NCBI RefSeq assembly: GCF_009184865.1
Contig: NZ_CP045096.1
Location: 7,378,001-7,442,000, forward strand
DNA length: 64,000 nucleotides
Source: Streptomyces phaeolivaceus
GTDB lineage: Bacteria > Actinomycetota > Actinomycetes > Streptomycetales > Streptomycetaceae
Direction: 5' to 3'
The notes beneath the pieces were generated by a model. That model saw nothing but the letters and a program-made list of their open reading frames with translations. It searched no databases and was not told where the DNA came from. Of the stretch, positions 1-64,000 are shown piece by piece. The stretch's first letter is position 1. The number at the start of each line of letters is the position of its first letter. A program made the position numbers and the translations under genes.

Positions 1-1
1 C

Positions 2-1756
2 CGCACCGGCCGCATGGGCGACATCGTGCAGACCATCCAGGCCGAGCAGGACCGGATCATCCGCGCCCCGCACCAGGGGGTGATGGTCGTGGAGGGCGGC
101 CCCGGCACGGGCAAGACCGCCGTCGCCCTGCACCGGGCCGCCTATCTCCTCTACGAACAGCGCGAACTCCTCGCCAGGCGCGCCGTCCTCGTCGTCGGTC
201 CCAACCCCGCCTTCCTCGGCTACATCGGCGAGGTGCTGCCCGCGCTCGGCGAGACGGGAGTGCTGCTGTCCACCGTCGGCGAGCTGTTCCCCGGTGTACG
301 CGCCACCGCGGCCGACACCCCCGAGGCCGCCCGGGTGAAGGGCGCCGCCGCCATGGCCGAGGTGCTCGCCGCCGTCGTACGGGACCGGCAGACGCTGCCC
401 GACCCGGTGATCGCCATCGAGCACGACCGGGAGATCCTGATGCTCGACGACGACCTCGTGCGGGTCGCCCGCGAGCGCACCCGCGAGGCGAAGCTCCCGC
501 ACAACACGGCCCGCGAGTACTTCGAGGGCCACATCCTCAACACGCTCACGGAGATGGTCGCGGAGCGCATCGGCACCGATCCGTACGACGGCTCCAACCT
601 CCTCGACGCCAGTGACATCACCCAGATCCGCGACGAACTGGCCGAGAACCCCGAGGTCTGGTCCGCCATCGGGCGGCTGTGGCCCCGGATCACCCCGCGC
701 CGGCTGATCGCCGACTTCCTCGCCGAGCCCGACGCGTATCTGCCGCCGGAGGACGCCGACGCCGTACGCCGTCCCCTCACGCGCGCGTGGACCGTCGCCG
801 ACGTCCCGCTGCTCGACGAGGCGGCGGAGCTGCTGGGCGAGGACGACCGGGTGGCGCGGGCCCGCGCCGAGCGGGAGCGGGAGACCCGGATCGCCTATGC
901 GCAGGGCGTGCTGGAGGTGTCGTACGCGTCCCGGACGTACGAGTTCGAGGACAAGGAGGAGGACGACCCCGACGGTTCGGAGGTGCTGTCCGCGCACGAC
1001 ATCATCGACGCCGAACGGTTCGCCGAGCGGCACGAGGAGGACGACCACCGCAGCGCGGCCGAGCGGGCGGCGGCCGACCGGACCTGGGCGTTCGGGCACA
1101 TCATCGTCGACGAGGCGCAGGAGTTGTCGCCGATGGCCTGGCGGCTGCTGATGCGCCGCTCGCCGACCCGCTCGATGACCCTGGTCGGCGACCCGGCCCA
1201 GACGGCGGAGGCCGCGGGCGTCGGCTCCTGGGCCGACATCCTCGCCCCGTACGTCGAGGACCGCTGGGAGCACACCCGGCTCGGCGTCAACTACCGCACC
1301 CCCGCCGAGATCATGGCCGTCGCGGCCGGGGTCGTCCGCGCCGAGCGGCCGGACTTCGAGCCGCCGAGTTCCGTACGGTCCACGGGGGTACGGCCCTGGG
1401 CGCGCCGCGCGGCGGCGAAGGAGCTGGCGGTGGAGGTGGCCGAGGCGGTCGCCGAACTGACCCCCGCCGAGGGGCGGCTCGCGGTGATCGCGCCGCGCGA
1501 GCTGCACCGGGCGCTGGCCGCCCGGCTGGACGGGGTGACGGCCGGCGCCGAACCCGACCTGACACGGTCGGTCGTCCTCCTCGACCCCAGGCAGGCCAAG
1601 GGACTGGAGTTCGACTCCGTCCTCGTCGTCGAGCCGGGCCGGTTCGGCACGAGCGATCTGTATGTCGCCCTGACACGGGCCACACAGGCGCTCGGCGTCG
1701 TGCACGCGGAGGAACTGCCGACGGCACTGCGGGAGTCGCTGGAGAAGGTGGCCTGA
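2..1756 (+). CDS. HelD/HelR-type UvrD-like helicase, 5' end outside window
   Basis: C-terminal part of a superfamily 1 ATPase of the HelD group, which binds RNA polymerase and helps recycle stalled complexes (known for the family). The frame is open to the left edge, so the true start lies outside; the ATG at 14 is probably internal because homologues have a long N-terminal arm before this point. Visible motifs in order: Walker A (GGPGTGKTAVALHR) near residue 30 of the visible part, Walker B-like IIVDEAQELSP near 370, GDPAQT, the motif NYRTPAEI, the late motif RQAKGLEFDSV, and VALTRA near the C-terminus. A 26-bp palindrome directly downstream should end the transcript. Some Streptomyces members (HelR) confer rifamycin tolerance; whether this copy does cannot be read from the sequence. 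Confidence 0.9.
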   Translation, partial: RTGRMGDIVQTIQAEQDRIIRAPHQGVMVVEGGPGTGKTAVALHRAAYLLYEQRELLARRAVLVVGPNPAFLGYIGEVLPALGETGVLLSTVGELFPGVRATAADTPEAARVKGAAAMAEVLAAVVRDRQTLPDPVIAIEHDREILMLDDDLVRVARERTREAKLPHNTAREYFEGHILNTLTEMVAERIGTDPYDGSNLLDASDITQIRDELAENPEVWSAIGRLWPRITPRRLIADFLAEPDAYLPPEDADAVRRPLTRAWTVADVPLLDEAAELLGEDDRVARARAERERETRIAYAQGVLEVSYASRTYEFEDKEEDDPDGSEVLSAHDIIDAERFAERHEEDDHRSAAERAAADRTWAFGHIIVDEAQELSPMAWRLLMRRSPTRSMTLVGDPAQTAEAAGVGSWADILAPYVEDRWEHTRLGVNYRTPAEIMAVAAGVVRAERPDFEPPSSVRSTGVRPWARRAAAKELAVEVAEAVAELTPAEGRLAVIAPRELHRALAARLDGVTAGAEPDLTRSVVLLDPRQAKGLEFDSVLVVEPGRFGTSDLYVALTRATQALGVVHAEELPTALRESLEKVA

Positions 1757-1784
1757 ATCGATGGGCGGAGTGCCAGTCGGAGTG

Positions 1785-1810
1785 CCGTCTGCCGGGTACC
1801 CGGCAGACGG
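1785..1810 (+). terminator. Perfect 26-bp palindrome after the helicase gene
   Basis: Thirteen-base arms (CCGTCTGCCGGGT and its complement) meet without a loop about 28 nt after the helicase stop. It is followed by TCTTCCC. Position and stem strength fit a rho-independent terminator; a palindromic operator for the P450 gene is an alternative. Confidence 0.6.
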
Positions 1811-1914
1811 TCTTCCCGGCACCGTCACCACAGGTGCACCGGGGATCACCAACCCGTAACAGTTCCCGTCATCGTCACTGCTCGTGCACGGTGCGTACGG
1901 TATGCGTGTCGGTC

Positions 1915-3387
1915 ATGGAAACACATCCGTTCGCGGCTGCCCCGGCAGGTGGCCCCGGTCTGGAATCGCTGCCCGTGGAGCCTTTGCTGACCTCGGAGTT
2001 CGATGTGGACCCGGGCGGCGTCTACGAGCGACTGCGCAGTACGTACGGTCCCGTGGCACCGGTGGGGCTGATGGGGGTGCCGGTGTGGCTGGTTCTCGAC
2101 TACCGCGAGGTGCTGGAGGTGCTGCGCGACGAGAGCGTGTGGCGGCGCGACGTACGGCACTGGCGGGCGCGGGCCGAGGGGCGGCTGCCCAGGGACTGGC
2201 CGCTGCTCGCCGGGTACGAGGTCCGCCAGACCATGTTCCTCGACGACGAGGAGCACCGGCACGCCCGGCTGAGCCACCACTCGGCGATGCGGCCCTTCCA
2301 GGACGGGCACTCGCCCGAGGGCTGGGAGCTGCGGGCGGCCGTCGCCCGGTACGCCGACGAGCTGATCGACGTGCTCGCGGCCGAGTCCGGGACCACCGGG
2401 TTCGCCGATCTCGCGGCGCAGTACACCCGGCCGCTGCTGCTGATGGTGACGACCAAGCTGTTCGGCTGCCCCGTCGAACTCGGCGACGAGATGGTCATGG
2501 ACCTGTGGCGGATGCTGGACGGCGGGCCGGACGCGGGGGCGGCGACCGGGCGGGCGCTCGGTGCGATGACCCGGCTGGCCGCCCATCGGCGGTCCCGGCC
2601 CGGGGAGGACCTGACCTCCTACATGCTGCTGTCCGATCCGACGCTCAGCGACGAGCAGTTGGGCCGTGAGCTGTTCATGAACGCGGTCTATCTCAACGAC
2701 ATCACCGGCAACATGGTCTGCAACACGCTGCTCGAAGTACTGCGGGGGAACGCGACCGTGCGGCGGAGTCTGTCCCACGGGCAGCTCGGGGAGACCGTGA
2801 ACCGGGCGGCGCTGGTGAATCCGCCGACCGCCAATCTGTGCTTCCGGTTCGCGGCGCGGGACGTGCGGCTGGGGAACTACTGGATCCGGGCCGGGGACAT
2901 CGTGTCGCCGTCGGTCGCCGCCGCGCATCGGGATCTGCTCGCGATGGGGTCCTCGCAGCTCGTGGACTCCGCCGTCAGTACGCGGGCGCATCTCGCGTGG
3001 GGGGCGGGGGCGCATCAGTGCCCCAGTGCGGCACGGGAGTTGGCGGGGACGGTCGTGACGACGGCGGTGGGTCGGGTGTTCGAGCGGTTCGCCCGCGCGG
3101 AGTTGACGCTGCCGCCGGATCAGTTGCCCTGGCGGTCCGGGCCGGTGGTGCGGGGGTTGCGGTTGTTGCCCGTGCGGTACGAGTTGGTGGCGGGGAGTGG
3201 GGGGCGGGGGGCCGGGAGAACTGTGCCGGGGGGTCGGCGTGGGGGTGAGGTGGGGGTGCCGGTGGCGTCGACGGCCCCTCCGTCCGCGTCCGTGGGGGCT
3301 GACGCGTCGTCCGCCGGAGAGCGGGCGGGGAGCGGGGTGCTGGGCGTGTTGCGGCGGATGATGTCCCGGGGGCGCAAGTCCGGCTGA
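1915..3387 (+). CDS. Cytochrome P450, CYP157-like, lacking the ExxR motif
   Basis: 490-residue P450. The haem loop WGAGAHQCP is intact (Cys369), so haem ligation is expected. Two otherwise near-universal elements are altered. The K-helix ExxR reads E293-T-V-N-R, so the fourth position is Asn. The I-helix around residues 256-268 (NAVYLNDITGNMV) lacks the usual [AG]GxxT oxygen-activation motif. Streptomyces CYP157 proteins are known to depart from ExxR at the same place, and the N-terminal half resembles them. CYP157 genes usually sit in conservons with GTPase and roadblock genes, which are absent here. The ATG at 1915 was chosen because the frame stays open upstream into the helicase gene and homologues start near here. 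The last ~60 residues are a low-complexity G/A/S tail. No ferredoxin gene is adjacent; substrate unknown. Confidence 0.88.
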   Translation: METHPFAAAPAGGPGLESLPVEPLLTSEFDVDPGGVYERLRSTYGPVAPVGLMGVPVWLVLDYREVLEVLRDESVWRRDVRHWRARAEGRLPRDWPLLAGYEVRQTMFLDDEEHRHARLSHHSAMRPFQDGHSPEGWELRAAVARYADELIDVLAAESGTTGFADLAAQYTRPLLLMVTTKLFGCPVELGDEMVMDLWRMLDGGPDAGAATGRALGAMTRLAAHRRSRPGEDLTSYMLLSDPTLSDEQLGRELFMNAVYLNDITGNMVCNTLLEVLRGNATVRRSLSHGQLGETVNRAALVNPPTANLCFRFAARDVRLGNYWIRAGDIVSPSVAAAHRDLLAMGSSQLVDSAVSTRAHLAWGAGAHQCPSAARELAGTVVTTAVGRVFERFARAELTLPPDQLPWRSGPVVRGLRLLPVRYELVAGSGGRGAGRTVPGGRRGGEVGVPVASTAPPSASVGADASSAGERAGSGVLGVLRRMMSRGRKSG

Positions 3388-3404
3388 CACCCGCCGTGTG
3401 TTTT

Positions 3405-3663
3405 CTCGCCCCCGCCGCCCCTACCCGTCCCATCCCCAGGGGTTGCGCCCCTTCGAACCCCTTTGGGGTGGGTGGGTGAGTGCGGGTCCGGTGGGGGCTG
3501 ATCGCGCAGTTCCCCGCGCCCCTTGAAAGCAAAAAGCATGGGGCGCAGCCCTGCTTTTTGAGGGGCGCGGGGAACTGCGCGATCAGCCCCCACTCAGCCG
3601 CAGATGGGGGTCGAAGGGGCGCAGCCCCTGGGGGATGGGACGGGTAGGGGCGGCGGGGGCGAG
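3405..3663. repeat. Long imperfect inverted repeat between convergent genes
   Basis: Nested inverted repeat filling the gap between the P450 (+) and glgB (-). The inner arms 3491-3537 and 3552-3593 contain CGCGCAGTTCCCCGCGCC and its complement. The outer arms pair 3405-3460 with about 3606-3663 (CTACCCGTCCCATCCCC and its complement). The inner part belongs to a dispersed family also seen near 25560, 48903 and 55311. Likely role: bidirectional terminator for the two convergent genes. The outer arms make it much longer than a normal terminator. Confidence 0.8.
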
Positions 3664-3667
3664 GGGA

Positions 3668-6600
3668 TCAGGCCGGGCGGAGCCAGAGGGTGGACAGCGG
3701 GGGGAGGGTGACGCGGATGCCGGCGGGGCGGGCGTGCCAGGGGTGGGGGTCGGGCTTGACCGGGTCGGGCGTCGTCCTCCCACTGCCGCCGTACACCGCC
3801 GCGTCCGTGTTCAGGACCTCCCGCCACGCTGGGACGTCCTCCGGGACCCCCAGCCGGTAGTCCTCACGGACGACCGGGCTGAAGTTGGAGACCGAGAGAA
3901 GGGGCGTGCCGTCCTCGGCGAGGCGCAGAAACGCCAGGACGTTGTCGTCCGCCGAGTCCCCGGTGATCCAGGAGAACCCGGCCGGCCGGGTGTCCTGCTC
4001 CCAGAGGGCGGGTGTGGCCCGATAGACCGTGTTGAGGTCACGGACCAGATCCCGCACCCCCCGGTGGTCCGCCTCGGCACCGTACGCCGGGTCGAGCAGC
4101 CACCAGTCCGGCCCGTGCGCCTCCGACCATTCCGCCCCCTGCGCGAACTCCTGCCCCATGAACAGGAGTTGCTTGCCGGGGTGCGCCCACATGAAACCGA
4201 GGTACGCGCGGTGGTCGGCGCGCTGCCGCCACCAGTCGCCCGGCATCTTCGACACCAGGGAGCCCTTGCCGTGCACGACCTCGTCGTGGGAGATGGGCAG
4301 GACGTAGTTCTCGCTGTACGCGTACACCATCGAGAAGGTCATCTCGTTGTGGTGGTGCTTGCGATGGACGGGTTCCTTGGCCATGTAGCCCAGGGAGTCG
4401 TGCATCCAGCCCATGTTCCACTTCAGGCCGAAGCCGAGCCCGCCGAAGCCGCCCGGACCGTTGTGATGGGTGGCGCGGGTGACCCCGTCCCAGGCCGTGG
4501 ACTCCTCCGCGATCGTCACGACACCCGGCACCCGCCGGTACACGGTCGCGTTCATCTCCTGGAGGAAGGCCACCGCGTCCAGGTTCTCCCGGCCACCGTG
4601 CTCGTTCGGCGTCCACTGGCCCGGCTCGCGCGAATAGTCGAGATACAGCATCGACGCCACGGCATCCACCCGCAGCCCGTCGATGTGGTACTCCTCGCAC
4701 CAGTAAAGGGCGTTCGCCACCAGGAAGTTGCGCACCTCACGGCGGCCGTAGTCGAACTCCAGCGTTCCCCAGTCGGGGTGCGCCGCCCGCAGCGGGTCCT
4801 CGTGCTCGTACAGCGGACGCCCGTCGAACTCGGCCAACGCCCAGTCGTCACGCGGGAAGTGCGCGGGCACCCAGTCCATCAGCACCCCGATCCCCGCCCG
4901 GTGCAGGGCGTCGACCAGGTACTTGAAGTCGTCGGGGGTGCCGAGGCGGGCCGTCGGGGCGTAGAAGCCGGTGACCTGGTAGCCCCAGGAGCCACCGAAG
5001 GGGTGCTCGGCGATCGGCAGCAGCTCGACATGCGTGAAGCCGAGGTCGGAGACGTACGCCGGGAGCTGCTCGGCGAGTTGACGGTACGTCAGCCCCGGGC
5101 GCCAGGACGACAGATGGACCTCGTAGACGGAGAACGGCGCCTCGTGCGCGGGCGTCTCCGTCCGTGCGGCCAGCCACTCCTCGTCGGTCCACTCGTGGTG
5201 CGAGGCGTGCACGATGGAGGAGGTGTGGGGGGGAACCTCCGTGCGGCGGGCCATCGGGTCGGCCCGGAGCGTCTTCGAACCGTCCGGCCGGGTGATCTCG
5301 AACTTGTACAGCTCGCCCTCGCCGATCCCGGGCACGAACAGCTCCCACACGCCCGAGGAGCCCAGCGAACGCATCGGGAAGCCGGAGCCGTCCCAGAAGT
5401 TGAAGGTCCCGGCGAGGCGTACGCCACGCGCGTTCGGCGCCCACACGGTGAACCGGGTGCCGGTGACGCCCTGGTGGGTCATCGGCTCCGCACCCAGCGC
5501 CCGCCACAGCTCCTCGTGCCGGCCCTCGCCGATCAGATACAGGTCCAGCTCACCGATCGCGGGCAGGAAACGGTACGCGTCCTCCGTCTCCTGCTCCGTC
5601 CCCTCGTACGAGACCAGCAGCCGGTACGCCTCCGGCACCTCCCGCAGCGGCAGCAGCGCGGAGAAGAAGCCGCCGCCGTCGTCGTGCAGCTCCGCCCGCA
5701 GCGAGTCCACCACGACGCTCACCCCGAGCGCGTACGGCCGGAACGCCCGGAACACGACACCGCCGGGCGCGGGGTGGGCCCCGAGCACGGAGTGCGGCGC
5801 GTGATGGGTCCCCGCGAGCAGCCGCTCACGATCGCCCCCGTCCATGGCCGGGGAGAAGGCGGGCCGGGGCAGGGCGGACGGGGTGGAGGCGGGTTGAGGG
5901 GCGGGGGCGGAGGCCGGTGGTTCGGAGCCGGTCGACTCCGGGACGACCGGCTCGGTGGTCGCCTGCTTGGGCAGTACCGGGTCGGGGGCGGCCGGAGCGG
6001 TGTCGGCCGGCTCGGCGGTGGTCTGGTGGGGGAGCAGGGGGTCGGGGCCGGTGGGGTCGGTCAGCACGGACACGGAGGCGGTCGGCTCGGCGGCGGCCAT
6101 CTCGGGTACCGGCGGCGTCCCGGCGCCCGGCGGGACGGCCTGGACGGAGGACGCCGCCGCCCCCACGGCATCCTGCGGTGCCTTCACGGCCTTCCTCGCG
6201 GAGGCCTTCTTGGCCACGGCTTTCTTGGCTACGGCTCCGGCGGAGACGGCTTTCTTGGCACGCCCCTCGGCGGTTACGGCCTCGGCGGCACCGGCCTTGG
6301 CGGTGCCTGCCTCGGCAGTTACGGCCTTGGCGGTGCCTGCCTTCTTGGCCACGGCTTTCTTGGCTACGGCTCCGGCGGAGACGGCCTTCTTGGCAGCGGC
6401 CTTCTTGGCCACGGTCTCCTTCGCCGCAGACTTCTTCGCCACCGGCTTCTCGGCGACCGCCTCCGTGGCGACCGCCTTCGTGGGGGCGGTCTCCGTGGGA
6501 GCCGCACCAGCGGGGGTCGCCTTCTTCGCGGCCTTCTTCGCCGTCTTCTTGGCTACGGCTTTCTTGGCGACGGTCTTCTTGGCGATGGTCTGCTTGGCGA

Positions 6601-6865
6601 TGGTCTGCTTGGCCACGGTCTCCTTCGCGGGGGACCCCTCCGCCGTCGTCCCCTCCGCCACGGTCGCCTTTCGCGGCGCCGCCTTTGCGCCCCCGGCGGT
6701 CTTCTTCGCTGCCGGTGCCGCCTTCTTCGCCGTCGCCTTCTTCGCGGCCGTCTTCTTCGTGGCGGCCGTCTTCTTCACCGGAGCCGGAGCCGGAGCCGGA
6801 GCCGGGGTCTCGGCCGGGGTGTCGGGGTGTTGCGTGCTGTCCTCGGACGGCGTGCGGGGAGTCAC
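3668..6865 (-). CDS. glgB: 1,4-alpha-glucan branching enzyme with Lys/Ala-rich N-terminal tail
   Basis: GH13 branching enzyme that adds alpha-1,6 branches to linear glucan made by GlgE. The C-terminal ~730 residues hold an N-terminal beta-sandwich, a CBM48 domain and the catalytic barrel. The four conserved regions are present: [18 protein letters not shown] (nucleophile Asp), TIAEESTAW (acid Glu) and ISHDEVVHG. The protein is 1065 residues, about 330 longer than typical GlgB. The extra N-terminal part (residues 1 to ~335) is low complexity, first rich in AKK repeats, then in Pro/Ala/Thr. Its function is unknown; it resembles histone-H1-like tails in composition only. It is the last gene of the glgE-treS-mak-glgB run, 27 nt after mak, and its 3' end abuts the long inverted repeat. 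Confidence 0.95.
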
Positions 6866-6892
6866 AGGGACGGTCTCCTCGGGAGGGGTGGG

Positions 6893-8362
6893 TCAGGGGG
6901 TGTCGGTGCAGGGGTCCGTGGCCAGGCGGTGGACGGCGGCCAGCGGCACCGGCAGCCATTCGGGGCGGTGCCGGGCCTCGTAGAGGACCTCGTACACCGC
7001 TTTGTCGGTCTCGTACGCGCGCAGCAGTACCGGATCGGTCCGGGGGTCGGCCCCGGCGACGTCCGCGTAGCCGGAGCAGTACGCGGCCCGGCACACGGTC
7101 GCCCAGCCGTCGGCCGGGGGCCGTGCCGAGTGCGCGGCGTAGTCGAAGGAGCGGAGCATGCCGGCGATGTCACGGGCGACGGGTTGCGGCAACCGCCGTT
7201 CGGCCAGCGGCTTCGACGGCTCGCCCTCGAAATCTATGAGCGACCACTCCCCGGAGGGGGAGCGCAGACACTGCCCGAGGTGCAGATCGCCGTGGATGCG
7301 CTGCGCGGTCCAGGTGCGGCCCTCGGCGGCCAGGTCGGCGAGCGCCGCGAACGCCGTGCGCAGTCCGGGCGCGTAGGTCCGCAGCGCGGGGACGGCCTGC
7401 GCGGCGGCCTCCAGGCGTCCGGTCATCCCGTCGACCAGCGACTCCAGCTGTGGACGCCCGAGGGTGACCGTGGGCAGCGCCCGGGTGAGCGCGGTGTGCA
7501 CCTCGGCGGTCGCCCGGCCCAGCGCCCGTGCCTCGGCCGTGAAGTCCTCGCCCTTGGCCAGCACGCTCAGCGCCAGCTCCCAGCCGTCCGCCGCGCCGTG
7601 CAGGAACGGCTGGAGGACGCCCAGGGTGTGCGGCTCACGTTCGGCGGGGGTGCGGCCCAGGTCCGCCAGCATCCAGGCCACCGGTGCCGGTACCCGGGGG
7701 CAGTTCTCACGGGACAGCATCAGGGGCAGTTCGAGATCGGGGTGGGCCCCGGGGACGACCCTGCGGAACAGCTTGAGGATGAACGTATCGCCGTAGACGA
7801 TCGAGGAGTTGGACTGCTCCGATGTGAGCATGCGCGGCACCAGGCCCTCGGGGATGTCGCGCCGGGTGTCCCGCTCGCAGCGCAGGTCCCCGACGTGTGC
7901 CGTCGAGCGCAGCGCCTCCAGCAGGACGTCGGCGAGACGCGGGTCGTGCAGCGCCTCGTACACGGTCCGCCCCGCCAGCGGGCCTTCGGCCACATGCCCG
8001 ATCAGCGCGGGTGCCAGCCGTGGCGGCAGTGTCTCGCGTACGCCGATCAGGAGCTGGTAGCAGTCGCCGGGGTGGGCCGGGGTGCCCTGGGACGGCACCA
8101 GCGGCTGGTGGGCCCGGACGAGGAGATGCAGCAGCCCGGCCTTGGCCGCCCCCACCGGCAGCAGTTCGGTGGCCGCCACCAGGCCGAAGCCGGTGACCGG
8201 CCGCCCCTTCCCCGCGAACCAGCGCTGCCGCGGCAGCCACTCCCGCAGCAGTGGCTCCAGGGAGACGAGCAGCCCGGGACCCGGCTCCGCGGCGGGCGGT
8301 GAAGCGGGACTTGTCGCGGTGGGGTGCGTGGCGGCTTCCGACTGCGTGGCGGCTTCCGACAT
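6893..8362 (-). CDS. mak: Maltokinase
   Basis: 489-residue maltokinase (Mak, also called Pep2). It phosphorylates maltose from TreS with ATP to give alpha-maltose-1-phosphate, the donor for GlgE. The family's N-terminal motif WLPRQRWFAGKGRPV occurs near residue 45. The kinase signature HGDLHLGQCL followed by LIDFEGEP near residues 330-350 supplies the catalytic base and metal ligand. The ATG at 8362 follows a weak purine-rich stretch. It lies 93 nt downstream of treS, separated by a strong hairpin that may set the treS:mak expression ratio. In some actinobacteria treS and mak are fused; here they are separate. Confidence 0.95.
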   Translation of the reverse strand: MSEAATQSEAATHPTATSPASPPAAEPGPGLLVSLEPLLREWLPRQRWFAGKGRPVTGFGLVAATELLPVGAAKAGLLHLLVRAHQPLVPSQGTPAHPGDCYQLLIGVRETLPPRLAPALIGHVAEGPLAGRTVYEALHDPRLADVLLEALRSTAHVGDLRCERDTRRDIPEGLVPRMLTSEQSNSSIVYGDTFILKLFRRVVPGAHPDLELPLMLSRENCPRVPAPVAWMLADLGRTPAEREPHTLGVLQPFLHGAADGWELALSVLAKGEDFTAEARALGRATAEVHTALTRALPTVTLGRPQLESLVDGMTGRLEAAAQAVPALRTYAPGLRTAFAALADLAAEGRTWTAQRIHGDLHLGQCLRSPSGEWSLIDFEGEPSKPLAERRLPQPVARDIAGMLRSFDYAAHSARPPADGWATVCRAAYCSGYADVAGADPRTDPVLLRAYETDKAVYEVLYEARHRPEWLPVPLAAVHRLATDPCTDTP

Positions 8363-8407
8363 GGCCTCGCGTCCTTTCCCCGGGGGCGGGGTGTTCCTGT
8401 CTGCGTG

Positions 8408-8443
8408 CCCCGGGCGGGCCGGGGGAAACCGGCCCGCCCGGGG
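8408..8443 (-). other. Intra-operon hairpin between treS and mak
   Basis: Perfect 15-bp stem (CCCCGGGCGGGCCGG and its complement) around a 6-nt loop, in the only sizeable gap of the glg operon. No T-tract follows on the minus strand. It could stabilise the treS message 3' end, attenuate read-through into mak, or be a processing site. Confidence 0.6.
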
Positions 8444-8455
8444 TGACGGGCGGGC

Positions 8456-10173
<1,718 letters not shown>

Positions 10174-10174
<1 letters not shown>

Positions 10175-12309
10175 TATGTGGGTGACCCCCCGATCTGCGG
10201 GTTGGACGGTCGCAGGACGGTCAGTACGTGGGCGGGCGCGCGGCCCGGTTCAAGACGTACATAGTTGTTCCTGCCCCAGGTGTAGACCTCGCCGGTGAGC
10301 TCGTCGCGCACCAGCACGGACTCATGCCAGTCCAGGCCCAGTTGCGGCATGTCCAACGAGACCGTGGCCTCCTGGGTGTGGTGGGGGTCGAGGTTGACCA
10401 CCACCAGAACCGTGTTCGAGCCCGCGCGCTTCGAGTAGACGATCACCGCGTCCTGATCGGCGTGGTGGAAGCGCAGATCCCGCAACTGGCGCAGCGCCGG
10501 GCTCCGACGCCTGATCTCGTTGAGCTTGCCGAGCAGTGGGGCGATGGTACGTCCGTCTCGTGCGGCTGTGTCCCAGTCGCGGGGGCGGAGTTGGTACTTC
10601 TCGGAGTCGAGGTATTCCTCGCTGCCGGGTTTGAGGGGGGTGTTCTCGCAGAGTTCGTAGCCGGAGTAGACGCCCCAGGTGGGGGAGAGGGTGGCGGCGA
10701 GGACGGCGCGGAGTTCGAAGGCGGGCCGGCCGCCTTCCTGGAGGAAGGCGTGGAGGATGTCGGGGGTGTTGACGAAGAGGTTGGGCCGCATGTAGCTCGC
10801 GGCTTCGCCGGCGAGTTCGGTGGCGTACTCGGTGAGTTCGGTTTTGGTGGTGCGCCAGGTGAAGTAGGTGTAGGACTGCTGGAAGCCGGTGGCGGCGAGG
10901 GTGTGCATCATCGCGGGGCGGGTGAAGGCCTCGGCGAGGAAGAGGACGTCGGGGTCGGTGGTGTTGATGTCGGCGATGACGTGTTCCCAGAAGACCACCG
11001 GTTTGGTGTGGGGGTTGTCGACGCGGAAGATGCGGACGCCGTGGTCCATCCAGTGCCGCAGGACGCGGGTGGTCTCGGCGATGAGGCCGGGCAGGTCGGC
11101 GTCGAAGGCGATGGGGTAGATGTCCTGGTACTTCTTCGGCGGGTTCTCCGCGTGGGCGATGGTGCCGTCGGGGCGGTGGTGGAACCACTCGGGGTGTTTG
11201 TGCACCCAGGGGTGGTCGGGGGAGCACTGGAGGGCGAAGTCCAGGGCGACTTCCAGGCCGAGTGCGCGGGCCTCGGTGACGAAGTGGTCGAAGTCGTCGA
11301 TCGTGCCGAGGCCGGGGTGGACGGCGTCGTGGCCGCCCTCGGGGGAGCCGATCGCCCAGGGCACGCCGACGTCGTCGGGGGTGGGGGAGAGGGTGTTGTT
11401 GCGGCCTTTGCGGAAGGTGGTCCCGATCGGGTGGATCGGGGGCAGGTAGACGACGTCGAAGCCCATCGCGGCGATGGCCGGGAGGCGGCGGGCGGCGGTG
11501 CGGAAGGTTCCGTGGGGCTGCTCGGGGGTGCCCTCGGAACGCGGGAAGAACTCGTACCAGGACCCGAACAGGGCCCTCTCCCGCTCCACCAGCAGCGGCA
11601 ACGGCTCGGAGGACGTGACCAGCTCGCGCAGGGGGTGGCGGGTCAGGACCTCGTCCACCTCCGGGGCCAACGCCGCCGCCAACCGGGAGGAGTCGGGGCG
11701 CGCGGTGTCCCGCAGCGCGTCCACGGCGGCGCGGAGCGTGCCCCGGCCGGCCCCGCCCTCGGGGATCCCGTCGGCGGCGCGTTCATGGAGGCGGGCGCCC
11801 TCCTCCAGGACGAGTTCGGTGTCGATACCCGCCGGGATCTTGATGCGGGCGTGGTGCCGCCAGGTGGTGACCGGGTCGCCCCAGCCCTCCACGGCGTAGG
11901 ACCAGACGCCCTCGCTCGGTACGGCGACGGTGGCGCCCCAGCGGTCGGTGCCGGGGGCGAGTTCGCGCATCGGGGTCCAGCCGGCCGGACGGCCCTCCGG
12001 GTCCCTCAGCACGACATTGGCGGCCACCGCGTCATGGCCCTCCCGGATGACGACGGCCGAGATCTCGAACGCCTCGCCCACGACGGCCTTCGCCGGCCGG
12101 CGGCCATGGTGGACCGTCGGCCGTACGTCCAGAACCGGTATCCGCCCGATGGTGGGGGCGCCCGGCGTCGTCGGGGGCTTCGGCGGTGGCGCGGACGGCG
12201 CGGGCGAGCCTGTGCGCGCCGGGCGTACGGGGCGTGCGTCGGTGCTGTCGGGTGGTGCGGTGGTGGTACTGGTCGTCGGGGGTGGTGACGAGTGGTGCGT
12301 GGCGGGCAT
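10174..12309 (-). CDS. glgE: Alpha-1,4-glucan:maltose-1-phosphate maltosyltransferase
   Basis: 711-residue GH13_3 enzyme that extends alpha-1,4-glucan with maltosyl units from maltose-1-phosphate. Visible elements: an N-terminal Pro/Thr-rich leader, the family phrase [11 protein letters not shown], region [14 protein letters not shown], region [14 protein letters not shown] with nucleophile Asp, and region [13 protein letters not shown] with acid Glu. The ATG at 12309 is preferred over an upstream in-frame ATG at 12396 because AGGAG sits five bases before it. First gene of the run with treS, mak and glgB. Together with glgP across the gap this is the complete GlgE pathway; no ADP-glucose pyrophosphorylase (glgC) is in the window. 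Confidence 0.96.
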
Positions 12310-12455
12310 GACCGCTCCTGTCCGCGTCAACGTGGGTGGGCGGATGAGGGTGTGGGGAGGTGGGGCCATTGGGACGTACCGGTGGAGCCTTCCCACACAG
12401 TGCGGGTGGGCATTCCGGCACTTTGTTAACTACTCACGCGTATGTCTACACACAA

Positions 12456-12488
12456 GACCGGCCTCGTCCGAGGAGGGCGAGACCGGTC
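12456..12488. terminator. Hairpin between S8 protease and glgE
   Basis: GACCGGCCTCG pairs with CGAGACCGGTC (one mismatch) around an 11-nt loop, about 50 nt after the protease stop on the minus strand. It likely separates protease transcription from the glgE promoter. The AT-richer patch at 12420-12455 is the best place for that promoter, but no clear -35/-10 pair is seen. Confidence 0.5.
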
Positions 12489-12538
12489 ACTGTAGTCGCT
12501 CTGGGTAAAGGGCCGTTCACCTGTGGTGTTACAGGTTC

Positions 12539-13750
12539 CTACGGGTTGTCGACGTGGAGAAGCCTGTTCGGGGAGCCCGGATATCTGTCCTTGACCTTGC
12601 CCGAAACCGCACGCTTGACCAGCGCCCTGCCCACCTCCGCCGGGGCGGCCCGGGGATGGTCGGCCAGATACAGCGCCGCCGCGCCCGCGGCGTGCGGGGC
12701 GGCCATGGACGTACCCGAGGAGGTCACCTTCCCGGTGTCGTCGCGATGGGAGGCGGAGGTGATGGAGACACCGGGGGCGAACAGGTCCAGGCTCGGGCCC
12801 CAGTTCGAGAAGGGGGCGCGGACGTCCTTCCGGTCGGTGGCGCCGACGGTGATCGCCTGCTTGACGCGGGCGGGTGACGAGAGGCCCGCGGCGATCCCGT
12901 CGTTGCCGGCGGCGACCGTGAAGGTGACACCGGAGGCGATGGAGTTGCGTACGGCCGTGTCGAGCTGGGCGTTGCCGGGGCCGCCGAGGCTCATATTGGC
13001 CACGGCCGGCTTCCGCGCGTGCTCGGTCACCCAGTCGATGCCCGCGATGACCTGGGCGGTCGTGCCGCCGCCCGCGTCGTCGAGCACCCGTACGGCGACG
13101 ACCTTCGCCTTCCTGGCGACCCCGAACGTGGCCCCCGCGACGGTGCCCGCGACATGGGTGCCGTGGCCGTTGCCGTCCTGGGCGGTCCGGTCGTTCTGGA
13201 CGAAGTCCCAGCCGTTGACGGCCCGGCCGCCGAACTCCTTGTGGCTGATCCGGACGCCGGTGTCGATCACATACACGGTGACGCCCCGGCCCGCCGAGTC
13301 CGGCCAGGTGTAGCTCTTGTCCGGCGGCAGGTCCCGCTGGTCGACACGGTCCAGGCCCCACGAGGGCGGGTGCGACTGCCGCCGGTCCTGGGTGACCCTC
13401 GTGTCCTGGACGACCGAGGCCACCCGGGAGTCCGCCGCGAGCCGCCCGGCCTGTTTCTCACCGGCCGTCACGGAGTAGCCGTTCAGGGCGGTGCTGTACA
13501 TATGGCGTATTTTCGCCCCGTACTTCGCCGCTATGCCCTTTCCGGCCTTCGACGGGGCGTCCGTTCCCGCCTTGAGGGTGACTATGTAACTGCCGCTGAC
13601 GGAACCGGGACCACCGGCTCCGAGGACGAACCCCTCCGCGGCGGCATGCGCCGGCGGGGAGATGGCCGAAAGCGCGACGGCCGTCAGTACCGCCGTGAGC
13701 CCTCCCGCCCAGCGCCCGCGCCGGTTTCTCGCCTCTGTCGGATCGTGCAT
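12539..13750 (-). CDS. Secreted S8 (subtilisin-family) serine protease
   Basis: 403-residue peptidase with a signal sequence (Arg-rich start, hydrophobic AVLTAVALSAI, cleavage expected after AHA near residue 36). An I9-type inhibitor propeptide follows (about 50-120, with YIVTLK), then the catalytic domain. The triad is visible: Asp163 in VIDTGV, His196 in GHGTHVAG and Ser348 in GTSMAAPH; oxyanion Asn283 lies in AGND. It lies on the minus strand between the divergent glgP and the downstream glgE. The ATG at 13750 was chosen because it places the signal peptide at the N-terminus, although the frame is open 176 codons further. Probably an extracellular feeding or developmental protease; no substrate can be inferred. 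Confidence 0.93.
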   Translation of the reverse strand: MHDPTEARNRRGRWAGGLTAVLTAVALSAISPPAHAAAEGFVLGAGGPGSVSGSYIVTLKAGTDAPSKAGKGIAAKYGAKIRHMYSTALNGYSVTAGEKQAGRLAADSRVASVVQDTRVTQDRRQSHPPSWGLDRVDQRDLPPDKSYTWPDSAGRGVTVYVIDTGVRISHKEFGGRAVNGWDFVQNDRTAQDGNGHGTHVAGTVAGATFGVARKAKVVAVRVLDDAGGGTTAQVIAGIDWVTEHARKPAVANMSLGGPGNAQLDTAVRNSIASGVTFTVAAGNDGIAAGLSSPARVKQAITVGATDRKDVRAPFSNWGPSLDLFAPGVSITSASHRDDTGKVTSSGTSMAAPHAAGAAALYLADHPRAAPAEVGRALVKRAVSGKVKDRYPGSPNRLLHVDNP

Positions 13751-14090
13751 CTGTGAGAACCCCCTCCCCGGCCGAGGTCGGCCGGTGTTCCACTGGGCAG
13801 CCTCTCGTGCGGTGTGAAGCCCCACAAGGCCGCGCAGAGGGGCGGAATCGGCCATATCACCCGTGGGGTACATGTGAACCTCGCGGCTGGGCTGCGACGA
13901 ATTCAGGCCTGAACTCCCCGGGGTGGACTGCCCGGCGGGGCGGCCGGGGTACGGATGCGCCGTAATCGCATACCGAGGGGACGCCCCGTGGTTGCCGGGC
14001 CCCCGCGCCGCTACCGTCGGGGGAGACGAACGGCGCACAGCGGAGTGCGTCCCCCGGCCCGTACGTCCTGGCGCGAAGGTGGAACCCTCT
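13751..14090. other. Divergent promoter region between S8 protease and glgP
   Basis: 340 nt without a supported gene. A -10-like TACCGT at 14012-14017 lies 73 nt before the glgP start. It has only a poor -35 match. No repeat or RNA gene is evident. Confidence 0.3.
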
Positions 14091-16823
14091 GTGAAGGCCA
14101 TCCGCAGATTCACCGTCCGACCCGTCCTCCCCGAAGCCCTCCATCCGCTCAGCGAACTGGCGCGCAATCTGCGCTGGTCCTGGCACGCGGAGACCCGTGA
14201 CCTCTTCCAGTCGGTCGACCCCGAGCGCTGGGCGGCGTCGGGCGGCGACCCCGTACGCCTGCTCGGCTCCGTCTCCACCCGGCGCCTCGCCGAACTCGCC
14301 GAGGACCGGCGGTTTCTGCGCCGGCTGACCGCCGTCGCCGACGACCTGCGTGACTATGTCACCGGGGACCGCTGGTACCAGGAGCAGGGACGGGGGCAGG
14401 GCCAAGGGCAGCCCCGTATCCCGGGACAGGCGCAGCCGCAGCCGCCGTCCCCGGGGCAGGCACAGACGTCCGAACCTCCGGCCGCCACGACGTCCGAACT
14501 CCCCGCCGCCATCGCCTACTTCTCGCCCGAGTTCGGCATCACCGCCGCCCTGCCGCAGTACTCCGGCGGCCTCGGCATCCTCGCCGGCGACCATCTGAAG
14601 GCGGCCAGCGACCTCGGCGTCCCGCTGATCGGCGTCGGACTGCTCTACCGGCACGGCTACTTCCGGCAGACCCTGTCCCGGGACGGCTGGCAGCAGGAGC
14701 ACTATCCCGTCCTCGACCCCAACGAACTGCCCCTGGTACCGCTCCAGGACACCGACGGCACCCCGGCCCAGGTCGGCCTGGCACTGCCCGGCGGGCGCCG
14801 GCTGCACGCCCGGATCTGGCAGGCCCAGGTCGGCCGGGTGCCGCTGCTGCTGCTCGACTCGGACGTCGAGGAGAACGACCTCGGCGAACGCGGAGTGACC
14901 GACCGGCTGTACGGCGGCGGCAGCGAACACCGGCTCCTCCAGGAGATGCTGCTCGGCATCGGAGGGGTGCGGGCCGTACGCGCGTACTGCCGGATCACCG
15001 GCCACGCCGGGCCCGAGGTCTTCCACACCAACGAGGGGCACGCCGGCTTCCTCGGCCTGGAACGCATCGCCGAACTCTGCGACGAGGGGCTCGACTTCGA
15101 CTCCGGTCTGGAGGCGGTCCGCTCCGGCACCGTCTTCACCACCCACACCCCCGTCCCCGCCGGCATCGACCGCTTCGACCGCGAACTGGTCGCCCGCCAC
15201 TTCGGCCCCGACGCCGAACTCCCCCGCATCGACGTGGGCCGCATCCTCGGGCTCGGCATGGAGACGTACGGCGGCGGCGACCCGAACGTCTTCAACATGG
15301 CGGTGATGGGACTGCGGCTCGCCCAGCGCGCCAACGGCGTCTCCCTGCTGCACGGGCAGGTCAGCAGGGAGATGTTCTCGGGCCTGTGGCCCGGCTTCGA
15401 CCCGGACGAGGTGCCGATCACCTCGGTCACCAACGGGGTGCACGCCCCGACCTGGGTGGCCCCGGAGGTGTTCCGACTCGGCGCCCGGCAGATCGGCGCC
15501 GAACGGACCGAGGACGCCATGTCCGTCGGCGGCTCCGAACGCTGGGACGCCGTCGGCGACATCCCCGACCAGGACATCTGGGAGCTGCGCCGGGACCTGC
15601 GCGAGCAACTCGTCGTCGAGGTACGGGAACGCCTGCACGCCTCCTGGCGGCAGCGCGGCGCCGGTACGGCGGAGCTGGGCTGGATCGACGGCGTCCTCGA
15701 CCCCGACGTCCTCACCATCGGCTTCGCCCGCCGCGTCCCCTCGTACAAACGACTGACCCTGATGCTGCGCGACCCCGACCGTCTGATGGATCTCCTCCTC
15801 CACCCCGAGCGGCCGATCCAGATCGTGGTCGCGGGCAAGGCGCACCCGGCGGACGACGGCGGGAAACGCCTGGTGCAGGAGCTGGTGCGGTTCGCGGACG
15901 ACCCGCGCGTCCGGCACCGCCTGGTGTTCCTGCCCGACTACGGCATGGCCATGGCCCAGAAGCTGTACCCGGGCTGCGACGTCTGGCTCAACAACCCGCT
16001 CCGCCCCCTGGAGGCGTGCGGGACGAGCGGGATGAAGGCGGCCCTCAACGGCTGTCTCAACCTGTCCGTGCTGGACGGCTGGTGGGACGAGTGGTTCCGG
16101 CCGGACTTCGGCTGGGCCATCCCCACCGCCGACGGCACGGCCACGGCCGAGGACCAGGACCGCCGGGACGACGTGGAGGCCGCCGCCCTCTACGACCTGC
16201 TGGAACAGCGGGTCGCCCCGCGCTTCTACGAACGCGGGCAGGGCGGACTGCCCGACCGCTGGATCGAGATGGTCCGCGAGACCCTCACCCACCTCGGGCC
16301 CAAGGTGCTCGCCGGCCGTATGGTCCGCGAGTACGTCGAGCGCCTGTACGCCCCGGCCGCGCGCGCCCACCGGGCGCTGGTCCCGGACACCGCCCGCGAA
16401 CTGGCCGAGTGGAAGGCACGGGTGCGGGGCGCCTGGCACCGGGTGACCGTGGACCATGTGGAGACCTCGGCGGCCCCCGCGAGCACGGCCGCCGAACTCG
16501 GCGCGACGCTGGTGCTGCGCGTCCGGGTCGGCCTGGGCGAGCTGGGCCCGGACGACGTCGAGGTCCAGGCGGTCTCCGGTCGCGTCGACACCGAGGACCG
16601 GATCACGGACGCCACGTACGTCCCGCTGAAGCCGACGAGCGGACCCGACGAGGAGGGCCGCTGGTCCTACGAGGGCCCGCTCTCCCTGGACCGCACCGGC
16701 TCCTTCGGCTACACGGTCCGCATCCTGCCCACCCACCGGTTGCTGGCCTCGGCCGCCGAACTGGGGCTGGTGGCGGTGCCGTCGGAGGAGCTGACGGAGG
16801 AGGCGGGGGTGCTGATGCGGTAG
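14091..16823 (+). CDS. glgP: Alpha-glucan (glycogen) phosphorylase
   Basis: 910-residue GT35 phosphorylase of the bacterial type with an N-terminal DUF3417 domain (LSELARNLRWSWHAET). It releases glucose-1-phosphate from alpha-1,4-glucan. Visible sites: GGLGILAGDHLKAASDLG, EVFHTNEGHAGF, TTHTPVPAGID, FARRVPSYKR, and the pyridoxal-phosphate region EACGTSGMKAALNG. The GTG at 14091 was chosen because AAGGTGG lies about nine bases before it and homologues start VKAIRRF. A Gln/Pro-rich insert (about residues 95-130) precedes the catalytic core. Transcribed away from the glgE operon, so synthesis and breakdown of the glucan can be controlled separately. A strong terminator follows. Confidence 0.95.
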   Translation: MKAIRRFTVRPVLPEALHPLSELARNLRWSWHAETRDLFQSVDPERWAASGGDPVRLLGSVSTRRLAELAEDRRFLRRLTAVADDLRDYVTGDRWYQEQGRGQGQGQPRIPGQAQPQPPSPGQAQTSEPPAATTSELPAAIAYFSPEFGITAALPQYSGGLGILAGDHLKAASDLGVPLIGVGLLYRHGYFRQTLSRDGWQQEHYPVLDPNELPLVPLQDTDGTPAQVGLALPGGRRLHARIWQAQVGRVPLLLLDSDVEENDLGERGVTDRLYGGGSEHRLLQEMLLGIGGVRAVRAYCRITGHAGPEVFHTNEGHAGFLGLERIAELCDEGLDFDSGLEAVRSGTVFTTHTPVPAGIDRFDRELVARHFGPDAELPRIDVGRILGLGMETYGGGDPNVFNMAVMGLRLAQRANGVSLLHGQVSREMFSGLWPGFDPDEVPITSVTNGVHAPTWVAPEVFRLGARQIGAERTEDAMSVGGSERWDAVGDIPDQDIWELRRDLREQLVVEVRERLHASWRQRGAGTAELGWIDGVLDPDVLTIGFARRVPSYKRLTLMLRDPDRLMDLLLHPERPIQIVVAGKAHPADDGGKRLVQELVRFADDPRVRHRLVFLPDYGMAMAQKLYPGCDVWLNNPLRPLEACGTSGMKAALNGCLNLSVLDGWWDEWFRPDFGWAIPTADGTATAEDQDRRDDVEAAALYDLLEQRVAPRFYERGQGGLPDRWIEMVRETLTHLGPKVLAGRMVREYVERLYAPAARAHRALVPDTARELAEWKARVRGAWHRVTVDHVETSAAPASTAAELGATLVLRVRVGLGELGPDDVEVQAVSGRVDTEDRITDATYVPLKPTSGPDEEGRWSYEGPLSLDRTGSFGYTVRILPTHRLLASAAELGLVAVPSEELTEEAGVLMR

Positions 16824-16914
16824 CGACTCCCCTCCGATCCGAGAGACCCCTTCCGATCCGTGCGATCCCGTCCGATCCGAGGGCTCCCTTCCGCGGCCCC
16901 GTTCTCTCGTCGCG

Positions 16915-16941
16915 CCCCGTACAGGCACCGCCTGTACGGGG
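16915..16941 (+). terminator. Terminator after glgP
   Basis: Perfect 12-bp stem (CCCCGTACAGGC and its complement) with a 3-nt loop, about 90 nt after the glgP stop. It is followed by CATCGATTTT, which supplies a short T-run. Four TCCGATCCG-like repeats (16831-16880) lie between the stop codon and the hairpin. Confidence 0.75.
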
Positions 16942-17013
16942 CATCGATTTTGGTCGTGGACCTCCTCGTCCGTGCGCCGCTTCACCGAGCCGACAGGTGG
17001 TGCGACGGCCGGC

Positions 17014-17103
17014 CGGGACCCGGTGTGTGCGGAGCCCGCTGCGCAAGGCCGACGACACCGAGCTGGACTGGGTCGTCGTCCGCGAGAACAGCGAGGGCGA
17101 GTT
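17014..17103 (+). pseudogene. Relic of a tartrate/isopropylmalate-type dehydrogenase
   Basis: A short stretch translates in one frame to SPLRKADDTELDWVVVRE and then NSEGE. This is the conserved VVRENSEGEY core of tartrate/D-malate and 3-isopropylmalate dehydrogenases, where the Arg binds the substrate carboxylate. Homology stops at both sides: the next family residues (YAG) are replaced by LGKG, and no Rossmann-like start is found upstream. The relic is wedged between the glgP terminator and the DUF1990 gene. I infer a nearly complete deletion of a former gene. Confidence 0.7.
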
Positions 17104-17113
17104 AGGCAAAGGC

Positions 17114-17647
17114 TCACCCTTTAGGGTTGTCCGCCAGCCGTCGCAGTATCACTCCGCACCGTCGTGCGTACGCGTGTTGGAGGCCTCGGGTCGCGGGGCC
17201 GGCGGCTCGGGCGTACCACTTGGCGCCGCGGCTGAAGGCGGTGACCGTGAGCCAGACCGTGCCGTCGCCGGTGCGGTCGACTATGAAGGCCTCCTCGCCG
17301 CATTCGGGGTGGCCGGGGAGGGTGCCGTAGGCCCAGCCCTTGCGGCGGGGTTCGTCGACGGTCCAGACGATGCGGCAGGGCGCCTTGATGAGGCCGCCCA
17401 GCGTCACCGTCACGTCGACACCCGGGGCGGCCTCCGCCGCGTCCGTCCGTATGCCGACGCCCATCGCGCGGTGCATCTCCCAGGTGCGGACGGCGTGCGC
17501 GGCGCGCTGGAACACATCCGTGCCCTCGCCTATGCGGGAGCGGACGTGGAGGGCGTTGAAGTCGGGCGGGCAGTGGCCCTCACGGGTCGCGCCGACCGCG
17601 TCGTAGGTGAAAGGGCCCTCGGGGAGCGGGCCGTTGGTTTCGGGCAT
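17114..17647 (-). CDS. DUF1990 family protein
   Basis: 177-residue protein of the DUF1990 family, whose biochemical role is not established to my knowledge. Recognised by the pattern FTYDAVGATREGHCPPDF, then AAHAVRTWEMHR, VTVTLGG, APCRIVWTVDEP, GWAYGTLPGHPECGEEAF and a C-terminal Tyr/Arg-rich helix. No signal peptide or membrane segment is visible. The ATG at 17647 is used although an in-frame start exists 21 codons upstream; a -10-like TAGTCT ends seven bases before this ATG, so a leaderless transcript is possible. Unlinked to its neighbours by function. Confidence 0.85.
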   Translation of the reverse strand: MPETNGPLPEGPFTYDAVGATREGHCPPDFNALHVRSRIGEGTDVFQRAAHAVRTWEMHRAMGVGIRTDAAEAAPGVDVTVTLGGLIKAPCRIVWTVDEPRRKGWAYGTLPGHPECGEEAFIVDRTGDGTVWLTVTAFSRGAKWYARAAGPATRGLQHAYARRCGVILRRLADNPKG

Positions 17648-17660
17648 GGCGCAAAGACTA
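17648..17660 (-). promoter_or_regulatory. Candidate leaderless promoter -10 of the DUF1990 gene
   Basis: TAGTCT (minus strand, 17660-17655) followed by seven bases and the ATG. No convincing -35. Supported mainly by the same arrangement at several other genes in the window. Confidence 0.35.
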
Positions 17661-17720
17661 GGGCGGCACCCGGAGTCGCCTTCTCTCCGGGGGCCGCCCC
17701 GACCGCCCAAGCCTGCACCA

Positions 17721-17763
17721 CCACGTCAGGTCACGCGGTCAGTACCACGTCATGTCACGCGGT
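17721..17763. repeat. Two 19-bp direct repeats with 24-bp period
   Basis: CCACGTCAGGTCACGCGGT at 17721-17739 recurs with one change at 17745-17763. The second copy overlaps the stop codon of the downstream-lying M4 protease gene. No function evident. Confidence 0.6.
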
Positions 17764-19413
17764 GACGTTGACCGCCGCCCATGCCGCGTTCACCGCCGCG
17801 TACTCCGCGCTGCTGGAGCCGTAGAGGGAGGACGCCGCGCTCAGGGTCGCCGTACGCGCGCCCTTGTAGTTCGTGGTGGACGTCATGTACGTCGAGAGCG
17901 CCTTGTACCAGATCTGGACGGCCTTGTCGCGGCCGATGCCCGAGAGCGTGGAGCCGTTCGACGTCGGGGAGTTGTACGTCACCCCGTTGATCGTCTTGCT
18001 GCCGCTGCCCTCGCTCAGCAGGTAGAAGAAGTGGTTCGCCGGGCCCGAGGAGTAGTGGACGTCGAGGCCGCCGAGCGACGAGGACCAGGAGTTGGGCGAG
18101 TCGCCGTCCTTGCTCGGCTGGTCCATGTGGCGCAGCGGTGTGCCGTTGCCGTTGATGTCGATCTTCTCGCCGATGAGGTAGTCACCGACGTCCTTGGAGT
18201 TGCCGGCGTAGAACTCGACCGCCGTGCCGATGATGTCCGAGGTGGCCTCGTTCAGACCGCCGGACTCACCGGAGTAGGTCAGGCGCGCCGTGTTGGAGGT
18301 GAGTCCGTGGGTCATCTCGTGACCGGCCACGTCGAGGGAGGTCAGCGGCTTGACGTTGCGTTCGCCGTCGCCGTACGTCATGCAGAAGCAGCTGTCGGAC
18401 CAGAAGGCGTTGATGTACCCGTTGCCGTAGTGGACCCGGGAGTAGGCGGCGACGCCGTTGTTCCTGATGCCGTTGCGGCCGAGGACGTTCTTGTAGAAGT
18501 CCCAGGTGACCTGGGCGCCGTAGTGGGCGTCCACCGCCGCGTTCTGGTCGGTCGAGGAGCTGGAGATGCTGCCGGTGCCCCAGACGTCGTCCGTGTCGGT
18601 GAGGAGCGTGCCGGTGCCGGAGGTGGAGCGGCTCAGGTTGTACGTCTTGTGGCTGCCGCGCCCGGCGTCGGTCAGGTTGTACGTCGACCCCGACTTGGTG
18701 GTGCCGATGGTGACCGAGCCGTTGTACTGGCTGTTGCCGCTGCCGGTCTGGACGGCCTCCCACTCGTAGAGCTTCTTGCCGGTCTCCGCGTCGGTGACGA
18801 CGTGCAGCTCCTGCGGGGTGCCGTCGTGCTGGAAGCCGCCGACGACCGTCTCGTAGGCGAGGGCGGGCTTGCCGTCCGCGGCCCAGACGACCTTGCGGGG
18901 GGCCTTGTCGGCCGCGGTCTTGGTGGAGCCCTCGGCCTTGGCGGCCTTCAGCGCCTGCTTCTCGGCGGTGGCCCTGGTGACGGCGGCGGTCAGGTCGGAG
19001 ACCTTGACGGCGGCCTTCGTGGCCTTGGTGACGCTCTTGATGCCACCGGCCTCGGACTCGTGCACGACGAGGTCGCCGCCGAGGACCGGGAGGCCGCCGA
19101 AGGTGCGCTCGTAGCGGGTGTGGACCGTGCCGTCGGTGTCCTTGAGGACGTCACGGACGACCAGTTCCTCCTTGGCGCCGAGGCCTATCTCGTCGGCGGT
19201 CTCGGCGGTGGCCGCGTCCGCCTTCTTGATCAGGGCCGTGCGCGCGGCGGGGGTCAGCGGGACCTGGGCGCCGGCCGGCCGGGCCTTGTCCGCGACCGGC
19301 GCGGGCTGGGCGGTGGCACCGGAGGTCAGCCCTGTGGTGAGCAGCGCGCCGGCGGCGACGGCGGTCGCGATGGCGAGCGTGGTGCGCTTGTGACGCGCGT
19401 AGAGGGGAGTCAC
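17755..19413 (-). CDS. Secreted M4 neutral metalloprotease
   Basis: 552-residue thermolysin-family zinc protease. The signal peptide (hydrophobic TTLAIATAVAAGALLTTGL) is followed by FTP and PepSY-type propeptide domains to about residue 220. The catalytic part has HEMTH (His365, Glu366, His369), the third zinc ligand Glu389 in GGLNEATSD, and the transition-state His453 in DVHYSSGPANH. The GTG at 19413 follows AAGGAG by five bases. It is a paralogue of the next gene upstream but ends at the M4 domain, without a P domain. The 5' leader carries a CAGCAC microsatellite (19441-19463). Likely activated outside the cell by propeptide removal. Confidence 0.95.
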   Translation of the reverse strand: MTPLYARHKRTTLAIATAVAAGALLTTGLTSGATAQPAPVADKARPAGAQVPLTPAARTALIKKADAATAETADEIGLGAKEELVVRDVLKDTDGTVHTRYERTFGGLPVLGGDLVVHESEAGGIKSVTKATKAAVKVSDLTAAVTRATAEKQALKAAKAEGSTKTAADKAPRKVVWAADGKPALAYETVVGGFQHDGTPQELHVVTDAETGKKLYEWEAVQTGSGNSQYNGSVTIGTTKSGSTYNLTDAGRGSHKTYNLSRSTSGTGTLLTDTDDVWGTGSISSSSTDQNAAVDAHYGAQVTWDFYKNVLGRNGIRNNGVAAYSRVHYGNGYINAFWSDSCFCMTYGDGERNVKPLTSLDVAGHEMTHGLTSNTARLTYSGESGGLNEATSDIIGTAVEFYAGNSKDVGDYLIGEKIDINGNGTPLRHMDQPSKDGDSPNSWSSSLGGLDVHYSSGPANHFFYLLSEGSGSKTINGVTYNSPTSNGSTLSGIGRDKAVQIWYKALSTYMTSTTNYKGARTATLSAASSLYGSSSAEYAAVNAAWAAVNVTA

Positions 19414-19568
19414 ACAAGCTCCTTATGTGGGGGAGTTCTCTGGTGCTGGTGCTGGTGCTGGTGCGGCGGGTGGAGGAAGAGTGACACCTAGGTCGTGTCC
19501 ATGTCAGGAGGGGTGATGATGTTGGCCAAAAGTCAACTGTCCGGTGAATGTTGCGGGAACATGAACGG

Positions 19569-19606
19569 GCGCCGCCCCGGCGGGAATCGACCCACCGGGG
19601 CGGCGC
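19569..19606 (-). terminator. Terminator after the P-domain protease gene
   Basis: Perfect 12-bp stem (GCGCCGCCCCGG and its complement) with a 14-nt loop, 15 nt after the TAG stop on the minus strand. It separates the two M4 genes transcriptionally. Confidence 0.65.
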
Positions 19607-19621
19607 TCTTCAGGGAGTGAC

Positions 19622-21688
19622 CTACGGGAACGTCAGCTTCCAGCTGTTGATGTGGCCGGTGTCCTGCGCCGCGTTGTCCTGGACCCTCAACTGCCAGACG
19701 CCGTTCGCGACTTCGGAGGAGGCGTTCACGGTGTACGTGGTGTTGAGGTTGTCCGCGCTGCCGCCGGTGCCGTACGCCTTCAGCGTGTACGCCGTGCCGT
19801 CGGGGGCGACCAGCTGGACCTGGAGGTCACCGATGTAGGTGTGGACGATGTCCACGGCGACCGCGAGGTTGGAGGGTGCGTTTCCGGTCCGGCCGGAGAC
19901 GGTGACCGGCGAGGTGACCGCCGTGCCGTTGTCCGGAATCGATACGTCGGTCGTGCTCTCGAACGACGTACCGCCGCCTCCGCCACCGCCGGGCCGGGTG
20001 CCCACGTTGACGCCCGCCCACGCGTTGGCCACGGCCGTGTACTCGGCGCTCGTGGTGCCGTACAGCTCACCGGCCGCCGCGAGGGTGCCCGTGCGGGCCG
20101 CCGCGTAGTTGGTGGTCGAGGTGAACTTGGTGGTCAGCGCGCGGAACCAGATCTTCTCCGCCTTGTCCCGGCCGATGCCGGTCACCGGCAGGTTGTCCGA
20201 GGTGGGCGAGTTGTAGCTGACGCCGTTGATGGTCTTGGCGCCGCTGCCCTCGCTCAGCAGGTAGAAGAAGTGGTTGGCGGGGCCCGAGGAGTAGTGCACG
20301 TCGATCGAGCCGATGCCCGAGTACCAGGCGTCCCGGGACGAGCCGTCCTTGCTGGGCCGGTCCATGTAGCGCAACGGCGTGCCGTTGCCGTTGATGTTGA
20401 TCTCCTCGCCGATCAGGTAGTCACCGACGTCGGAGGAGTTGTTCGCGAAGAACTCGACGGTCGAGCCGAAGATGTCCGAGGTGGCCTCGTTCAGACCACC
20501 CGACTCACCGGAGTAGTTGAGACCGGCCGTGTTGGAGGTGAGCCCGTGGGTCATCTCGTGCGCGGCCACGTCGATCGAGGTCAGCGGGTTGTTGTTGCCC
20601 GCGCCGTCGCCGTAGGTCATGCAGAAGCAGCTGTCGGACCAGAAGGCGTTGACGTACGCGTTGCCGTAGTGGACCCGGGAGTAGGCGCCGACGCCGTCCC
20701 CGCGGATGCCGCTGCGGCCGTGCACGTTCTTGTAGTAGTCCCAGGTCAGCGCCGCCCCGTAGTGGGCGTCGGCGGCGGCCGACTCCAGGTTCGACGGGGT
20801 GCCGTTGCCCCACACGTCGTCGGCGCCGGAGAACAGGGTCCCGGTGCCGGAGGTGCCGCGGTTCAGGTTGTACGTACGGTGGTTGCCGCGCGCGCCGTCG
20901 GTGAGGTTGTACGTCGAACCGGACTGCGTGGTCGTGAGGTTGACCGTGCCGCTGTACACCGTGTTGCCGGTGCCGGTCTCGATCGCCTCCCACTCGAAGA
21001 GCTCGGCGCCGCTGGTGGCGTCGGTGATGACGTGCAGCTCCTGCGGGGTGCCGTCGTGCTGGAAGCCGCCGACGACCGTCTCGTAGGCGAGGACCGGTTT
21101 GCCGCTCGCGGCCCAGACGACCTTGCGGGGCGCGCGGTTGACCTCGGGGCTCTTGGCGTCCTCGGCCTTCGCCGCGCCGAGCGCCTGCTTCTCGGCCTTG
21201 GCCGCGGAGACGGCGGGGGTCAGCGACCCGACCGCGATCTTCGCCTTGCTGGCCTTGACGACGTCCTCGGTCTCGCCGGCCTTCGAGGTCTCGACGACGA
21301 GGTCGCCGCCGAGGACCGGGAGGCCGTCGTACGTCCGCTCGTACCGGGTGTGCACGGTGCCGTCGCGGTCCTTGACCACGTCACGGACGACGAGCTTCTC
21401 CTTCGCGCCGAGGTTCAGCTCCCCGGCGGTCTCCGCCTTCGTGGCGTTCGCCTCGTGTATCAGCTCGGCCCGCTGGGCGGGGGTGAGCTTGACCGAGGCC
21501 GCGCCGGTGGCCTTGCCCGCGGCCGACGGTGCCTTCTCCGGGGCGGCGGTGGCGGAACCCGACTGGACGGCGGCGGCCAGCAGGGCGGTGACGGCCACGA
21601 GCGCGCCGGCGGCCGCGCGGCGCCGGGTGCCGTGACCGAGGGTGTTACCGGTGTGGGAGGTGCGTCTGTGGGACTGGCGTCTCAACAC
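19622..21688 (-). CDS. Secreted M4 metalloprotease with C-terminal P domain
   Basis: 688-residue paralogue of the neighbouring M4 protease. Order: Arg-rich signal peptide (RRRAAAGALVAVTALLAA), FTP/PepSY propeptide, M4 catalytic domain with HEMTHG and GGLNEATSDIFG, a poly-Gly linker (PGGGGGGG), and a proprotein-convertase P/Homo B domain (SIPDNGTAVTSPVTVSG to the end). P domains usually stabilise or target the protease. The GTG at 21688 is preferred because AAGGAG lies a few bases upstream; upstream in-frame codons would bury the signal peptide. Three 10-bp direct repeats lie about 80-110 nt upstream. High similarity to the next gene shows a tandem duplication followed by gain or loss of the P domain. 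Confidence 0.94.
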   Translation of the reverse strand: MLRRQSHRRTSHTGNTLGHGTRRRAAAGALVAVTALLAAAVQSGSATAAPEKAPSAAGKATGAASVKLTPAQRAELIHEANATKAETAGELNLGAKEKLVVRDVVKDRDGTVHTRYERTYDGLPVLGGDLVVETSKAGETEDVVKASKAKIAVGSLTPAVSAAKAEKQALGAAKAEDAKSPEVNRAPRKVVWAASGKPVLAYETVVGGFQHDGTPQELHVITDATSGAELFEWEAIETGTGNTVYSGTVNLTTTQSGSTYNLTDGARGNHRTYNLNRGTSGTGTLFSGADDVWGNGTPSNLESAAADAHYGAALTWDYYKNVHGRSGIRGDGVGAYSRVHYGNAYVNAFWSDSCFCMTYGDGAGNNNPLTSIDVAAHEMTHGLTSNTAGLNYSGESGGLNEATSDIFGSTVEFFANNSSDVGDYLIGEEININGNGTPLRYMDRPSKDGSSRDAWYSGIGSIDVHYSSGPANHFFYLLSEGSGAKTINGVSYNSPTSDNLPVTGIGRDKAEKIWFRALTTKFTSTTNYAAARTGTLAAAGELYGTTSAEYTAVANAWAGVNVGTRPGGGGGGGTSFESTTDVSIPDNGTAVTSPVTVSGRTGNAPSNLAVAVDIVHTYIGDLQVQLVAPDGTAYTLKAYGTGGSADNLNTTYTVNASSEVANGVWQLRVQDNAAQDTGHINSWKLTFP

Positions 21689-21764
21689 TGACTCCTTCTG
21701 CGTGGCCGCGGTTCGCACGGCCAGGGGAGAACGGACGGCTGGTGGCCGACCGGGCAGAACAAGG

Positions 21765-21794
21765 TGAGAACTGATGAGAACTGACGAGAACTGG
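21765..21794 (-). promoter_or_regulatory. Three 10-bp direct repeats upstream of the P-domain protease
   Basis: TGAGAACTGA, TGAGAACTGA and CGAGAACTGG occur head to tail, followed by a degenerate fourth. The period is close to one helical turn, as expected for a direct-repeat operator. It lies 77 nt before the GTG start. The binding protein is unknown. Confidence 0.45.
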
Positions 21795-21976
21795 TGAACG
21801 CGAAACCACATGCGTGGGGGGTGCCGCGCGGCACGGCGAGCGCTCCTTGTGAGGTTGCTGTGCCGCGGTTGTGGGCAGAGTGGCACCAGACCGCGCTTCC
21901 TGTCAGGACCGCGTCAAGAAGTTGGCCGGAAACAGTCCGTTGCCCGGTTGGTCATGTTCGCTATACGAACTGTTTG

Positions 21977-23767
21977 CTATGCGGGCCGCTCGCCCGCCCC
22001 TTCCCCGTGCCACCTCCGCCACAGCGCCGCGTACGCGCCCCCCGCCGCCACCAGGTCCTCGTGCGTGCCGAGTTCGGTGAGGCGGCCGTTCTCCATCACG
22101 GCCACCCGGTCCGCGTCGTGGGCGGTGTGGAGGCGGTGGGCGATGGCGATGACGGTGCGGCCGTGCAGGACGGCGGCGAGAGCGCGTTCGGTGTGGCGGG
22201 CGGTGGTGGGGTCGAGCAGCGCGGTGGCCTCGTCGAGGATGAGGGTGTGGGGGTCGGCCAGGACGACCCGGGCGAGGGCGAGTTGCTGCGCCTGGGGCCC
22301 GTCCGTACGGCGACCGCCCTCGCCGAGACGGGTGTCGAGGCCGCCGGGCAGGTCGCGGACCCAGCTGTCCGCGCCCACGGCCGCCAGGGACGCCCACAAC
22401 TCCTCGTCCGTGGCCGCCGGTTCGGCGATCAGGAGGTTGTCGCGGACCGTGCCCAGGAACACGTGGTGCTCCTGGGTGACCAGCACGACCTGGCGACGCA
22501 GACGCTCCGGCGCGAGCGCGACGACCGGGACGCCGCCGACCGTCACCGTGCCGGACGTCGGCGCGTCGATGCCCGCGAGGAGTCGGCTGAGCGTCGTCTT
22601 CCCGGCACCCGACGGGCCCACCACCGCCAGCCGTTCGCCGGGGCGGACCGTCAGGTCGACACCGCGCAGCACCTCGCCGCCCCGCTCGTAGGCGTACCGG
22701 ACACCCGTCACGTCGATACGGTCGTCCGCCGGTTCCGGGGTGTCGGCGGAGCCCGCGCGCGGGGCCCCGGCCAGCCCCTCCACCCGGGCGAACGAGGCAC
22801 CGCTGCTCTGCAGCAGCTCGACCCGCATCAGGATGTCGTCCAGCGGGCCGCTGAGCTGCTGCAGATACAGGGCCGCCGTCACCACCGCGCCCAGGCCGAC
22901 CGAGCCGCGCGCCAGCAGCACCCCGCCGACGAGGAGGACCAGTACCTGGGGCACGAAGTACGAGAGCTCCACCGCCGGGAAGAACACCGTGCGCAGGAAC
23001 AGGGTGTGGAGGCGGCGCCGCCGGGACGTCTCCAGCGCGTCCCGGCTCGCCGCGATCCGCCGCCGCTCCAGCCGCAGCGCCTCGACCGTACGCGCCCCCG
23101 ACGCGGTCGTCGCCACGATCTCCGCGACCTCCGAATTGGCCGCGCCCTCCGCGAGATACCCGGTCCGCGCCCGCCGCAGATACCAGCGCAGCACCACCCC
23201 GATCCCGCTCAGCCCGAACAGCGCGCACAGCCCGAGCAGCGGATCCAGCGCGAACACCGCGCCGATCAGGAACAGCGCCTGCACCGAACTGATCAGCAGC
23301 TCCGGGCCCACGTCCCGCAGCGTCCTGCCGACCGCGTCCACATCGGCCGTGCCGCGCGCCGTCAGATCACCGGTCCCCGCCCGCTCCACCACCGACGCGG
23401 GCAGCGCCAGCGTCCGGTCCACGAACTCCTCCCGCACCCGCGCCAGCGTCCGTTCCCCGAACCGGTGCCCCACATACCGGGCCCACCGGGCCAGCAGCAG
23501 TTGCGCCACCGCGCACACCAGGATCACCGCCGCCAGCCGGTCCACCACCCCGACGCCCGCCCCGCCGCGCACCTCGTCGATGATCCGCCCCACCAGCCAC
23601 GGCCCGGCCAGCCCCGTCGCGGCGGCGGCCCCGTTCAGCCCCAGCACGGCGAGGAACGCCCGCCCGTCCGCCCGCACCAGCCGTACGGTGGCCCGCCGCA
23701 CGGCCGCCGCGTCGGCGATGGGCAGCCGGCCCGGGGCGGAGCGGGGGGCGGGGTCGAGCGCCGTCAC
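21977..23767 (-). CDS. ABC exporter half-transporter with intact Walker motifs, degenerate signature
   Basis: 596-residue fusion of a six-helix ABC exporter domain (about 1-330) and an ATPase domain. Walker A is GPSGAGKTT, Walker B plus catalytic Glu is LILDEA, and the H-loop is IAIAHR. The ABC signature, normally LSGGQ, reads TDGPQAQ, so it should not complete an ATP site on its partner. The upstream gene has the complementary defects, which is strong evidence that the two proteins form one heterodimer with a single working ATP site. The GTG start overlaps the partner's stop by four bases (GTGA). Cargo unknown: a drug, lipid or peptide is typical of the family. Confidence 0.92.
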
Positions 23768-25503
23768 CGTACGGCCTCCTCTGTGGTGGTGTCGTCCGTG
23801 TCCCGCGCCTCGCCCGCGTCCCGCGCCACCAGCGCCCGGTACCCCGGCTCGGCCGCGAGCAGTTCGCGGTGGGTGCCGCTCGCCGCGACCTTGCCGTCGA
23901 CCAGGTGGAGGACGGTGTCCGCGTGGTCGAGGAGCAGCGGCGAGGTGGTGGTGACCAGGGTCGTACGGCCCGCGCGGGCGGCCCGCAGCCGCTGGGCGAC
24001 CCGGGCCTCGGTATGGGCGTCGAGCGCCGAGGTCGGCTCCACGGCGAGCAGGATCTCCGGGTCGGCCACCAGCGCCCGCGCCAGCCGCACCCGCTGCCGC
24101 TGACCGCCGGAGAGATTGCGGCCGTGCGCGTCGACGGCCGAGTCCAGGCCGTCCGACATGCCCTGCACGATGTCCTCGGCCACGGCCGCGTGCAGGGCCC
24201 GCGCGGCCGTCGCGTCGTCCACGTCACCGTGTCCGCCGAGCAGTTCACGCAACCGGCCCGCGAACAGGTCGGCCTCATGGTCCGCGACCAGGATCCGCGC
24301 CCGGACCTGCGCCAACGGGACCGCGTCCAGCGGGGTGCCGCCCCAGGTCACCGCCGTCGACGCGTACCGGCCCAGCCGGTCCACCACGGCCGCCGCCTCG
24401 GCCGGCCGGTCGGCGGCCAGCGCCACCAGCCGCCCCGGCGGCACCCGTACGCCCGAGTCGGGATCGTGCAGCGCCGAGGGCTCGGCGGGCGCGTCCGCGG
24501 TGCCGTGGTCCGGCAGCGGATCCAGGGTCACGAACCGGACGACACGCCGCGCCGCCACCACCCCGCGGCTCACCTCGTACGCCCAGTCGACGAAGTACGA
24601 CACCGGCTGCACCAGCACGGTGACGAACCCGTACACCGACACGAACTCGCCCACCGTGATGGCCCCTTGGGCGGCGAGCCGGGCCGCCAGCCAGGTCACC
24701 ACCGCGAGGAACACCGTCGGCAGCCCCACCCCGAGCGCCTGCATCCAACTGGTCACCGCCCCCACCCGGTACCCCTGCTCCCGCAGCCGCCGTGAGTCCC
24801 GGTGGAACGCGTCCGCGACCAGCCCCTTGCCGCCGAGCCCGTTGAGCACCCGCAGCCCGCCCGCGAGATCCGCGATCCGCGCGGTCAGCACGCCCTGTCC
24901 CTCCCGGTACTCCGACTCGGTGCCCTGGAGCCGCCGCATCAACGGTCCCACGATCACCGCCAGCAGCGGCATCCCCAGCAGGACGACGGCCGCGATCGGG
25001 AGGGAGACCGACACGAGCAGCCCGGCGACCACCAGATACGCGGCGAGCGCGCCGACGCCCGGACCGATGACCGTCAGCGAGGACGAGATCGTCTGCACGT
25101 CGCCCACGCCGATGGTGACCACCTCCCCGGCGCCGACGCGACGCGGCAGCGCCGCCCCCAGCCGGACGGCGTGCGCCATCACCACCTTCACCGTGCGGAA
25201 GTTGGCGTCCATCCGCACCCGGGTCATCGTGCGGTGGCGCATGATGCCCAGCCAGGCGTTGAAGGCGCCGACACCGAAGAGCGCGGCGGTCCAGCCGAAC
25301 AGGGCGCGGTCGTCGCCGGGTTCCAGGCCCTCGTCGATCGCGCGGGAGAGCAGGTACGGGGTGGCGGCGAGCAGGATCATCCAGAGGCAGGAGATGAGCG
25401 AGCCGAGGGTGGAGCGGGGGGCCTGCCGTTTGACCAGCCACCAGAGGTAGTGGGCGCCGCTTCGGCAGTCGGGGGTGCCGGGGTCCTCGTACGCGTTGAT
25501 CAT
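23764..25503 (-). CDS. ABC exporter half-transporter lacking Walker A, with intact signature
   Basis: 579-residue membrane-plus-ATPase protein. The transmembrane part carries clear hydrophobic helices such as [17 protein letters not shown]. In the ATPase domain the expected GxxGxGKST is replaced by [13 protein letters not shown], so no P-loop exists. Walker B reads [13 protein letters not shown], with Val where the Mg-binding Asp should be. The signature [16 protein letters not shown] is intact. It should bind ATP poorly itself but supply LSGGQ to its partner's site. The ATG at 25503 gives MINAYEDPG; upstream codons look non-coding. First gene of the pair, separated from the preceding ABC gene by a hairpin. 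Confidence 0.92.
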
Positions 25504-25598
25504 CGGCCCCCGATTCGAGTGTGGGATACGTGGTGCGTCGGCTGCGGCCCGGTGGGGCTTCTCGCGCCCACGCTGCGCAGCCGCACAGTGATACAGCC

Positions 25599-25620
25599 CC
25601 GCGCCCCTTACGGGGCGCGG
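25599..25620 (-). terminator. Hairpin terminator between the two ABC exporter pairs
   Basis: CCGCGCCCC pairs with GGGGCGCGG around a 4-nt loop, just after the stop codon of the upstream ABC gene. Its flank (25541-25560, CTGCGGCCCGGTGGGG) belongs to the dispersed repeat family. Confidence 0.65.
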
Positions 25621-25625
25621 CGCGT

Positions 25626-27518
25626 CTACGCCAGGCTGTCCCGCCATGCCCGGTGGAGGTCCGCGAAGCGGCCCGTGCCCGCGATCAGGTCCGCCGGGGT
25701 GCCGTCCTCCACGACGCGGCCGTGCTCCATCACCAGGACGCGGTCGGCGATGGCGACCGTCGACAGGCGGTGGGCGATCACCACGGCCGTGCGTCCGCGC
25801 AGTACGGTCGTCATCGCGCGCTGGACGGCCCGTTCGCCCGGGATGTCCAGGGAACTGGTCGCCTCGTCCAGGATGAGGACGGCCGGGTCGGCGAGCAACG
25901 CCCGTGCGAACGCGACGAGTTGGCGCTGACCGGCGGAGATGCGGCCACCGCGCTTGCGTACGTCGGTGTCGTAGCCGTCGGGCAGGGCGGTGATGAAGTC
26001 ATGGGCGCCGATGGCCTTGGCGGCGCGCTCGATGTCCTCACGGGTCGCGTCGGGGCTGCCGATGGAGATGTTCTCGGCGACCGTTCCGGAGAACAGGAAC
26101 GACTCCTGGGTCACCATGACCACCCCGCGCCGCAGCTCGGGCACCGCGAGGTCGCGCAGGTCGACGCCGTCGAGGAGGACCCGCCCGGACGAGGGGTCGT
26201 AGAAGCGGGCCACCAGCTTGGCGAGGGTCGACTTGCCGGCGCCGGTGGAGCCGACCACCGCCACCGTGCTGCCCGCCGCGAGGGTGAGACCGAAGCGGGG
26301 CAGGACCTCGCCACCCGTGCGGTACGCGAACCGTACGTCGTCGAACACGACCTCACGGCCCGGGAGTTCGGAGGCCGCCGCCGGCAGCTCCTTCGGCTCG
26401 GCGGGCTCGGGGACCGACGGGACCTGGGCCAGCAGGCCCGCGATCTTCTCCAGCGAGGCCGCCGCCGACTGGTACGAGTTCAGGAACATGCCGAGCCGGT
26501 CGATCGGGTCGTACAGCCGCCGCAGATACAGCACCGAGGCCGCCAGCACACCCAACGCGAGCGACTCCGACGCCACCCGGTACGCGCCCCACAGCACGAT
26601 CGCCGCGACCGTGACATTGGCGACCACCCGGGAGCAGACCACATAGCGGGCCATCTCCAGGATCGCGTCGCCGTTCTTGCGCTCGTGATGCCGGTTCAGG
26701 GCGCTGAACTCGGCGTCGTTCGCGGCCTCCCGGCGGAACGCCCGCACCGGACGGATGCCGTTCATCGTCTCCGCGAACTTCACGATCACCGCGGCGATCG
26801 CGCTCGACCGGGCCGTGTAGACGCTCGCCGCCCGCCGCCGGTACGACCGCACGAACCCGTACAGCGGCACGAACGACGCCACCGCCGCCGCGCCCAGCCC
26901 CAGGTCCAGCCAGAGCAGCATCGCCGAGATGTAGACGAAGGCGAGGATCACCCCGATGAGCTCCTGCAAGCCCTCGTCGAGCAGTTCGCGCAGCGACTCG
27001 ACGTCCGTGGTGGAGCGGGAGATCAACCGGCCCGAGGTGTACCGCTCGTGGAAGTCGATGCTCAGCGCCTGCGCGTGCCGGAAGATCCGGCCGCGCAGCT
27101 CCAGCAGCACATCCTGGTTCACCCGCGCGGACGCCCCGATGAACGCGAACTGCAGCCCGCCGGCCGCCAGCGCGCACACCAGATACCCGACCCCCACCGC
27201 GATCAACGGCCCGTGCCGGCCGTCCCGCAGCGCCGGTACGGCACTGTCGATGGCGTACGCCACCAGCAGCGGGCCCGCCTGCACGGCCGCCTGCTGGAGC
27301 AGGAGCAGCACGCTCGCCATGATCACGCGGGCCCGCATCGGCGCGAGCAGGGAGCGCAGCAGGGCGAGGGTGGCGCCCGGGGGAGTGGGGAGGTCGTCGT
27401 GGTCGAAGGGGTCGACGCCGGGCGCCTTCTCCGAGAGCGTCGCCCGGCCCTGGCCCTTGTCCTTGCCCTCGTCCTCGTCCCTGTCCTTGTTCGGCGCGGC
27501 GGTCGTGGGCGCCGTCAT
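25626..27518 (-). CDS. ABC exporter half-transporter, catalytic partner
   Basis: 630-residue exporter. The N-terminus is charged and repetitive (Asp/Lys/Glu-rich, residues 10-25), followed by an ABC membrane domain and an ATPase domain. Walker A is GSTGAGKST, Walker B with catalytic Glu is [12 protein letters not shown], and the H-loop is VIAHR. The signature reads ISAGQ, a mild departure from LSGGQ. Start and upstream stop overlap by four bases, so it is translated with the preceding ABC gene. With that partner it forms a heterodimer whose consensus site uses this protein's Walker motifs. Cargo unknown. Confidence 0.93.
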
Positions 27519-29338
27519 CGCTGGTCTCCCTCGGTCCCGGACATCAGATGGGCGTACTCCGTGTTCGTGCGCAGCAGTTCCTGGTGGGTGCCCACCGCCG
27601 TGACCCGGCCGCCGGAGAGCAGCGCCACGCGGTCGGCGAGCAGCACGGTCGACGGGCGGTGCGCCACGATCAGCGCGGTCGTCTCCGCCAGCACGCGGCG
27701 CAGCGCGGCCTCCACCGCGGCCTCCGTGTGCACGTCCAGCGCGGACAGCGGGTCGTCGAGGACCAGGAAGCGGGGTCTGCCGACCACCGCCCGCGCGAGC
27801 GCCAGTCGTTGCCGCTGGCCGCCGGAGAGGCTGAGGCCCTGCTCGCCGACCTGGGTGGCGGTGCCCAGGGGGAGCGCGTGCGCGAACTCGGCCTGGGCGA
27901 TGGCCAGCGCGCGGTCCAGCTCGGGCGCGCCCGCGTCCGGCGCGGCGCCCATCAGGACGTTCTCGCCGACGGTCGCGGAGAAGAGGGTGGGCTCCTCGAA
28001 GGCCACGGCCACCTTCGCGCGCAGTTCCTCGCGGGACATCCCGGTGATGTCCTCGCCGTCCAGCGTGATCCGGCCGGACGTCACCTCGTGCAGGCGGGGG
28101 ACGAGGGCGGTGAGGGTGGTCTTGCCGGAGCCGGTGGCGCCGACCAGGGCCATCGACTCGCCGGGGCGGATGTGCAGGTCGATGCGGGCGAGGGTGGGAG
28201 GCGTGTCGGGGGCGGCGTCGGGGTAGCGGAAGGTGACGTCGTGGAAGCGGAGGCCGCCCTCCGCCGACGCGAGCGCCGGAGCACCGGACCCCTTGGTCCC
28301 GCCGGACTCCGGCTTCTCGTCCATCACCTCGAAATACCGTTCCGTCGCCGTCGCCGCCTCCTGGCTCATCGCCAGCAGGAAGCCGATCGAGTCGACCGGC
28401 CAGCGCAGCGCGAGCGCGGTGGAGAGGAAGGCGACCAGCGTGCCCGCCGACAGCACCCCGTCCGCGACCCGCACCACACCCACCACCAGCGCCGCCCCGA
28501 TCGCCAGCTCGGGCAGTGTGATGATGACGCCCCAGATCGCCGACAGCAGCCGGGCCTTGCGCAGCTCCGTCCCCCGCAGCGTCCGCGACAGCTCACGGAA
28601 GGCCCGCGCCTGACTGCGGTGCCGCCCGAACCCCTTGATGACGCGGATTCCGAGCACGCTCTCCTCGACGACCGTGGTGAGGTCGCCGACCTGGTCCTGG
28701 GCGAGGCGCGCGACCGCCGCGTACTTCCGCTCGAAGAGGACGCAGGTGACGATCACCGGGATCACGGGCCCCAGGATGACCAGCCCGAGCGTCCAGTCCT
28801 GGATCAGCATGATGATCACGCCGACCACGATGGTCACCGCGTTGACCAGCAGGAACGTCAGCGGGAACGCGAGGAACATCCGCAGCAGCATCAGATCCGT
28901 CGTACCGCGCGAGAGCAGCTGACCGGAGGCCCAGCGGTCGTGGAAGGCTACCGGCAGGCGTTGCAGATGCCGGTAGAGATCGGCGCGCATCGACGCCTCG
29001 ACCCCGGCGAGGGGCCGCGCCACCAGCCAGCGCCGCAACCCGAACAGCAGCGCCTCGGCGAGCCCGAGCAGCAGCAGATACAGCGCCCCGAGCCATACTC
29101 CCGCCGGGTCCCGGTCGGCGACCGGCCCGTCCACCATCCACTTCAGGACGAGCGGGATGACCAGGCCCACGCACGAGGCGACGACCGCCACGAACGCGGC
29201 GACGGACAGCCGCGCCCGCACGGGCCGCACATACGGCCACAGCCGCAGCAGCGTACGTACGGCGGACCGCCCTCCGGCCCGGCCGGGCTCCTCGGCGGAC
29301 TGGTCGGGTTCCTCGGCGGTTGCACGTGTCGTGGGCAT
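27515..29338 (-). CDS. ABC exporter half-transporter with Asp in place of catalytic Glu
   Basis: 607-residue exporter. The membrane domain (about 30-320) has long hydrophobic helices such as VNAVTIVVGVIIMLI. The ATPase domain has Walker A GATGSGKTT and an intact LSGGQ signature. Walker B reads FLVLDDPLSALD, so the catalytic Glu is Asp. That is the usual mark of the degenerate half of a heterodimeric exporter. Together with the downstream gene it should form one hydrolysing site (partner Walker motifs plus this LSGGQ) and one mainly nucleotide-holding site. First gene of the pair; ATG at 29338. Confidence 0.93.
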   Translation of the reverse strand: MPTTRATAEEPDQSAEEPGRAGGRSAVRTLLRLWPYVRPVRARLSVAAFVAVVASCVGLVIPLVLKWMVDGPVADRDPAGVWLGALYLLLLGLAEALLFGLRRWLVARPLAGVEASMRADLYRHLQRLPVAFHDRWASGQLLSRGTTDLMLLRMFLAFPLTFLLVNAVTIVVGVIIMLIQDWTLGLVILGPVIPVIVTCVLFERKYAAVARLAQDQVGDLTTVVEESVLGIRVIKGFGRHRSQARAFRELSRTLRGTELRKARLLSAIWGVIITLPELAIGAALVVGVVRVADGVLSAGTLVAFLSTALALRWPVDSIGFLLAMSQEAATATERYFEVMDEKPESGGTKGSGAPALASAEGGLRFHDVTFRYPDAAPDTPPTLARIDLHIRPGESMALVGATGSGKTTLTALVPRLHEVTSGRITLDGEDITGMSREELRAKVAVAFEEPTLFSATVGENVLMGAAPDAGAPELDRALAIAQAEFAHALPLGTATQVGEQGLSLSGGQRQRLALARAVVGRPRFLVLDDPLSALDVHTEAAVEAALRRVLAETTALIVAHRPSTVLLADRVALLSGGRVTAVGTHQELLRTNTEYAHLMSGTEGDQR

Positions 29339-29544
29339 CAGCAGCGAGCCTACGGATCGGCACTGACAACGCCCACCGAGTTTTGGCCGGACCGTGCTCG
29401 GTCGCGAGTCCTACGACCTGCGCGGGGCGCGGGGGCGTACGGGGAGTTCGGCGAGGTCGTAGCGGAGCATCAACCGATCGGCTGATGCCGGGTCGAGCGT
29501 GACGGCCGATGCGGTCACCCGTGTTCCGCCGGGATTCTCGACAC

Positions 29545-30162
29545 ATGCCCCACACATCGTCCACACCCGTCATCGAGGTCATGGACCTCCACAAGTCCTA
29601 CGGCGGCCGGAACGTCGTCGACGGTGTCTCCTTCACCGTCGAGGAGGGCGAGATCTTCGGGATCCTCGGCCCGAACGGCGCCGGCAAGACCACCACCGTC
29701 GAATGCGTCGAGGGCCTGCGGGTGCCCGACACCGGCCGGGTCCGGGTCGCCGGACTCGACCCGGTCGCCGAGCACGAGGCCACCCGCCGGGTGCTCGGCG
29801 CCCAGCTCCAGGAGAGCGAACTGCAACCCTTCGGCTACGCGGTGGCCCTCGTCCTGGCCGTCCTGGTCGCCCTCGCCCTCGGCGCCGTGATCTCCGCGGT
29901 GTCCCGCACCACGAAGATCTCGGCGGCGATCGGCTCCGCCGTGTTCTTCCCGGCGATGTTCTGCGCGGGGGTGTGGATGCCGGTGCAGACCATGCCGGAC
30001 GTCCTGGCCCGGTCCGTCGGCTACACCCCGTTCGGCGCGGCGGCCCAGGCCCTCAACGAGGCGGCGGCGGGCGACTGGCCCGGCTGGGACCACCTCGGTG
30101 TCCTCGCCGCCTGGACGGTGCTGCTCACGTTCGCCGCGTCGCGCTGGTTCCGCTGGGAATAG
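29545..30162 (+). pseudogene. In-frame deletion fusion: ABC ATPase N-terminus joined to ABC-2 permease C-terminus
   Basis: 205 codons. Residues 1-93 are the start of a drug-type ABC ATPase: Walker [10 protein letters not shown] at 42-50 and the Q-loop region [10 protein letters not shown]. From about residue 95 the sequence becomes the last third of an ABC-2 permease, with two or three membrane segments ([17 protein letters not shown], then [17 protein letters not shown]) and the typical [12 protein letters not shown]. The ATPase signature, Walker B and H-loop and the first permease helices are missing. These families normally lie in adjacent genes, so a single deletion with ends near 29820-29836 explains the fusion. 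It cannot hydrolyse ATP. It might still make a small membrane protein, but I treat it as decayed. Confidence 0.8.
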
Positions 30163-30232
30163 GCGCGAGGCGATGCGCAGCAGCGAGCCCATGGGGAGCC
30201 ATCAGCCCGTGCGGGCCGTGCAGACTGGGGAG

Positions 30233-30450
30233 ATGACCGCGGCACCCCCGCCCACGAGCCCCTCTCCGCCCGCGAACGCGAGGTCCTGACCCTCGTCGCC
30301 CGAGGCACCGCCAACCGTGAGATCGCCCGCGAACTCTTCATCAGCGAAGCCACGGTCAAGACCCACCTCACCCATCTCTACACCAAACTGGGCGCCAAGG
30401 ACCGCGCGGCAGCGGTCGCGATCGCGTACGAGCGGGGCATCCTCGGCTAG
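30233..30450 (+). pseudogene. LuxR-type response regulator, only the DNA-binding end left
   Basis: From 30262 one frame reads LSAREREVLTLVARGTAN and continues through a complete GerE helix-turn-helix (EATVKTHLTHLYTKLG) to TAG at 30450. There is no receiver domain and no in-frame start codon upstream. The nearest ATG (30233, MTAAPPP) is in another frame and stops within 20 codons. This looks like the end of a NarL-type regulator whose receiver was deleted out of frame. Such regulators usually follow an ABC-2 transporter and a sensor kinase. Here the kinase is gone and the transporter is the fusion just upstream. Confidence 0.75.
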
Positions 30451-30483
30451 CGCGTGGTCGGGTGCGGGCCCGGTGGGGAACTG

Positions 30484-32739
<2,256 letters not shown>

Positions 32740-32888
32740 CTCAGGCCTCCCGCGGCTCGGTGGGCGACGGGAAAGGGGAGCCGGCTGTCCCGTCACCGCT
32801 CCCCATCGCGTCGTCCTCCCAAGGGTTCTGCCCAGAGCACGCCTCGCACTCACGTTTCCCGGGGGCGTGCGCCGTCGTTGGGCCGCAC

Positions 32889-34115
32889 GTGAACCACGCA
32901 CAGACGCACGCGCGCCGCGCCGGGGCCGCCCTGGCCGCCGCGCTCACCTGGGCCGGCCTGCTGGCCGGGGCCGTCGGCTGCTCCGCCGGACCGCCGCTGA
33001 CCAGCGGAAAGGCACCCGACGACACGATCTGGGTCACTCCGGAGGACGGCAGCAAGGGCGTGCGCCCGGAGCAGCGCTTCGAAGTACGGGTGCCCAGCGG
33101 GCGCCTGGAGTCCGTCAAGGTGGTGAAGTCGCAGGACGCTCAGGAGTCACCCGTACCGGGCCGGATGTCCGCCGACGGGCTGACCTGGCGCCCCACCGGC
33201 GCACCGAAGCTCGCGCTGGCCGCCCGGTACACCGTCGACGCGGTCGCCCTCGACGGCCACGGCCGCCGCTCGGCACGGCACGTCACCTTCACCACGCATG
33301 TCCCCGACGAGCGCTTCATCGCGTACGTCACGCCCGAGAACCGGGCCACCGTCGGCACCGGGATGATCGTCTCCCTGGAGTTCAACCGGCCGATCGAGAA
33401 CCGGGCGGCCGTCGAACGCGCCGTCGAGGTGACCGCCGAGCCGGCCGTCGAGGTCCGCCCGCACTGGTTCGGCGACGAGCGTCTCGACTTCCGCCCGGAG
33501 ACGTACTGGCGGCCCGGCACCCGGGTCACCGTCGGCCTGCGGCTGCGGGACGTCGAGGGCGCGGCCGGCGTCTACGGTCAGCAGCTCAGGACGTTCTCCT
33601 TCACCGTCGGCCGCCACCAGGTCAGCGTCGTCGACGCGGCGAGGCACACCATGCGCGTGGAACGCGCGGGCGGGGTGCTCGCCACCCTCCCCATCACCGC
33701 AGGGGCGCCCAAGACCACGACGTACAACGGGAAGATGGTCGTCACCGAGATGCTGGAGGTGACCCGGATGAACGGGGCCACCGTCGGCTTCAGAAAGGCG
33801 AACGGCAAGGGCGAGTACGACATCCCGGACGTCCCGCACGCCATGCGCCTCACCACCTCCGGCACCTTCCTGCACGGCAACTACTGGGCCCCGGACGCCT
33901 TCGGCCGGGCCAACGTCAGCCATGGCTGCGTCGGCCTGCGCGATGTGAAGGGCGGCGACTCCGGCACCCCCGCGGGCTGGTTCTTCGACCGCAGCCTCGT
34001 CGGGGACGTCGTCGAGGTGATCAACAGCGACGACAAGAAGGTCGCTCCCGACAACGGGCTCGGCGGATGGAACATGGGCTGGAAGGAATGGGAAGCGGGT
34101 GCCGCGGTGAAGTAG
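32889..34115 (+). CDS. L,D-transpeptidase lipoprotein (first of two)
   Basis: 408-residue envelope enzyme that forms 3-3 cross-links in peptidoglycan or attaches proteins to it. Signal peptide with a lipobox (LLAGAVGC) near residue 32, then two Ig-like domains (about 45-240), then a YkuD catalytic domain. The active-site motif is SHGCVGLRD, with HGNYW upstream. The GTG at 32889 places the lipobox correctly. It is a tandem paralogue of the following gene. Probably anchored on the outer face of the membrane. A short intergenic region separates it from the divergent glgX. Confidence 0.93.
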   Translation: MNHAQTHARRAGAALAAALTWAGLLAGAVGCSAGPPLTSGKAPDDTIWVTPEDGSKGVRPEQRFEVRVPSGRLESVKVVKSQDAQESPVPGRMSADGLTWRPTGAPKLALAARYTVDAVALDGHGRRSARHVTFTTHVPDERFIAYVTPENRATVGTGMIVSLEFNRPIENRAAVERAVEVTAEPAVEVRPHWFGDERLDFRPETYWRPGTRVTVGLRLRDVEGAAGVYGQQLRTFSFTVGRHQVSVVDAARHTMRVERAGGVLATLPITAGAPKTTTYNGKMVVTEMLEVTRMNGATVGFRKANGKGEYDIPDVPHAMRLTTSGTFLHGNYWAPDAFGRANVSHGCVGLRDVKGGDSGTPAGWFFDRSLVGDVVEVINSDDKKVAPDNGLGGWNMGWKEWEAGAAVK

Positions 34116-34245
34116 ACCGGCAGGGCACCGACAGGGCACCGGCATCGGACCGCCTCACCGTGCGCGCGTGATCATTCAAGTTGGGACTGAACGGTGACAT
34201 TCACCGAGGCCAAATCATCCCGATCATCTGGTTAATGTACGGGCG

Positions 34246-34264
34246 TACGCGCATGCTGCGCGTA
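34246..34264. promoter_or_regulatory. Palindrome upstream of the second L,D-transpeptidase
   Basis: TACGCGCATGCTGCGCGTA: perfect 8-base arms around TGC, 45 nt before the proposed start. Size and symmetry suit a dimeric repressor site; no regulator can be named. Confidence 0.35.
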
Positions 34265-34308
34265 AGGGGTGCGGGCCTGATCAGGCCGTGCGAGGGGAGA
34301 ACAGAGAG

Positions 34309-35565
34309 TTGAACGGGCGACCGATATCGGGGGCGTCGGTTGGCGCGCGGACGCGGCGGCGCAAGGGGGCCCTGGCGATGCTGCCGGTCCTGATGCTGCT
34401 CGCCGTCACCGCGTGCGGTGGGGGCGGGGATTCGGACTCCGGCTCCGGCGGCGGCAAGGGGAAGGGCTCCGACAAGGCGGCCTCCGACAAGGCGGCGACC
34501 AAGGCCTCGGAGGCGGTGGTCTCCATCGCGCCGAAGAACGGCGCCGACTCCGTGGCCACCAGCGGCGCCCTGAAGGTGACCGCCGCCGAGGGCAAGCTGT
34601 CCGAGGTCACCGTCGAGAACGACAAGGGCGAGAAGATCGCCGGTGAGATAGCGAAGGACGGCGCCAGCTGGACGCCGTCCATCCACCTCAACTCGGCCAC
34701 CGAGTACAAGGTGCACGCCGTCGCGAAGGACTCCGAGGGGCGCGAGGCGGCCGAGGACTCGTCCTTCACCACGCTGACCCCGAAGAACACCTTCGTCGGC
34801 ATCTTCACCCCCGAGGACGGCTCGAAGGTCGGCGTCGGCATGCCGTTCTCGATCCGCTTCACCCGGGGCATCACCGCCCCCGAGGACGTCGAGAAGGCCA
34901 TCACCATCAAGACCGAGCCGGCCGTCGACGTCGAGGGCCACTGGTTCGGCAACGACCGTCTCGACTTCCGCCCGGAGAAGTACTGGAAGGCCGGTACGAA
35001 GGTCACCGTCGACCTCAACCTCGACGGCGTCGAGGGCCGTGACGGTGTCTACGGCGAGCAGAGCAAGAAGGTCTCCTTCACCATCGGCCGCAGCCAGGTC
35101 TCCGTCGTGGACGTCAAGAAGCTCACGATGAAGGTCCAGCGCGACGGCAAGACCATCAAGACCATCCCGGTCACCACCGGTAAGCCCGGCATGGAGACCT
35201 GGAACGGCCAGATGGTCATCAGCGAGCGCCTCAACGTCACCCGCATGAACGGCGAGACCGTCGGCTACGGCGGTGAGTACGACATCAAGGACGTGCCGGA
35301 CGCCATGCGGCTGACCAACTCCGGCACCTTCATCCACGGCAACTACTGGGGCGGCGACGCCTTCGGCAACTACAACGCCAGCCACGGCTGCATCGGCCTG
35401 CGCGACACCCGCGGCGGCTGGGACCGCAAGGCGCCCGGTGCCTGGTTCTTCGACAACTCGATGATCGGCGACGTGGTGGTCGTGAAGAACTCCAACGACC
35501 GGATCGTGGACCCGGACAACGGGTACAACGGCTGGAACATGGACTGGGACAAGTGGAAGGCGTAG
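34309..35565 (+). CDS. L,D-transpeptidase lipoprotein (second of two)
   Basis: 418-residue paralogue of the preceding enzyme. Lipobox LLAVTAC near residue 36, a Gly/Ser/Lys linker, two Ig-like domains and a YkuD domain with HGNYWGGDAFG and SHGCIGLRD. The start is uncertain. A TTG at 34309 follows GGGGAG by nine bases and gives a conventional N-terminus (MNGRPISGAS); a GTG at 34288 would add seven residues. The two genes have separate promoter regions (193 nt apart), with a palindrome in the gap. Both are expected to act on the cell wall. Confidence 0.93.
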   Translation: MNGRPISGASVGARTRRRKGALAMLPVLMLLAVTACGGGGDSDSGSGGGKGKGSDKAASDKAATKASEAVVSIAPKNGADSVATSGALKVTAAEGKLSEVTVENDKGEKIAGEIAKDGASWTPSIHLNSATEYKVHAVAKDSEGREAAEDSSFTTLTPKNTFVGIFTPEDGSKVGVGMPFSIRFTRGITAPEDVEKAITIKTEPAVDVEGHWFGNDRLDFRPEKYWKAGTKVTVDLNLDGVEGRDGVYGEQSKKVSFTIGRSQVSVVDVKKLTMKVQRDGKTIKTIPVTTGKPGMETWNGQMVISERLNVTRMNGETVGYGGEYDIKDVPDAMRLTNSGTFIHGNYWGGDAFGNYNASHGCIGLRDTRGGWDRKAPGAWFFDNSMIGDVVVVKNSNDRIVDPDNGYNGWNMDWDKWKA

Positions 35566-35640
35566 GCGCTCCCGCTTGAGATGCTGATGTACGGACCCGG
35601 TGTGATGCACGGCACCGGGGCCGTTGCCGTTAGTCGCCGT

Positions 35641-35652
35641 TAACCTGCCTTC
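35641..35652 (+). promoter_or_regulatory. Candidate leaderless promoter -10 of the enoyl-CoA hydratase gene
   Basis: TAACCT, then six bases, then the ATG at 35653, with no Shine-Dalgarno sequence. Transcription starting about six or seven bases after the hexamer would begin at the start codon. The -35 is not clear. Confidence 0.45.
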
Positions 35653-36420
35653 ATGACCGTCCACCTCGAAGTATCCGAAGGCGTAGGCACCATCCGCCTG
35701 GACCGCCCCCCGATGAACGCCCTGGACATCGCCACCCAGGACCGCCTCAAGGAACTCGCCGAGGAGGCCGCGGACCGGGCCGACGTCCGCGCGGTCATCC
35801 TCTTCGGAGGAGACAAGGTGTTCGCGGCCGGCGCGGACATCAAGGAGATGCAGGACATGGACCACGCGGCGATGATCGCCCGTGCCCGCGCCCTTCAGGA
35901 CTCCTTCAGCGCCGTCGCCCGTATCCCCAAGCCGGTCGTCGCGGCCGTCACCGGCTATGCGCTGGGCGGCGGTTGCGAGCTGGCGCTGTGCGCGGACTAC
36001 CGGATCGCCGGGGAGAACGCGAAGCTCGGCCAGCCGGAGATCCTGCTCGGCGTGATCCCGGGCGCGGGCGGCACCCAGCGGCTGTCCCGTCTCGTCGGCC
36101 CCTCCAAGGCCAAGGACCTCATCTTCACCGGCCGTATGGTCAAGGCGGACGAGGCCCTCGCACTCGGCCTGGTGGACCGGGTGGTCCCCGCCGACGAGGT
36201 GTACTCCGCCGCGCACGAGTGGGCCGCGAGGCTGGCGCGAGGGCCGGCGATCGCGCTCCGCGCCGCCAAGGAGTCCATCGACGCGGGCCTGGAGACCGAT
36301 CTGGAGACCGGCCTCGCGATCGAGAGGAACTGGTTCTCGGGTCTCTTCGCCACGGAGGACCGCGAACGCGGTATGCGCAGCTTCGTGGAAGAGGGTCCGG
36401 GCAAGGCGAAGTTCGTCTGA
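35653..36420 (+). CDS. Enoyl-CoA hydratase/isomerase family protein
   Basis: 255-residue crotonase-fold enzyme. The CoA-binding and oxyanion elements are visible: KVFAAGADIKEM near residues 56-66 and GYALGGGCELALCADYRIA near 100-118. Both catalytic-type glutamates are present, in GGGCELAL and in LGQPEILLGVIPGAGGTQRL. Keeping both suggests a true hydratase, probably for short-chain enoyl-CoA in fatty-acid or amino-acid breakdown. It stands alone, without thiolase or dehydrogenase neighbours. No ribosome site is seen before the ATG; a -10-like hexamer lies six bases upstream. Confidence 0.93.
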   Translation: MTVHLEVSEGVGTIRLDRPPMNALDIATQDRLKELAEEAADRADVRAVILFGGDKVFAAGADIKEMQDMDHAAMIARARALQDSFSAVARIPKPVVAAVTGYALGGGCELALCADYRIAGENAKLGQPEILLGVIPGAGGTQRLSRLVGPSKAKDLIFTGRMVKADEALALGLVDRVVPADEVYSAAHEWAARLARGPAIALRAAKESIDAGLETDLETGLAIERNWFSGLFATEDRERGMRSFVEEGPGKAKFV

Positions 36421-36729
36421 CAGCTTCGCCGCGCGGCTCCCGAAATCCCGCCCACAAGTTCCGCTGATCGACTTGCAGTTGACGCGATGTATTACCCGCG
36501 TCCCTCGAAGGAGCGGTTTATCCGTGCCTTAAGGCAGCCTTAAGAGAGCCTTGCCCAAGGCTCTTGACGCTGACCGAAGTTCAGGGTGTTCGCGCAGGTC
36601 AGAGCGGCTGCCGCAGATGGCTTGCTGCCACTGGCATATGTCAACCGAAACCCCCGGAATGGTTGGTTCCGGGGGTTGTATTCCTGCGGAACGGCCCCGA
36701 AAGGGGCTCGGGGCGGCCATGATGGGGGC
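36421..36729. other. Intergenic region before the RsbW-like gene
   Basis: 309 nt with no supported gene. It holds two hairpins. One is AGAGCCTT/AAGGCTCT at 36545-36564, with a 4-nt loop, a likely terminator for the enoyl-CoA hydratase. The other is AACCCCCGGAA/TTCCGGGGGTT at 36649-36677, with a 7-nt loop, 50 nt before the next start. It is less GC-rich than its surroundings. Confidence 0.5.
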
Positions 36730-37233
36730 ATGGCGGGGCTGGAGGGTATCGAACAGCCGCGGCGGCACGGGAGTGCGACCGCGGCGCGTTGGTCACCTGC
36801 GATCGAGGACGAACGGGCGCAGAAGGCACTGGAGTTGTTCGGCAACCCGACCGAGGCGGAGGTCCCGCTGCCGTCCCGTCCCGAGTCCGCGGCCACGGCC
36901 CGCCGGCTCGCCCAGGTCGTCGTCCTCCGCCAGTGGCGGCTGTCGCCGAAGATGACCGAGGACGCGGTCTTACTCGTCTCCGAACTCGTGGGCAACGCCG
37001 TGCGGCACACCGGCGCCCGCGTCTTCGGACTCCGTATGCGCCGCCGCCCGGGCTGGATCCGCGTCGAGGTCCGCGACCCCTCCCGGGGGCTGCCCTGCCT
37101 GATCCCGGTCCAGGAGACGGACATCAGCGGCCGGGGCCTGTTCCTGGTCGACAAGCTCTCCGACAGGTGGGGCGTCGATCTCCTGCCGCGAGGCAAGACG
37201 ACCTGGTTCGAGATGAGGGTCGCGGACCGCTAG
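36730..37233 (+). CDS. RsbW/SpoIIAB-like ATP-binding regulator
   Basis: 167-residue protein of the GHKL ATPase fold common in Streptomyces, related to anti-sigma-factor serine kinases. The N-box ELVGNAVRHTGA and the G-box ISGRGLFLVDKLSDRWG are visible. The second half alone is conserved; the first ~45 residues are variable. Partner sigma factor or anti-anti-sigma factor unknown; none lies next to it. Start chosen at the ATG giving MAGLEGIEQ; the frame is open 48 codons further up. It ends tail-to-tail with the NUDIX gene, overlapping by four bases, and marks the left border of the accessory island. Confidence 0.85.
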   Translation: MAGLEGIEQPRRHGSATAARWSPAIEDERAQKALELFGNPTEAEVPLPSRPESAATARRLAQVVVLRQWRLSPKMTEDAVLLVSELVGNAVRHTGARVFGLRMRRRPGWIRVEVRDPSRGLPCLIPVQETDISGRGLFLVDKLSDRWGVDLLPRGKTTWFEMRVADR

Positions 37234-37640
37234 GTGTATTGCCCTGTGAGCTGAAGAACGTAGTGCCGGATATGTGGTGGCATCCTTTCCGGCAGGTTCC
37301 CGACAGCGGTGAGGCGCAGTTCCTGTCCTTCACCGACAACGAGTTCGCTCTCCACTCCCTCCCATGATCCGAGGAACACATGGGGTGGGGTCCTACCAGG
37401 CTCGTAAGCGGCCACCGTGACCTCTTCGATCGTGTCCGGGACGATGCCCGTCTCCTCCTTGATCTCCCGAAGGATCGTGTCCATCGGAGTCTCGCCCGGC
37501 TCCGAGCCACCTCCGGGAAGGGACCAGTGCCCTGGCCAACAGATGCCGGGCTTGTCGTCCCGAAGCTGAAGCAGCACCTCGCGGCGGCTGTTCACGATCA
37601 CCGCAACGCATCCGGGTGTCTTCTTCGGGGCAGCAGCCAC
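37230..37640 (-). CDS. NUDIX hydrolase
   Basis: 136-residue NUDIX enzyme. The signature runs GGGSEPGETPMDTILREI then KEETGI, matching Gx5Ex7REUxEExGU with all metal-binding glutamates. Substrates of this family are nucleoside diphosphates linked to another group, for example NDP-sugars, NAD or oxidised nucleotides; the specific one cannot be told. The GTG at 37640 was chosen because GGAGG lies ten bases before it. Upstream in-frame codons look like the shadow of the MazG gene. Last gene of the minus-strand run; about 80 nt separate it from mazG. Confidence 0.85.
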   Translation of the reverse strand: MAAAPKKTPGCVAVIVNSRREVLLQLRDDKPGICWPGHWSLPGGGSEPGETPMDTILREIKEETGIVPDTIEEVTVAAYEPGRTPPHVFLGSWEGVESELVVGEGQELRLTAVGNLPERMPPHIRHYVLQLTGQYT

Positions 37641-37719
37641 AGCGGTGGTTCCTCCGTGCTCACGAAACGACAACACCCCACCGTAATCCGTACCGGCGGG
37701 GGTGCTGTTCGTAGCCTCG

Positions 37720-38076
37720 CTACGACTCCAGGGCGACGTCCGCGTTCTCGCGGGCGGCACGCTCGTACCCGTACGCCAGGTATCGCTCCCAGTGGGCAGA
37801 CGCATTCGGACAGATCCGGTCCAGTGCGACGAGCCCAGCCATGATCGTGGCGCATACCTCGTCGGACACGTCGGTCGCTGATGCGTTGGTGACACCGTCC
37901 GTGCCCCAGCCCCGCGAGCGCCGGTACTTCTCGACGGATTCACCGGCTTCTTCGGAGACCTTCGCCAGGAGCAGCAGAGTCTCCACCTCGGTGTCACCGG
38001 CCCGGAGGCGGCGTTCGTCACGGTCGCGCAGTGCACGGATACGCGTGAACAGGTCGGTGTTCTGGGGCTGGGGCAT
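37720..38076 (-). CDS. MazG-like nucleotide pyrophosphohydrolase
   Basis: 118-residue, mostly helical protein. The acidic metal-binding pattern is visible: LAKVSEEAGESVEKYRR around residues 38-54, then DVSDEVCATIMAGL around 72-85. This fits the all-alpha NTP pyrophosphohydrolase group (MazG/dUTPase-like), which hydrolyses NTPs or dNTPs to monophosphates. The ATG at 38076 follows AAAGGGAG. It sits 42 nt after the nucleotide-sugar dehydrogenase gene. In this setting it could remove a modified or toxic nucleotide produced by neighbouring enzymes; that is inference. Confidence 0.75.
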   Translation of the reverse strand: MPQPQNTDLFTRIRALRDRDERRLRAGDTEVETLLLLAKVSEEAGESVEKYRRSRGWGTDGVTNASATDVSDEVCATIMAGLVALDRICPNASAHWERYLAYGYERAARENADVALES

Positions 38077-38117
38077 GTGAGTCTCCCTTTGTGTCGTCGG
38101 CGGCCCGCCCGGCGTGG

Positions 38118-39455
38118 TCAGGCCGTGGGGTGCTGTACAGGGCGGCCGAGTTGATGCACGGTCCAGCCGGCGGCCGTCCATACGGAGGTGTTGACGGCCG
38201 TACGTACGTCGACCAGGACTCGGCGGCGTACCACTCGGGCGGCTGTCGTGGGGAGGGCGGTGTCCTTGGTGAACTCGGGCCATTCGGTGGCCAGGACGAC
38301 GATGTCGGCGCCGTCGAGCGCGGTGCGGATGTCCTCGGCGTAGCTGTATTCGGGATGGAGGTGCCGTGCGGCGGCGACCGATTCGGGGTCGTGGATGACG
38401 GTGCGGGCGGCCGAGGAGTGAAGGAGGCCGGCCAGGCGCAGGGCGGGGCTGTTGCGGACATCGCTGGTGCCCGCCTTGAAGGATGCGCCGAGGACGGCGA
38501 TGGTCGCGGTGTCGAGCGGGCCGCCGTACGCCCTCTCGACCAGGTCATGGGCGGCGTCCATCCGAGCGTGGTTGACCTTCTCCACCGCTTTCAGCAGGTC
38601 TGCGGCGCCCGTGGCTCCGATCTCCCCGACGCGGTGGGTGAAGGCAGCGACGTCCTTGGGCAGGCAGCCCCCTCCGTAGCCGATGCCGGGCCGCATGCCG
38701 CCGTGGCCGATGCGGGGGTCGATGCCGATGCCGTGGGCCACGGTGGCGACATCGGCGCCGGTGATCTCGCAGACCTCCGCCATGGCGTTGATGTAACTGA
38801 TCTTTGTGGACAGGAACGCGTTTGCCGCGCTCTTGAGGACTTCGGCGGTTGCCGGGTCGGTGACGATCAACTCGGCGTCTCCGCGAGCCAGGATCGGCGC
38901 GTACACCTCGCGTACGTTCTCCTCCGCAGCCGAGGAGGTCAGGCCCACGACGATGCGGTCGGGGTACAGGGAGTCCTCGACGGCGTGGCCCTCCCGCAGG
39001 AACTCGGGGTTCCAGACGAGGTCGACTCCGTCCGATCCGGCGTGCTCGGTGATGATCTCCTGGAGGCGGGCCACGGTGCCGACGGTGACGGTGCTCTTGC
39101 CGACGATGGTGGCGGGCCGCCGCAGTAGTGGTGCGAGGGCACGTACGGCTCCGACGACCTGGCCGACGTCGTAGCCCCGGCCGTCTGCCCGCAGCGGCGT
39201 TCCGACCGCGACGAAGTGGAGGTCGGCGAACTCGGCGGCCTCGCTCAGGCTGCTGGTGAACCGCAGGCGCCCTGCGGGGACGTGCCGGTCCAGCAGCTCG
39301 TCCAGGCCCTTCTCGTAGAAGTGGCTCCGGCCGCTCTGGAGCTTCTTGACCGTCTCCGGGTTGAGTTCGACCCCGATGACATCGTGACCGAGTTCGGCCA
39401 ACGCGGCGGCGTGCGGAGCACCGAGGTGCCCGCAGCCGATCACCGAAACGCGCAT
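38118..39455 (-). CDS. UDP-glucose/GDP-mannose dehydrogenase family protein
   Basis: 445-residue NAD-dependent four-electron oxidoreductase. N-terminal Rossmann motif VIGCGHLGAPHA, central helical domain with the catalytic cysteine in GYGGGCLPKD (Cys264), conserved NPEFLREGHAV, and a C-terminal UDP-binding domain with LGASFKAGTSDVRNSPAL. Normally it converts UDP-glucose to UDP-glucuronate or an analogous NDP-hexose to its uronate. There are no glycosyltransferases or polysaccharide genes around, so a role in capsule synthesis is not supported. The ATG at 39455 follows AAGGGA. It lies 104 nt downstream of the Sir2-like gene. Confidence 0.88.
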   Translation of the reverse strand: MRVSVIGCGHLGAPHAAALAELGHDVIGVELNPETVKKLQSGRSHFYEKGLDELLDRHVPAGRLRFTSSLSEAAEFADLHFVAVGTPLRADGRGYDVGQVVGAVRALAPLLRRPATIVGKSTVTVGTVARLQEIITEHAGSDGVDLVWNPEFLREGHAVEDSLYPDRIVVGLTSSAAEENVREVYAPILARGDAELIVTDPATAEVLKSAANAFLSTKISYINAMAEVCEITGADVATVAHGIGIDPRIGHGGMRPGIGYGGGCLPKDVAAFTHRVGEIGATGAADLLKAVEKVNHARMDAAHDLVERAYGGPLDTATIAVLGASFKAGTSDVRNSPALRLAGLLHSSAARTVIHDPESVAAARHLHPEYSYAEDIRTALDGADIVVLATEWPEFTKDTALPTTAARVVRRRVLVDVRTAVNTSVWTAAGWTVHQLGRPVQHPTA

Positions 39456-39559
39456 TGCTGTCCCTTGGTGTGGGTGGTTGTCGTGGGGCGCACAAGGAGT
39501 GCGCCCCACGACGCTATCGCCCCTGGAAAAAGGGGAGTTGATCCTTGGCCACGGGCTGT

Positions 39560-40810
39560 TCAGAGGGTGATGCCGAGGCGGCTGCACAGTCCGGTCAGGG
39601 CGGGAACGGCCTCTGCCCGGACGACGATGTCGCCTTCCCGTGCTCCTTCAATGGGGTACTCCTTGAAGGTGCCGTTCTCCATCAGACCCTCGGGGTCCAC
39701 GTAGAAGATCCGCATGCCCCTCTCCCGCGCTCGGGCCTGTACCTCCCGCCGGTCGGCGTGCAGACCGATGACGAGCAGGGCCTTCGCCTCGTCGAGCAGG
39801 GGTACGGGCGGGATCTTCTGGTCGTAACGGCGGACGAAGACCTCCGGCAGTCCGGCGCGTGCCGACAGCGTGTCGAAGTTGTGGGTGATGGCAGGGCCGA
39901 CCATGAGCCCGGCGTCGCGAAGTGCCTTGAGGGCCCGGTGCGCGGGGGTCGGCTCGGCCAGGAAGCACGCGGCGAACATCCGCGTGAAGTGCTCGGCCTT
40001 GGTCAAGGGGGCAAGAAGCATCTCCTGGACGAGTGTGTCGGCCTCTGGACTGAGGGTGAAGGCATGGGACTGGGTGAGCGCGTTGTCGCGCCGGTCGGTG
40101 ACCCGGTACACCTCATGGAGATGGTGCAGGGGCGGGACACCGGCCTCGATGCTGGTGCCGCAGCCGACTTCCACCTGGAAGGGAAGGAAGTCGAGGATGC
40201 CCGTCAGGTCCTCGGCGTACGCAGGGTTGCCCCGTTGTTCCTTGACTCGGATGCCGCCGGCGAGGACGTCCCAGGGGAGTTGGCGCATAGGCCGGGGCGG
40301 GGTGAGGTAGCACTCGGAGGCGAACCGTACGTCCAGGGAACGGAAGCCGTCGGGCGTGGGCCGGTCGGCGCGCTCGTCCTGGGGATGGGCGTCGTACTCT
40401 GCGGCGACGACGGCCAGGTCGCCACGGTGCCATCCGCCCGCTGCGCTCTCTTTCCACCTGCCCTCGGCGATCCAGCCCTGGAACTGCTTGATGTAGGCGC
40501 GGATCTCGTCGGCCGGTGCGGTGTACGACACGTACAGGTACAGCTCTGCCAGGACCAGCCGGGGTACGGGGAACGTGTAGTCGAGGTCGTAGTCGTAGCG
40601 GTAGTGCACGATGCGGCGGCGGCCGGTGGAGTCATGGCTCCATCCGGACTGCTCGGCGTTGGCCGGGTCCTGAGTGCGGCGCCATACGCCTTCCTCGACG
40701 CTGCGGGGCCGCTCGTGCCCCGTACCGGCGAAGTACTTGTTCCACGTCCGTACCTGCGTGTCGTTCAGCTGCTCGATGACCGGGTGGGGCAAGTACAAGG
40801 GCGAGACCAT
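39560..40810 (-). CDS. Sir2-fold (sirtuin-like) protein with novel N-terminal domain
   Basis: 416 residues. The C-terminal half shows the Sir2 NAD-binding pattern in order: GCGTSIEAGVPPL (217-228, compare GAGxSxxSGIPxF), EPTPAHRALKAL (286-297, compare PNxxHxaLaxL), THNFDTL (309-315, compare TQNIDGL), ALLVIGLHAD (344-353) and VDPEG (371-375). The catalytic His-Gly that follows the TQN motif in deacylases is absent: the stretch after THNFDTL reads ARAGLPEVFVRRYDQ. It may therefore be an NAD-binding or NAD-cleaving protein rather than a deacylase. Residues 1-205 match no family I recognise and are rich in Tyr and Trp. The ATG follows AAGGAG. The upstream gene overlaps it by 46 bases. Confidence 0.6.
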   Translation of the reverse strand: MVSPLYLPHPVIEQLNDTQVRTWNKYFAGTGHERPRSVEEGVWRRTQDPANAEQSGWSHDSTGRRRIVHYRYDYDLDYTFPVPRLVLAELYLYVSYTAPADEIRAYIKQFQGWIAEGRWKESAAGGWHRGDLAVVAAEYDAHPQDERADRPTPDGFRSLDVRFASECYLTPPRPMRQLPWDVLAGGIRVKEQRGNPAYAEDLTGILDFLPFQVEVGCGTSIEAGVPPLHHLHEVYRVTDRRDNALTQSHAFTLSPEADTLVQEMLLAPLTKAEHFTRMFAACFLAEPTPAHRALKALRDAGLMVGPAITHNFDTLSARAGLPEVFVRRYDQKIPPVPLLDEAKALLVIGLHADRREVQARARERGMRIFYVDPEGLMENGTFKEYPIEGAREGDIVVRAEAVPALTGLCSRLGITL

Positions 40811-41496
40811 GAGAGTTCTCCTTCACGGATGGTGCTGTGTGGGGTGAGAAGACGTTCCGGGGCCGGCCCAGGCGGAACGTGGCGTGAGCGGTGGGCGTCC
40901 TCGTGCGCGACCGTTGGCATCTCCGCTGCCTGCGCCCGTCTGCGCACGGCGAACGTCAGGAACTGGTGGACGGTGTCCGGGTCGGCGAGGGCACCAGGAA
41001 CTCTTACCGGAACGCACCAGTACGAGCGCTCCGCGTCCGGATCGATCGCCTCGGGCCGTGGCACACCCACGTAGGAGCCCATGCCCAAGAACTCGATGTC
41101 CGAGCCGTGGCGCGGTCCGGTGCTTCTCCACTCCGGACGCCGTCTGGCGCTCGACGGCACGAGGACGTAGTACCACCGGGCGTGCCTGTCCATGAACACG
41201 GGGTGGTTTTGCAACGCCTCGGAGAGGAAGGCGTCCACATCCCGAGTGATGTTCGTGTCGGCAGCCGCGTACACCAAGGTGGTGGAGATCCGGACGGTGC
41301 TGAGGAGGCCACCGCATCCGATGAGCGCCAGCCCTCCATGTGCCCACTGCTCTCGGGCTTTCTCCGGCTCGAACGCCGCGGCCAAGAGCCACGATCGGAC
41401 GTGGGCTGAGAGGTCGCGATCGTTGCTGGGCTCTGGCTCGGCGGGGGCGAGTACCGCTGGAGGGCTGGTTGGTCCCGCGTCTTCGGTGTGGGGCAT
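40765..41496 (-). CDS. Hypothetical protein, first gene of the island operon
   Basis: 243 residues, not recognised. No signal peptide or long membrane segment is seen. Residues 55-80 (GGLALIGCGGLLSTVRIS) and a Tyr-rich WYYVLVPSSA stretch are the most distinctive parts. They vaguely resemble small actinobacterial proteins related to primase/polymerase N-domains, but not enough to name it. The ATG at 41496 follows AGGGAG. Its 3' end runs 46 nt into the Sir2-like gene in another frame, so the last 15 residues are encoded in the overlap. It diverges from the HTH/TPR regulator gene, whose promoter shares the 164-nt gap. Confidence 0.7.
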   Translation of the reverse strand: MPHTEDAGPTSPPAVLAPAEPEPSNDRDLSAHVRSWLLAAAFEPEKAREQWAHGGLALIGCGGLLSTVRISTTLVYAAADTNITRDVDAFLSEALQNHPVFMDRHARWYYVLVPSSARRRPEWRSTGPRHGSDIEFLGMGSYVGVPRPEAIDPDAERSYWCVPVRVPGALADPDTVHQFLTFAVRRRAQAAEMPTVAHEDAHRSRHVPPGPAPERLLTPHSTIREGELSWSRPCTCPTRSSSS

Positions 41497-41648
41497 CAAG
41501 GGACTCCCTGGTCCACGGTGGTGCTCTTTCCGGGTACTCAGACAACCGCCACACCACTGCTGTTGGGGATGCCGTTTGGACTGGGCGTCGCTCGCGAAGC
41601 GCCTGCCGTTTTGGCGTTCTCTTTACCCTTGGTCCAGATGCCCCGCTC

Positions 41649-41660
41649 TAACGTTCAGTC
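41649..41660 (+). promoter_or_regulatory. Candidate leaderless promoter -10 of the HTH/TPR regulator
   Basis: TAACGT, then six bases, then the ATG at 41661. No Shine-Dalgarno sequence. A -35 at the ideal distance is not evident (TTTACC lies 21 bases upstream of the hexamer). The divergent region 41497-41660 is noticeably AT-richer than the flanks. Confidence 0.45.
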
Positions 41661-42923
41661 ATGTCGGGAACACGGAACGAAGCGCTCGCATCGTGGATGC
41701 AGAGGCACGGAGTGCTTGTCAGGGAGCTGATGTCCCTGGTCAATAAGGCGATTGAAGATTTGACCGGCTGTTATGGGAAGGTCAACGAAAGGCACATCTT
41801 CAAGCTGCTGAGCGGCGAACACCGCTCTCCCAACGGTCAGTTGCGGACGGCACTTGAGAACATCACGGGTCTGCCAGCTGCGGAGTTAGGCTTTGTTTCT
41901 CGGGGGAGGAAGAACGCAGACTCCTGCCCCACACCCGAGGATGACCCCTTGTATCGCCGCACTTTCCTTGCCGCGGCCGCCGCCGCTGGAGCCTCACTGA
42001 CCGCGCCGTCCGCCGTGCGACGCCGACTCGGCTCTGCCGATGTCGACCGTATGAATGCCAAGCTGGCGGCCGTGGTCAGCATGGACGACAAGTACGGAGG
42101 AACGCGGGAACTCCAACAGCACGCGGCGCAGCTCGCCGAAGAGACCGCGCAACTGCAGAACACCCACATGGCGTCGGCGCGCATTCGGTCGGAGTTGTAT
42201 GGCGTCGCAGCCGCATTCACGGCGAGCGCCATGTGGGCGGCCATCGACGGCCGAAGGCTCACCGAGGCAGAGCCCTATCTCAACCGGGCGGTCACGCTCG
42301 CCGGTCTGGCCAAGAACAGGCAGGTACTTTTCCGCGTGTGGGGCCACGCCGGGATCATGTATCGCCACCTCGGTCGACCCGCCGACGCCCTCGCGGCAGC
42401 CGAGGCAGCCCGCGCGACGTCCATCACCCGAAGCGACCCGCTGTATGCCTCGCTCGCGACGGCCCGACTCGCCACCTATCACGCCGACATGGGAGACGAC
42501 CGCAGCGCTCTTCGTGCCATCGGTCTCGCACAAGCAGGCTACGACCGTGCCGATCAGGCGAGACACCGCCCGCCGTGGATGGCCTTCTACGACCAGGCCG
42601 AACTGGACAGCCTCGCCACCTTCGCCTACCTGCGGCTTGGCAGGTGGGAGGATGCCGAGCGCCACGCTCACCGGAGCCTCGCGGGCCTGCGGCCCGACCT
42701 CGCACGCAACCGCGCACTGACGCACGCGAACCTCGCCTTGGCCCAACTCGGCCAAGGCGACATCGAGCCGGCCGTCGCCACTGCCCAGAACGTCCCCGCC
42801 GCGATGACTGTGAACGGCCGTGTGAGCATGCTTTTGACGGACTTCACCACCCGACTTGTGACCGTAGCGCCGCGCAGTGCCGAGACCGCTGCGTGGCTTG
42901 AGTACCGGAGGACAGCCACGTGA
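41661..42923 (+). CDS. HTH/TPR transcriptional regulator
   Basis: 420-residue protein of a type common in Streptomyces. It has an N-terminal helix-turn-helix-like region (about 1-80, with NERHIFKLLSGEHRSPNG), a linker with RRTFLAAAAAAGASL, and a C-terminal array of TPR-like helical repeats (about 150-400). Such proteins often control a divergent operon in response to a small molecule or peptide held by the repeats. Here the divergent operon is the Sir2/dehydrogenase/MazG/NUDIX run, so regulation of it is a reasonable inference. Its stop overlaps the GNAT start by four bases (GTGA), which couples the two. Confidence 0.8.
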   Translation: MSGTRNEALASWMQRHGVLVRELMSLVNKAIEDLTGCYGKVNERHIFKLLSGEHRSPNGQLRTALENITGLPAAELGFVSRGRKNADSCPTPEDDPLYRRTFLAAAAAAGASLTAPSAVRRRLGSADVDRMNAKLAAVVSMDDKYGGTRELQQHAAQLAEETAQLQNTHMASARIRSELYGVAAAFTASAMWAAIDGRRLTEAEPYLNRAVTLAGLAKNRQVLFRVWGHAGIMYRHLGRPADALAAAEAARATSITRSDPLYASLATARLATYHADMGDDRSALRAIGLAQAGYDRADQARHRPPWMAFYDQAELDSLATFAYLRLGRWEDAERHAHRSLAGLRPDLARNRALTHANLALAQLGQGDIEPAVATAQNVPAAMTVNGRVSMLLTDFTTRLVTVAPRSAETAAWLEYRRTAT

Positions 42924-43501
42924 GCGGCACGATCACCTATCGCAGGACCCGCGATGTCGCCGAAGTACGGCAGCTCATCCTCGATATTCATGTAGAGGTG
43001 CGCGGGGAATTCGGGCTGATGGACCGGCCCTTCTACCAGCTCGACCGGTTCGACGAGCGGTTGTCGGCGTATTCTTCCCGCCCTGGTTGGGAGGCCGTCG
43101 TCGCCCACCACGGTGAGGAACCGGTCGGGTACGTCTTTGCCGTACCGCTCGGTGAGAACACCGCATGGTGGACAGCGGAACAGGAACCGCTGCCCGACGG
43201 GTACGTGAAGGAAGACGGTCGGCGAACCCTCGCACTCAACGAGATCCTCGTACGCCGACGGTGGCGCGGCGCACACGGCCAAGGCACGGCTGGAGCTCTG
43301 CACGAGGAGTTGCTGTCGCGACGTCAGGAACAACGCGTCACTCTGCTGGTCAACCCTGCTCTGTCCGAAGGCCGCCTCAAGGCTGTCTACGAGTCCTGGG
43401 GGTACAAGCAGGTCGGCTGTCAACAACCGTTCGACGACTCGCCGGAATTCGCCACGATGGTTCGGGATCCTTTGCGTCGGCCGACAGCCTCTCCGAAATG
43501 A
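42920..43501 (+). CDS. GNAT-family N-acetyltransferase
   Basis: 193-residue GNAT protein. The acetyl-CoA pyrophosphate loop is in VRRRWRGAHGQGTAGAL (about residues 111-127), preceded by the beta strand LALNEILV. The C-terminal YESWGYKQVG is also typical. Substrate unknown. Its GTG start overlaps the stop codon of the HTH/TPR gene, so the two should be made together. It could acetylate a product of the divergent operon or a protein in it; no direct evidence. Right border of the island. Confidence 0.85.
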   Translation: MSGTITYRRTRDVAEVRQLILDIHVEVRGEFGLMDRPFYQLDRFDERLSAYSSRPGWEAVVAHHGEEPVGYVFAVPLGENTAWWTAEQEPLPDGYVKEDGRRTLALNEILVRRRWRGAHGQGTAGALHEELLSRRQEQRVTLLVNPALSEGRLKAVYESWGYKQVGCQQPFDDSPEFATMVRDPLRRPTASPK

Positions 43502-43579
43502 TGTCTTCGGCGGCATCAGCCCATCCGGCGCGGATCTCCGTCAAACGGGCCAATCGCCGAAGATTCCCGTTCCGCTCTC

Positions 43580-43592
43580 TATAACTGTGCGC
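43580..43592 (+). promoter_or_regulatory. Candidate leaderless promoter -10 of the beta-propeller gene
   Basis: TATAAC at 43580-43585, then seven bases, then GTG at 43593. This spacing would place the first transcribed base at the GTG. No clear -35. Confidence 0.4.
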
Positions 43593-44846
43593 GTGACGAC
43601 GCCCCCCAATCTCAGCCCGCGCGCTCCGAAACAGCGCACCCACACGCAGCACAACCTCGTGCAGCGCACGATCCTCGCCGCCGCCGTCCTCGCCGCCGTG
43701 GCCGCGTGCGGCTCCGAGAGCCGGACCGACGAACAGAAGCAGCGGATCCGGGCCGACCGGGCCGCCGCCGAGGCCGAAGCCGCCGAGCGCAAGAAGAAAC
43801 AGCGGACCGCGATCCGGGGACTGCACGGCATGCCGCCCGTGCTCGACCCCGAGGACGTCTACGCCGCCGACCGCCCGAACCGCCTCTCCCCGGTGGTCAA
43901 GGACTTCCCGTCCCGGGTCTACGTCCCCAACAGCGAGTCCGACACCGTCACCGTCATCGACCCCAAGACGTACGAGATCGTCGAGACGATCCCGGTGGGC
44001 CGCCAGCCCCAGCACGTCGTGCCCTCCTGGGACCTGAAGACCCTCTGGGTCAACAACAACCGGGGCCACACCCTCACCCCCATCGACCCGAGGACGGGGA
44101 AGGCCGGCAAGCCGGTCGAGGTGCACGACCCGTACAACCTGTACTTCACCCCGAACGGCAGGTACGCCGTCGTCATGGCCTCCCTCGACCGCGAACTCGT
44201 CTTCCGCGACCCGCACACCATGAAGCGGGTCAAGACCGAGCCGGTCACCTGCTACGGCGTCAACCACGCCGACTTCTCGATCGACGGCAAGTACTTCATC
44301 GTGTCGTGCGAGTTCAGCGGTGAGCTGCTGAAGGTCGACACCGAGAAGATGAAGGTGATCGGACAGCGGAAACTGCCGTTCGAGGGGGCCATGCCGCAGG
44401 ACGTGAAGATCTCCCCGGACGGCAAGCGGTTCTACATCGCCGACATGATGGCCGACGGCATGTGGGTCCTGGACGGCGACACCTTCGAGGAACCGAAGCT
44501 GCTGCCCACCGGCAAGGGCACCCACGGCCTGTACGTCGGCCGCGACTCCCGCGAGATGTACGTCTCCAACCGCGGCGAGGGCACGGTGTCGGTCTTCGAC
44601 TTCACCGAGAACAAGCTGACCAAGAAGTGGCACCTCCCCGACGGCGGCAGCCCCGACATGGGCGGCGTCTCCGCCGACGGCAAGGTCCTGTGGCTCTCCG
44701 GCCGCTACGACTCCGAGGTGTACGCCATCGACACCCGCACCGGGGAACAGCTCGCCCGCATCCCCGTCGGCAGCGGCCCCCACGGCCTCGCCGTCTACCC
44801 GCAGCCCGGCCGCTACTCCCTCGGCCACACGGGCATCTTCCGATGA
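43593..44846 (+). CDS. YVTN/NHL-type beta-propeller lipoprotein
   Basis: 417-residue exported protein. The lipobox AAVAAC lies near residue 37, followed by a charged coiled-coil-like stretch (DEQKQRIRADRAAAEAEAAE) and a seven-bladed propeller. The blade repeats are recognisable: VYVPNSESDTVTVIDPKTYE, KTLWVNNNRG, GKYFIVSCEFSGELLKVD, KRFYIADMMADGMWVLD, REMYVSNRGEGTVSVFD and VLWLSGRYDSEVYAIDT. These proteins bind partners or ligands outside the membrane; the ligand is unknown. The start is GTG at 43593 or 43587 (two codons longer); the first suits a leaderless message. Confidence 0.88.
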   Translation: MTTPPNLSPRAPKQRTHTQHNLVQRTILAAAVLAAVAACGSESRTDEQKQRIRADRAAAEAEAAERKKKQRTAIRGLHGMPPVLDPEDVYAADRPNRLSPVVKDFPSRVYVPNSESDTVTVIDPKTYEIVETIPVGRQPQHVVPSWDLKTLWVNNNRGHTLTPIDPRTGKAGKPVEVHDPYNLYFTPNGRYAVVMASLDRELVFRDPHTMKRVKTEPVTCYGVNHADFSIDGKYFIVSCEFSGELLKVDTEKMKVIGQRKLPFEGAMPQDVKISPDGKRFYIADMMADGMWVLDGDTFEEPKLLPTGKGTHGLYVGRDSREMYVSNRGEGTVSVFDFTENKLTKKWHLPDGGSPDMGGVSADGKVLWLSGRYDSEVYAIDTRTGEQLARIPVGSGPHGLAVYPQPGRYSLGHTGIFR

Positions 44847-44918
44847 CCCATCACGCCGGCGGCAACCGGACATGACAACCGCACGGGCTGACACGCCGCC
44901 ATACGAGTGACGGTCCCC

Positions 44919-44982
44919 GGCCCGGCGCCGCGCAGCCGAGATCGTGCCGAGCATGATCACTTCTCGTGTGCGGCGCCGGGCC
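44919..44982 (+). promoter_or_regulatory. Inverted repeat enclosing the start of the ADP-ribosyltransferase gene
   Basis: GGCCCGGCGCCGC at 44919-44931 and its perfect complement at 44970-44982 flank a 38-nt segment that contains the ATG at 44953. In the mRNA the start codon and any ribosome site would lie in the loop of a 13-bp stem. This could restrain translation of a potentially harmful enzyme. Confidence 0.45.
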
Positions 44983-45588
44983 GCCGCCGTCGTCCTGTCC
45001 CTCTCCGCCGTCCTCGCGACCTCCGCCGCGACCGCCCCGGCCCAGACCCCCGCCACACCACCGACCAAGGCCGCCGCCACGGCCGTCGCGGGGGCCGCCG
45101 CCCCCGCCTGCCCCCAGTTCGAGGACCCGGTCCACGCCGCCGCCGACCGCCGCGTGGACGTCGACCGCATCACCCCCGACCCGGTCTGGCGCACCACCTG
45201 CGGCACGCTGTACCGCAGCGACAGCCGGGGCCCGGCCGTCGTCTTCGCACAGGGCTTCCTCCCCAGGGACGTCATCGACGGCCAGTACGACATCGAGAGC
45301 TACGTCCTGGTCAACCAGCCCTCGCCGTACGTCTCCACGACCTACGACCACGACCTGTACAAGACCTGGTACAAGTCCGGCTACAACTACTACATCGACG
45401 CCCCCGGCGGCGTGGACGTCAACAGGACCATCGGCGACCAGCACAAGTGGGCCGACCAGGTCGAGGTCGCCTTCCCCGGCGGCATCAGGACGGAGTTCGT
45501 CATCGGCGTCTGTCCGGTCGACAAGAAGACCAAGACGGAGAAGATGAGCGAGTGCGAGAGCAACCCCCACTACCGGCCCTGGCACTGA
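44953..45588 (+). CDS. Secreted Scabin/pierisin-type mono-ADP-ribosyltransferase
   Basis: 211 residues. Signal peptide (RRRAAAVVLSLSAVLATSAA), then the catalytic domain closely resembling Scabin of S. scabies and ScARP of S. coelicolor (recalled, not searched), which transfer ADP-ribose from NAD to guanine bases or nucleosides. Active-site features: Arg88 in LYRSDSRG, the STS-equivalent Ser128-Thr-Thr in YVSTTYDHD, and the Q169-x-E171 motif in ADQVEVAF, which is the pierisin-type signature for DNA/guanine rather than protein. Four cysteines (53, 83, 187, 201) could form two disulfides. The start is ATG 44953 or GTG 44944. No immunity gene is evident next to it. Confidence 0.92.
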   Translation: MITSRVRRRAAAVVLSLSAVLATSAATAPAQTPATPPTKAAATAVAGAAAPACPQFEDPVHAAADRRVDVDRITPDPVWRTTCGTLYRSDSRGPAVVFAQGFLPRDVIDGQYDIESYVLVNQPSPYVSTTYDHDLYKTWYKSGYNYYIDAPGGVDVNRTIGDQHKWADQVEVAFPGGIRTEFVIGVCPVDKKTKTEKMSECESNPHYRPWH

Positions 45589-45600
45589 CGCCGGGCACGC

Positions 45601-46242
45601 TCATCGCGCCGGTCGGGCGCTGAGCAGTATCTCCGAACCCACCGGCCGGTAGCCCGCCGACTGGAACGCCCGCACGCTGCGGGCGTTCCCCGGCGCGATC
45701 TGCGCCCACAGCGGCTCGTCGGCGAGATGCCGCGCGGCGGCCACCAGCGCCCGGCCCAGCCCCCGCTGCCGCAGACCCTCGTCCACCTCGACCGACACCT
45801 CCAGCCGCCCGGCGATACCCCGGCCCGTCGTCAGCACACCCCCGTCCGCCGCCCAGACGCGTACGTCGTCGCGCCGGTGCCGCGCGTACGCGACCCGGGG
45901 GTGCCCCGGGTCCTCGATCTCCCGCAGCGGCAGCGGGGGTTCGCCCGGCAGGGGCGCGGCGACCAGCATCGCGTCGACGGTCTCGGCCGTACGGCCGGTC
46001 CGCTCCATGAAGGCCGCGAGGAACCGCGGGTTCATGCTCGCCGAGAGCGCGTCGCACTCGGCCGCCGCCAGCGTCTCGTGCACCCACTCGGGATCCTCGT
46101 CCGTGAAGACGACGGAGTGGGCGGTGAAACACAGGACGCCCGCGTCCCGGGGCGAGTGCTGGGCGACGACGGTCGTACGGCCGTCCGCCGGCGGGAAGAC
46201 CCCCAGAGCCGCCGCGTCCAGAACATCCCGCAAGCTCTTCAT
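45601..46242 (-). CDS. GNAT-family N-acetyltransferase
   Basis: 213-residue protein. The C-terminal half is a GNAT domain: SVEVDEGLRQRGLGRALVA carries the acetyl-CoA loop (about residues 145-165) and VRAFQSAGYRPVG is the final strand-helix. The first half is unrelated and variable. The ATG at 46242 follows AAGGAG by ten bases. It converges on the ADP-ribosyltransferase gene, with only 12 nt between the ends. Substrate unknown. Confidence 0.87.
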   Translation of the reverse strand: MKSLRDVLDAAALGVFPPADGRTTVVAQHSPRDAGVLCFTAHSVVFTDEDPEWVHETLAAAECDALSASMNPRFLAAFMERTGRTAETVDAMLVAAPLPGEPPLPLREIEDPGHPRVAYARHRRDDVRVWAADGGVLTTGRGIAGRLEVSVEVDEGLRQRGLGRALVAAARHLADEPLWAQIAPGNARSVRAFQSAGYRPVGSEILLSARPAR

Positions 46243-46428
46243 CGCCGCCGTACTCCTTGAGTCGCCACCCACTGGAAGGCCCACACTCGCAGACATGATC
46301 GAGAGTCGAGGAGTTCGCGTCGGTGGTCGCCGCACCGCGTGCTCGGGTGGCCGGTTAATCTGACCTGCGTCAGTAGGACTGTCGGCAGGACTGCCCGGAC
46401 GGGCAGGGCACCAAGAAGGGGCGGATCG

Positions 46429-46641
46429 GTGGCGGACATCGAGGCAGCGCGCAAGGAGTTCCAGCGGATCGACGCGGACGGGGACGGATTCATCACCGCC
46501 GCCGAGTTCAAGACCGCCCTGGCCCAGGAGGGCGACTGGAACGTCACCGAGTCCGTGGCGGAGGTCATCATCCGCACCCGCGACCTCAACGGCGACAAGC
46601 TTCTGTCGTTCGACGAGTTCTGGGCGCACCTGAACAAGTGA
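46429..46641 (+). CDS. Small EF-hand calcium-binding protein
   Basis: 70-residue calmodulin-like protein with two EF-hands. The first loop DADGDGFITAAE has a full set of ligands with Glu at position 12. The second, DLNGDKLLSFDE, is also complete in the main positions. The GTG at 46429 follows AAGGGG by eight bases. Streptomyces have several such proteins; I recall a 70-residue EF-hand protein at this place in S. coelicolor. Likely a cytosolic calcium buffer or sensor. A strong terminator follows 16 nt after the stop. Confidence 0.9.
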   Translation: MADIEAARKEFQRIDADGDGFITAAEFKTALAQEGDWNVTESVAEVIIRTRDLNGDKLLSFDEFWAHLNK

Positions 46642-46656
46642 GCCGCAAGTGAACGG

Positions 46657-46687
46657 GGCGCCCCACCGCACTGAGCGGTGGGGCGCC
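46657..46687 (+). terminator. Terminator after the EF-hand gene
   Basis: Perfect 13-bp stem (GGCGCCCCACCGC and its complement) with a 5-nt loop. Confidence 0.75.
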
Positions 46688-46812
46688 GACCACGATCATG
46701 CGTGCTGTCCAGGACGGCGAAGCGACTCCGGGCAGAGCTGGGCACGTCAGTGGACGACTAGGCAGTCAGGTGCCTTCGGCTCAATCGAGGAGCCTTGGTC
46801 GGGGGCGCGGAC

Positions 46813-46869
46813 GTCGGCCCCGGGAGGCGCACAGGTCGTCGGACCGTGTGCCTGCCTCCCGGGGCCGAC
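46813..46869 (-). terminator. Terminator at the end of the contractile injection operon
   Basis: Perfect 16-bp stem (GTCGGCCCCGGGAGGC and its complement) with a 25-nt loop, 16 nt after the stop of the zinc-ribbon gene on the minus strand. It ends the run that starts with the sheath gene. Confidence 0.7.
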
Positions 46870-46884
46870 GGGTGGTCGCCCGGG

Positions 46885-48306
46885 TCAGCTGTTGCTGCTG
46901 GAGCGGCCGAAGAACTCGATCTCGGCTATCGCCACCTGCTTCTTGTCGTCGGCGCCGTAGGAGGAGCGGATGGTGAAGCGGACGGTCTCGGCGCTGCCGA
47001 CGCGGAACTTGCGGCTCTGGCCGCCGACGGTCTGGTCGAGGGTGATCATCTTGGTGGACTTGGTGCCGTCGGCGGCGGTGATCGTCGCCTCGATGCGGTG
47101 CGGGCGGGCCGACTCCGTGCGCTGGTCCGGCTTCTTCGAGACACCCGGTGTGATGACCACGTCCAGCAGCCGGACGGGCTGCTCGAAGCGGGCCTCGATC
47201 CACTCGCCCTCGCCGGACTGGGTGACACCCGGCCCCCACCACGTGTTGTTGTACGTGTCGAAGGCCAGATCCGGCTTGTGGCCGGGGAAGGAGCGGGACG
47301 CCTTGTAGGTGTCCGGGTTGACCGACGCGCGCTTGGAGAAGTGGTCGCGGGCCGCCTGGTAGCCGTCGTCCGCCTGGAACGCGAGGGTGACGATCAGGGT
47401 GAGGACGACGGCCGCGACCACCCAGTTCAGGATCGCGCCGAAGCCCCGGCGCAGCCGCGGACGGTCGCCCGCCCACGGGGTCTCCGTGTCACGGCCGTTC
47501 AGCAGTCGGCGCCACCACGGCAGCCGCCCCGGAGCCTCCGTACGGCCGGCCATCGGCATCGCGCAGCGCGCGCAGAAGTGCCGGTCCGGCCGGGTCGGGG
47601 TCCCGCACCACGGGCAGGGCACACCGCCCTCCGTGCCGAACTCCGGTCCGGGGGTACGGACCTGGGGGCGCTGCACGTCGGGGCGGCCCGGCAGCACGGG
47701 TGCGACGGCCGGCTCCGCCGGGGCACGCGGCTCGGGGTCGGCGACCGGGACGAGCAGCGACCTGGCCCGGTCGGCGGCGGAGGGGCCCGGGTCGGGGTCG
47801 GCGGAGGTCGGGAGGGGGGTGGTCGGGGCCTCGTCGTCGTGCGGGGGGTGGGGCGCGGGGCCCGGGTCGGCGGGGGGCGCCGGGGCCTGCGTCCGGGGCT
47901 CGGCCGGGGGAGCCGCCGTCGGCGCGCCGCCCGTGGGGGCCGGTTCGGGGGCGGGGGGCGCGTCCGTCCGTACCGTCGCGGCGGTCTCCGGGGTGCGGAC
48001 GTCGGTGGCCGCTCCCGTGCCGGCGCCCGGGAGGGCGAAGGTGTCCCAGCCGGGCTCACCGGCGGCCGGCGCGCGTCCGGCGGAGGCACCGGTGGGCGCG
48101 GGTGCGGGCGTCGGAGCCGGGTCGGCCGTGCGCGCGGTGTCGGCCGGGGCCTCGCCCGTGGCGCCGCCCGCGGTCGCTCGGGCCGGGGTTCCGGACCAGC
48201 CGAGCACCGCGCCGCAGGCGTCGCAGAAGGACTGGCCGGGCTCCCCGCGGGTTCCGCATTCGGCGCAGCTCTGGGCCTGGCCGGTGCCGGGGGTCGGGCT
48301 GGTCAT
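46885..48306 (-). CDS. Zinc-ribbon membrane protein with discoidin-like domain, last eCIS gene
   Basis: 473 residues. Two zinc ribbons: CAECGTRGEPGQSFCDACG near the N-terminus and CPWCGTPTRPDRHFCARC near residue 240, separated by a Pro/Ala/Thr-rich linker. A single membrane helix follows (NWVVAAVVLTLIVTLAF, about 300-320). The C-terminal ~140 residues form a beta-rich domain (KPDLAFDTYNNTWWGPGV to the end) like discoidin or sugar-binding jelly rolls. The ribbons would be cytosolic and the sugar-binding domain outside. Start and the preceding baseplate gene's stop overlap by four bases, so it is translated with the injection system. It could tether particles to the membrane; this is inference. 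Confidence 0.82.
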   Translation of the reverse strand: MTSPTPGTGQAQSCAECGTRGEPGQSFCDACGAVLGWSGTPARATAGGATGEAPADTARTADPAPTPAPAPTGASAGRAPAAGEPGWDTFALPGAGTGAATDVRTPETAATVRTDAPPAPEPAPTGGAPTAAPPAEPRTQAPAPPADPGPAPHPPHDDEAPTTPLPTSADPDPGPSAADRARSLLVPVADPEPRAPAEPAVAPVLPGRPDVQRPQVRTPGPEFGTEGGVPCPWCGTPTRPDRHFCARCAMPMAGRTEAPGRLPWWRRLLNGRDTETPWAGDRPRLRRGFGAILNWVVAAVVLTLIVTLAFQADDGYQAARDHFSKRASVNPDTYKASRSFPGHKPDLAFDTYNNTWWGPGVTQSGEGEWIEARFEQPVRLLDVVITPGVSKKPDQRTESARPHRIEATITAADGTKSTKMITLDQTVGGQSRKFRVGSAETVRFTIRSSYGADDKKQVAIAEIEFFGRSSSNS

Positions 48307-48860
48307 CTCTCGGGGATCCTTTCGGCGGCGGTCACCTGGACCGTGTAGGGCATATGGGCGGGGCGGGCGGCGGCCACGAGGCTGTCCAGCCGGTGTTCGT
48401 CCGCCGCGGTGGGGTGGGGCAGGCTCAGGGCCACGTGGAGGCGTGGACGGCGTTCGCCGGGGACCGGGCCGAGGGGGCGGGCGTCCCAGGTGGCGGCCCC
48501 GCTCTCGGTGATCTCCGGGGTCACGCCGAAGACGAGGCGCACCGCCTCGGACAGGCCGCGGCGGGTGCCGCGTACCCGGTGCAGATACGCGGCGGCGGCG
48601 ACGGCCGCGCGCAGCCGGGGCTCCGGTTCCGTGCCGTCGGTCTCGGCGCCGACCCAGCCGGCGAGCCACTGGGTGAAGTCGACGGGGGCGAGGGACGGGG
48701 TGAAGTAGGAGTCCAGGCAGTCGAGTACGGAGAGGATCGGGGCGAGTATGTCGTCCAGGCCGCCGACGAAGCGTTGGGCGAGGTCGTCGTCGGCGAACAC
48801 GGCGGGGAGCATGGTGCCGATGGGGGTGGAGGAGCCGAGGCCGTCTATGGAGCCCCTCAT
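48303..48860 (-). CDS. Phage tail protein I-like baseplate component
   Basis: 185-residue wedge protein resembling phage P2 gpI and the equivalent baseplate component of Afp/PVC-type particles. The family phrases YLHRVRGTRRGLSEAVRLVFG and LRAAVAAAA are visible, along with the FTQWLAGWVG motif in the first third. It should join gpJ and gp25 in the baseplate wedges. The ATG at 48860 lies 100 nt after the gpJ-like gene; the gap holds a dispersed GC repeat, unlike the tight overlaps elsewhere in the operon. Confidence 0.85.
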   Translation of the reverse strand: MRGSIDGLGSSTPIGTMLPAVFADDDLAQRFVGGLDDILAPILSVLDCLDSYFTPSLAPVDFTQWLAGWVGAETDGTEPEPRLRAAVAAAAYLHRVRGTRRGLSEAVRLVFGVTPEITESGAATWDARPLGPVPGERRPRLHVALSLPHPTAADEHRLDSLVAAARPAHMPYTVQVTAAERIPER

Positions 48861-48901
48861 GACGCGCCGCCCAGTAGCTCGGGGGGTGCTGTCGTGTGGC
48901 G

Positions 48902-48947
48902 GCTGCGGGTTCGTCGTGGCTGGTCGCGCAGTTCCCCGCGCCCCTTA
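48902..48947. repeat. Dispersed GC-rich repeat copy inside the eCIS operon
   Basis: CTGCGGGTTCGTCGTGGCTG followed by GTCGCGCAGTTCCCCGCGCC. 41 of 44 bases match the copy at 55311-55354, and it closely resembles 3481-3524. It fills almost the whole gap between the gpI- and gpJ-like genes. On the minus-strand transcript the CCCCTTACGGGG end can form a small hairpin. Confidence 0.75.
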
Positions 48948-48960
48948 CGGGGCCCGGGCC

Positions 48961-50919
48961 TCACTGCTTGTCCCCGATCACTCGGACCCGGTGGTCGAAG
49001 GAGAAGACCAGGGACGGGGGAGAGAGGTCGATGCGGTTGGTGGGGTCGCCTCGTTTGCCGGTGAGGGGGTCGGCGGGGTGGAGTTGGACGTCGTCGACGA
49101 GTTCGACGCCGGGGACGCGCTGGAGGACGGCGAAGACCTCGCCGGACTGGACGGGGCGGCCGAAGGGCCAGCCGCGGCCGTCGGCGCCGCCGGTCAGCGG
49201 ATCGAGGTGGCGGTAGAGCGCGTCGTGGGCCTGGCGGCGGACCCGGTCGGTGTCGGTGCCCCGGAAGGCGTGCAGGGTCGCGACCACCGTGATGCCCTGG
49301 TAGAAGGGCGGGCCGACCGCCAACCGCGTGCCGATCAGACGGCGTTCGTCGAGGTGGCGGGTGATACGGCGCAACAGGGCGTCGCCGGGGACGAGTTGCT
49401 CGAAGCGGAGCCTGCCGCCGGGGTCCGGGACGGCCTGGGGGACGACCAGGACCCGTACCGCGTACGCGCCGTGCTCGCCCTCCTCGCCCTCCAGACAGGT
49501 GATCCGGGCGGTCTCGGGGGCCGCGCGCCGGGCCAGTTCCTCGTAGTCGCGCAGGGTCACGGCACGCTCCTGGGCGCGCAGGGTGATCGGCGCCCGGACC
49601 TTCGCCTCCTCCACGGTCTCCGCGTCGACCCCGCCGCGCGCGGCCTCACGGTTGACGACCTCGGAGACGTACGGCACGGAGGTGCGCAGCACCCGGATCG
49701 CGCCCCGGGCGACATTGCCGGCCCGGCCACCGCCGGTGCGGTAGCGCACGGCGCGGATCACGGAGCCCTTGGGCGCGACGGCCCCGTACTCGCGCAGGGT
49801 GCCGTCGGGCTCCCGTACCGCCGGGCCGAAGGCGATCTCGCCGGTGGCCGGGTCGAGGGTGATGTGCCGGTCGTAGGAGGTGGACGCGGAGAAGGACGGG
49901 ACGACGTCCCAGTCGGTCCAGCCGTCGTGCTCGGCGGTCTGCAGGAGGACGGGCGGGGTGTCGCCGACCACCGGGTAGTGGGCGAGGCGCAGCCGCTGGC
50001 CGGGCAGGCCGGTGGACTCGCCGAGCGCCTCGTCGTACACGGTCTCGGCGTGCACGACGGTGGTGGTGCCGCCGACGGTGAAGGCCTCGGCGGCGCGCAC
50101 GGTCGGCGAGGTGGTGTAGAAGGGCTGGTTGGGGAGGGGTTCGGTGACCCGGCAGCGCAGCCAGCCGGCCTCCTGGCCGCCGGTGCGGGACAGGGTGTGC
50201 GCGCCGGGCATGTGCAGGATCACCTCGCCCGGACGGTTCAGACCGCCCGTGCCGTCACGGTCGATCTCGCACTCCGTCCAGCCGTCCTCGGTCCACGCCT
50301 CCCAGACCAGCGGCGGCTGCCGCGGGTCCACGCCGACGCCGTCGACGACGCTGTCCAGTTCCAGCGCGATCGCGCAGTACGGGACGGCGGCGGTCAGCCC
50401 GAACAGCATGCAGTCGCCGGGGCGCGGGGACTCGGCGAAGCACATCAGGTCCTTGCCCTCGGCGAGGTCGGCCGTCCGGTCGGCGCCCGGCTCACCGGGC
50501 CGCTGGGTGACCAGATACCGCAACTCGCAAGGGACGACGTTCAGTTCGCGCTCGGTGGCGAAGACGACCGCCTCCTCGCTCTCGGTGCGCACGGTGGCGA
50601 CCTCGGTGCCCACGGGCAGCGGCACCGGCTCCTCCTGCGGCGCCGACAGCCAGAAGGTCACATCGGTGCGGGCGGCCGAGGGCGGGAACAGGGTGATGCC
50701 CACCAGGTCCAGGAACGCCAGATGGTTCTTCTCCGGCACCCGGTTGAGCCGGTAGACGATCTGGTCGGCCATGTGGGCGACCGTCTCCACCAGGGTGACG
50801 CCGGGGTCGGAGACGTTGTGGTCGGTCCACTCCGGGGCCCGCTGCTGGATATAGCGCTTGGCGTCGTCGACGAACTGCTGGAAACGGCGGTCGTCGAGGT
50901 TCGGGGAGGGCAGGGCCAT
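48961..50919 (-). CDS. gpJ-like baseplate assembly protein
   Basis: 652-residue wedge protein of the putative baseplate assembly family (P2 gpJ / Afp11-like). The N-terminus has the conserved LDDRRFQQFVDDAKRYIQQR and the WTDHNVSDPGVTLVETVAHM pattern. The C-terminal third carries the baseplate J-like segment (KVRAPITLRAQERAVTLRDY) that defines the family. It should trimerise with gp25 and gpI around the hub. The ATG at 50919 overlaps the gp25 stop (TGATG), so the two are coupled. Confidence 0.9.
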   Translation of the reverse strand: MALPSPNLDDRRFQQFVDDAKRYIQQRAPEWTDHNVSDPGVTLVETVAHMADQIVYRLNRVPEKNHLAFLDLVGITLFPPSAARTDVTFWLSAPQEEPVPLPVGTEVATVRTESEEAVVFATERELNVVPCELRYLVTQRPGEPGADRTADLAEGKDLMCFAESPRPGDCMLFGLTAAVPYCAIALELDSVVDGVGVDPRQPPLVWEAWTEDGWTECEIDRDGTGGLNRPGEVILHMPGAHTLSRTGGQEAGWLRCRVTEPLPNQPFYTTSPTVRAAEAFTVGGTTTVVHAETVYDEALGESTGLPGQRLRLAHYPVVGDTPPVLLQTAEHDGWTDWDVVPSFSASTSYDRHITLDPATGEIAFGPAVREPDGTLREYGAVAPKGSVIRAVRYRTGGGRAGNVARGAIRVLRTSVPYVSEVVNREAARGGVDAETVEEAKVRAPITLRAQERAVTLRDYEELARRAAPETARITCLEGEEGEHGAYAVRVLVVPQAVPDPGGRLRFEQLVPGDALLRRITRHLDERRLIGTRLAVGPPFYQGITVVATLHAFRGTDTDRVRRQAHDALYRHLDPLTGGADGRGWPFGRPVQSGEVFAVLQRVPGVELVDDVQLHPADPLTGKRGDPTNRIDLSPPSLVFSFDHRVRVIGDKQ

Positions 50920-51380
50920 CAGCGGTCGCTTTCCGGACGGTCGGGAGAATCGGGACGGTCGGAGCCCTCGGGGGCCAGGTCCGGCTCGTCGTGGGACGGG
51001 ATGACGTAGAACGGGAAGACCAGGCTGCGCGGGTTGTTGGTGCCCCGGATCGAGTACTGCACATCGATGAAGAGGACGCCCTGGTCGGCACCGGCCGTCA
51101 CCTCGACGTCGGCCACCTCGATCCGGGGCTCCCAGCGGTCGAGGCTCGTGTACACCTCGTGCTGGATACGGCCGGCGGTGGCCTCGTTGACCGGCGCGAA
51201 CACCAGGTCGTGGATGGCGCAGCCGAACTCGGGGCGCATCGGCCGCTCGCCCGGCGCGGTCGCCAGGATGAGCCGGATGGCCTCCTCGACCTCGCGCTCC
51301 CCGCTGACCAGGGCGATGCCCCCGGTGGGCCCGATCCGCAGCGGGAACGCCCAGCCGGATCCGACGAACTGTTCGGCCAT
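50919..51380 (-). CDS. gp25/GPW-type baseplate wedge protein
   Basis: 153-residue protein of the T4 gp25 family, which nucleates the sheath on the baseplate. The conserved EEAIRLILATAPGERPMRPE and FGCAIHDLVFAPVNEAT stretches are intact. The last 20 residues are an Asp/Pro/Ser tail (PDSPDRPESDR) not needed for the fold. It is separated from the spike gene by 83 nt that contain several ATCCGA repeats; elsewhere at this position a PAAR-type tip gene is common but none is found. Confidence 0.92.
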   Translation of the reverse strand: MAEQFVGSGWAFPLRIGPTGGIALVSGEREVEEAIRLILATAPGERPMRPEFGCAIHDLVFAPVNEATAGRIQHEVYTSLDRWEPRIEVADVEVTAGADQGVLFIDVQYSIRGTNNPRSLVFPFYVIPSHDEPDLAPEGSDRPDSPDRPESDR

Positions 51381-51463
51381 CAGAGGGCCACCCTTCCTTT
51401 CTGAGTCTCATCCGATTCGAACCTCGTCCGAACCTCATCCGATCGGATGCTCGTATCCGAAGC

Positions 51464-53377
51464 TCATCCGAACGGGTACTTGATCGTGTTGACGGAGAAC
51501 ACACCCATCAGCTCGACCTTGACGCCCTTGAGGTTCAGCAGGGCGGCGGCGCTGATCTGCACGGTGCCGACCGCGCTGAGCGTCGCCATGCCGGCCGCGC
51601 TGAGGTTGAGGGCGCCCGCCGCGGAGACGTTGACCGCGCCGGCCGATCGGAGGCTGACGATGCCCCCGCCCTGGATGTTGAGCGGGCCGCCGCTCCTGAG
51701 GGACAGGGTCCGGCCCGCCGTCAGGGACAGATCCGTACCGGCCTTCACGGACACCGAGGTGCCGCCCGTGATGGAGACCGCGCCCTTGCTGTCCACGGTG
51801 ATCTCGGTCTTCGTCCGGTCCAGGTGGACGGTCAGCCGGTTGTTGCCGGTGGCGAGGCGCACGCCCTGCATGCGCGGGCCGGTCTGCTGGCTGAGCAGGT
51901 CGACCCGGTTGCCCTCCCGGTCGGACAGGGTGTGCAGGATCGCCTTCTTCTTGACCGGGTCGTGCAGCCACATGTCCTTCACCGGGGTCGGCTTGTCCAC
52001 GCCGTTGTAGAGACCGCCGATGACGAACGGATGGTCGAGCGCGCCCCGGTCGAAGCCGACCAGCACCTCGTCGCCGACGTCCAGCGGGAAGATCCCGCCG
52101 CCGCCCTTGCCGCCCATCTGCACGGTCCGCGTCCAGTCGCTGACGTAGGTGTCGTCCAGCCACGGGAACTGGAGCTTCACCCGCCCCTGCTTCAGCGGGT
52201 CCTGGACATCGGTGACCAGGGCGTTGGCGACGCTGGGCAGCCGAGGCGACGCCGAACCGCCCCCCGAGGACAGACCGAACAGCGAGCGCCACTGCCGGCC
52301 GCTGACGGTCACCCAGGTCTCGTAGTGGCTGCCGTCGCCGAAGGTGTGCCGTACGGACGTGCAGGTGTACTTGCCCTCGAACGGGGCGCCCACGTCGGAG
52401 AGCGTGATCGGCACCCCGGGGCGCAGCAGCGGGTTGCCGCGCACCATGACCTCCAGCTCGGCGAAGGAGGAGGTGATGTCGTCGGCCAGCGAACCGGCCG
52501 CGTGTGTGACCTCGCTCTGCAGGTCGTACGGGGTGTCGGTCTCGACCAGCTTGGCGGCCTTGAACGGGTTGGCGGCCTTCTGCGGGGTGGTGCCGATCGC
52601 GATACCGGGGTTGGCGCTCGCCCTCGTCGTCGCGGTGAGCTTCTTCTTCGTCGTGACGTTCCAGCCGCGCGCCTCGACCTTGTCGACCTGGTCGGCGGCG
52701 GTGACGGCGGCCCGGCAGCGCAGGATGTCCACGCCGGCCTTCAGCTCGTAGGGGCTCTTCTGCCCGGGAGGGCTGGGCGCCGCCGCGCCGGACGCCGGCT
52801 TCGGCTTGACGAACTGGAACTTCCCCTTGGCGTCCAGCGACATCACCATCTCGTTCTCGTCGGCGAGCCGCGCGAGGAAGTCCCAGTCCGTCACATTGGA
52901 CTGGCTGATGAAGTCGTAGACGGTCTTGGTGGACTGCACCTGTCCCACCGGGACGCCGTTCATCCCGGCCAGCTTGCGGGCGATGTCGGCGGCCGTCTGA
53001 TTGCGGTACGCCGCCACCCTGCGCACCCGCATCAGCCGGTGCCCCGGGTCGTAGCCGCGGACGACGGTGAAGGTGCCGGTGCCGTCGTAGTCGGTCTCCA
53101 TGCCGGTGACCTCGCCGGTGAACACCGGGGAGCCCGCGCCCTGTCCGCCGGCCACGGGCGAGATGACCACCAGGGAGCCGAACCTGACGTTCAGTTTGCC
53201 CAGCAGCAGCCCGTGCGGGTCCCGGAAGGTGAGCCGGAACGCGCCGGGCACCCCGGCGCCGAGATCGACCCAGCCGCCGACCAGCAGATCGGCGTAGTCG
53301 GTGGGCAGTTTCCTGCCGTCGACGGTGACCTCGATGATGTTGGAGAAGGACGGGTCTCCGGCCTGGCCGCCTCCCAT
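51464..53377 (-). CDS. VgrG-like spike (gpD plus gpV domains)
   Basis: 637 residues. The N-terminal half is a late-control gpD/hub domain (from TVDGRKLPTDYADLLVGGW, through MNGVPVGQVQSTKTVYDFIS). An OB-fold gpV domain follows (QGRVKLQFPWLDD, DVGDEVLVGFDRGALDHPFV, about 400-480). The C-terminus is a long beta-helix of repeated short strands (SLTAGRTLSLRSGG, VNVSAAGALNLSAAG). As a trimer it caps the tube and pierces the target. There is no extra effector domain after the beta-helix. The ATG overlaps the LysM gene's stop by one base (TGATG). Confidence 0.93.
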   Translation of the reverse strand: MGGGQAGDPSFSNIIEVTVDGRKLPTDYADLLVGGWVDLGAGVPGAFRLTFRDPHGLLLGKLNVRFGSLVVISPVAGGQGAGSPVFTGEVTGMETDYDGTGTFTVVRGYDPGHRLMRVRRVAAYRNQTAADIARKLAGMNGVPVGQVQSTKTVYDFISQSNVTDWDFLARLADENEMVMSLDAKGKFQFVKPKPASGAAAPSPPGQKSPYELKAGVDILRCRAAVTAADQVDKVEARGWNVTTKKKLTATTRASANPGIAIGTTPQKAANPFKAAKLVETDTPYDLQSEVTHAAGSLADDITSSFAELEVMVRGNPLLRPGVPITLSDVGAPFEGKYTCTSVRHTFGDGSHYETWVTVSGRQWRSLFGLSSGGGSASPRLPSVANALVTDVQDPLKQGRVKLQFPWLDDTYVSDWTRTVQMGGKGGGGIFPLDVGDEVLVGFDRGALDHPFVIGGLYNGVDKPTPVKDMWLHDPVKKKAILHTLSDREGNRVDLLSQQTGPRMQGVRLATGNNRLTVHLDRTKTEITVDSKGAVSITGGTSVSVKAGTDLSLTAGRTLSLRSGGPLNIQGGGIVSLRSAGAVNVSAAGALNLSAAGMATLSAVGTVQISAAALLNLKGVKVELMGVFSVNTIKYPFG

Positions 53378-54102
53378 CAGTGGCCCACCTCCCCGGCCGC
53401 CGGGAGGACGAGTTCGGTGCCGGTCGGCAGCCGCGAGGGGTCGTCGATGCCGTTGGCCTCCGCGATCGCCCGCCACGCGGACGCCCGCCCGTACTCCCGC
53501 CACGCCAGCGACTGCAACGAGTCGCCCGCCACGACCCGGTGCACACTGCGCGCGGTCAGCGCTCCCGACGTCGGGTTCTGCCCCTCGGTACGGCTCGGGA
53601 TCTCGTGCAGCGTCATCCGGCAGGCGGCCCGGATCGGCACACCGGTCGTCCCGAACAGGGAGTACGTGACGTCCACCGAACTGACGTACGCCGTGAAGCG
53701 GGCCGTCGAGAACGACCCCCACTGGAACACCACCCACGGCGGCGACGGCTGCTTCGCGGCGAGGCTCTTGGCCGTCACCTCGCAGCACGACAGCAGGGTG
53801 TCCACCTTCTTCAGCACCGTGGTGCCGCTCGGCTTGTCGGAGGAGTCGAGGAAGATCTCGACGTTCATCTCCCGGGGGTCCGGGCCCATGAACTCCGGCA
53901 GCGCGCCGTCGCGTACGGCCGCGCTCGTCGTCCGCTTCCACTGGGCGCCCTGGCGCAGTGTCAGCTCGGCCGGGTTGAACTCGAAGTTGAACGTCTTCTT
54001 CAGCCCGCCCGGAGTGGTGCTCGTCCCGACCGGCGGCTCGTGGATGGCCAGTGTGGCCCGCACGAGACTCTTGCCCGCGCCGCCCTTGCTGCCCTTCGCC
54101 AT
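53377..54102 (-). CDS. LysM-containing baseplate hub protein
   Basis: 241 residues, similar in role to Afp7/T4 gp53-type proteins that link tube and spike. The N-terminal part (FNFEFNPAELTLRQGAQWKR) is the recurring tail-fold sequence. The C-terminal 50 residues are a LysM domain (HRVVAGDSLQSLAWREYG, then AIAEANGIDDPSRLPTG). In particles the LysM fold is structural and need not bind peptidoglycan. Its start region carries repeated GGGACA hexamers on the mRNA strand (54104-54150) that double as weak ribosome sites. ATG at 54102. Confidence 0.9.
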   Translation of the reverse strand: MAKGSKGGAGKSLVRATLAIHEPPVGTSTTPGGLKKTFNFEFNPAELTLRQGAQWKRTTSAAVRDGALPEFMGPDPREMNVEIFLDSSDKPSGTTVLKKVDTLLSCCEVTAKSLAAKQPSPPWVVFQWGSFSTARFTAYVSSVDVTYSLFGTTGVPIRAACRMTLHEIPSRTEGQNPTSGALTARSVHRVVAGDSLQSLAWREYGRASAWRAIAEANGIDDPSRLPTGTELVLPAAGEVGH

Positions 54103-54160
54103 GTCCTGTCCCTGTCCCTGTCTGTCCCTGTTCCCGTCCCTGTCCCCGCGTTCCGGCCGG

Positions 54161-54586
54161 TCAGTCCGTGAACCCGTGGTGGGTGATCTCCAGGACCTCG
54201 GTCGCCACGCTCGGGTTCGCCGGGTCCAGGGACGGCCCCTGCCAGCTCACCGGCAGTACGTCGATCAGGCCCCAGTGCGCCACCTCCGAGCCGTCCGCGC
54301 GCAGCGCCGCGATCTGGGCGGTCGGGCGCTTGACTCCGGTCGCCACGGAGGAGATCCAGGCCGCGACCTTCGCCGTGTCCGGGGTCAGCGGGCGGGTCAA
54401 CCGGATGTTCGAGTACGTCACACGCGACGGGAACTGCCAGACGAACCCGTTGTTCCCGCCCTCCTGGCGGTGCTCGATCTCCACCGTCGAGGACAGCCCC
54501 TCGCACCCGTTGAAGTAACCGAGGCTCTCGCCGTCGATCGTCAGGGTGAAGAAGATGGTGGAGCCCGGGTCGAGATCGCGGGGCAT
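54161..54586 (-). CDS. Tail tube protein paralogue (tube initiator)
   Basis: 141-residue gp19-like tube protein. Recognised by FTLTIDGESLGYFNGCEGLS and by TYSNIRLTRPLTPDTAKV, the same fold as the main tube gene 4.5 kb upstream but only distantly similar. Contractile injection loci normally carry such a second tube gene, whose product forms the ring between hub and main tube. The ATG at 54586 follows AGAAAGG. The 91-nt gap upstream is filled with imperfect TGCCTGTGG-type repeats. Confidence 0.92.
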   Translation of the reverse strand: MPRDLDPGSTIFFTLTIDGESLGYFNGCEGLSSTVEIEHRQEGGNNGFVWQFPSRVTYSNIRLTRPLTPDTAKVAAWISSVATGVKRPTAQIAALRADGSEVAHWGLIDVLPVSWQGPSLDPANPSVATEVLEITHHGFTD

Positions 54587-54677
54587 CGGGGAGGGCCTTT
54601 CTGGTGGTGCGGGTCGGTGGCGGTCAGTGGCGTCTGCGGCGTCTGTGCTGTCAGTGGTGCCTGTGGTGCCTGTGGTG

Positions 54678-57600
54678 TCAGTGGCGGGGGTCGCGGAGCT
54701 TGCCGATTCGTTCGCGGTCCATACGGAGTTCGGTGCGGACGAGGCGGGTGATCCGGCCGATCAGCCGGTGCGTCAGCTCGTCCAGCTGGAAGTCGGTGAG
54801 GGCGCGGGGGTCGAGCTGGGCGCCGGGGGCGGCGTTCACGTCCACCGCGAAGTAGGCGGGCGGGAGGTCGGCCGAGGCGCTGCGGTGCGTGGTGCCCGAC
54901 GGGGGAACCGCGGTCGCCGTCACCGGGGTGACCGCCGTGGTCGTGGTGGCGGGGGTGGGGCGGAGGGAGGTCTCCGGGGCTCGCTGGATGGGGGTGGGTG
55001 AGGGCGTGGGTGTGGGCGCGGGGGCGGGTGTGTGGAGGGTGGTGGGGGTGACGGTGAGGGGGCGTGCGGCGCGGGGTGGGGGCGTGCGTGTGGGGGCCGG
55101 TGTGGGGGCCGGTGTGGGCTTTTCGGCGGTGAGGCGTTGTACGGGGGTGGAGCCGGTGCCTGGGGATGTGGGGCGGCGCAGGGGTACGGCGGCCGGGGGT
55201 GTGGTGGGGGTGGGCAGGGGCGCCGAGGTGAGGGCGCGGGTGGGGGTGAGGGGGCGTGCGGCGGGGGTGCTTGCGCGCATCACGGGGTGGGGGGTTGGTG
55301 GGGTGGGCGACTGCGGGTTGGTTGTGGCTGGTCGCGCGGTTCCCCGCGCCCCTTCGGTGCGCCGGCCGGGGGGCGGCGTCGTGAGGAGTTGTGGGGGTGG
55401 GCCCGGGGTGGGGGTCGTCCTGGCCGGGGGTGGTGTGGTCGCTCGCTGTACGGGGGCCGTACGTCCGGAGAGGGGTCGCGTGTCCTGGGGCGGGGTGGAG
55501 AGAGGTGCGCCGAGCAGGGGGCGATGACGGGGGGTGGTCGGAGTCAGGGGGGCGCGCTGGATCGGGGGAACCGGGGGAACCGGGGGCGCCGAGGGGGTGG
55601 GGGGTGTGGCGGGGCGGGGCGCGGAGGGCGGGACGGGGCCGGAGGTCGGGGCACCGAGACCCATGCGCCTGGCTCCGCCGGGGGTGCTCCGCTGGACCGG
55701 GTGGGCGGCGGGGGTGGGTGCGGCGCTCGGGGGGTTGTTCGGTGTGCTGCCGGGCACGACGGTGCCACGAGCGCCGGCCGGGGCTGCGGTCGGCTGGTTG
55801 GCCGTGCCGGTGGCTTCGGTGGTGGTTCGCTGGACATCGACCTTGGCGGGGCTGGGGCTGGGGCTGGGGGTGGCCGCTGTACCGGTGGAGCTGGTGGTGG
55901 CCCGTTGGATGTTGATGCCGACGGGACTGTGGGCGGCGGCCGGGCTCCCCGCTGAACTGCCGCCGGTACCCATGGGGTTGGGTGCCGAGCCGCTGCCGGT
56001 GTGGCTGGGGTCGGCCGGCGTACCGGTGGCTCCGGTTGCTGCCCGCTGGACATTCACCCCGGCGGGGCCGGAGATGGCCGGGGCGTCCGCTGAACCGCTC
56101 CCCGCGTGGCCGGAGTTGGCCACAGAGCCACTGGGACTGGCCGCTCGCGCAACGGGGTTGGATGCCGTGCCGCCGAGGGCGGTTGCGCGCGCGCCGGAGC
56201 CGCCCGTCGAGCCGGTGGAGTTCGGTGCCGTGGGGCTGGTGGGGCTGGCGGGGCTGGTGCCGGTCGCCGTCACGGTGGGGTCGGTGGTCGTACGGCCGGA
56301 ACTCGCCGCCGTACCGGTGGAGTCGGTCGCCGCCCGCTGGATGGCGAGCCCCGCGCGGCCGATGTCGGCTGACGCGCCCGAGCCGCCGCCCGATTCGGCT
56401 GAGCGGTGCCGCGCGGCCTCGACACCGGCGGGGCCTGCGGCAGCAGCCGTCGCCCCGAGAGGGCTGCCGACCGGCCGCGTACCCGAGCCCGCCGAGCCCG
56501 CTGTGTTACGCCCGGACGAGGCTCCGCCCGGTGCCGTACGGCTGGAGGGGTCGCTGCCGGAAGTCTTGTGGCCCGAGGTTGTGTCTTCGGATGCCGATCG
56601 CTGTGCCGGGGTGTTGCTGGTGACGTGTGGGTGCCCGGATGAGGAACTGCCGGGCGTTGTACGGCTGGAGGGGTCGCTGCCGGAAGTCTTGTGGCCCGAG
56701 GTTGTGTCTTCGGATGCCGATCGCTGTGCCGGGGTGTTGCTGGTGACGTGTGGGTGCCCGGATGAGGAACTGCCGGGCGTTGTACGGCTGGAGGGGTCGC
56801 TGCCGGAAGTCTTGTGGCCCGAGGTTGTGTCTTCGGATGCGGAACGCTGTGCCGGGGTGTTGCTGGTGACGGGTGGGTGCCCGGATGAGGAACTGCCGGG
56901 CGTTGTACGGCCGGACGAGTCGTCGCCGGAAGCCGTGCGCCCCGGCGCGGCATCGCGCTGTACCGAGGGCTGCGCCGAGCGCTGTACTGGGGATCCGCCG
57001 GGAGTCCTCTGTCCCGACGGGGCGCCACCCGGTGTCGTACCGGCGGAGGCCGGGCGCCCAGGCGAGGAACCGCCCGGCGTCGTACGGCCGGACGAGTCGT
57101 CGCCGGAAGTCGTGCGCCCGGACGTGGCATCGCGCTGCACCGAGTGCTGCACGGAGCGCTGTACTGGGGATCCGCCGGGAGCCCTCTGCCCCGACGGGGC
57201 ACCACCCGGTGTCGTACCGCCGGACGAGCCGGCCCCCAACTCCGGACGTCCCGCTGCCGCATCGCCCGCCACCGAGCGCTGCACCGACGCACCGCCGGAC
57301 GCCGTGCCGCTCGACGCGGTGTCGCCCGACCCGGAGTTCGGTACCGAGGCGCGCCCCGGTGTCGTACGGCCGGACGAGGTGGCGCCGGGCGCCGGGCGTC
57401 CCGATGCCGTGTCGCTCGCCACCGAGCGCTGTACCGGCGGCGCACCGCTGGAATTCATGGGGCCGGACGCGGTGTCGCCCGGAGCCGTGAGCCCCGGCCC
57501 GGCATCGCTCGGCGCGGAGTCCCGCACGGAGGAACTGCCCGGTGTCGTGCGGCCGGACGAGGCGGTGCCGGACGCCGGACGCTCCGGTGCCGTATCGCCC

Positions 57601-58466
57601 GCAACTGAGCGCTGTACCGACGTACCACCGACAGCCGTGCCTCCGGACGAAGGAGCGTCCGGCGCTGGTGCTGGCGCCGTCGGTCCGCCCGGTGCGTGGT
57701 CGACGGGCGACGCGGCCCCCGGTGCCGTACCCCCTGACACCCCGTCGGCCCCGGTCGGCCGCGGACGGGCCGTCGGCAGTGTGCGGCGCTGGACGGCCGG
57801 TGACGTGGTGGGGGCCTTGGTCAAAGGGGTCGGGCGGTGGGGGGCGCGGGGCGGTACGGGGGTCACCCGGGGGCCCGTCGGGCGGGACGGGGTGACCTGG
57901 TGCCGGGCGCGCTGGACCGGCCGGGCGTCGGTCGGGGCGTCGGCGTGTGCCTCGGGCCCGTCCTGCGCCACCGGCAGTGTGCGCGAGGGCAGTTCGAGTC
58001 CGGAGACGGGGGTCGCCGACGTGGTGAGGACGTCCCTGACCAGCCCGCCCGGAGCTCCGGGCAGGACGGCGTGGGACAGCGACCCGGCGAAGGACGGGTT
58101 CTGCCAGGTGCTCAACCGCCCGCTGAACCCGGCGTCCGCGACGACGGCCCGCCCCCCGATGGCCCGCTGGATCGGGGCGAGCCCCTCCCAGCCACGGACC
58201 GAGGCCGAACCGAACGAGCCGCCACCCGCGCCCCCCGGAGCCGGATTCCCCCCGGCCCCGGAGCCCGAGGCACCGGAACCCGAGGAACCTGAAGGTCCGG
58301 AGCCCGAGGCTCCGGCATCGGACCTCACCCCGCCACCCGAGCCGCCCCCGGAACCCGAGCCGCCCCCGGAACCCGATGCGGCCCCGGTGCCGGCGTCGGC
58401 CCCGTCACCCCCGCCCCGGCGCCCCGCCGACCCGGCGGTGTTCCGAAAGCGATCCAAGAACCCCAC
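54678..58466 (-). CDS. Large low-complexity eCIS protein with recent internal repeats
   Basis: 1262 residues, dominated by Pro, Thr, Ser, Gly and Ala, with many VQR/QRS motifs spaced through it. Only the ends look folded: residues ~85-160 (WEGLAPIQRAIGGRAVVAD, then WQNPSFAGSLSHAVLPGAP) and the last ~70 (AYFAVDVNAAPGAQLDPR, then LTDFQLDELTHRLIGRI). Other Streptomyces eCIS loci carry a similar gene in this position. It could act as a tape measure or chaperone-like scaffold, but no known tape-measure features such as long coiled coil are visible. Residues ~520-642 are three near-identical 41-residue units, and residues ~1037-1052 come from a dispersed DNA repeat. The GTG start lies four bases after the small gene's stop. 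Confidence 0.8.
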   Translation of the reverse strand: MGFLDRFRNTAGSAGRRGGGDGADAGTGAASGSGGGSGSGGGSGGGVRSDAGASGSGPSGSSGSGASGSGAGGNPAPGGAGGGSFGSASVRGWEGLAPIQRAIGGRAVVADAGFSGRLSTWQNPSFAGSLSHAVLPGAPGGLVRDVLTTSATPVSGLELPSRTLPVAQDGPEAHADAPTDARPVQRARHQVTPSRPTGPRVTPVPPRAPHRPTPLTKAPTTSPAVQRRTLPTARPRPTGADGVSGGTAPGAASPVDHAPGGPTAPAPAPDAPSSGGTAVGGTSVQRSVAGDTAPERPASGTASSGRTTPGSSSVRDSAPSDAGPGLTAPGDTASGPMNSSGAPPVQRSVASDTASGRPAPGATSSGRTTPGRASVPNSGSGDTASSGTASGGASVQRSVAGDAAAGRPELGAGSSGGTTPGGAPSGQRAPGGSPVQRSVQHSVQRDATSGRTTSGDDSSGRTTPGGSSPGRPASAGTTPGGAPSGQRTPGGSPVQRSAQPSVQRDAAPGRTASGDDSSGRTTPGSSSSGHPPVTSNTPAQRSASEDTTSGHKTSGSDPSSRTTPGSSSSGHPHVTSNTPAQRSASEDTTSGHKTSGSDPSSRTTPGSSSSGHPHVTSNTPAQRSASEDTTSGHKTSGSDPSSRTAPGGASSGRNTAGSAGSGTRPVGSPLGATAAAAGPAGVEAARHRSAESGGGSGASADIGRAGLAIQRAATDSTGTAASSGRTTTDPTVTATGTSPASPTSPTAPNSTGSTGGSGARATALGGTASNPVARAASPSGSVANSGHAGSGSADAPAISGPAGVNVQRAATGATGTPADPSHTGSGSAPNPMGTGGSSAGSPAAAHSPVGINIQRATTSSTGTAATPSPSPSPAKVDVQRTTTEATGTANQPTAAPAGARGTVVPGSTPNNPPSAAPTPAAHPVQRSTPGGARRMGLGAPTSGPVPPSAPRPATPPTPSAPPVPPVPPIQRAPLTPTTPRHRPLLGAPLSTPPQDTRPLSGRTAPVQRATTPPPARTTPTPGPPPQLLTTPPPGRRTEGARGTARPATTNPQSPTPPTPHPVMRASTPAARPLTPTRALTSAPLPTPTTPPAAVPLRRPTSPGTGSTPVQRLTAEKPTPAPTPAPTRTPPPRAARPLTVTPTTLHTPAPAPTPTPSPTPIQRAPETSLRPTPATTTTAVTPVTATAVPPSGTTHRSASADLPPAYFAVDVNAAPGAQLDPRALTDFQLDELTHRLIGRITRLVRTELRMDRERIGKLRDPRH
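55311..55354. repeat. Dispersed GC-rich repeat copy inside a coding region
   Basis: 41/44 bases identical to 48903-48946. It is read in frame on the minus strand as EGARGTARPATTNPQ within the 1262-residue protein. Copies elsewhere are intergenic. Confidence 0.75.
56541..56909 (-). repeat. Three tandem 123-bp repeats in the large eCIS gene
   Basis: Units start at 56541, 56664 and 56787 with an exact 123-bp period (41 codons). The first two are virtually identical; the third differs at a few bases. The units encode TSNTPAQRSASEDTTSGHKT-type sequence. More diverged versions continue on both sides, so the array has been expanding by duplication in frame. Confidence 0.9.
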
Positions 58467-58470
58467 GTGA

Positions 58471-58629
58471 TCAGCCCTCCGACCCGCCCCGTGTCACGAG
58501 GGACGCGATCTGTTCGGTGTAGCGGCGGCGGTCGTGGTGTTCGAGGTCGAGGATCTCCTCGAAGCTCCAGTGGAAGTGGTAGGCGACGTACGCGATCTCC
58601 TCGTGCAGCCGGTCGGTCGCGTACGTCAC
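58471..58629 (-). CDS. Small eCIS-associated protein (DUF6760-like)
   Basis: 52 residues beginning MTYATDRLHEEIAYVAYHFH and continuing WSFEEILDLEHHDRRRY. The pattern of an acidic/aromatic helix followed by LDLEHHDRRRY recurs in small proteins between tube and tape-measure genes in contractile loci. Function unknown; in tailed phages the equivalent position holds a tail assembly chaperone. The GTG start overlaps the preceding stop by four bases (GTGA). Confidence 0.82.
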   Translation of the reverse strand: MTYATDRLHEEIAYVAYHFHWSFEEILDLEHHDRRRYTEQIASLVTRGGSEG

Positions 58630-59153
58630 GATTCCCCCAGGCGGCTCCCGCCGAGTTCGACCTCGAAGGGCTCGGAGCAGTGCGGGCACCGCACGGCCGC
58701 GCGGGTGTGGCCCTCCGCGTTGACCTGCCGGTAGAAGTCCTGGAGGAACGCGAGGTCGGACGCGAACATGTTCTCCACGATCCCGTCGTGGACCATCGGC
58801 AGATTGCCCAGCCGGGTGATGACCCGGCCGAGCAGCACGACCGACAGATACGCCGGGTTCTCCTGCACGCGGACGTCCCGCAGTGGGATCAACTCGTCCC
58901 GGGCGGTGGCGAGACGCATCACGCCCTCCCGGTGGACGTTGCCCGCCTCGTCGACATAGCCGCGCGGCAGCTCGAACGGGAACTCCGTCCGCAGCCGTTG
59001 CGCGACCGGCGCGACGGCCGGAGCCGGAGTCGGCGCCGGAGCCGACGCGGCGGCGGGAGGCGCGGCGGTGGTGGGGAAGGGGGCCGCGGCCGGAGCCGCT
59101 TCCTCCTGCCCCGCACCCGGGACCGCGCCCGCCCTGGCAGCCGTGCGCCGCAT
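58626..59153 (-). CDS. eCIS protein with Pro/Ala linker and CxxC motif
   Basis: 175 residues. An N-terminal Ala/Pro/Thr-rich segment (1-55) precedes a compact domain: FPFELPRGYVDEAGNVHREG, then LRDVRVQENPAYLSVVLLGR, then the CPHCSEPFEVEL stretch near the C-terminus. This architecture is typical of the gene after the tube in Streptomyces and PVC-like loci; I infer a tube-assembly or chaperone role. Only one CxxC is present, so a zinc site would need a dimer or other ligands. Start overlaps the tube stop by one base (TAATG). Confidence 0.85.
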   Translation of the reverse strand: MRRTAARAGAVPGAGQEEAAPAAAPFPTTAAPPAAASAPAPTPAPAVAPVAQRLRTEFPFELPRGYVDEAGNVHREGVMRLATARDELIPLRDVRVQENPAYLSVVLLGRVITRLGNLPMVHDGIVENMFASDLAFLQDFYRQVNAEGHTRAAVRCPHCSEPFEVELGGSRLGES

Positions 59154-59596
59154 TACTCGATGACCAGTTCTTCGAAGACGATGGTCACGGTCTCGGTGAG
59201 CGCGGACGCCTCGCCCGCCTTGAGGGTGCTCGCGTCGATCTTGCTGCACCAGGCGTTGCGCATGTTGTACCGCTTCACCGGGTTGTTCTGATAATCCATC
59301 ATGATGATCGACGCGTTCTTGCGCGCCGACCCCATCTGACCGTTGATCGAGTCGTTGATCCACGTGTTGAACGCGGCCGACTGCGTCATACCGCGCACGA
59401 CCGTGCACTGCCCGTTCTTCTGCACACCGGGCAGCAGGTTGACCTCGGGCCGGCCCTGCGCGGAGTTCTGCTGGTACGTGATGACGTCCTGTTCGAGGGT
59501 GAGGCCGCTGACCTCCGCGAGGTACTCGACCATCACCCCGTCGATCTGCAGGCCGAAATTATGTGAAGTAAGGGCGTCACCCGGCGCGAGACTCAT
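59153..59596 (-). CDS. Main inner tube protein
   Basis: 147-residue gp19-type tube protein, expected to stack as hexamers inside the sheath. Conserved phrases: HNFGLQIDGVMVEYLAEVSG, RPEVNLLPGVQKNGQCTVVRG and the C-terminal AGEASALTETVTIVFEELVI. The ATG at 59596 follows AAGGACAC. It lies 72 nt downstream of the sheath gene, the usual order in contractile systems. Confidence 0.95.
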   Translation of the reverse strand: MSLAPGDALTSHNFGLQIDGVMVEYLAEVSGLTLEQDVITYQQNSAQGRPEVNLLPGVQKNGQCTVVRGMTQSAAFNTWINDSINGQMGSARKNASIIMMDYQNNPVKRYNMRNAWCSKIDASTLKAGEASALTETVTIVFEELVIE

Positions 59597-59668
59597 CTGT
59601 TCTGTGTCCTTCTAAGGGGGCAGGGGCAAGGGGCTTCAGTGGGGCAGGGGGCGCGGGCCGGTGACGGC

Positions 59669-61246
59669 CTACTCCTCCAGCTCCCCGCTGCCGCTGGAGA
59701 ACTGGGCCAGCCGGAAGATCACGAACTCGGCGGGCTTGACCGGGGCGATACCGATCTCGCAGATGACCCGGCCGAGGTCGACCGACTCCGGCGGGTTGGT
59801 CTCCTCGTCGCACTTGACGTAGTACGCGTCCTCGGGCCGCTGGCCGAACAGGGCGCCCTGGCGCCACTCGTTGACCAGGAACGCGGAGACGTTGCGCCGG
59901 ATCCGGGCCCACAGCGCGTGGTCGTTCGGCTCGAACACCACCCACTGGGTGCCGATCAGGATCGACTCCTCCAGGTAGTTGAAGTACCGGCGGATGTTCA
60001 GATAGCGCCAGGCCGGGTCGGAGGACATGGTGCGGGCGCCCCAGACGCGGATGCCGCGGCCCGGGAAGGCGCGGATGCAGTTGACGCCGATGGGGTTGAG
60101 CAGGTCCTGCTCACCGCGGGTGATCTGGAGTTCCAGGTCGACCGCGCCGCGTACGACCTCGTTGGCGGGCGCCTTGTGCACACCGCGCTCGAAGTCGTTG
60201 CGGGCCCACACGCCGGCGACGTGGCCGCTCGGCGGGATGACGCGGGACTGGCCGCTGGCCGGGTCGAAGACCTTGATCCAGGGGTAGTACAGGGCCGCGT
60301 ACTTGGAGTCGTAGCCCGCGGTCTCCTGGCGCCAGACGCGGATCTGCCGGGCGTTGAGGCCGGGCGGCGGGTCGATGACGGCGACGCGGTCGCCCATCAG
60401 CTCGCAGTGCGCGATCAGACCGAGCTGGACGGCCTTGACCGCCTCCAGGTCGATCGCGCCGCGCTGGTAGGCGGCCATCAGGTCGGGCACCGCGACCATG
60501 GAGATCTCGTCCACGGCCTCCAGGCCGCCGAAACCGGTGCGGTCGGCGGAGTCGCCGAGGTACTGGGCCGGTCCGGGGTGGCTGTCGTCCGCCGCGGTGG
60601 GCGCGACGGCGGCCGGCGCGGCGGGGGCGGCCAGGGCCACGGTCTGGTTGTCGGGGCGCGCGAGCTGCGCGGCCGGCGCGGCCTCCTGGACCGTGATGAG
60701 CTTGGAGCGCTCCTTGACCTGCGTGACGACGTAGTTCCGGCCGCCCTTCTTCGCGGTCACGTCGAACGTCTCGACGGCCTTGTCGCCGTCCTTGACGATC
60801 AGCTTGAAGCGCTCGGCCGGGCCCTCGCCCTCGGGGTCGGCGACCTCGACGCTCAGCGAACCGCCCGCGACGGCGGTCACGCTGAACGTGCCCAGCTGCT
60901 TGGGCTCGCCCGGCGGCAGCGCGGCCGGCGCGGCGGAGCCCGTCACGGCGGCCGGGCCGCCGACGGAGGCGCCGCCCTGCTCGGTGCCGCCGACACGGAC
61001 GACGTACGCGGCGCTGCCGCCGTTGTTGAAGAACCCGTACACCGAGTGCGCGAGGTAGTAGCCGTCGGTGAACTCGCCGAAGGCCGCGACGTACTGGGAC
61101 CAGTTGGTCACCAGGGTCGGCTCGTTCAGCGGGCCGGTCGGGGCCAGGCCGACGAAGGCGGCGACCGAGGTGCCCACACCCTCGATGGGACGCGAGCCGC
61201 TGGCCACCTCCTCGACGTAGACGCCCGGCGACAGGTAGGACGGCAT
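59669..61246 (-). CDS. Contractile tail sheath protein
   Basis: 525-residue sheath of the phage/Afp type. The N-terminal signature MPSYLSPGVYVEEVASGSRP and SVAAFVGLAPTGPLNEPTLV are diagnostic. The C-terminal domain carries the conserved ARTMSSDPAWRYLNIRRYF and VVFEPNDHALWARIRRNVSA. Residues ~90-240 are an Ala-rich insert not needed for contraction, probably displayed on the surface. The ATG follows AAGGAG. First gene of the minus-strand eCIS run. Established work on Streptomyces particles places them in the cytoplasm, with a link to stress-induced cell death; that function is not visible from sequence. Confidence 0.97.
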   Translation of the reverse strand: MPSYLSPGVYVEEVASGSRPIEGVGTSVAAFVGLAPTGPLNEPTLVTNWSQYVAAFGEFTDGYYLAHSVYGFFNNGGSAAYVVRVGGTEQGGASVGGPAAVTGSAAPAALPPGEPKQLGTFSVTAVAGGSLSVEVADPEGEGPAERFKLIVKDGDKAVETFDVTAKKGGRNYVVTQVKERSKLITVQEAAPAAQLARPDNQTVALAAPAAPAAVAPTAADDSHPGPAQYLGDSADRTGFGGLEAVDEISMVAVPDLMAAYQRGAIDLEAVKAVQLGLIAHCELMGDRVAVIDPPPGLNARQIRVWRQETAGYDSKYAALYYPWIKVFDPASGQSRVIPPSGHVAGVWARNDFERGVHKAPANEVVRGAVDLELQITRGEQDLLNPIGVNCIRAFPGRGIRVWGARTMSSDPAWRYLNIRRYFNYLEESILIGTQWVVFEPNDHALWARIRRNVSAFLVNEWRQGALFGQRPEDAYYVKCDEETNPPESVDLGRVICEIGIAPVKPAEFVIFRLAQFSSGSGELEE

Positions 61247-61290
61247 GCTCTGCTCTCCTTGGGGTACGAGACAGGTCGCCTCTCACCCTC

Positions 61291-61305
61291 ACGCGCGAAG
61301 CGCGT
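61291..61305 (-). promoter_or_regulatory. Small hairpin in the sheath leader
   Basis: ACGCGC and GCGCGT around a 3-base loop, 45 nt before the sheath start codon. On the mRNA it is a tight stem with a UUCG-like turn. It may influence stability of the operon message. The divergent gap 61247-61441 otherwise shows only the promoter of the plus-strand gene. Confidence 0.3.
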
Positions 61306-61405
61306 CCCCCGAAACGTCCTCCGGTACCTGATAGGGGGCATGCCCGTTGCCCCCAGGGGCAGTTCGGTGCGGCGTCGGGGCACCCCGACCCTGCACCTTC
61401 TCCTC

Positions 61406-61441
61406 GTGACCCGGCCGCCGCCCGCCCGGTAGCGTCCCGAC
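61406..61441 (+). promoter_or_regulatory. Promoter of the first Ig-like membrane gene, leaderless
   Basis: GTGACC (61406-61411), 18-base spacer, TAGCGT (61430-61435), six bases, then GTG at 61442. Fits a housekeeping-type sigma site with the mRNA starting at or next to the start codon. The paralogue at 63005 has the same arrangement. Confidence 0.6.
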
Positions 61442-62908
61442 GTGAGCCTTTGGACTTCCCTCGAACCCGCCTCCACGACCGTGGACCCGGGGAGCAGTAC
61501 GACGGTACGGCTGCGTCTGCGCAACACCGGTGACGTGGTCGACGAGTACCGCTTCGAGCCGGTCGGCGACATCGCGCCCTGGACCACCGTGGAGCCGCAC
61601 ACGCTCCGGCTGTACCCGGGGACGACGGGGACGGTGGAGCTGACCTTCGCCCCGCCCCGCACCCCCGACGCGACGGCCGGCCCGAACGCGTACGCGGTGC
61701 GGATCACGCCGACCGAGCATCCGGAGGCGGTGACCGTCCCCGAGGGGAATCTGACGATCACCCCCTTCACGGAGGTGCGGGCGGAGCTGGTCCCGCCGAC
61801 CGTGAAGGGACGCCTGCGGGGACGGCCCAAGCTGGCCATCGACAACCTGGGCAACACCAAGGTGACCGCGTCGGTCAGCGGCAGCGACAACGGCGACCAG
61901 CTGTCGTACGACATCTTCCCGAGCAATGTGCGGATCGAGCCCGGTCGTGCCGCGTTCGTGAAGGCCACGCTGAAGCCGCGCCAGATCATCTGGTTCGGGT
62001 CCAAGGAGGAGCGGCCGTACGCCTTCGCGGTGAAGCGGTCGGGGGTCACGCCGCTCGATGTCGAGGGCATGTACGTCCAGCGGAGCTTCCTTCCCGGCTG
62101 GCTCGCCACCTGTCTCGGGATCTTCCTGGCGCTCGCGATCACCTTCCTGACGATGTGGTTCGCGTTCAAGCCCCAAGTGGTCAGCGCCACCAGCGAGTTG
62201 CAGGAGACCTCCGTCAGCACGCTGGCGCCCAGCCCGTCGGCGCCGGCGTCGACCCCGCCGCCGCCCACGCCCTCCGAACCCGCCCCCTCCTCCGCGCCCC
62301 CGCAGGCGGCCGAGACGGAGAGCGCCGCCTCCTCCGGCGGGAGCGGCGGCGGCAGCGGTGGCGGTGGCGGTGGCGGTGACGGCGGTGGTACCGAGGAGAA
62401 GAAGAAGGCCGCGCCCACGGCCGCGACCGCCGTACGGCAGCTGGCGGCGGCGGACCCGGCCGGACGGCACATCTGCTACCGCGCCTTCGTGACGGGCAAG
62501 GGCTGGACGGCCCCCGAGTGCGACGGCGACACGGCCGGCACGGTGGGCCAGGGCAGGTCGCTCAAGGCCCTCAACATCGCGGTGTCCGGCGTCAACGGCA
62601 CGGCCAGTGCCGCGTTCGTCCACGACCCGAACTCGACCAACGGCCAGGGCCATTACCCGAAGCCGTGGTCGAGCGCGAAGGACGGCTTCGACAACTACTT
62701 CGGCAGTTCCAAGGCGGGCGCCCCGGACATGCTGGGCTTCACCATCAACGTCGACGAAGGCGGCAAGGGCGTCTGCCAGGCGGTCCACCAGAAGGACCGG
62801 GGCTGGCAGAACCTGGCCTGCGACAAGCCCGGCGAGGGCGAGCACTACATCTTCGGCGGCACCCTCGACAACGGCATCTGGCTCGAAGCCGTCAAGTTCA
62901 CCGTCTGA
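61442..62908 (+). CDS. Ig-like membrane protein with ChW-like C-terminus (eCIS-linked)
   Basis: 488 residues. The N-terminal ~200 residues form two beta-sandwich segments (LRNTGDVVDEYRFEPVGDIA; PKLAIDNLGNTKVTASVSG). A membrane helix follows at about 220-242 (ATCLGIFLALAITFLTMW). Then comes a Pro/Ser/Gly linker and a C-terminal domain with CYRAFVTGKGW and CDGDTAGTVGQGRSLKALNI, which resembles the clostridial hydrophobic W repeat that binds surfaces. The N-terminus has no signal peptide, so it should be cytosolic, with the last domain outside. Genes of this type lie next to the sheath gene in other Streptomyces, often annotated as hydrolytic proteins; no hydrolase motif is seen here. Its position suggests a membrane-side partner of the particles. 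Confidence 0.82.
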   Translation: MSLWTSLEPASTTVDPGSSTTVRLRLRNTGDVVDEYRFEPVGDIAPWTTVEPHTLRLYPGTTGTVELTFAPPRTPDATAGPNAYAVRITPTEHPEAVTVPEGNLTITPFTEVRAELVPPTVKGRLRGRPKLAIDNLGNTKVTASVSGSDNGDQLSYDIFPSNVRIEPGRAAFVKATLKPRQIIWFGSKEERPYAFAVKRSGVTPLDVEGMYVQRSFLPGWLATCLGIFLALAITFLTMWFAFKPQVVSATSELQETSVSTLAPSPSAPASTPPPPTPSEPAPSSAPPQAAETESAASSGGSGGGSGGGGGGGDGGGTEEKKKAAPTAATAVRQLAAADPAGRHICYRAFVTGKGWTAPECDGDTAGTVGQGRSLKALNIAVSGVNGTASAAFVHDPNSTNGQGHYPKPWSSAKDGFDNYFGSSKAGAPDMLGFTINVDEGGKGVCQAVHQKDRGWQNLACDKPGEGEHYIFGGTLDNGIWLEAVKFTV

Positions 62909-62969
62909 CAAGGCCGTTGGGGCGGGCCGCCGATGGCCGCCGGGGCAGCGGGGCCTGCCCCGGCGACTC

Positions 62970-63004
62970 CTGACCGGACGGCGCCCGCCGCGTAGCGTCC
63001 CTCT
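62970..63004 (+). promoter_or_regulatory. Promoter of the second Ig-like membrane gene, leaderless
   Basis: CTGACC (62970-62975), 17-base spacer, TAGCGT (62993-62998), six bases, then GTG at 63005. Same hexamer and same distance to the start codon as the upstream paralogue. Confidence 0.6.
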
Positions 63005-64000
63005 GTGAGCCTTTGGACTTCCCTGGAACCCGTGTCGGCGGCGGTGGACCCCGGGGGTACAGCGACCGTACGGCTGCGTCTGCGCAACACCGGTGACGTG
63101 GTCGACGAGTACCGCTTCGAGCCGGTCGGCGACATCGCGCCCTGGACCACCGTGGAGCCGCAGACCCTGCGGCTCTTTCCGGGGACCACGGGGACGGTCG
63201 AGCTGACGTTCGCGCCACCGCGCACGCCGGACGCGACGGCCGGCCCGAACGCGTACGCCGTGCGGATCACCCCGACCGAGCATCCGGAGGCGGCGACCGT
63301 CCCCGAGGGGAATCTGACGATCACCCCCTTCACGGAGGTGCGGGCGGAACTCGTCCCGCCGACCGTGAAGGGACGCCTGCGGGGACGGCCCAAGCTGGCC
63401 ATCGACAACCTGGGCAACACCAAGGTGACCGCGTCGGTCAGCGGCAGCGACAACGGCGACCAGCTGTCGTACGACATCTTCCCGAGCAATGTGCGGATCG
63501 AGCCCGGTCGTGCCGCGTTCGTGAAGGCCACCCTGAAGCCGCGCCAGATCACCTGGTTCGGGTCGAAGCAGGAACGGCCGTATCTCCTCGCGGTGAAGCG
63601 GTCCGGGGTCACCCCGCTCGATGTCGAGGGCATGTACGTCCAGCGGAGCTTCCTCCCCGGCTGGCTCGCCACCTGTCTCGGGATCCTCCTCGCGCTGGCC
63701 GTCACCTTCCTGACGATGTGGTTCGCCTTCCGGCCCCAAGTGGTCAGCGCCGCCGGCGAGTACCGGGAGGCCGGCGTCAGCACGCTGCCGCCCTCGGCCT
63801 CGCCGCAGCCGCTGGAGTCCGTGCGACCGGAGCCGGAGAAGGATGCCGAGCCGGAGCCGGACGCGGCCCCCTCCGAAGAAGAGGCGGACGGCGGCGGGGG
63901 CGGGGGCGGGGGCGGTGCGCCCGAGGCCTCGTCCGAGCCGGTCGAGGAGGAGGACGAGAGCGTGCTGCCCGCGCGCAACGTCCTCCTGCGCAACCTCGCC
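63005..64000 (+). CDS. Ig-like membrane protein paralogue, 3' end outside window
   Basis: 332 codons visible, still open at the right edge. The first ~245 residues are almost identical to the preceding gene, including long stretches of identical DNA (for example around 61757-61970 against 63322-63530), and include the same membrane helix (ATCLGILLALAVTFLTMW). The sequence then diverges completely into an acidic Pro/Glu linker and poly-Gly, and ends in view with LPARNVLLRNLA. That phrase resembles the start of a ricin-type beta-trefoil, so a different binding domain may follow; this is a guess. The GTG start is the same as in the paralogue. Confidence 0.85.
   Translation, partial: MSLWTSLEPVSAAVDPGGTATVRLRLRNTGDVVDEYRFEPVGDIAPWTTVEPQTLRLFPGTTGTVELTFAPPRTPDATAGPNAYAVRITPTEHPEAATVPEGNLTITPFTEVRAELVPPTVKGRLRGRPKLAIDNLGNTKVTASVSGSDNGDQLSYDIFPSNVRIEPGRAAFVKATLKPRQITWFGSKQERPYLLAVKRSGVTPLDVEGMYVQRSFLPGWLATCLGILLALAVTFLTMWFAFRPQVVSAAGEYREAGVSTLPPSASPQPLESVRPEPEKDAEPEPDAAPSEEEADGGGGGGGGGAPEASSEPVEEEDESVLPARNVLLRNLA

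Follow-up and report, generated by a model that had tools for sequence, protein, structure and literature searches.

A subtype-IId contractile injection system locus in Streptomyces phaeolivaceus and a candidate tape measure or scaffold protein encoded within it

Gene content and class of the locus

The closest described systems are CIS-Sc of Streptomyces coelicolor (sco4242-sco4260) and SLP of S. lividans, both of subtype IId. The locus studied here shares with them the same core parts, a CisA gene following those for the baseplate, effectors encoded between the sheath and ATPase genes, a TTA-codon regulator, and the lack of a fibre and of a PAAR protein (here, of one over the cut-off). All S. 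coelicolor particles analysed have the same length, with 60 tube layers, measuring 233 nm in situ and 268 nm in the model, and three papers state that clusters of this type have no tape measure.

The window is a 64,000-nucleotide stretch of contig NZ_CP045096.1; coordinates follow its numbering, and figures above 64000 lie on the same contig to the right of it, numbered likewise. From the sheath onward, the minus strand encodes the sheath cis2 (59669-61246; 525 aa; PF04984 and PF17482, with PDB sequence matches), the tube protein cis1a (59153-59596; 147 aa; PF06841), a tail-assembly-chaperone-like protein at the SCO4251 position (58626-59153; 175 aa; weak match to phrog_508), a DUF6760 protein (58471-58629; 52 aa; PF20546), a disordered protein of 1262 aa at the SCO4249 position (54678-58466), hereafter the slot protein, and a second tube protein, the tube initiator cis1b (54161-54586; 141 aa; PF06841; 9gtp chain a, E = 1.2e-76). 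Pfam families identify the next five products as the CIS_tube and LysM hub cis7 (53377-54102; 241 aa), the VgrG-like spike cis8 (51464-53377; 637 aa; GPD and base_V), gp25-like cis9 (50919-51380; 153 aa), the gpJ-like wedge cis11 (48961-50919; 652 aa; Baseplate_J) and the gpI-like wedge cis12 (48303-48860; 185 aa; Tail_P2_I). A CisA-type membrane adaptor (46885-48306; 473 aa; PF13240, PF25302 and NF047619) completes the run.

A previous sequence-only reading had recognized the sheath, two tube, hub, spike, gp25, J and I families in this order, which is borne out by Pfam and by the absence of internal stops. It had described a single minus-strand run with 1-4 nt overlaps across 46885-64000. The strand is correct, but of the 11 junctions in the stretch bounded by the sheath and CisA-type genes, five are such overlaps and six are gaps of 4-100 nt, and the run stops at 61246, with effector-type genes on the plus strand occupying 61442-64000. 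Four members of the run (the CisA-type, tail-chaperone-like and DUF6760 genes and the 1262-aa ORF) and the three effector-type genes (61442-65877, plus strand) were missing from its list.

The first effector-type gene (61442-62908) encodes an Ig-like N-terminal part, one transmembrane (TM) segment and a ChW repeat; the second (63005-64447, crossing the window edge at 64000) encodes one TM segment and a ricin-type lectin C-terminus; the third (64417-65877) lies beyond the window. These paralogues, located between sheath and ATPase, have a common N-terminal part and one TM segment each, with ricin-type lectins in two, and so resemble Sco4256-4258 of S. coelicolor; the ChW repeat at the end of the first is a difference from CIS-Sc and SLP. 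At least one effector-type gene is present in 61 of 62 related loci.

Beyond the window, the minus strand encodes the winged-helix/AAA ATPase cis15 (65961-67982), with Walker A and B motifs, the Pvc16_N cap cis16 (67979-68635) and a LuxR-type regulator (68769-69446), and the plus strand a large AAA/LuxR regulator (69497-73423); one of the two LuxR regulators alongside the cluster contains a TTA codon. The remaining particle genes had been expected to the right, and the ATPase and cap genes indeed lie outside the window, starting 2.0 and 4.0 kb past its right end. Neither lack of these two genes within about 15 kb nor disabling mutations, which had been proposed as evidence against a working particle, was found, since reading frames are open in all 19 genes examined at the locus. 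The reported lack of a PAAR gene between spike and gp25, where the intergenic gap is just 83 nt, holds, and a Pfam search of the whole genome for PAAR gave a best match below the cut-off (E = 0.41). Pfam scans of the locus genes likewise gave no fibre family. That this lack fits cytoplasmic particles is a fair reading, yet a stronger sign, the CisA-type gene, went unrecognized. Its product contains two zinc ribbons, a disordered N-terminal part, a TM segment at about residue 292 and an NADase-type C-terminal domain, in agreement with the published CisA layout.

Taken together, the locus very probably encodes a complete subtype-IId cytoplasmic contractile injection system (CIS) like CIS-Sc and SLP. 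The sheath, two tubes, LysM hub, spike, gp25, J and I genes are in order, the AAA+ ATPase and Pvc16_N cap genes are both present, and a bitopic CisA-type protein, recognized by its domains against the published layout rather than by alignment to SCO4242, follows the baseplate genes. Orthology to SCO4242-4260 is assigned by position and domains, not by comparison with S. coelicolor sequences. Two sheath sequences of known structure (8bky/9gtp and 8bl4/9gts) match the sheath at E = 0, so the match is not due to chance; sheath relatives were judged from best matches only. We take these entries to be the Streptomyces particles; the match table has no organism names. No evidence against assignment to CIS was found. 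A defective prophage tail or R-type tailocin, which the phage-tail-like gene order would allow, is extremely improbable: the CisA-type gene is present, as are the ATPase and the Pvc16_N cap, described in the literature as the mark separating eCIS regions from phage tails, and capsid and DNA-packaging families are absent among the scanned proteins, a set lying outside window positions 1-30483.

The cluster is an ordinary one and extends an already well-studied class by one genome. Gene content, gene order and open frames are shown here; that the particle works is inferred. In the published model, particles would assemble in the cytoplasm, the plus-strand effectors would ride inside the tube, CisA would link the particle to the membrane, and firing under stress would kill or reprogram the producing cell.

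The slot protein and its neighbours

The slot ORF follows the weakly chaperone-matching gene and the DUF6760 gene and precedes cis1b, which is the tape-measure slot of phage tails, and its place in the gene order is the same in relatives. Tape measure genes lie between tail chaperone and baseplate hub genes, as this ORF does, the chaperone call being weak; they are also mainly helical or coiled-coil, which the slot protein, judged from composition alone, is not. P, A, G, T and S make up about 68% of it. A search for a TM-like stretch found none, and Pfam, PHROGs and NCBIfam, tape measure profiles included, gave no match.

The slot protein carries 19 [VIL]QR motifs and conserved N and C blocks. 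Complete slot ORFs were obtained from 46 of the 80 nearest loci (best 80 of 412), or 47 with the window, the rest being truncated, gapped or broken drafts. In these 47 proteins [VIL]QR occurs 723 times against 15 expected from shuffles, and the motifs are evenly spaced along the 45 proteins that remain after two with X residues were set aside. Among the 51 of 80 loci reaching both DUF6760 and cis1b, the C block is present in all and the N block in 50, the exception (L065) having assembly gaps. Farther away, 38 loci were fetched and 35 could be checked; the C block was identified in 21 and absent from 14, with the ORFs of L165 and L172, which sit in the slot, counted as slot proteins. When the 63 C-terminal residues of the slot protein served as query for homologues, one of 38 candidates matched. 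A Streptomyces C-block profile had no significant match among Deinococcus and Roseiflexaceae proteins (best E = 3.8), which leaves position and a terminal helix of similar appearance as the basis of the link to these groups.

The chaperone-like protein ends in a zinc-ribbon-like CPHC sequence. phrog_508 matches ten of ten orthologues at E <= 1, weakly (E = 0.0015 in the window, 2.6e-4 at best), and a tail-assembly-chaperone identity is a weak, putative call from this profile match. Its Pfam matches are weak and mostly to zinc ribbons; tblastn against 50,697 phage records (E 0.1) and a PDB profile search (E 1) returned nothing, and structure prediction gave a poor model (mean pLDDT 52, pTM 0.26). 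The DUF6760 gene overlaps it by 4 nt, an overlap found in 80 of 80 loci.

Possible roles of the slot protein

This protein matters because all S. coelicolor particles analysed are equal in length while three papers call the tape measure gene missing, an open question that can now be tested: a long, disordered and overlooked protein occupies the place of the phage protein that determines tail length. We regard it as a candidate tape measure or scaffold whose ruler role is unproven. Encoded after the chaperone-like pair and before the tube initiator, it may be a divergent luminal scaffold of the tape-measure type, its C-terminal helix docking onto either tube initiator or hub and its [VIL]QR motifs binding a partner common to effectors, a proposal we hold tentatively but consider the likeliest of those discussed here. 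By extension, and with similar reserve, Streptomyces-type CIS may have a tape measure after all, namely a disordered, fast-evolving ruler or scaffold at the SCO4249 position with a conserved baseplate-docking helix and a [VIL]QR ladder. The ladder would bind the tube or a common loading site, and the effectors carry the same motif by their membrane segment. The chaperone-like gene directly before the slot ORF, the C block shared by all near relatives and the enriched, evenly spaced motifs favour a ruler, whereas the lack of a family match and of the C block in 14 of the 35 further loci speak against it, as do the absence of sco4249 from the mass-spectrometry passage and the otherwise normal particles of effector mutants, both described below.

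Length gives the ruler no clear support. Across 42 loci, the coefficient of variation of slot length was 8.3%, compared with 4.1% expected by scaling from the disordered region that the chaperone-like gene encodes; slot length therefore varies more than simple scaling predicts, and a sign of length constraint is absent. Slot ORFs of 1300, 1354 and 1356 aa (L073, L085 and L071), presumably from near relatives, stood in for S. coelicolor. Among the best 120 of 214 entries, five complete named Roseiflexus sp. entries measure 918-974 aa, one more is flagged as partial, and the lengths of two Roseiflexaceae entries are 1222 and 838 aa; Deinococcus lengths are 1831, 1973, at most 1817, and 1506 aa, leaving out a fused D. 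grandis ORF (1259 aa) and an unplaced Deinococcus sp. entry (1683 aa). Published particle lengths are 217 +/- 16 nm for R. castenholzii, 238 +/- 14 nm for C. chliarophilus and 365 +/- 39 nm for D. aquatilis. Slot and particle lengths agree in rank order across three groups, all represented by stand-in species rather than by the measured species' own proteins. Particle length per slot residue ranges from about 1.7 to 2.4 Å in these stand-ins (C. chliarophilus not represented); the ratios differ, and no fit to proportionality is claimed.

The undetected length constraint would also suit a scaffold present only transiently during assembly, or a non-essential, disordered relic of an ancestral tape measure, with particle length set otherwise. 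A published mass-spectrometry passage on purified particles agrees with this, naming sco4242, sco4256 and sco4251 but not sco4249. We consider this explanation improbable, as the N and C blocks are retained in almost all near relatives and the motif is kept against shuffles.

The same tripeptide adjoins the TM segment of effector-type proteins (Q in 100% and R in 97% of 95 aligned rows), occurs once in the CisA-type protein and is over-represented in 28 Streptomycetaceae eCIS_core ORFs (71 observed, 8.3 expected). Lumen filling depends on effectors, and effector mutants have a mostly empty lumen in otherwise normal particles. The slot protein could accordingly be a cargo or loading adaptor, its ladder gathering effectors or further clients of the CIS at either baseplate or tube. 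However, the effector motif sits within a generally conserved stretch and may reflect ordinary domain conservation, and an adaptor leaves the chaperone-like gene just before the slot ORF unexplained; this role is possible but doubtful. The common tripeptide offers a concrete hypothesis for how the particle recognizes its own parts and cargo.

Comparison with other tape-measure-related proteins

Phage tape measures and that of diffocin, an R-type particle, are encoded at the same place in the gene order, after a gene with a chaperone profile, and have a conserved C-terminal block; the diffocin protein is a coiled-coil trimer, whereas the slot protein is rich in P, A, G, T and S and matches no tape measure profile. 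According to the passages describing it, Tme, the tape-measure-related effector of the S. davawensis CIS, is likewise encoded by the largest ORF in its cluster, immediately upstream of the baseplate genes, and is about 70% disordered. Those passages give Tme a DUF4157 domain, predicted TM helices and a nuclease domain, in contrast to the slot protein, which has no family match or TM-like stretch. Sle1 and Sle2 of S. lividans are also CIS-linked Streptomyces proteins, Sle1 being related to tape measures. The present genome has two eCIS_core matches, both away from the CIS locus. The Sle1 and Sle2 genes, together with that of a DUF4157 partner, lie upstream of the sheath gene, whereas here three effector-type genes fill that interval.

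Organization of the cluster

The window covers C2:7378001-7442000 of a 10.2-Mb genome, and the cluster runs past its right edge; the right flank was read from the same contig, with genes called by codon usage. On the minus strand, a cap gene (67979-68635) and an AAA ATPase gene (65961-67982), both right of the window, are separated from the sheath gene by three plus-strand effector-type genes (61442-65877). The run continues with sheath, tube, a 175-aa chaperone-like gene (58626-59153), DUF6760, a disordered 1262-aa ORF (54678-58466, SCO4249 position, hereafter the slot protein), second tube, LysM hub, spike, gp25, J, I and a CisA-type gene (46885-48306). All 19 genes examined are open, with no internal stops. 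Our gene calls recovered the order sheath, tubes, LysM hub, spike, gp25, J and I given in the sequence-only reading, and its inference that the cluster is complete is supported by these 19 open genes and by the ATPase and cap, both found in the search to the right that it had suggested.

The sheath C-terminal family has a single match in the whole genome, and a genome-wide Pfam profile search found no PAAR over the Pfam cut-off. Among the matches listed, the sheaths of S. scabiei 87.22 and S. stelliscabiei share 98% identity with that of the window, from which we infer that the source strain is a close relative of that group. A Scabin-like family gene (44968-45588, plus strand; PF22596, E 2.3e-43), which adjoins a YNCE-type beta-propeller gene, lies 1.3 kb past the end of the CisA-type gene.

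Conservation and recurring motif of the slot protein

Among the best 80 of 412 relatives, which are nearly all Streptomyces plus one Kitasatospora and two Actinobacteria, 46 loci contain a complete slot ORF. Together with that of the window, these 47 proteins are rich in P, A, G, T and S and 1068-1486 aa in length (mean 1225). They share two conserved blocks, one resembling WxxLPPIQR...TWQNPSF near the N-terminus and one resembling FDPRxLTDFQLDELxHRxxGRxTRxxRTELRxDRERxGxLRDPR at the C-terminus. Where both neighbouring genes are present (51 of these best 80 loci), the C block was identified in all 51 and the N block in 50; the exception, locus L065, also has just one [VIL]QR motif. Besides slot ORFs, the C-block profile was searched against 136 database proteins and, across 38 further loci drawn from Streptomycetaceae and the wider phylum, 6155 other ORFs. 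It yielded 21 matches at E < 0.01, each the slot of a separate locus, and the next match had an E of 2.2. This search gave no C-block match in 14 of the 35 checkable further loci, in some of which the second tube gene directly follows DUF6760. The slot ORF includes long tandem repeats at 56536-57269, with periods of 123 and 177 bp, so that gain or loss of repeats can alter its length.

Together, the 47 slot proteins contain 723 copies of the tripeptide [VIL]QR, versus 15 in shuffles, and in 40 of the 45 tested the copies are spaced more evenly than at random (mean CV 0.57 versus 0.90). Each of the 17 remaining locus proteins contains 0 to 2, and 28 window genes outside it contain 4 (5.6 expected). 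The tripeptide also adjoins the transmembrane segment of the effector-type proteins, where Q is conserved in 100% and R in 97% of 95 aligned rows and the surroundings are likewise conserved. Enrichment was also seen in 28 Streptomycetaceae eCIS_core ORFs (71 versus 8.3 expected), with little in the 136 database proteins retrieved by Deinococcus and Roseiflexaceae queries (120 versus 84). Two proteins with eCIS_core (DUF4157) are encoded on the same contig at C2:8554421 and C2:4558539 (L092 and L093), remote from the CIS locus; the ORFs there carry 3 and 4 [VIL]QR motifs.

The slot protein as a candidate tape measure

Contractile phage tails usually have the gene order sheath, tube, chaperones, tape measure, hub, spike, gp25, J, I. 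The gene before DUF6760 gives a weak match to the PHROG family 'tail assembly chaperone', obtained at E <= 1 for 10 of 10 orthologues (E 0.0015 for the window, 2.6e-4 at best); the two genes share a 4-nt overlap in all of the best 80 of 412 loci. Because of this profile match and gene order, the slot protein was considered as a putative tape measure. Deinococcus plasmids were a further reason: there, the second tube gene is followed by ORFs of 1831, 1973, at most 1817 and 1506 aa, of which the first two have an eCIS_core region and a helix of similar appearance at the end. On D. grandis plasmid pDEGR-1 (L186:16675-20454), a single 1259-aa ORF encodes a tube domain followed by a slot-type part with eCIS_core and terminal helix, and no chaperone-like gene is annotated between the sheath and its end. 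If it is a natural fusion, this ORF would suggest that the slot protein touches the tube; more dully, it may be the product of a deletion. Three other Deinococcus plasmid loci (L185, L187, L193) are CIS loci beside very large FHA/protein-kinase genes. According to three papers (PMC10066040, PMC12237407, PMC12210884), the cluster of S. coelicolor or S. lividans lacks a tape measure gene, although S. coelicolor particles are described as identical in length (PMC12237407).

Several points stand against a tape measure. The slot protein matched no tape measure profile in Pfam, PHROG or NCBIfam. Its length CV of 8.3%, versus 4.1% predicted by scaling of another disordered stretch (42 loci), was counted against a ruler. 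The available text on purified S. coelicolor particles lists sco4242, sco4256 and sco4251 as unknown-function proteins and does not list sco4249 (PMC10020575), and an effector mutant is described with normal-looking particles and a mostly empty lumen (PMC10066040). Published particle lengths (PMC12237407, PMC12998442, both in part) agree with slot lengths in rank only, with slots taken from stand-in species. The span given for the diffocin tape measure is ~1388 A (PMC10286715); other sources were PMC13277306, PMC11126660 and PMC11329794. Among the papers searched, the string SCO4249 appears in one, PMC13033682, in another sense. The literature searches, with the string search blind to figure labels and S. 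lividans tags, found no discussion of the slot protein.

Effector-type genes and comparison with Streptomyces particles

The three plus-strand proteins have one transmembrane segment each and near-identical N-terminal parts, and at least one such N-terminus was identified in 61 of 62 related loci spanning sheath to ATPase (exception L081). Their C-termini carry a ChW repeat (first) or ricin-type lectins (second and third); at 61442-62908 (plus strand), the ChW repeat replaces the lectin of both paralogues. Following the published model, particles would assemble in the cytoplasm with effectors filling the tube; CisA would be needed for contraction and is proposed to link baseplate and membrane, and stress would lead to firing and cell death.

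The sheath and second tube have their nearest solved counterparts in 8bky/9gtp and 8bl4/9gts, which we take to be Streptomyces particles. In a cluster of the same type on a linear plasmid of Streptomyces sp. NBC_01324 (L188), spike and gp25 flank a PAAR gene, and a zinc-ribbon gene occupies the CisA place. Of the 19 genes, the large AAA/LuxR regulator alone contains a TTA codon, which fits SCO4263, described as a bldA-dependent regulator (PMC8505568). Similar to the second and third effector-type proteins, Sco4257 and Sco4258 of S. coelicolor terminate in lectins, according to the accessible part of PMC10066040. The CisA-type protein (473 aa; transmembrane segment at ~292, NADase-type domain at 341-464) is comparable in layout to S. 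coelicolor CisA, for which the available text gives a cytoplasmic N-terminus to 285 and residues 310-468 outside (PMC12237407). As far as the accessible parts of PMC10066040 and PMC12237407 describe it, the S. coelicolor cluster lacks fibre, PAAR and tape measure, has CisA after the baseplate genes and contains three effectors, and its published parts match those of the present locus.
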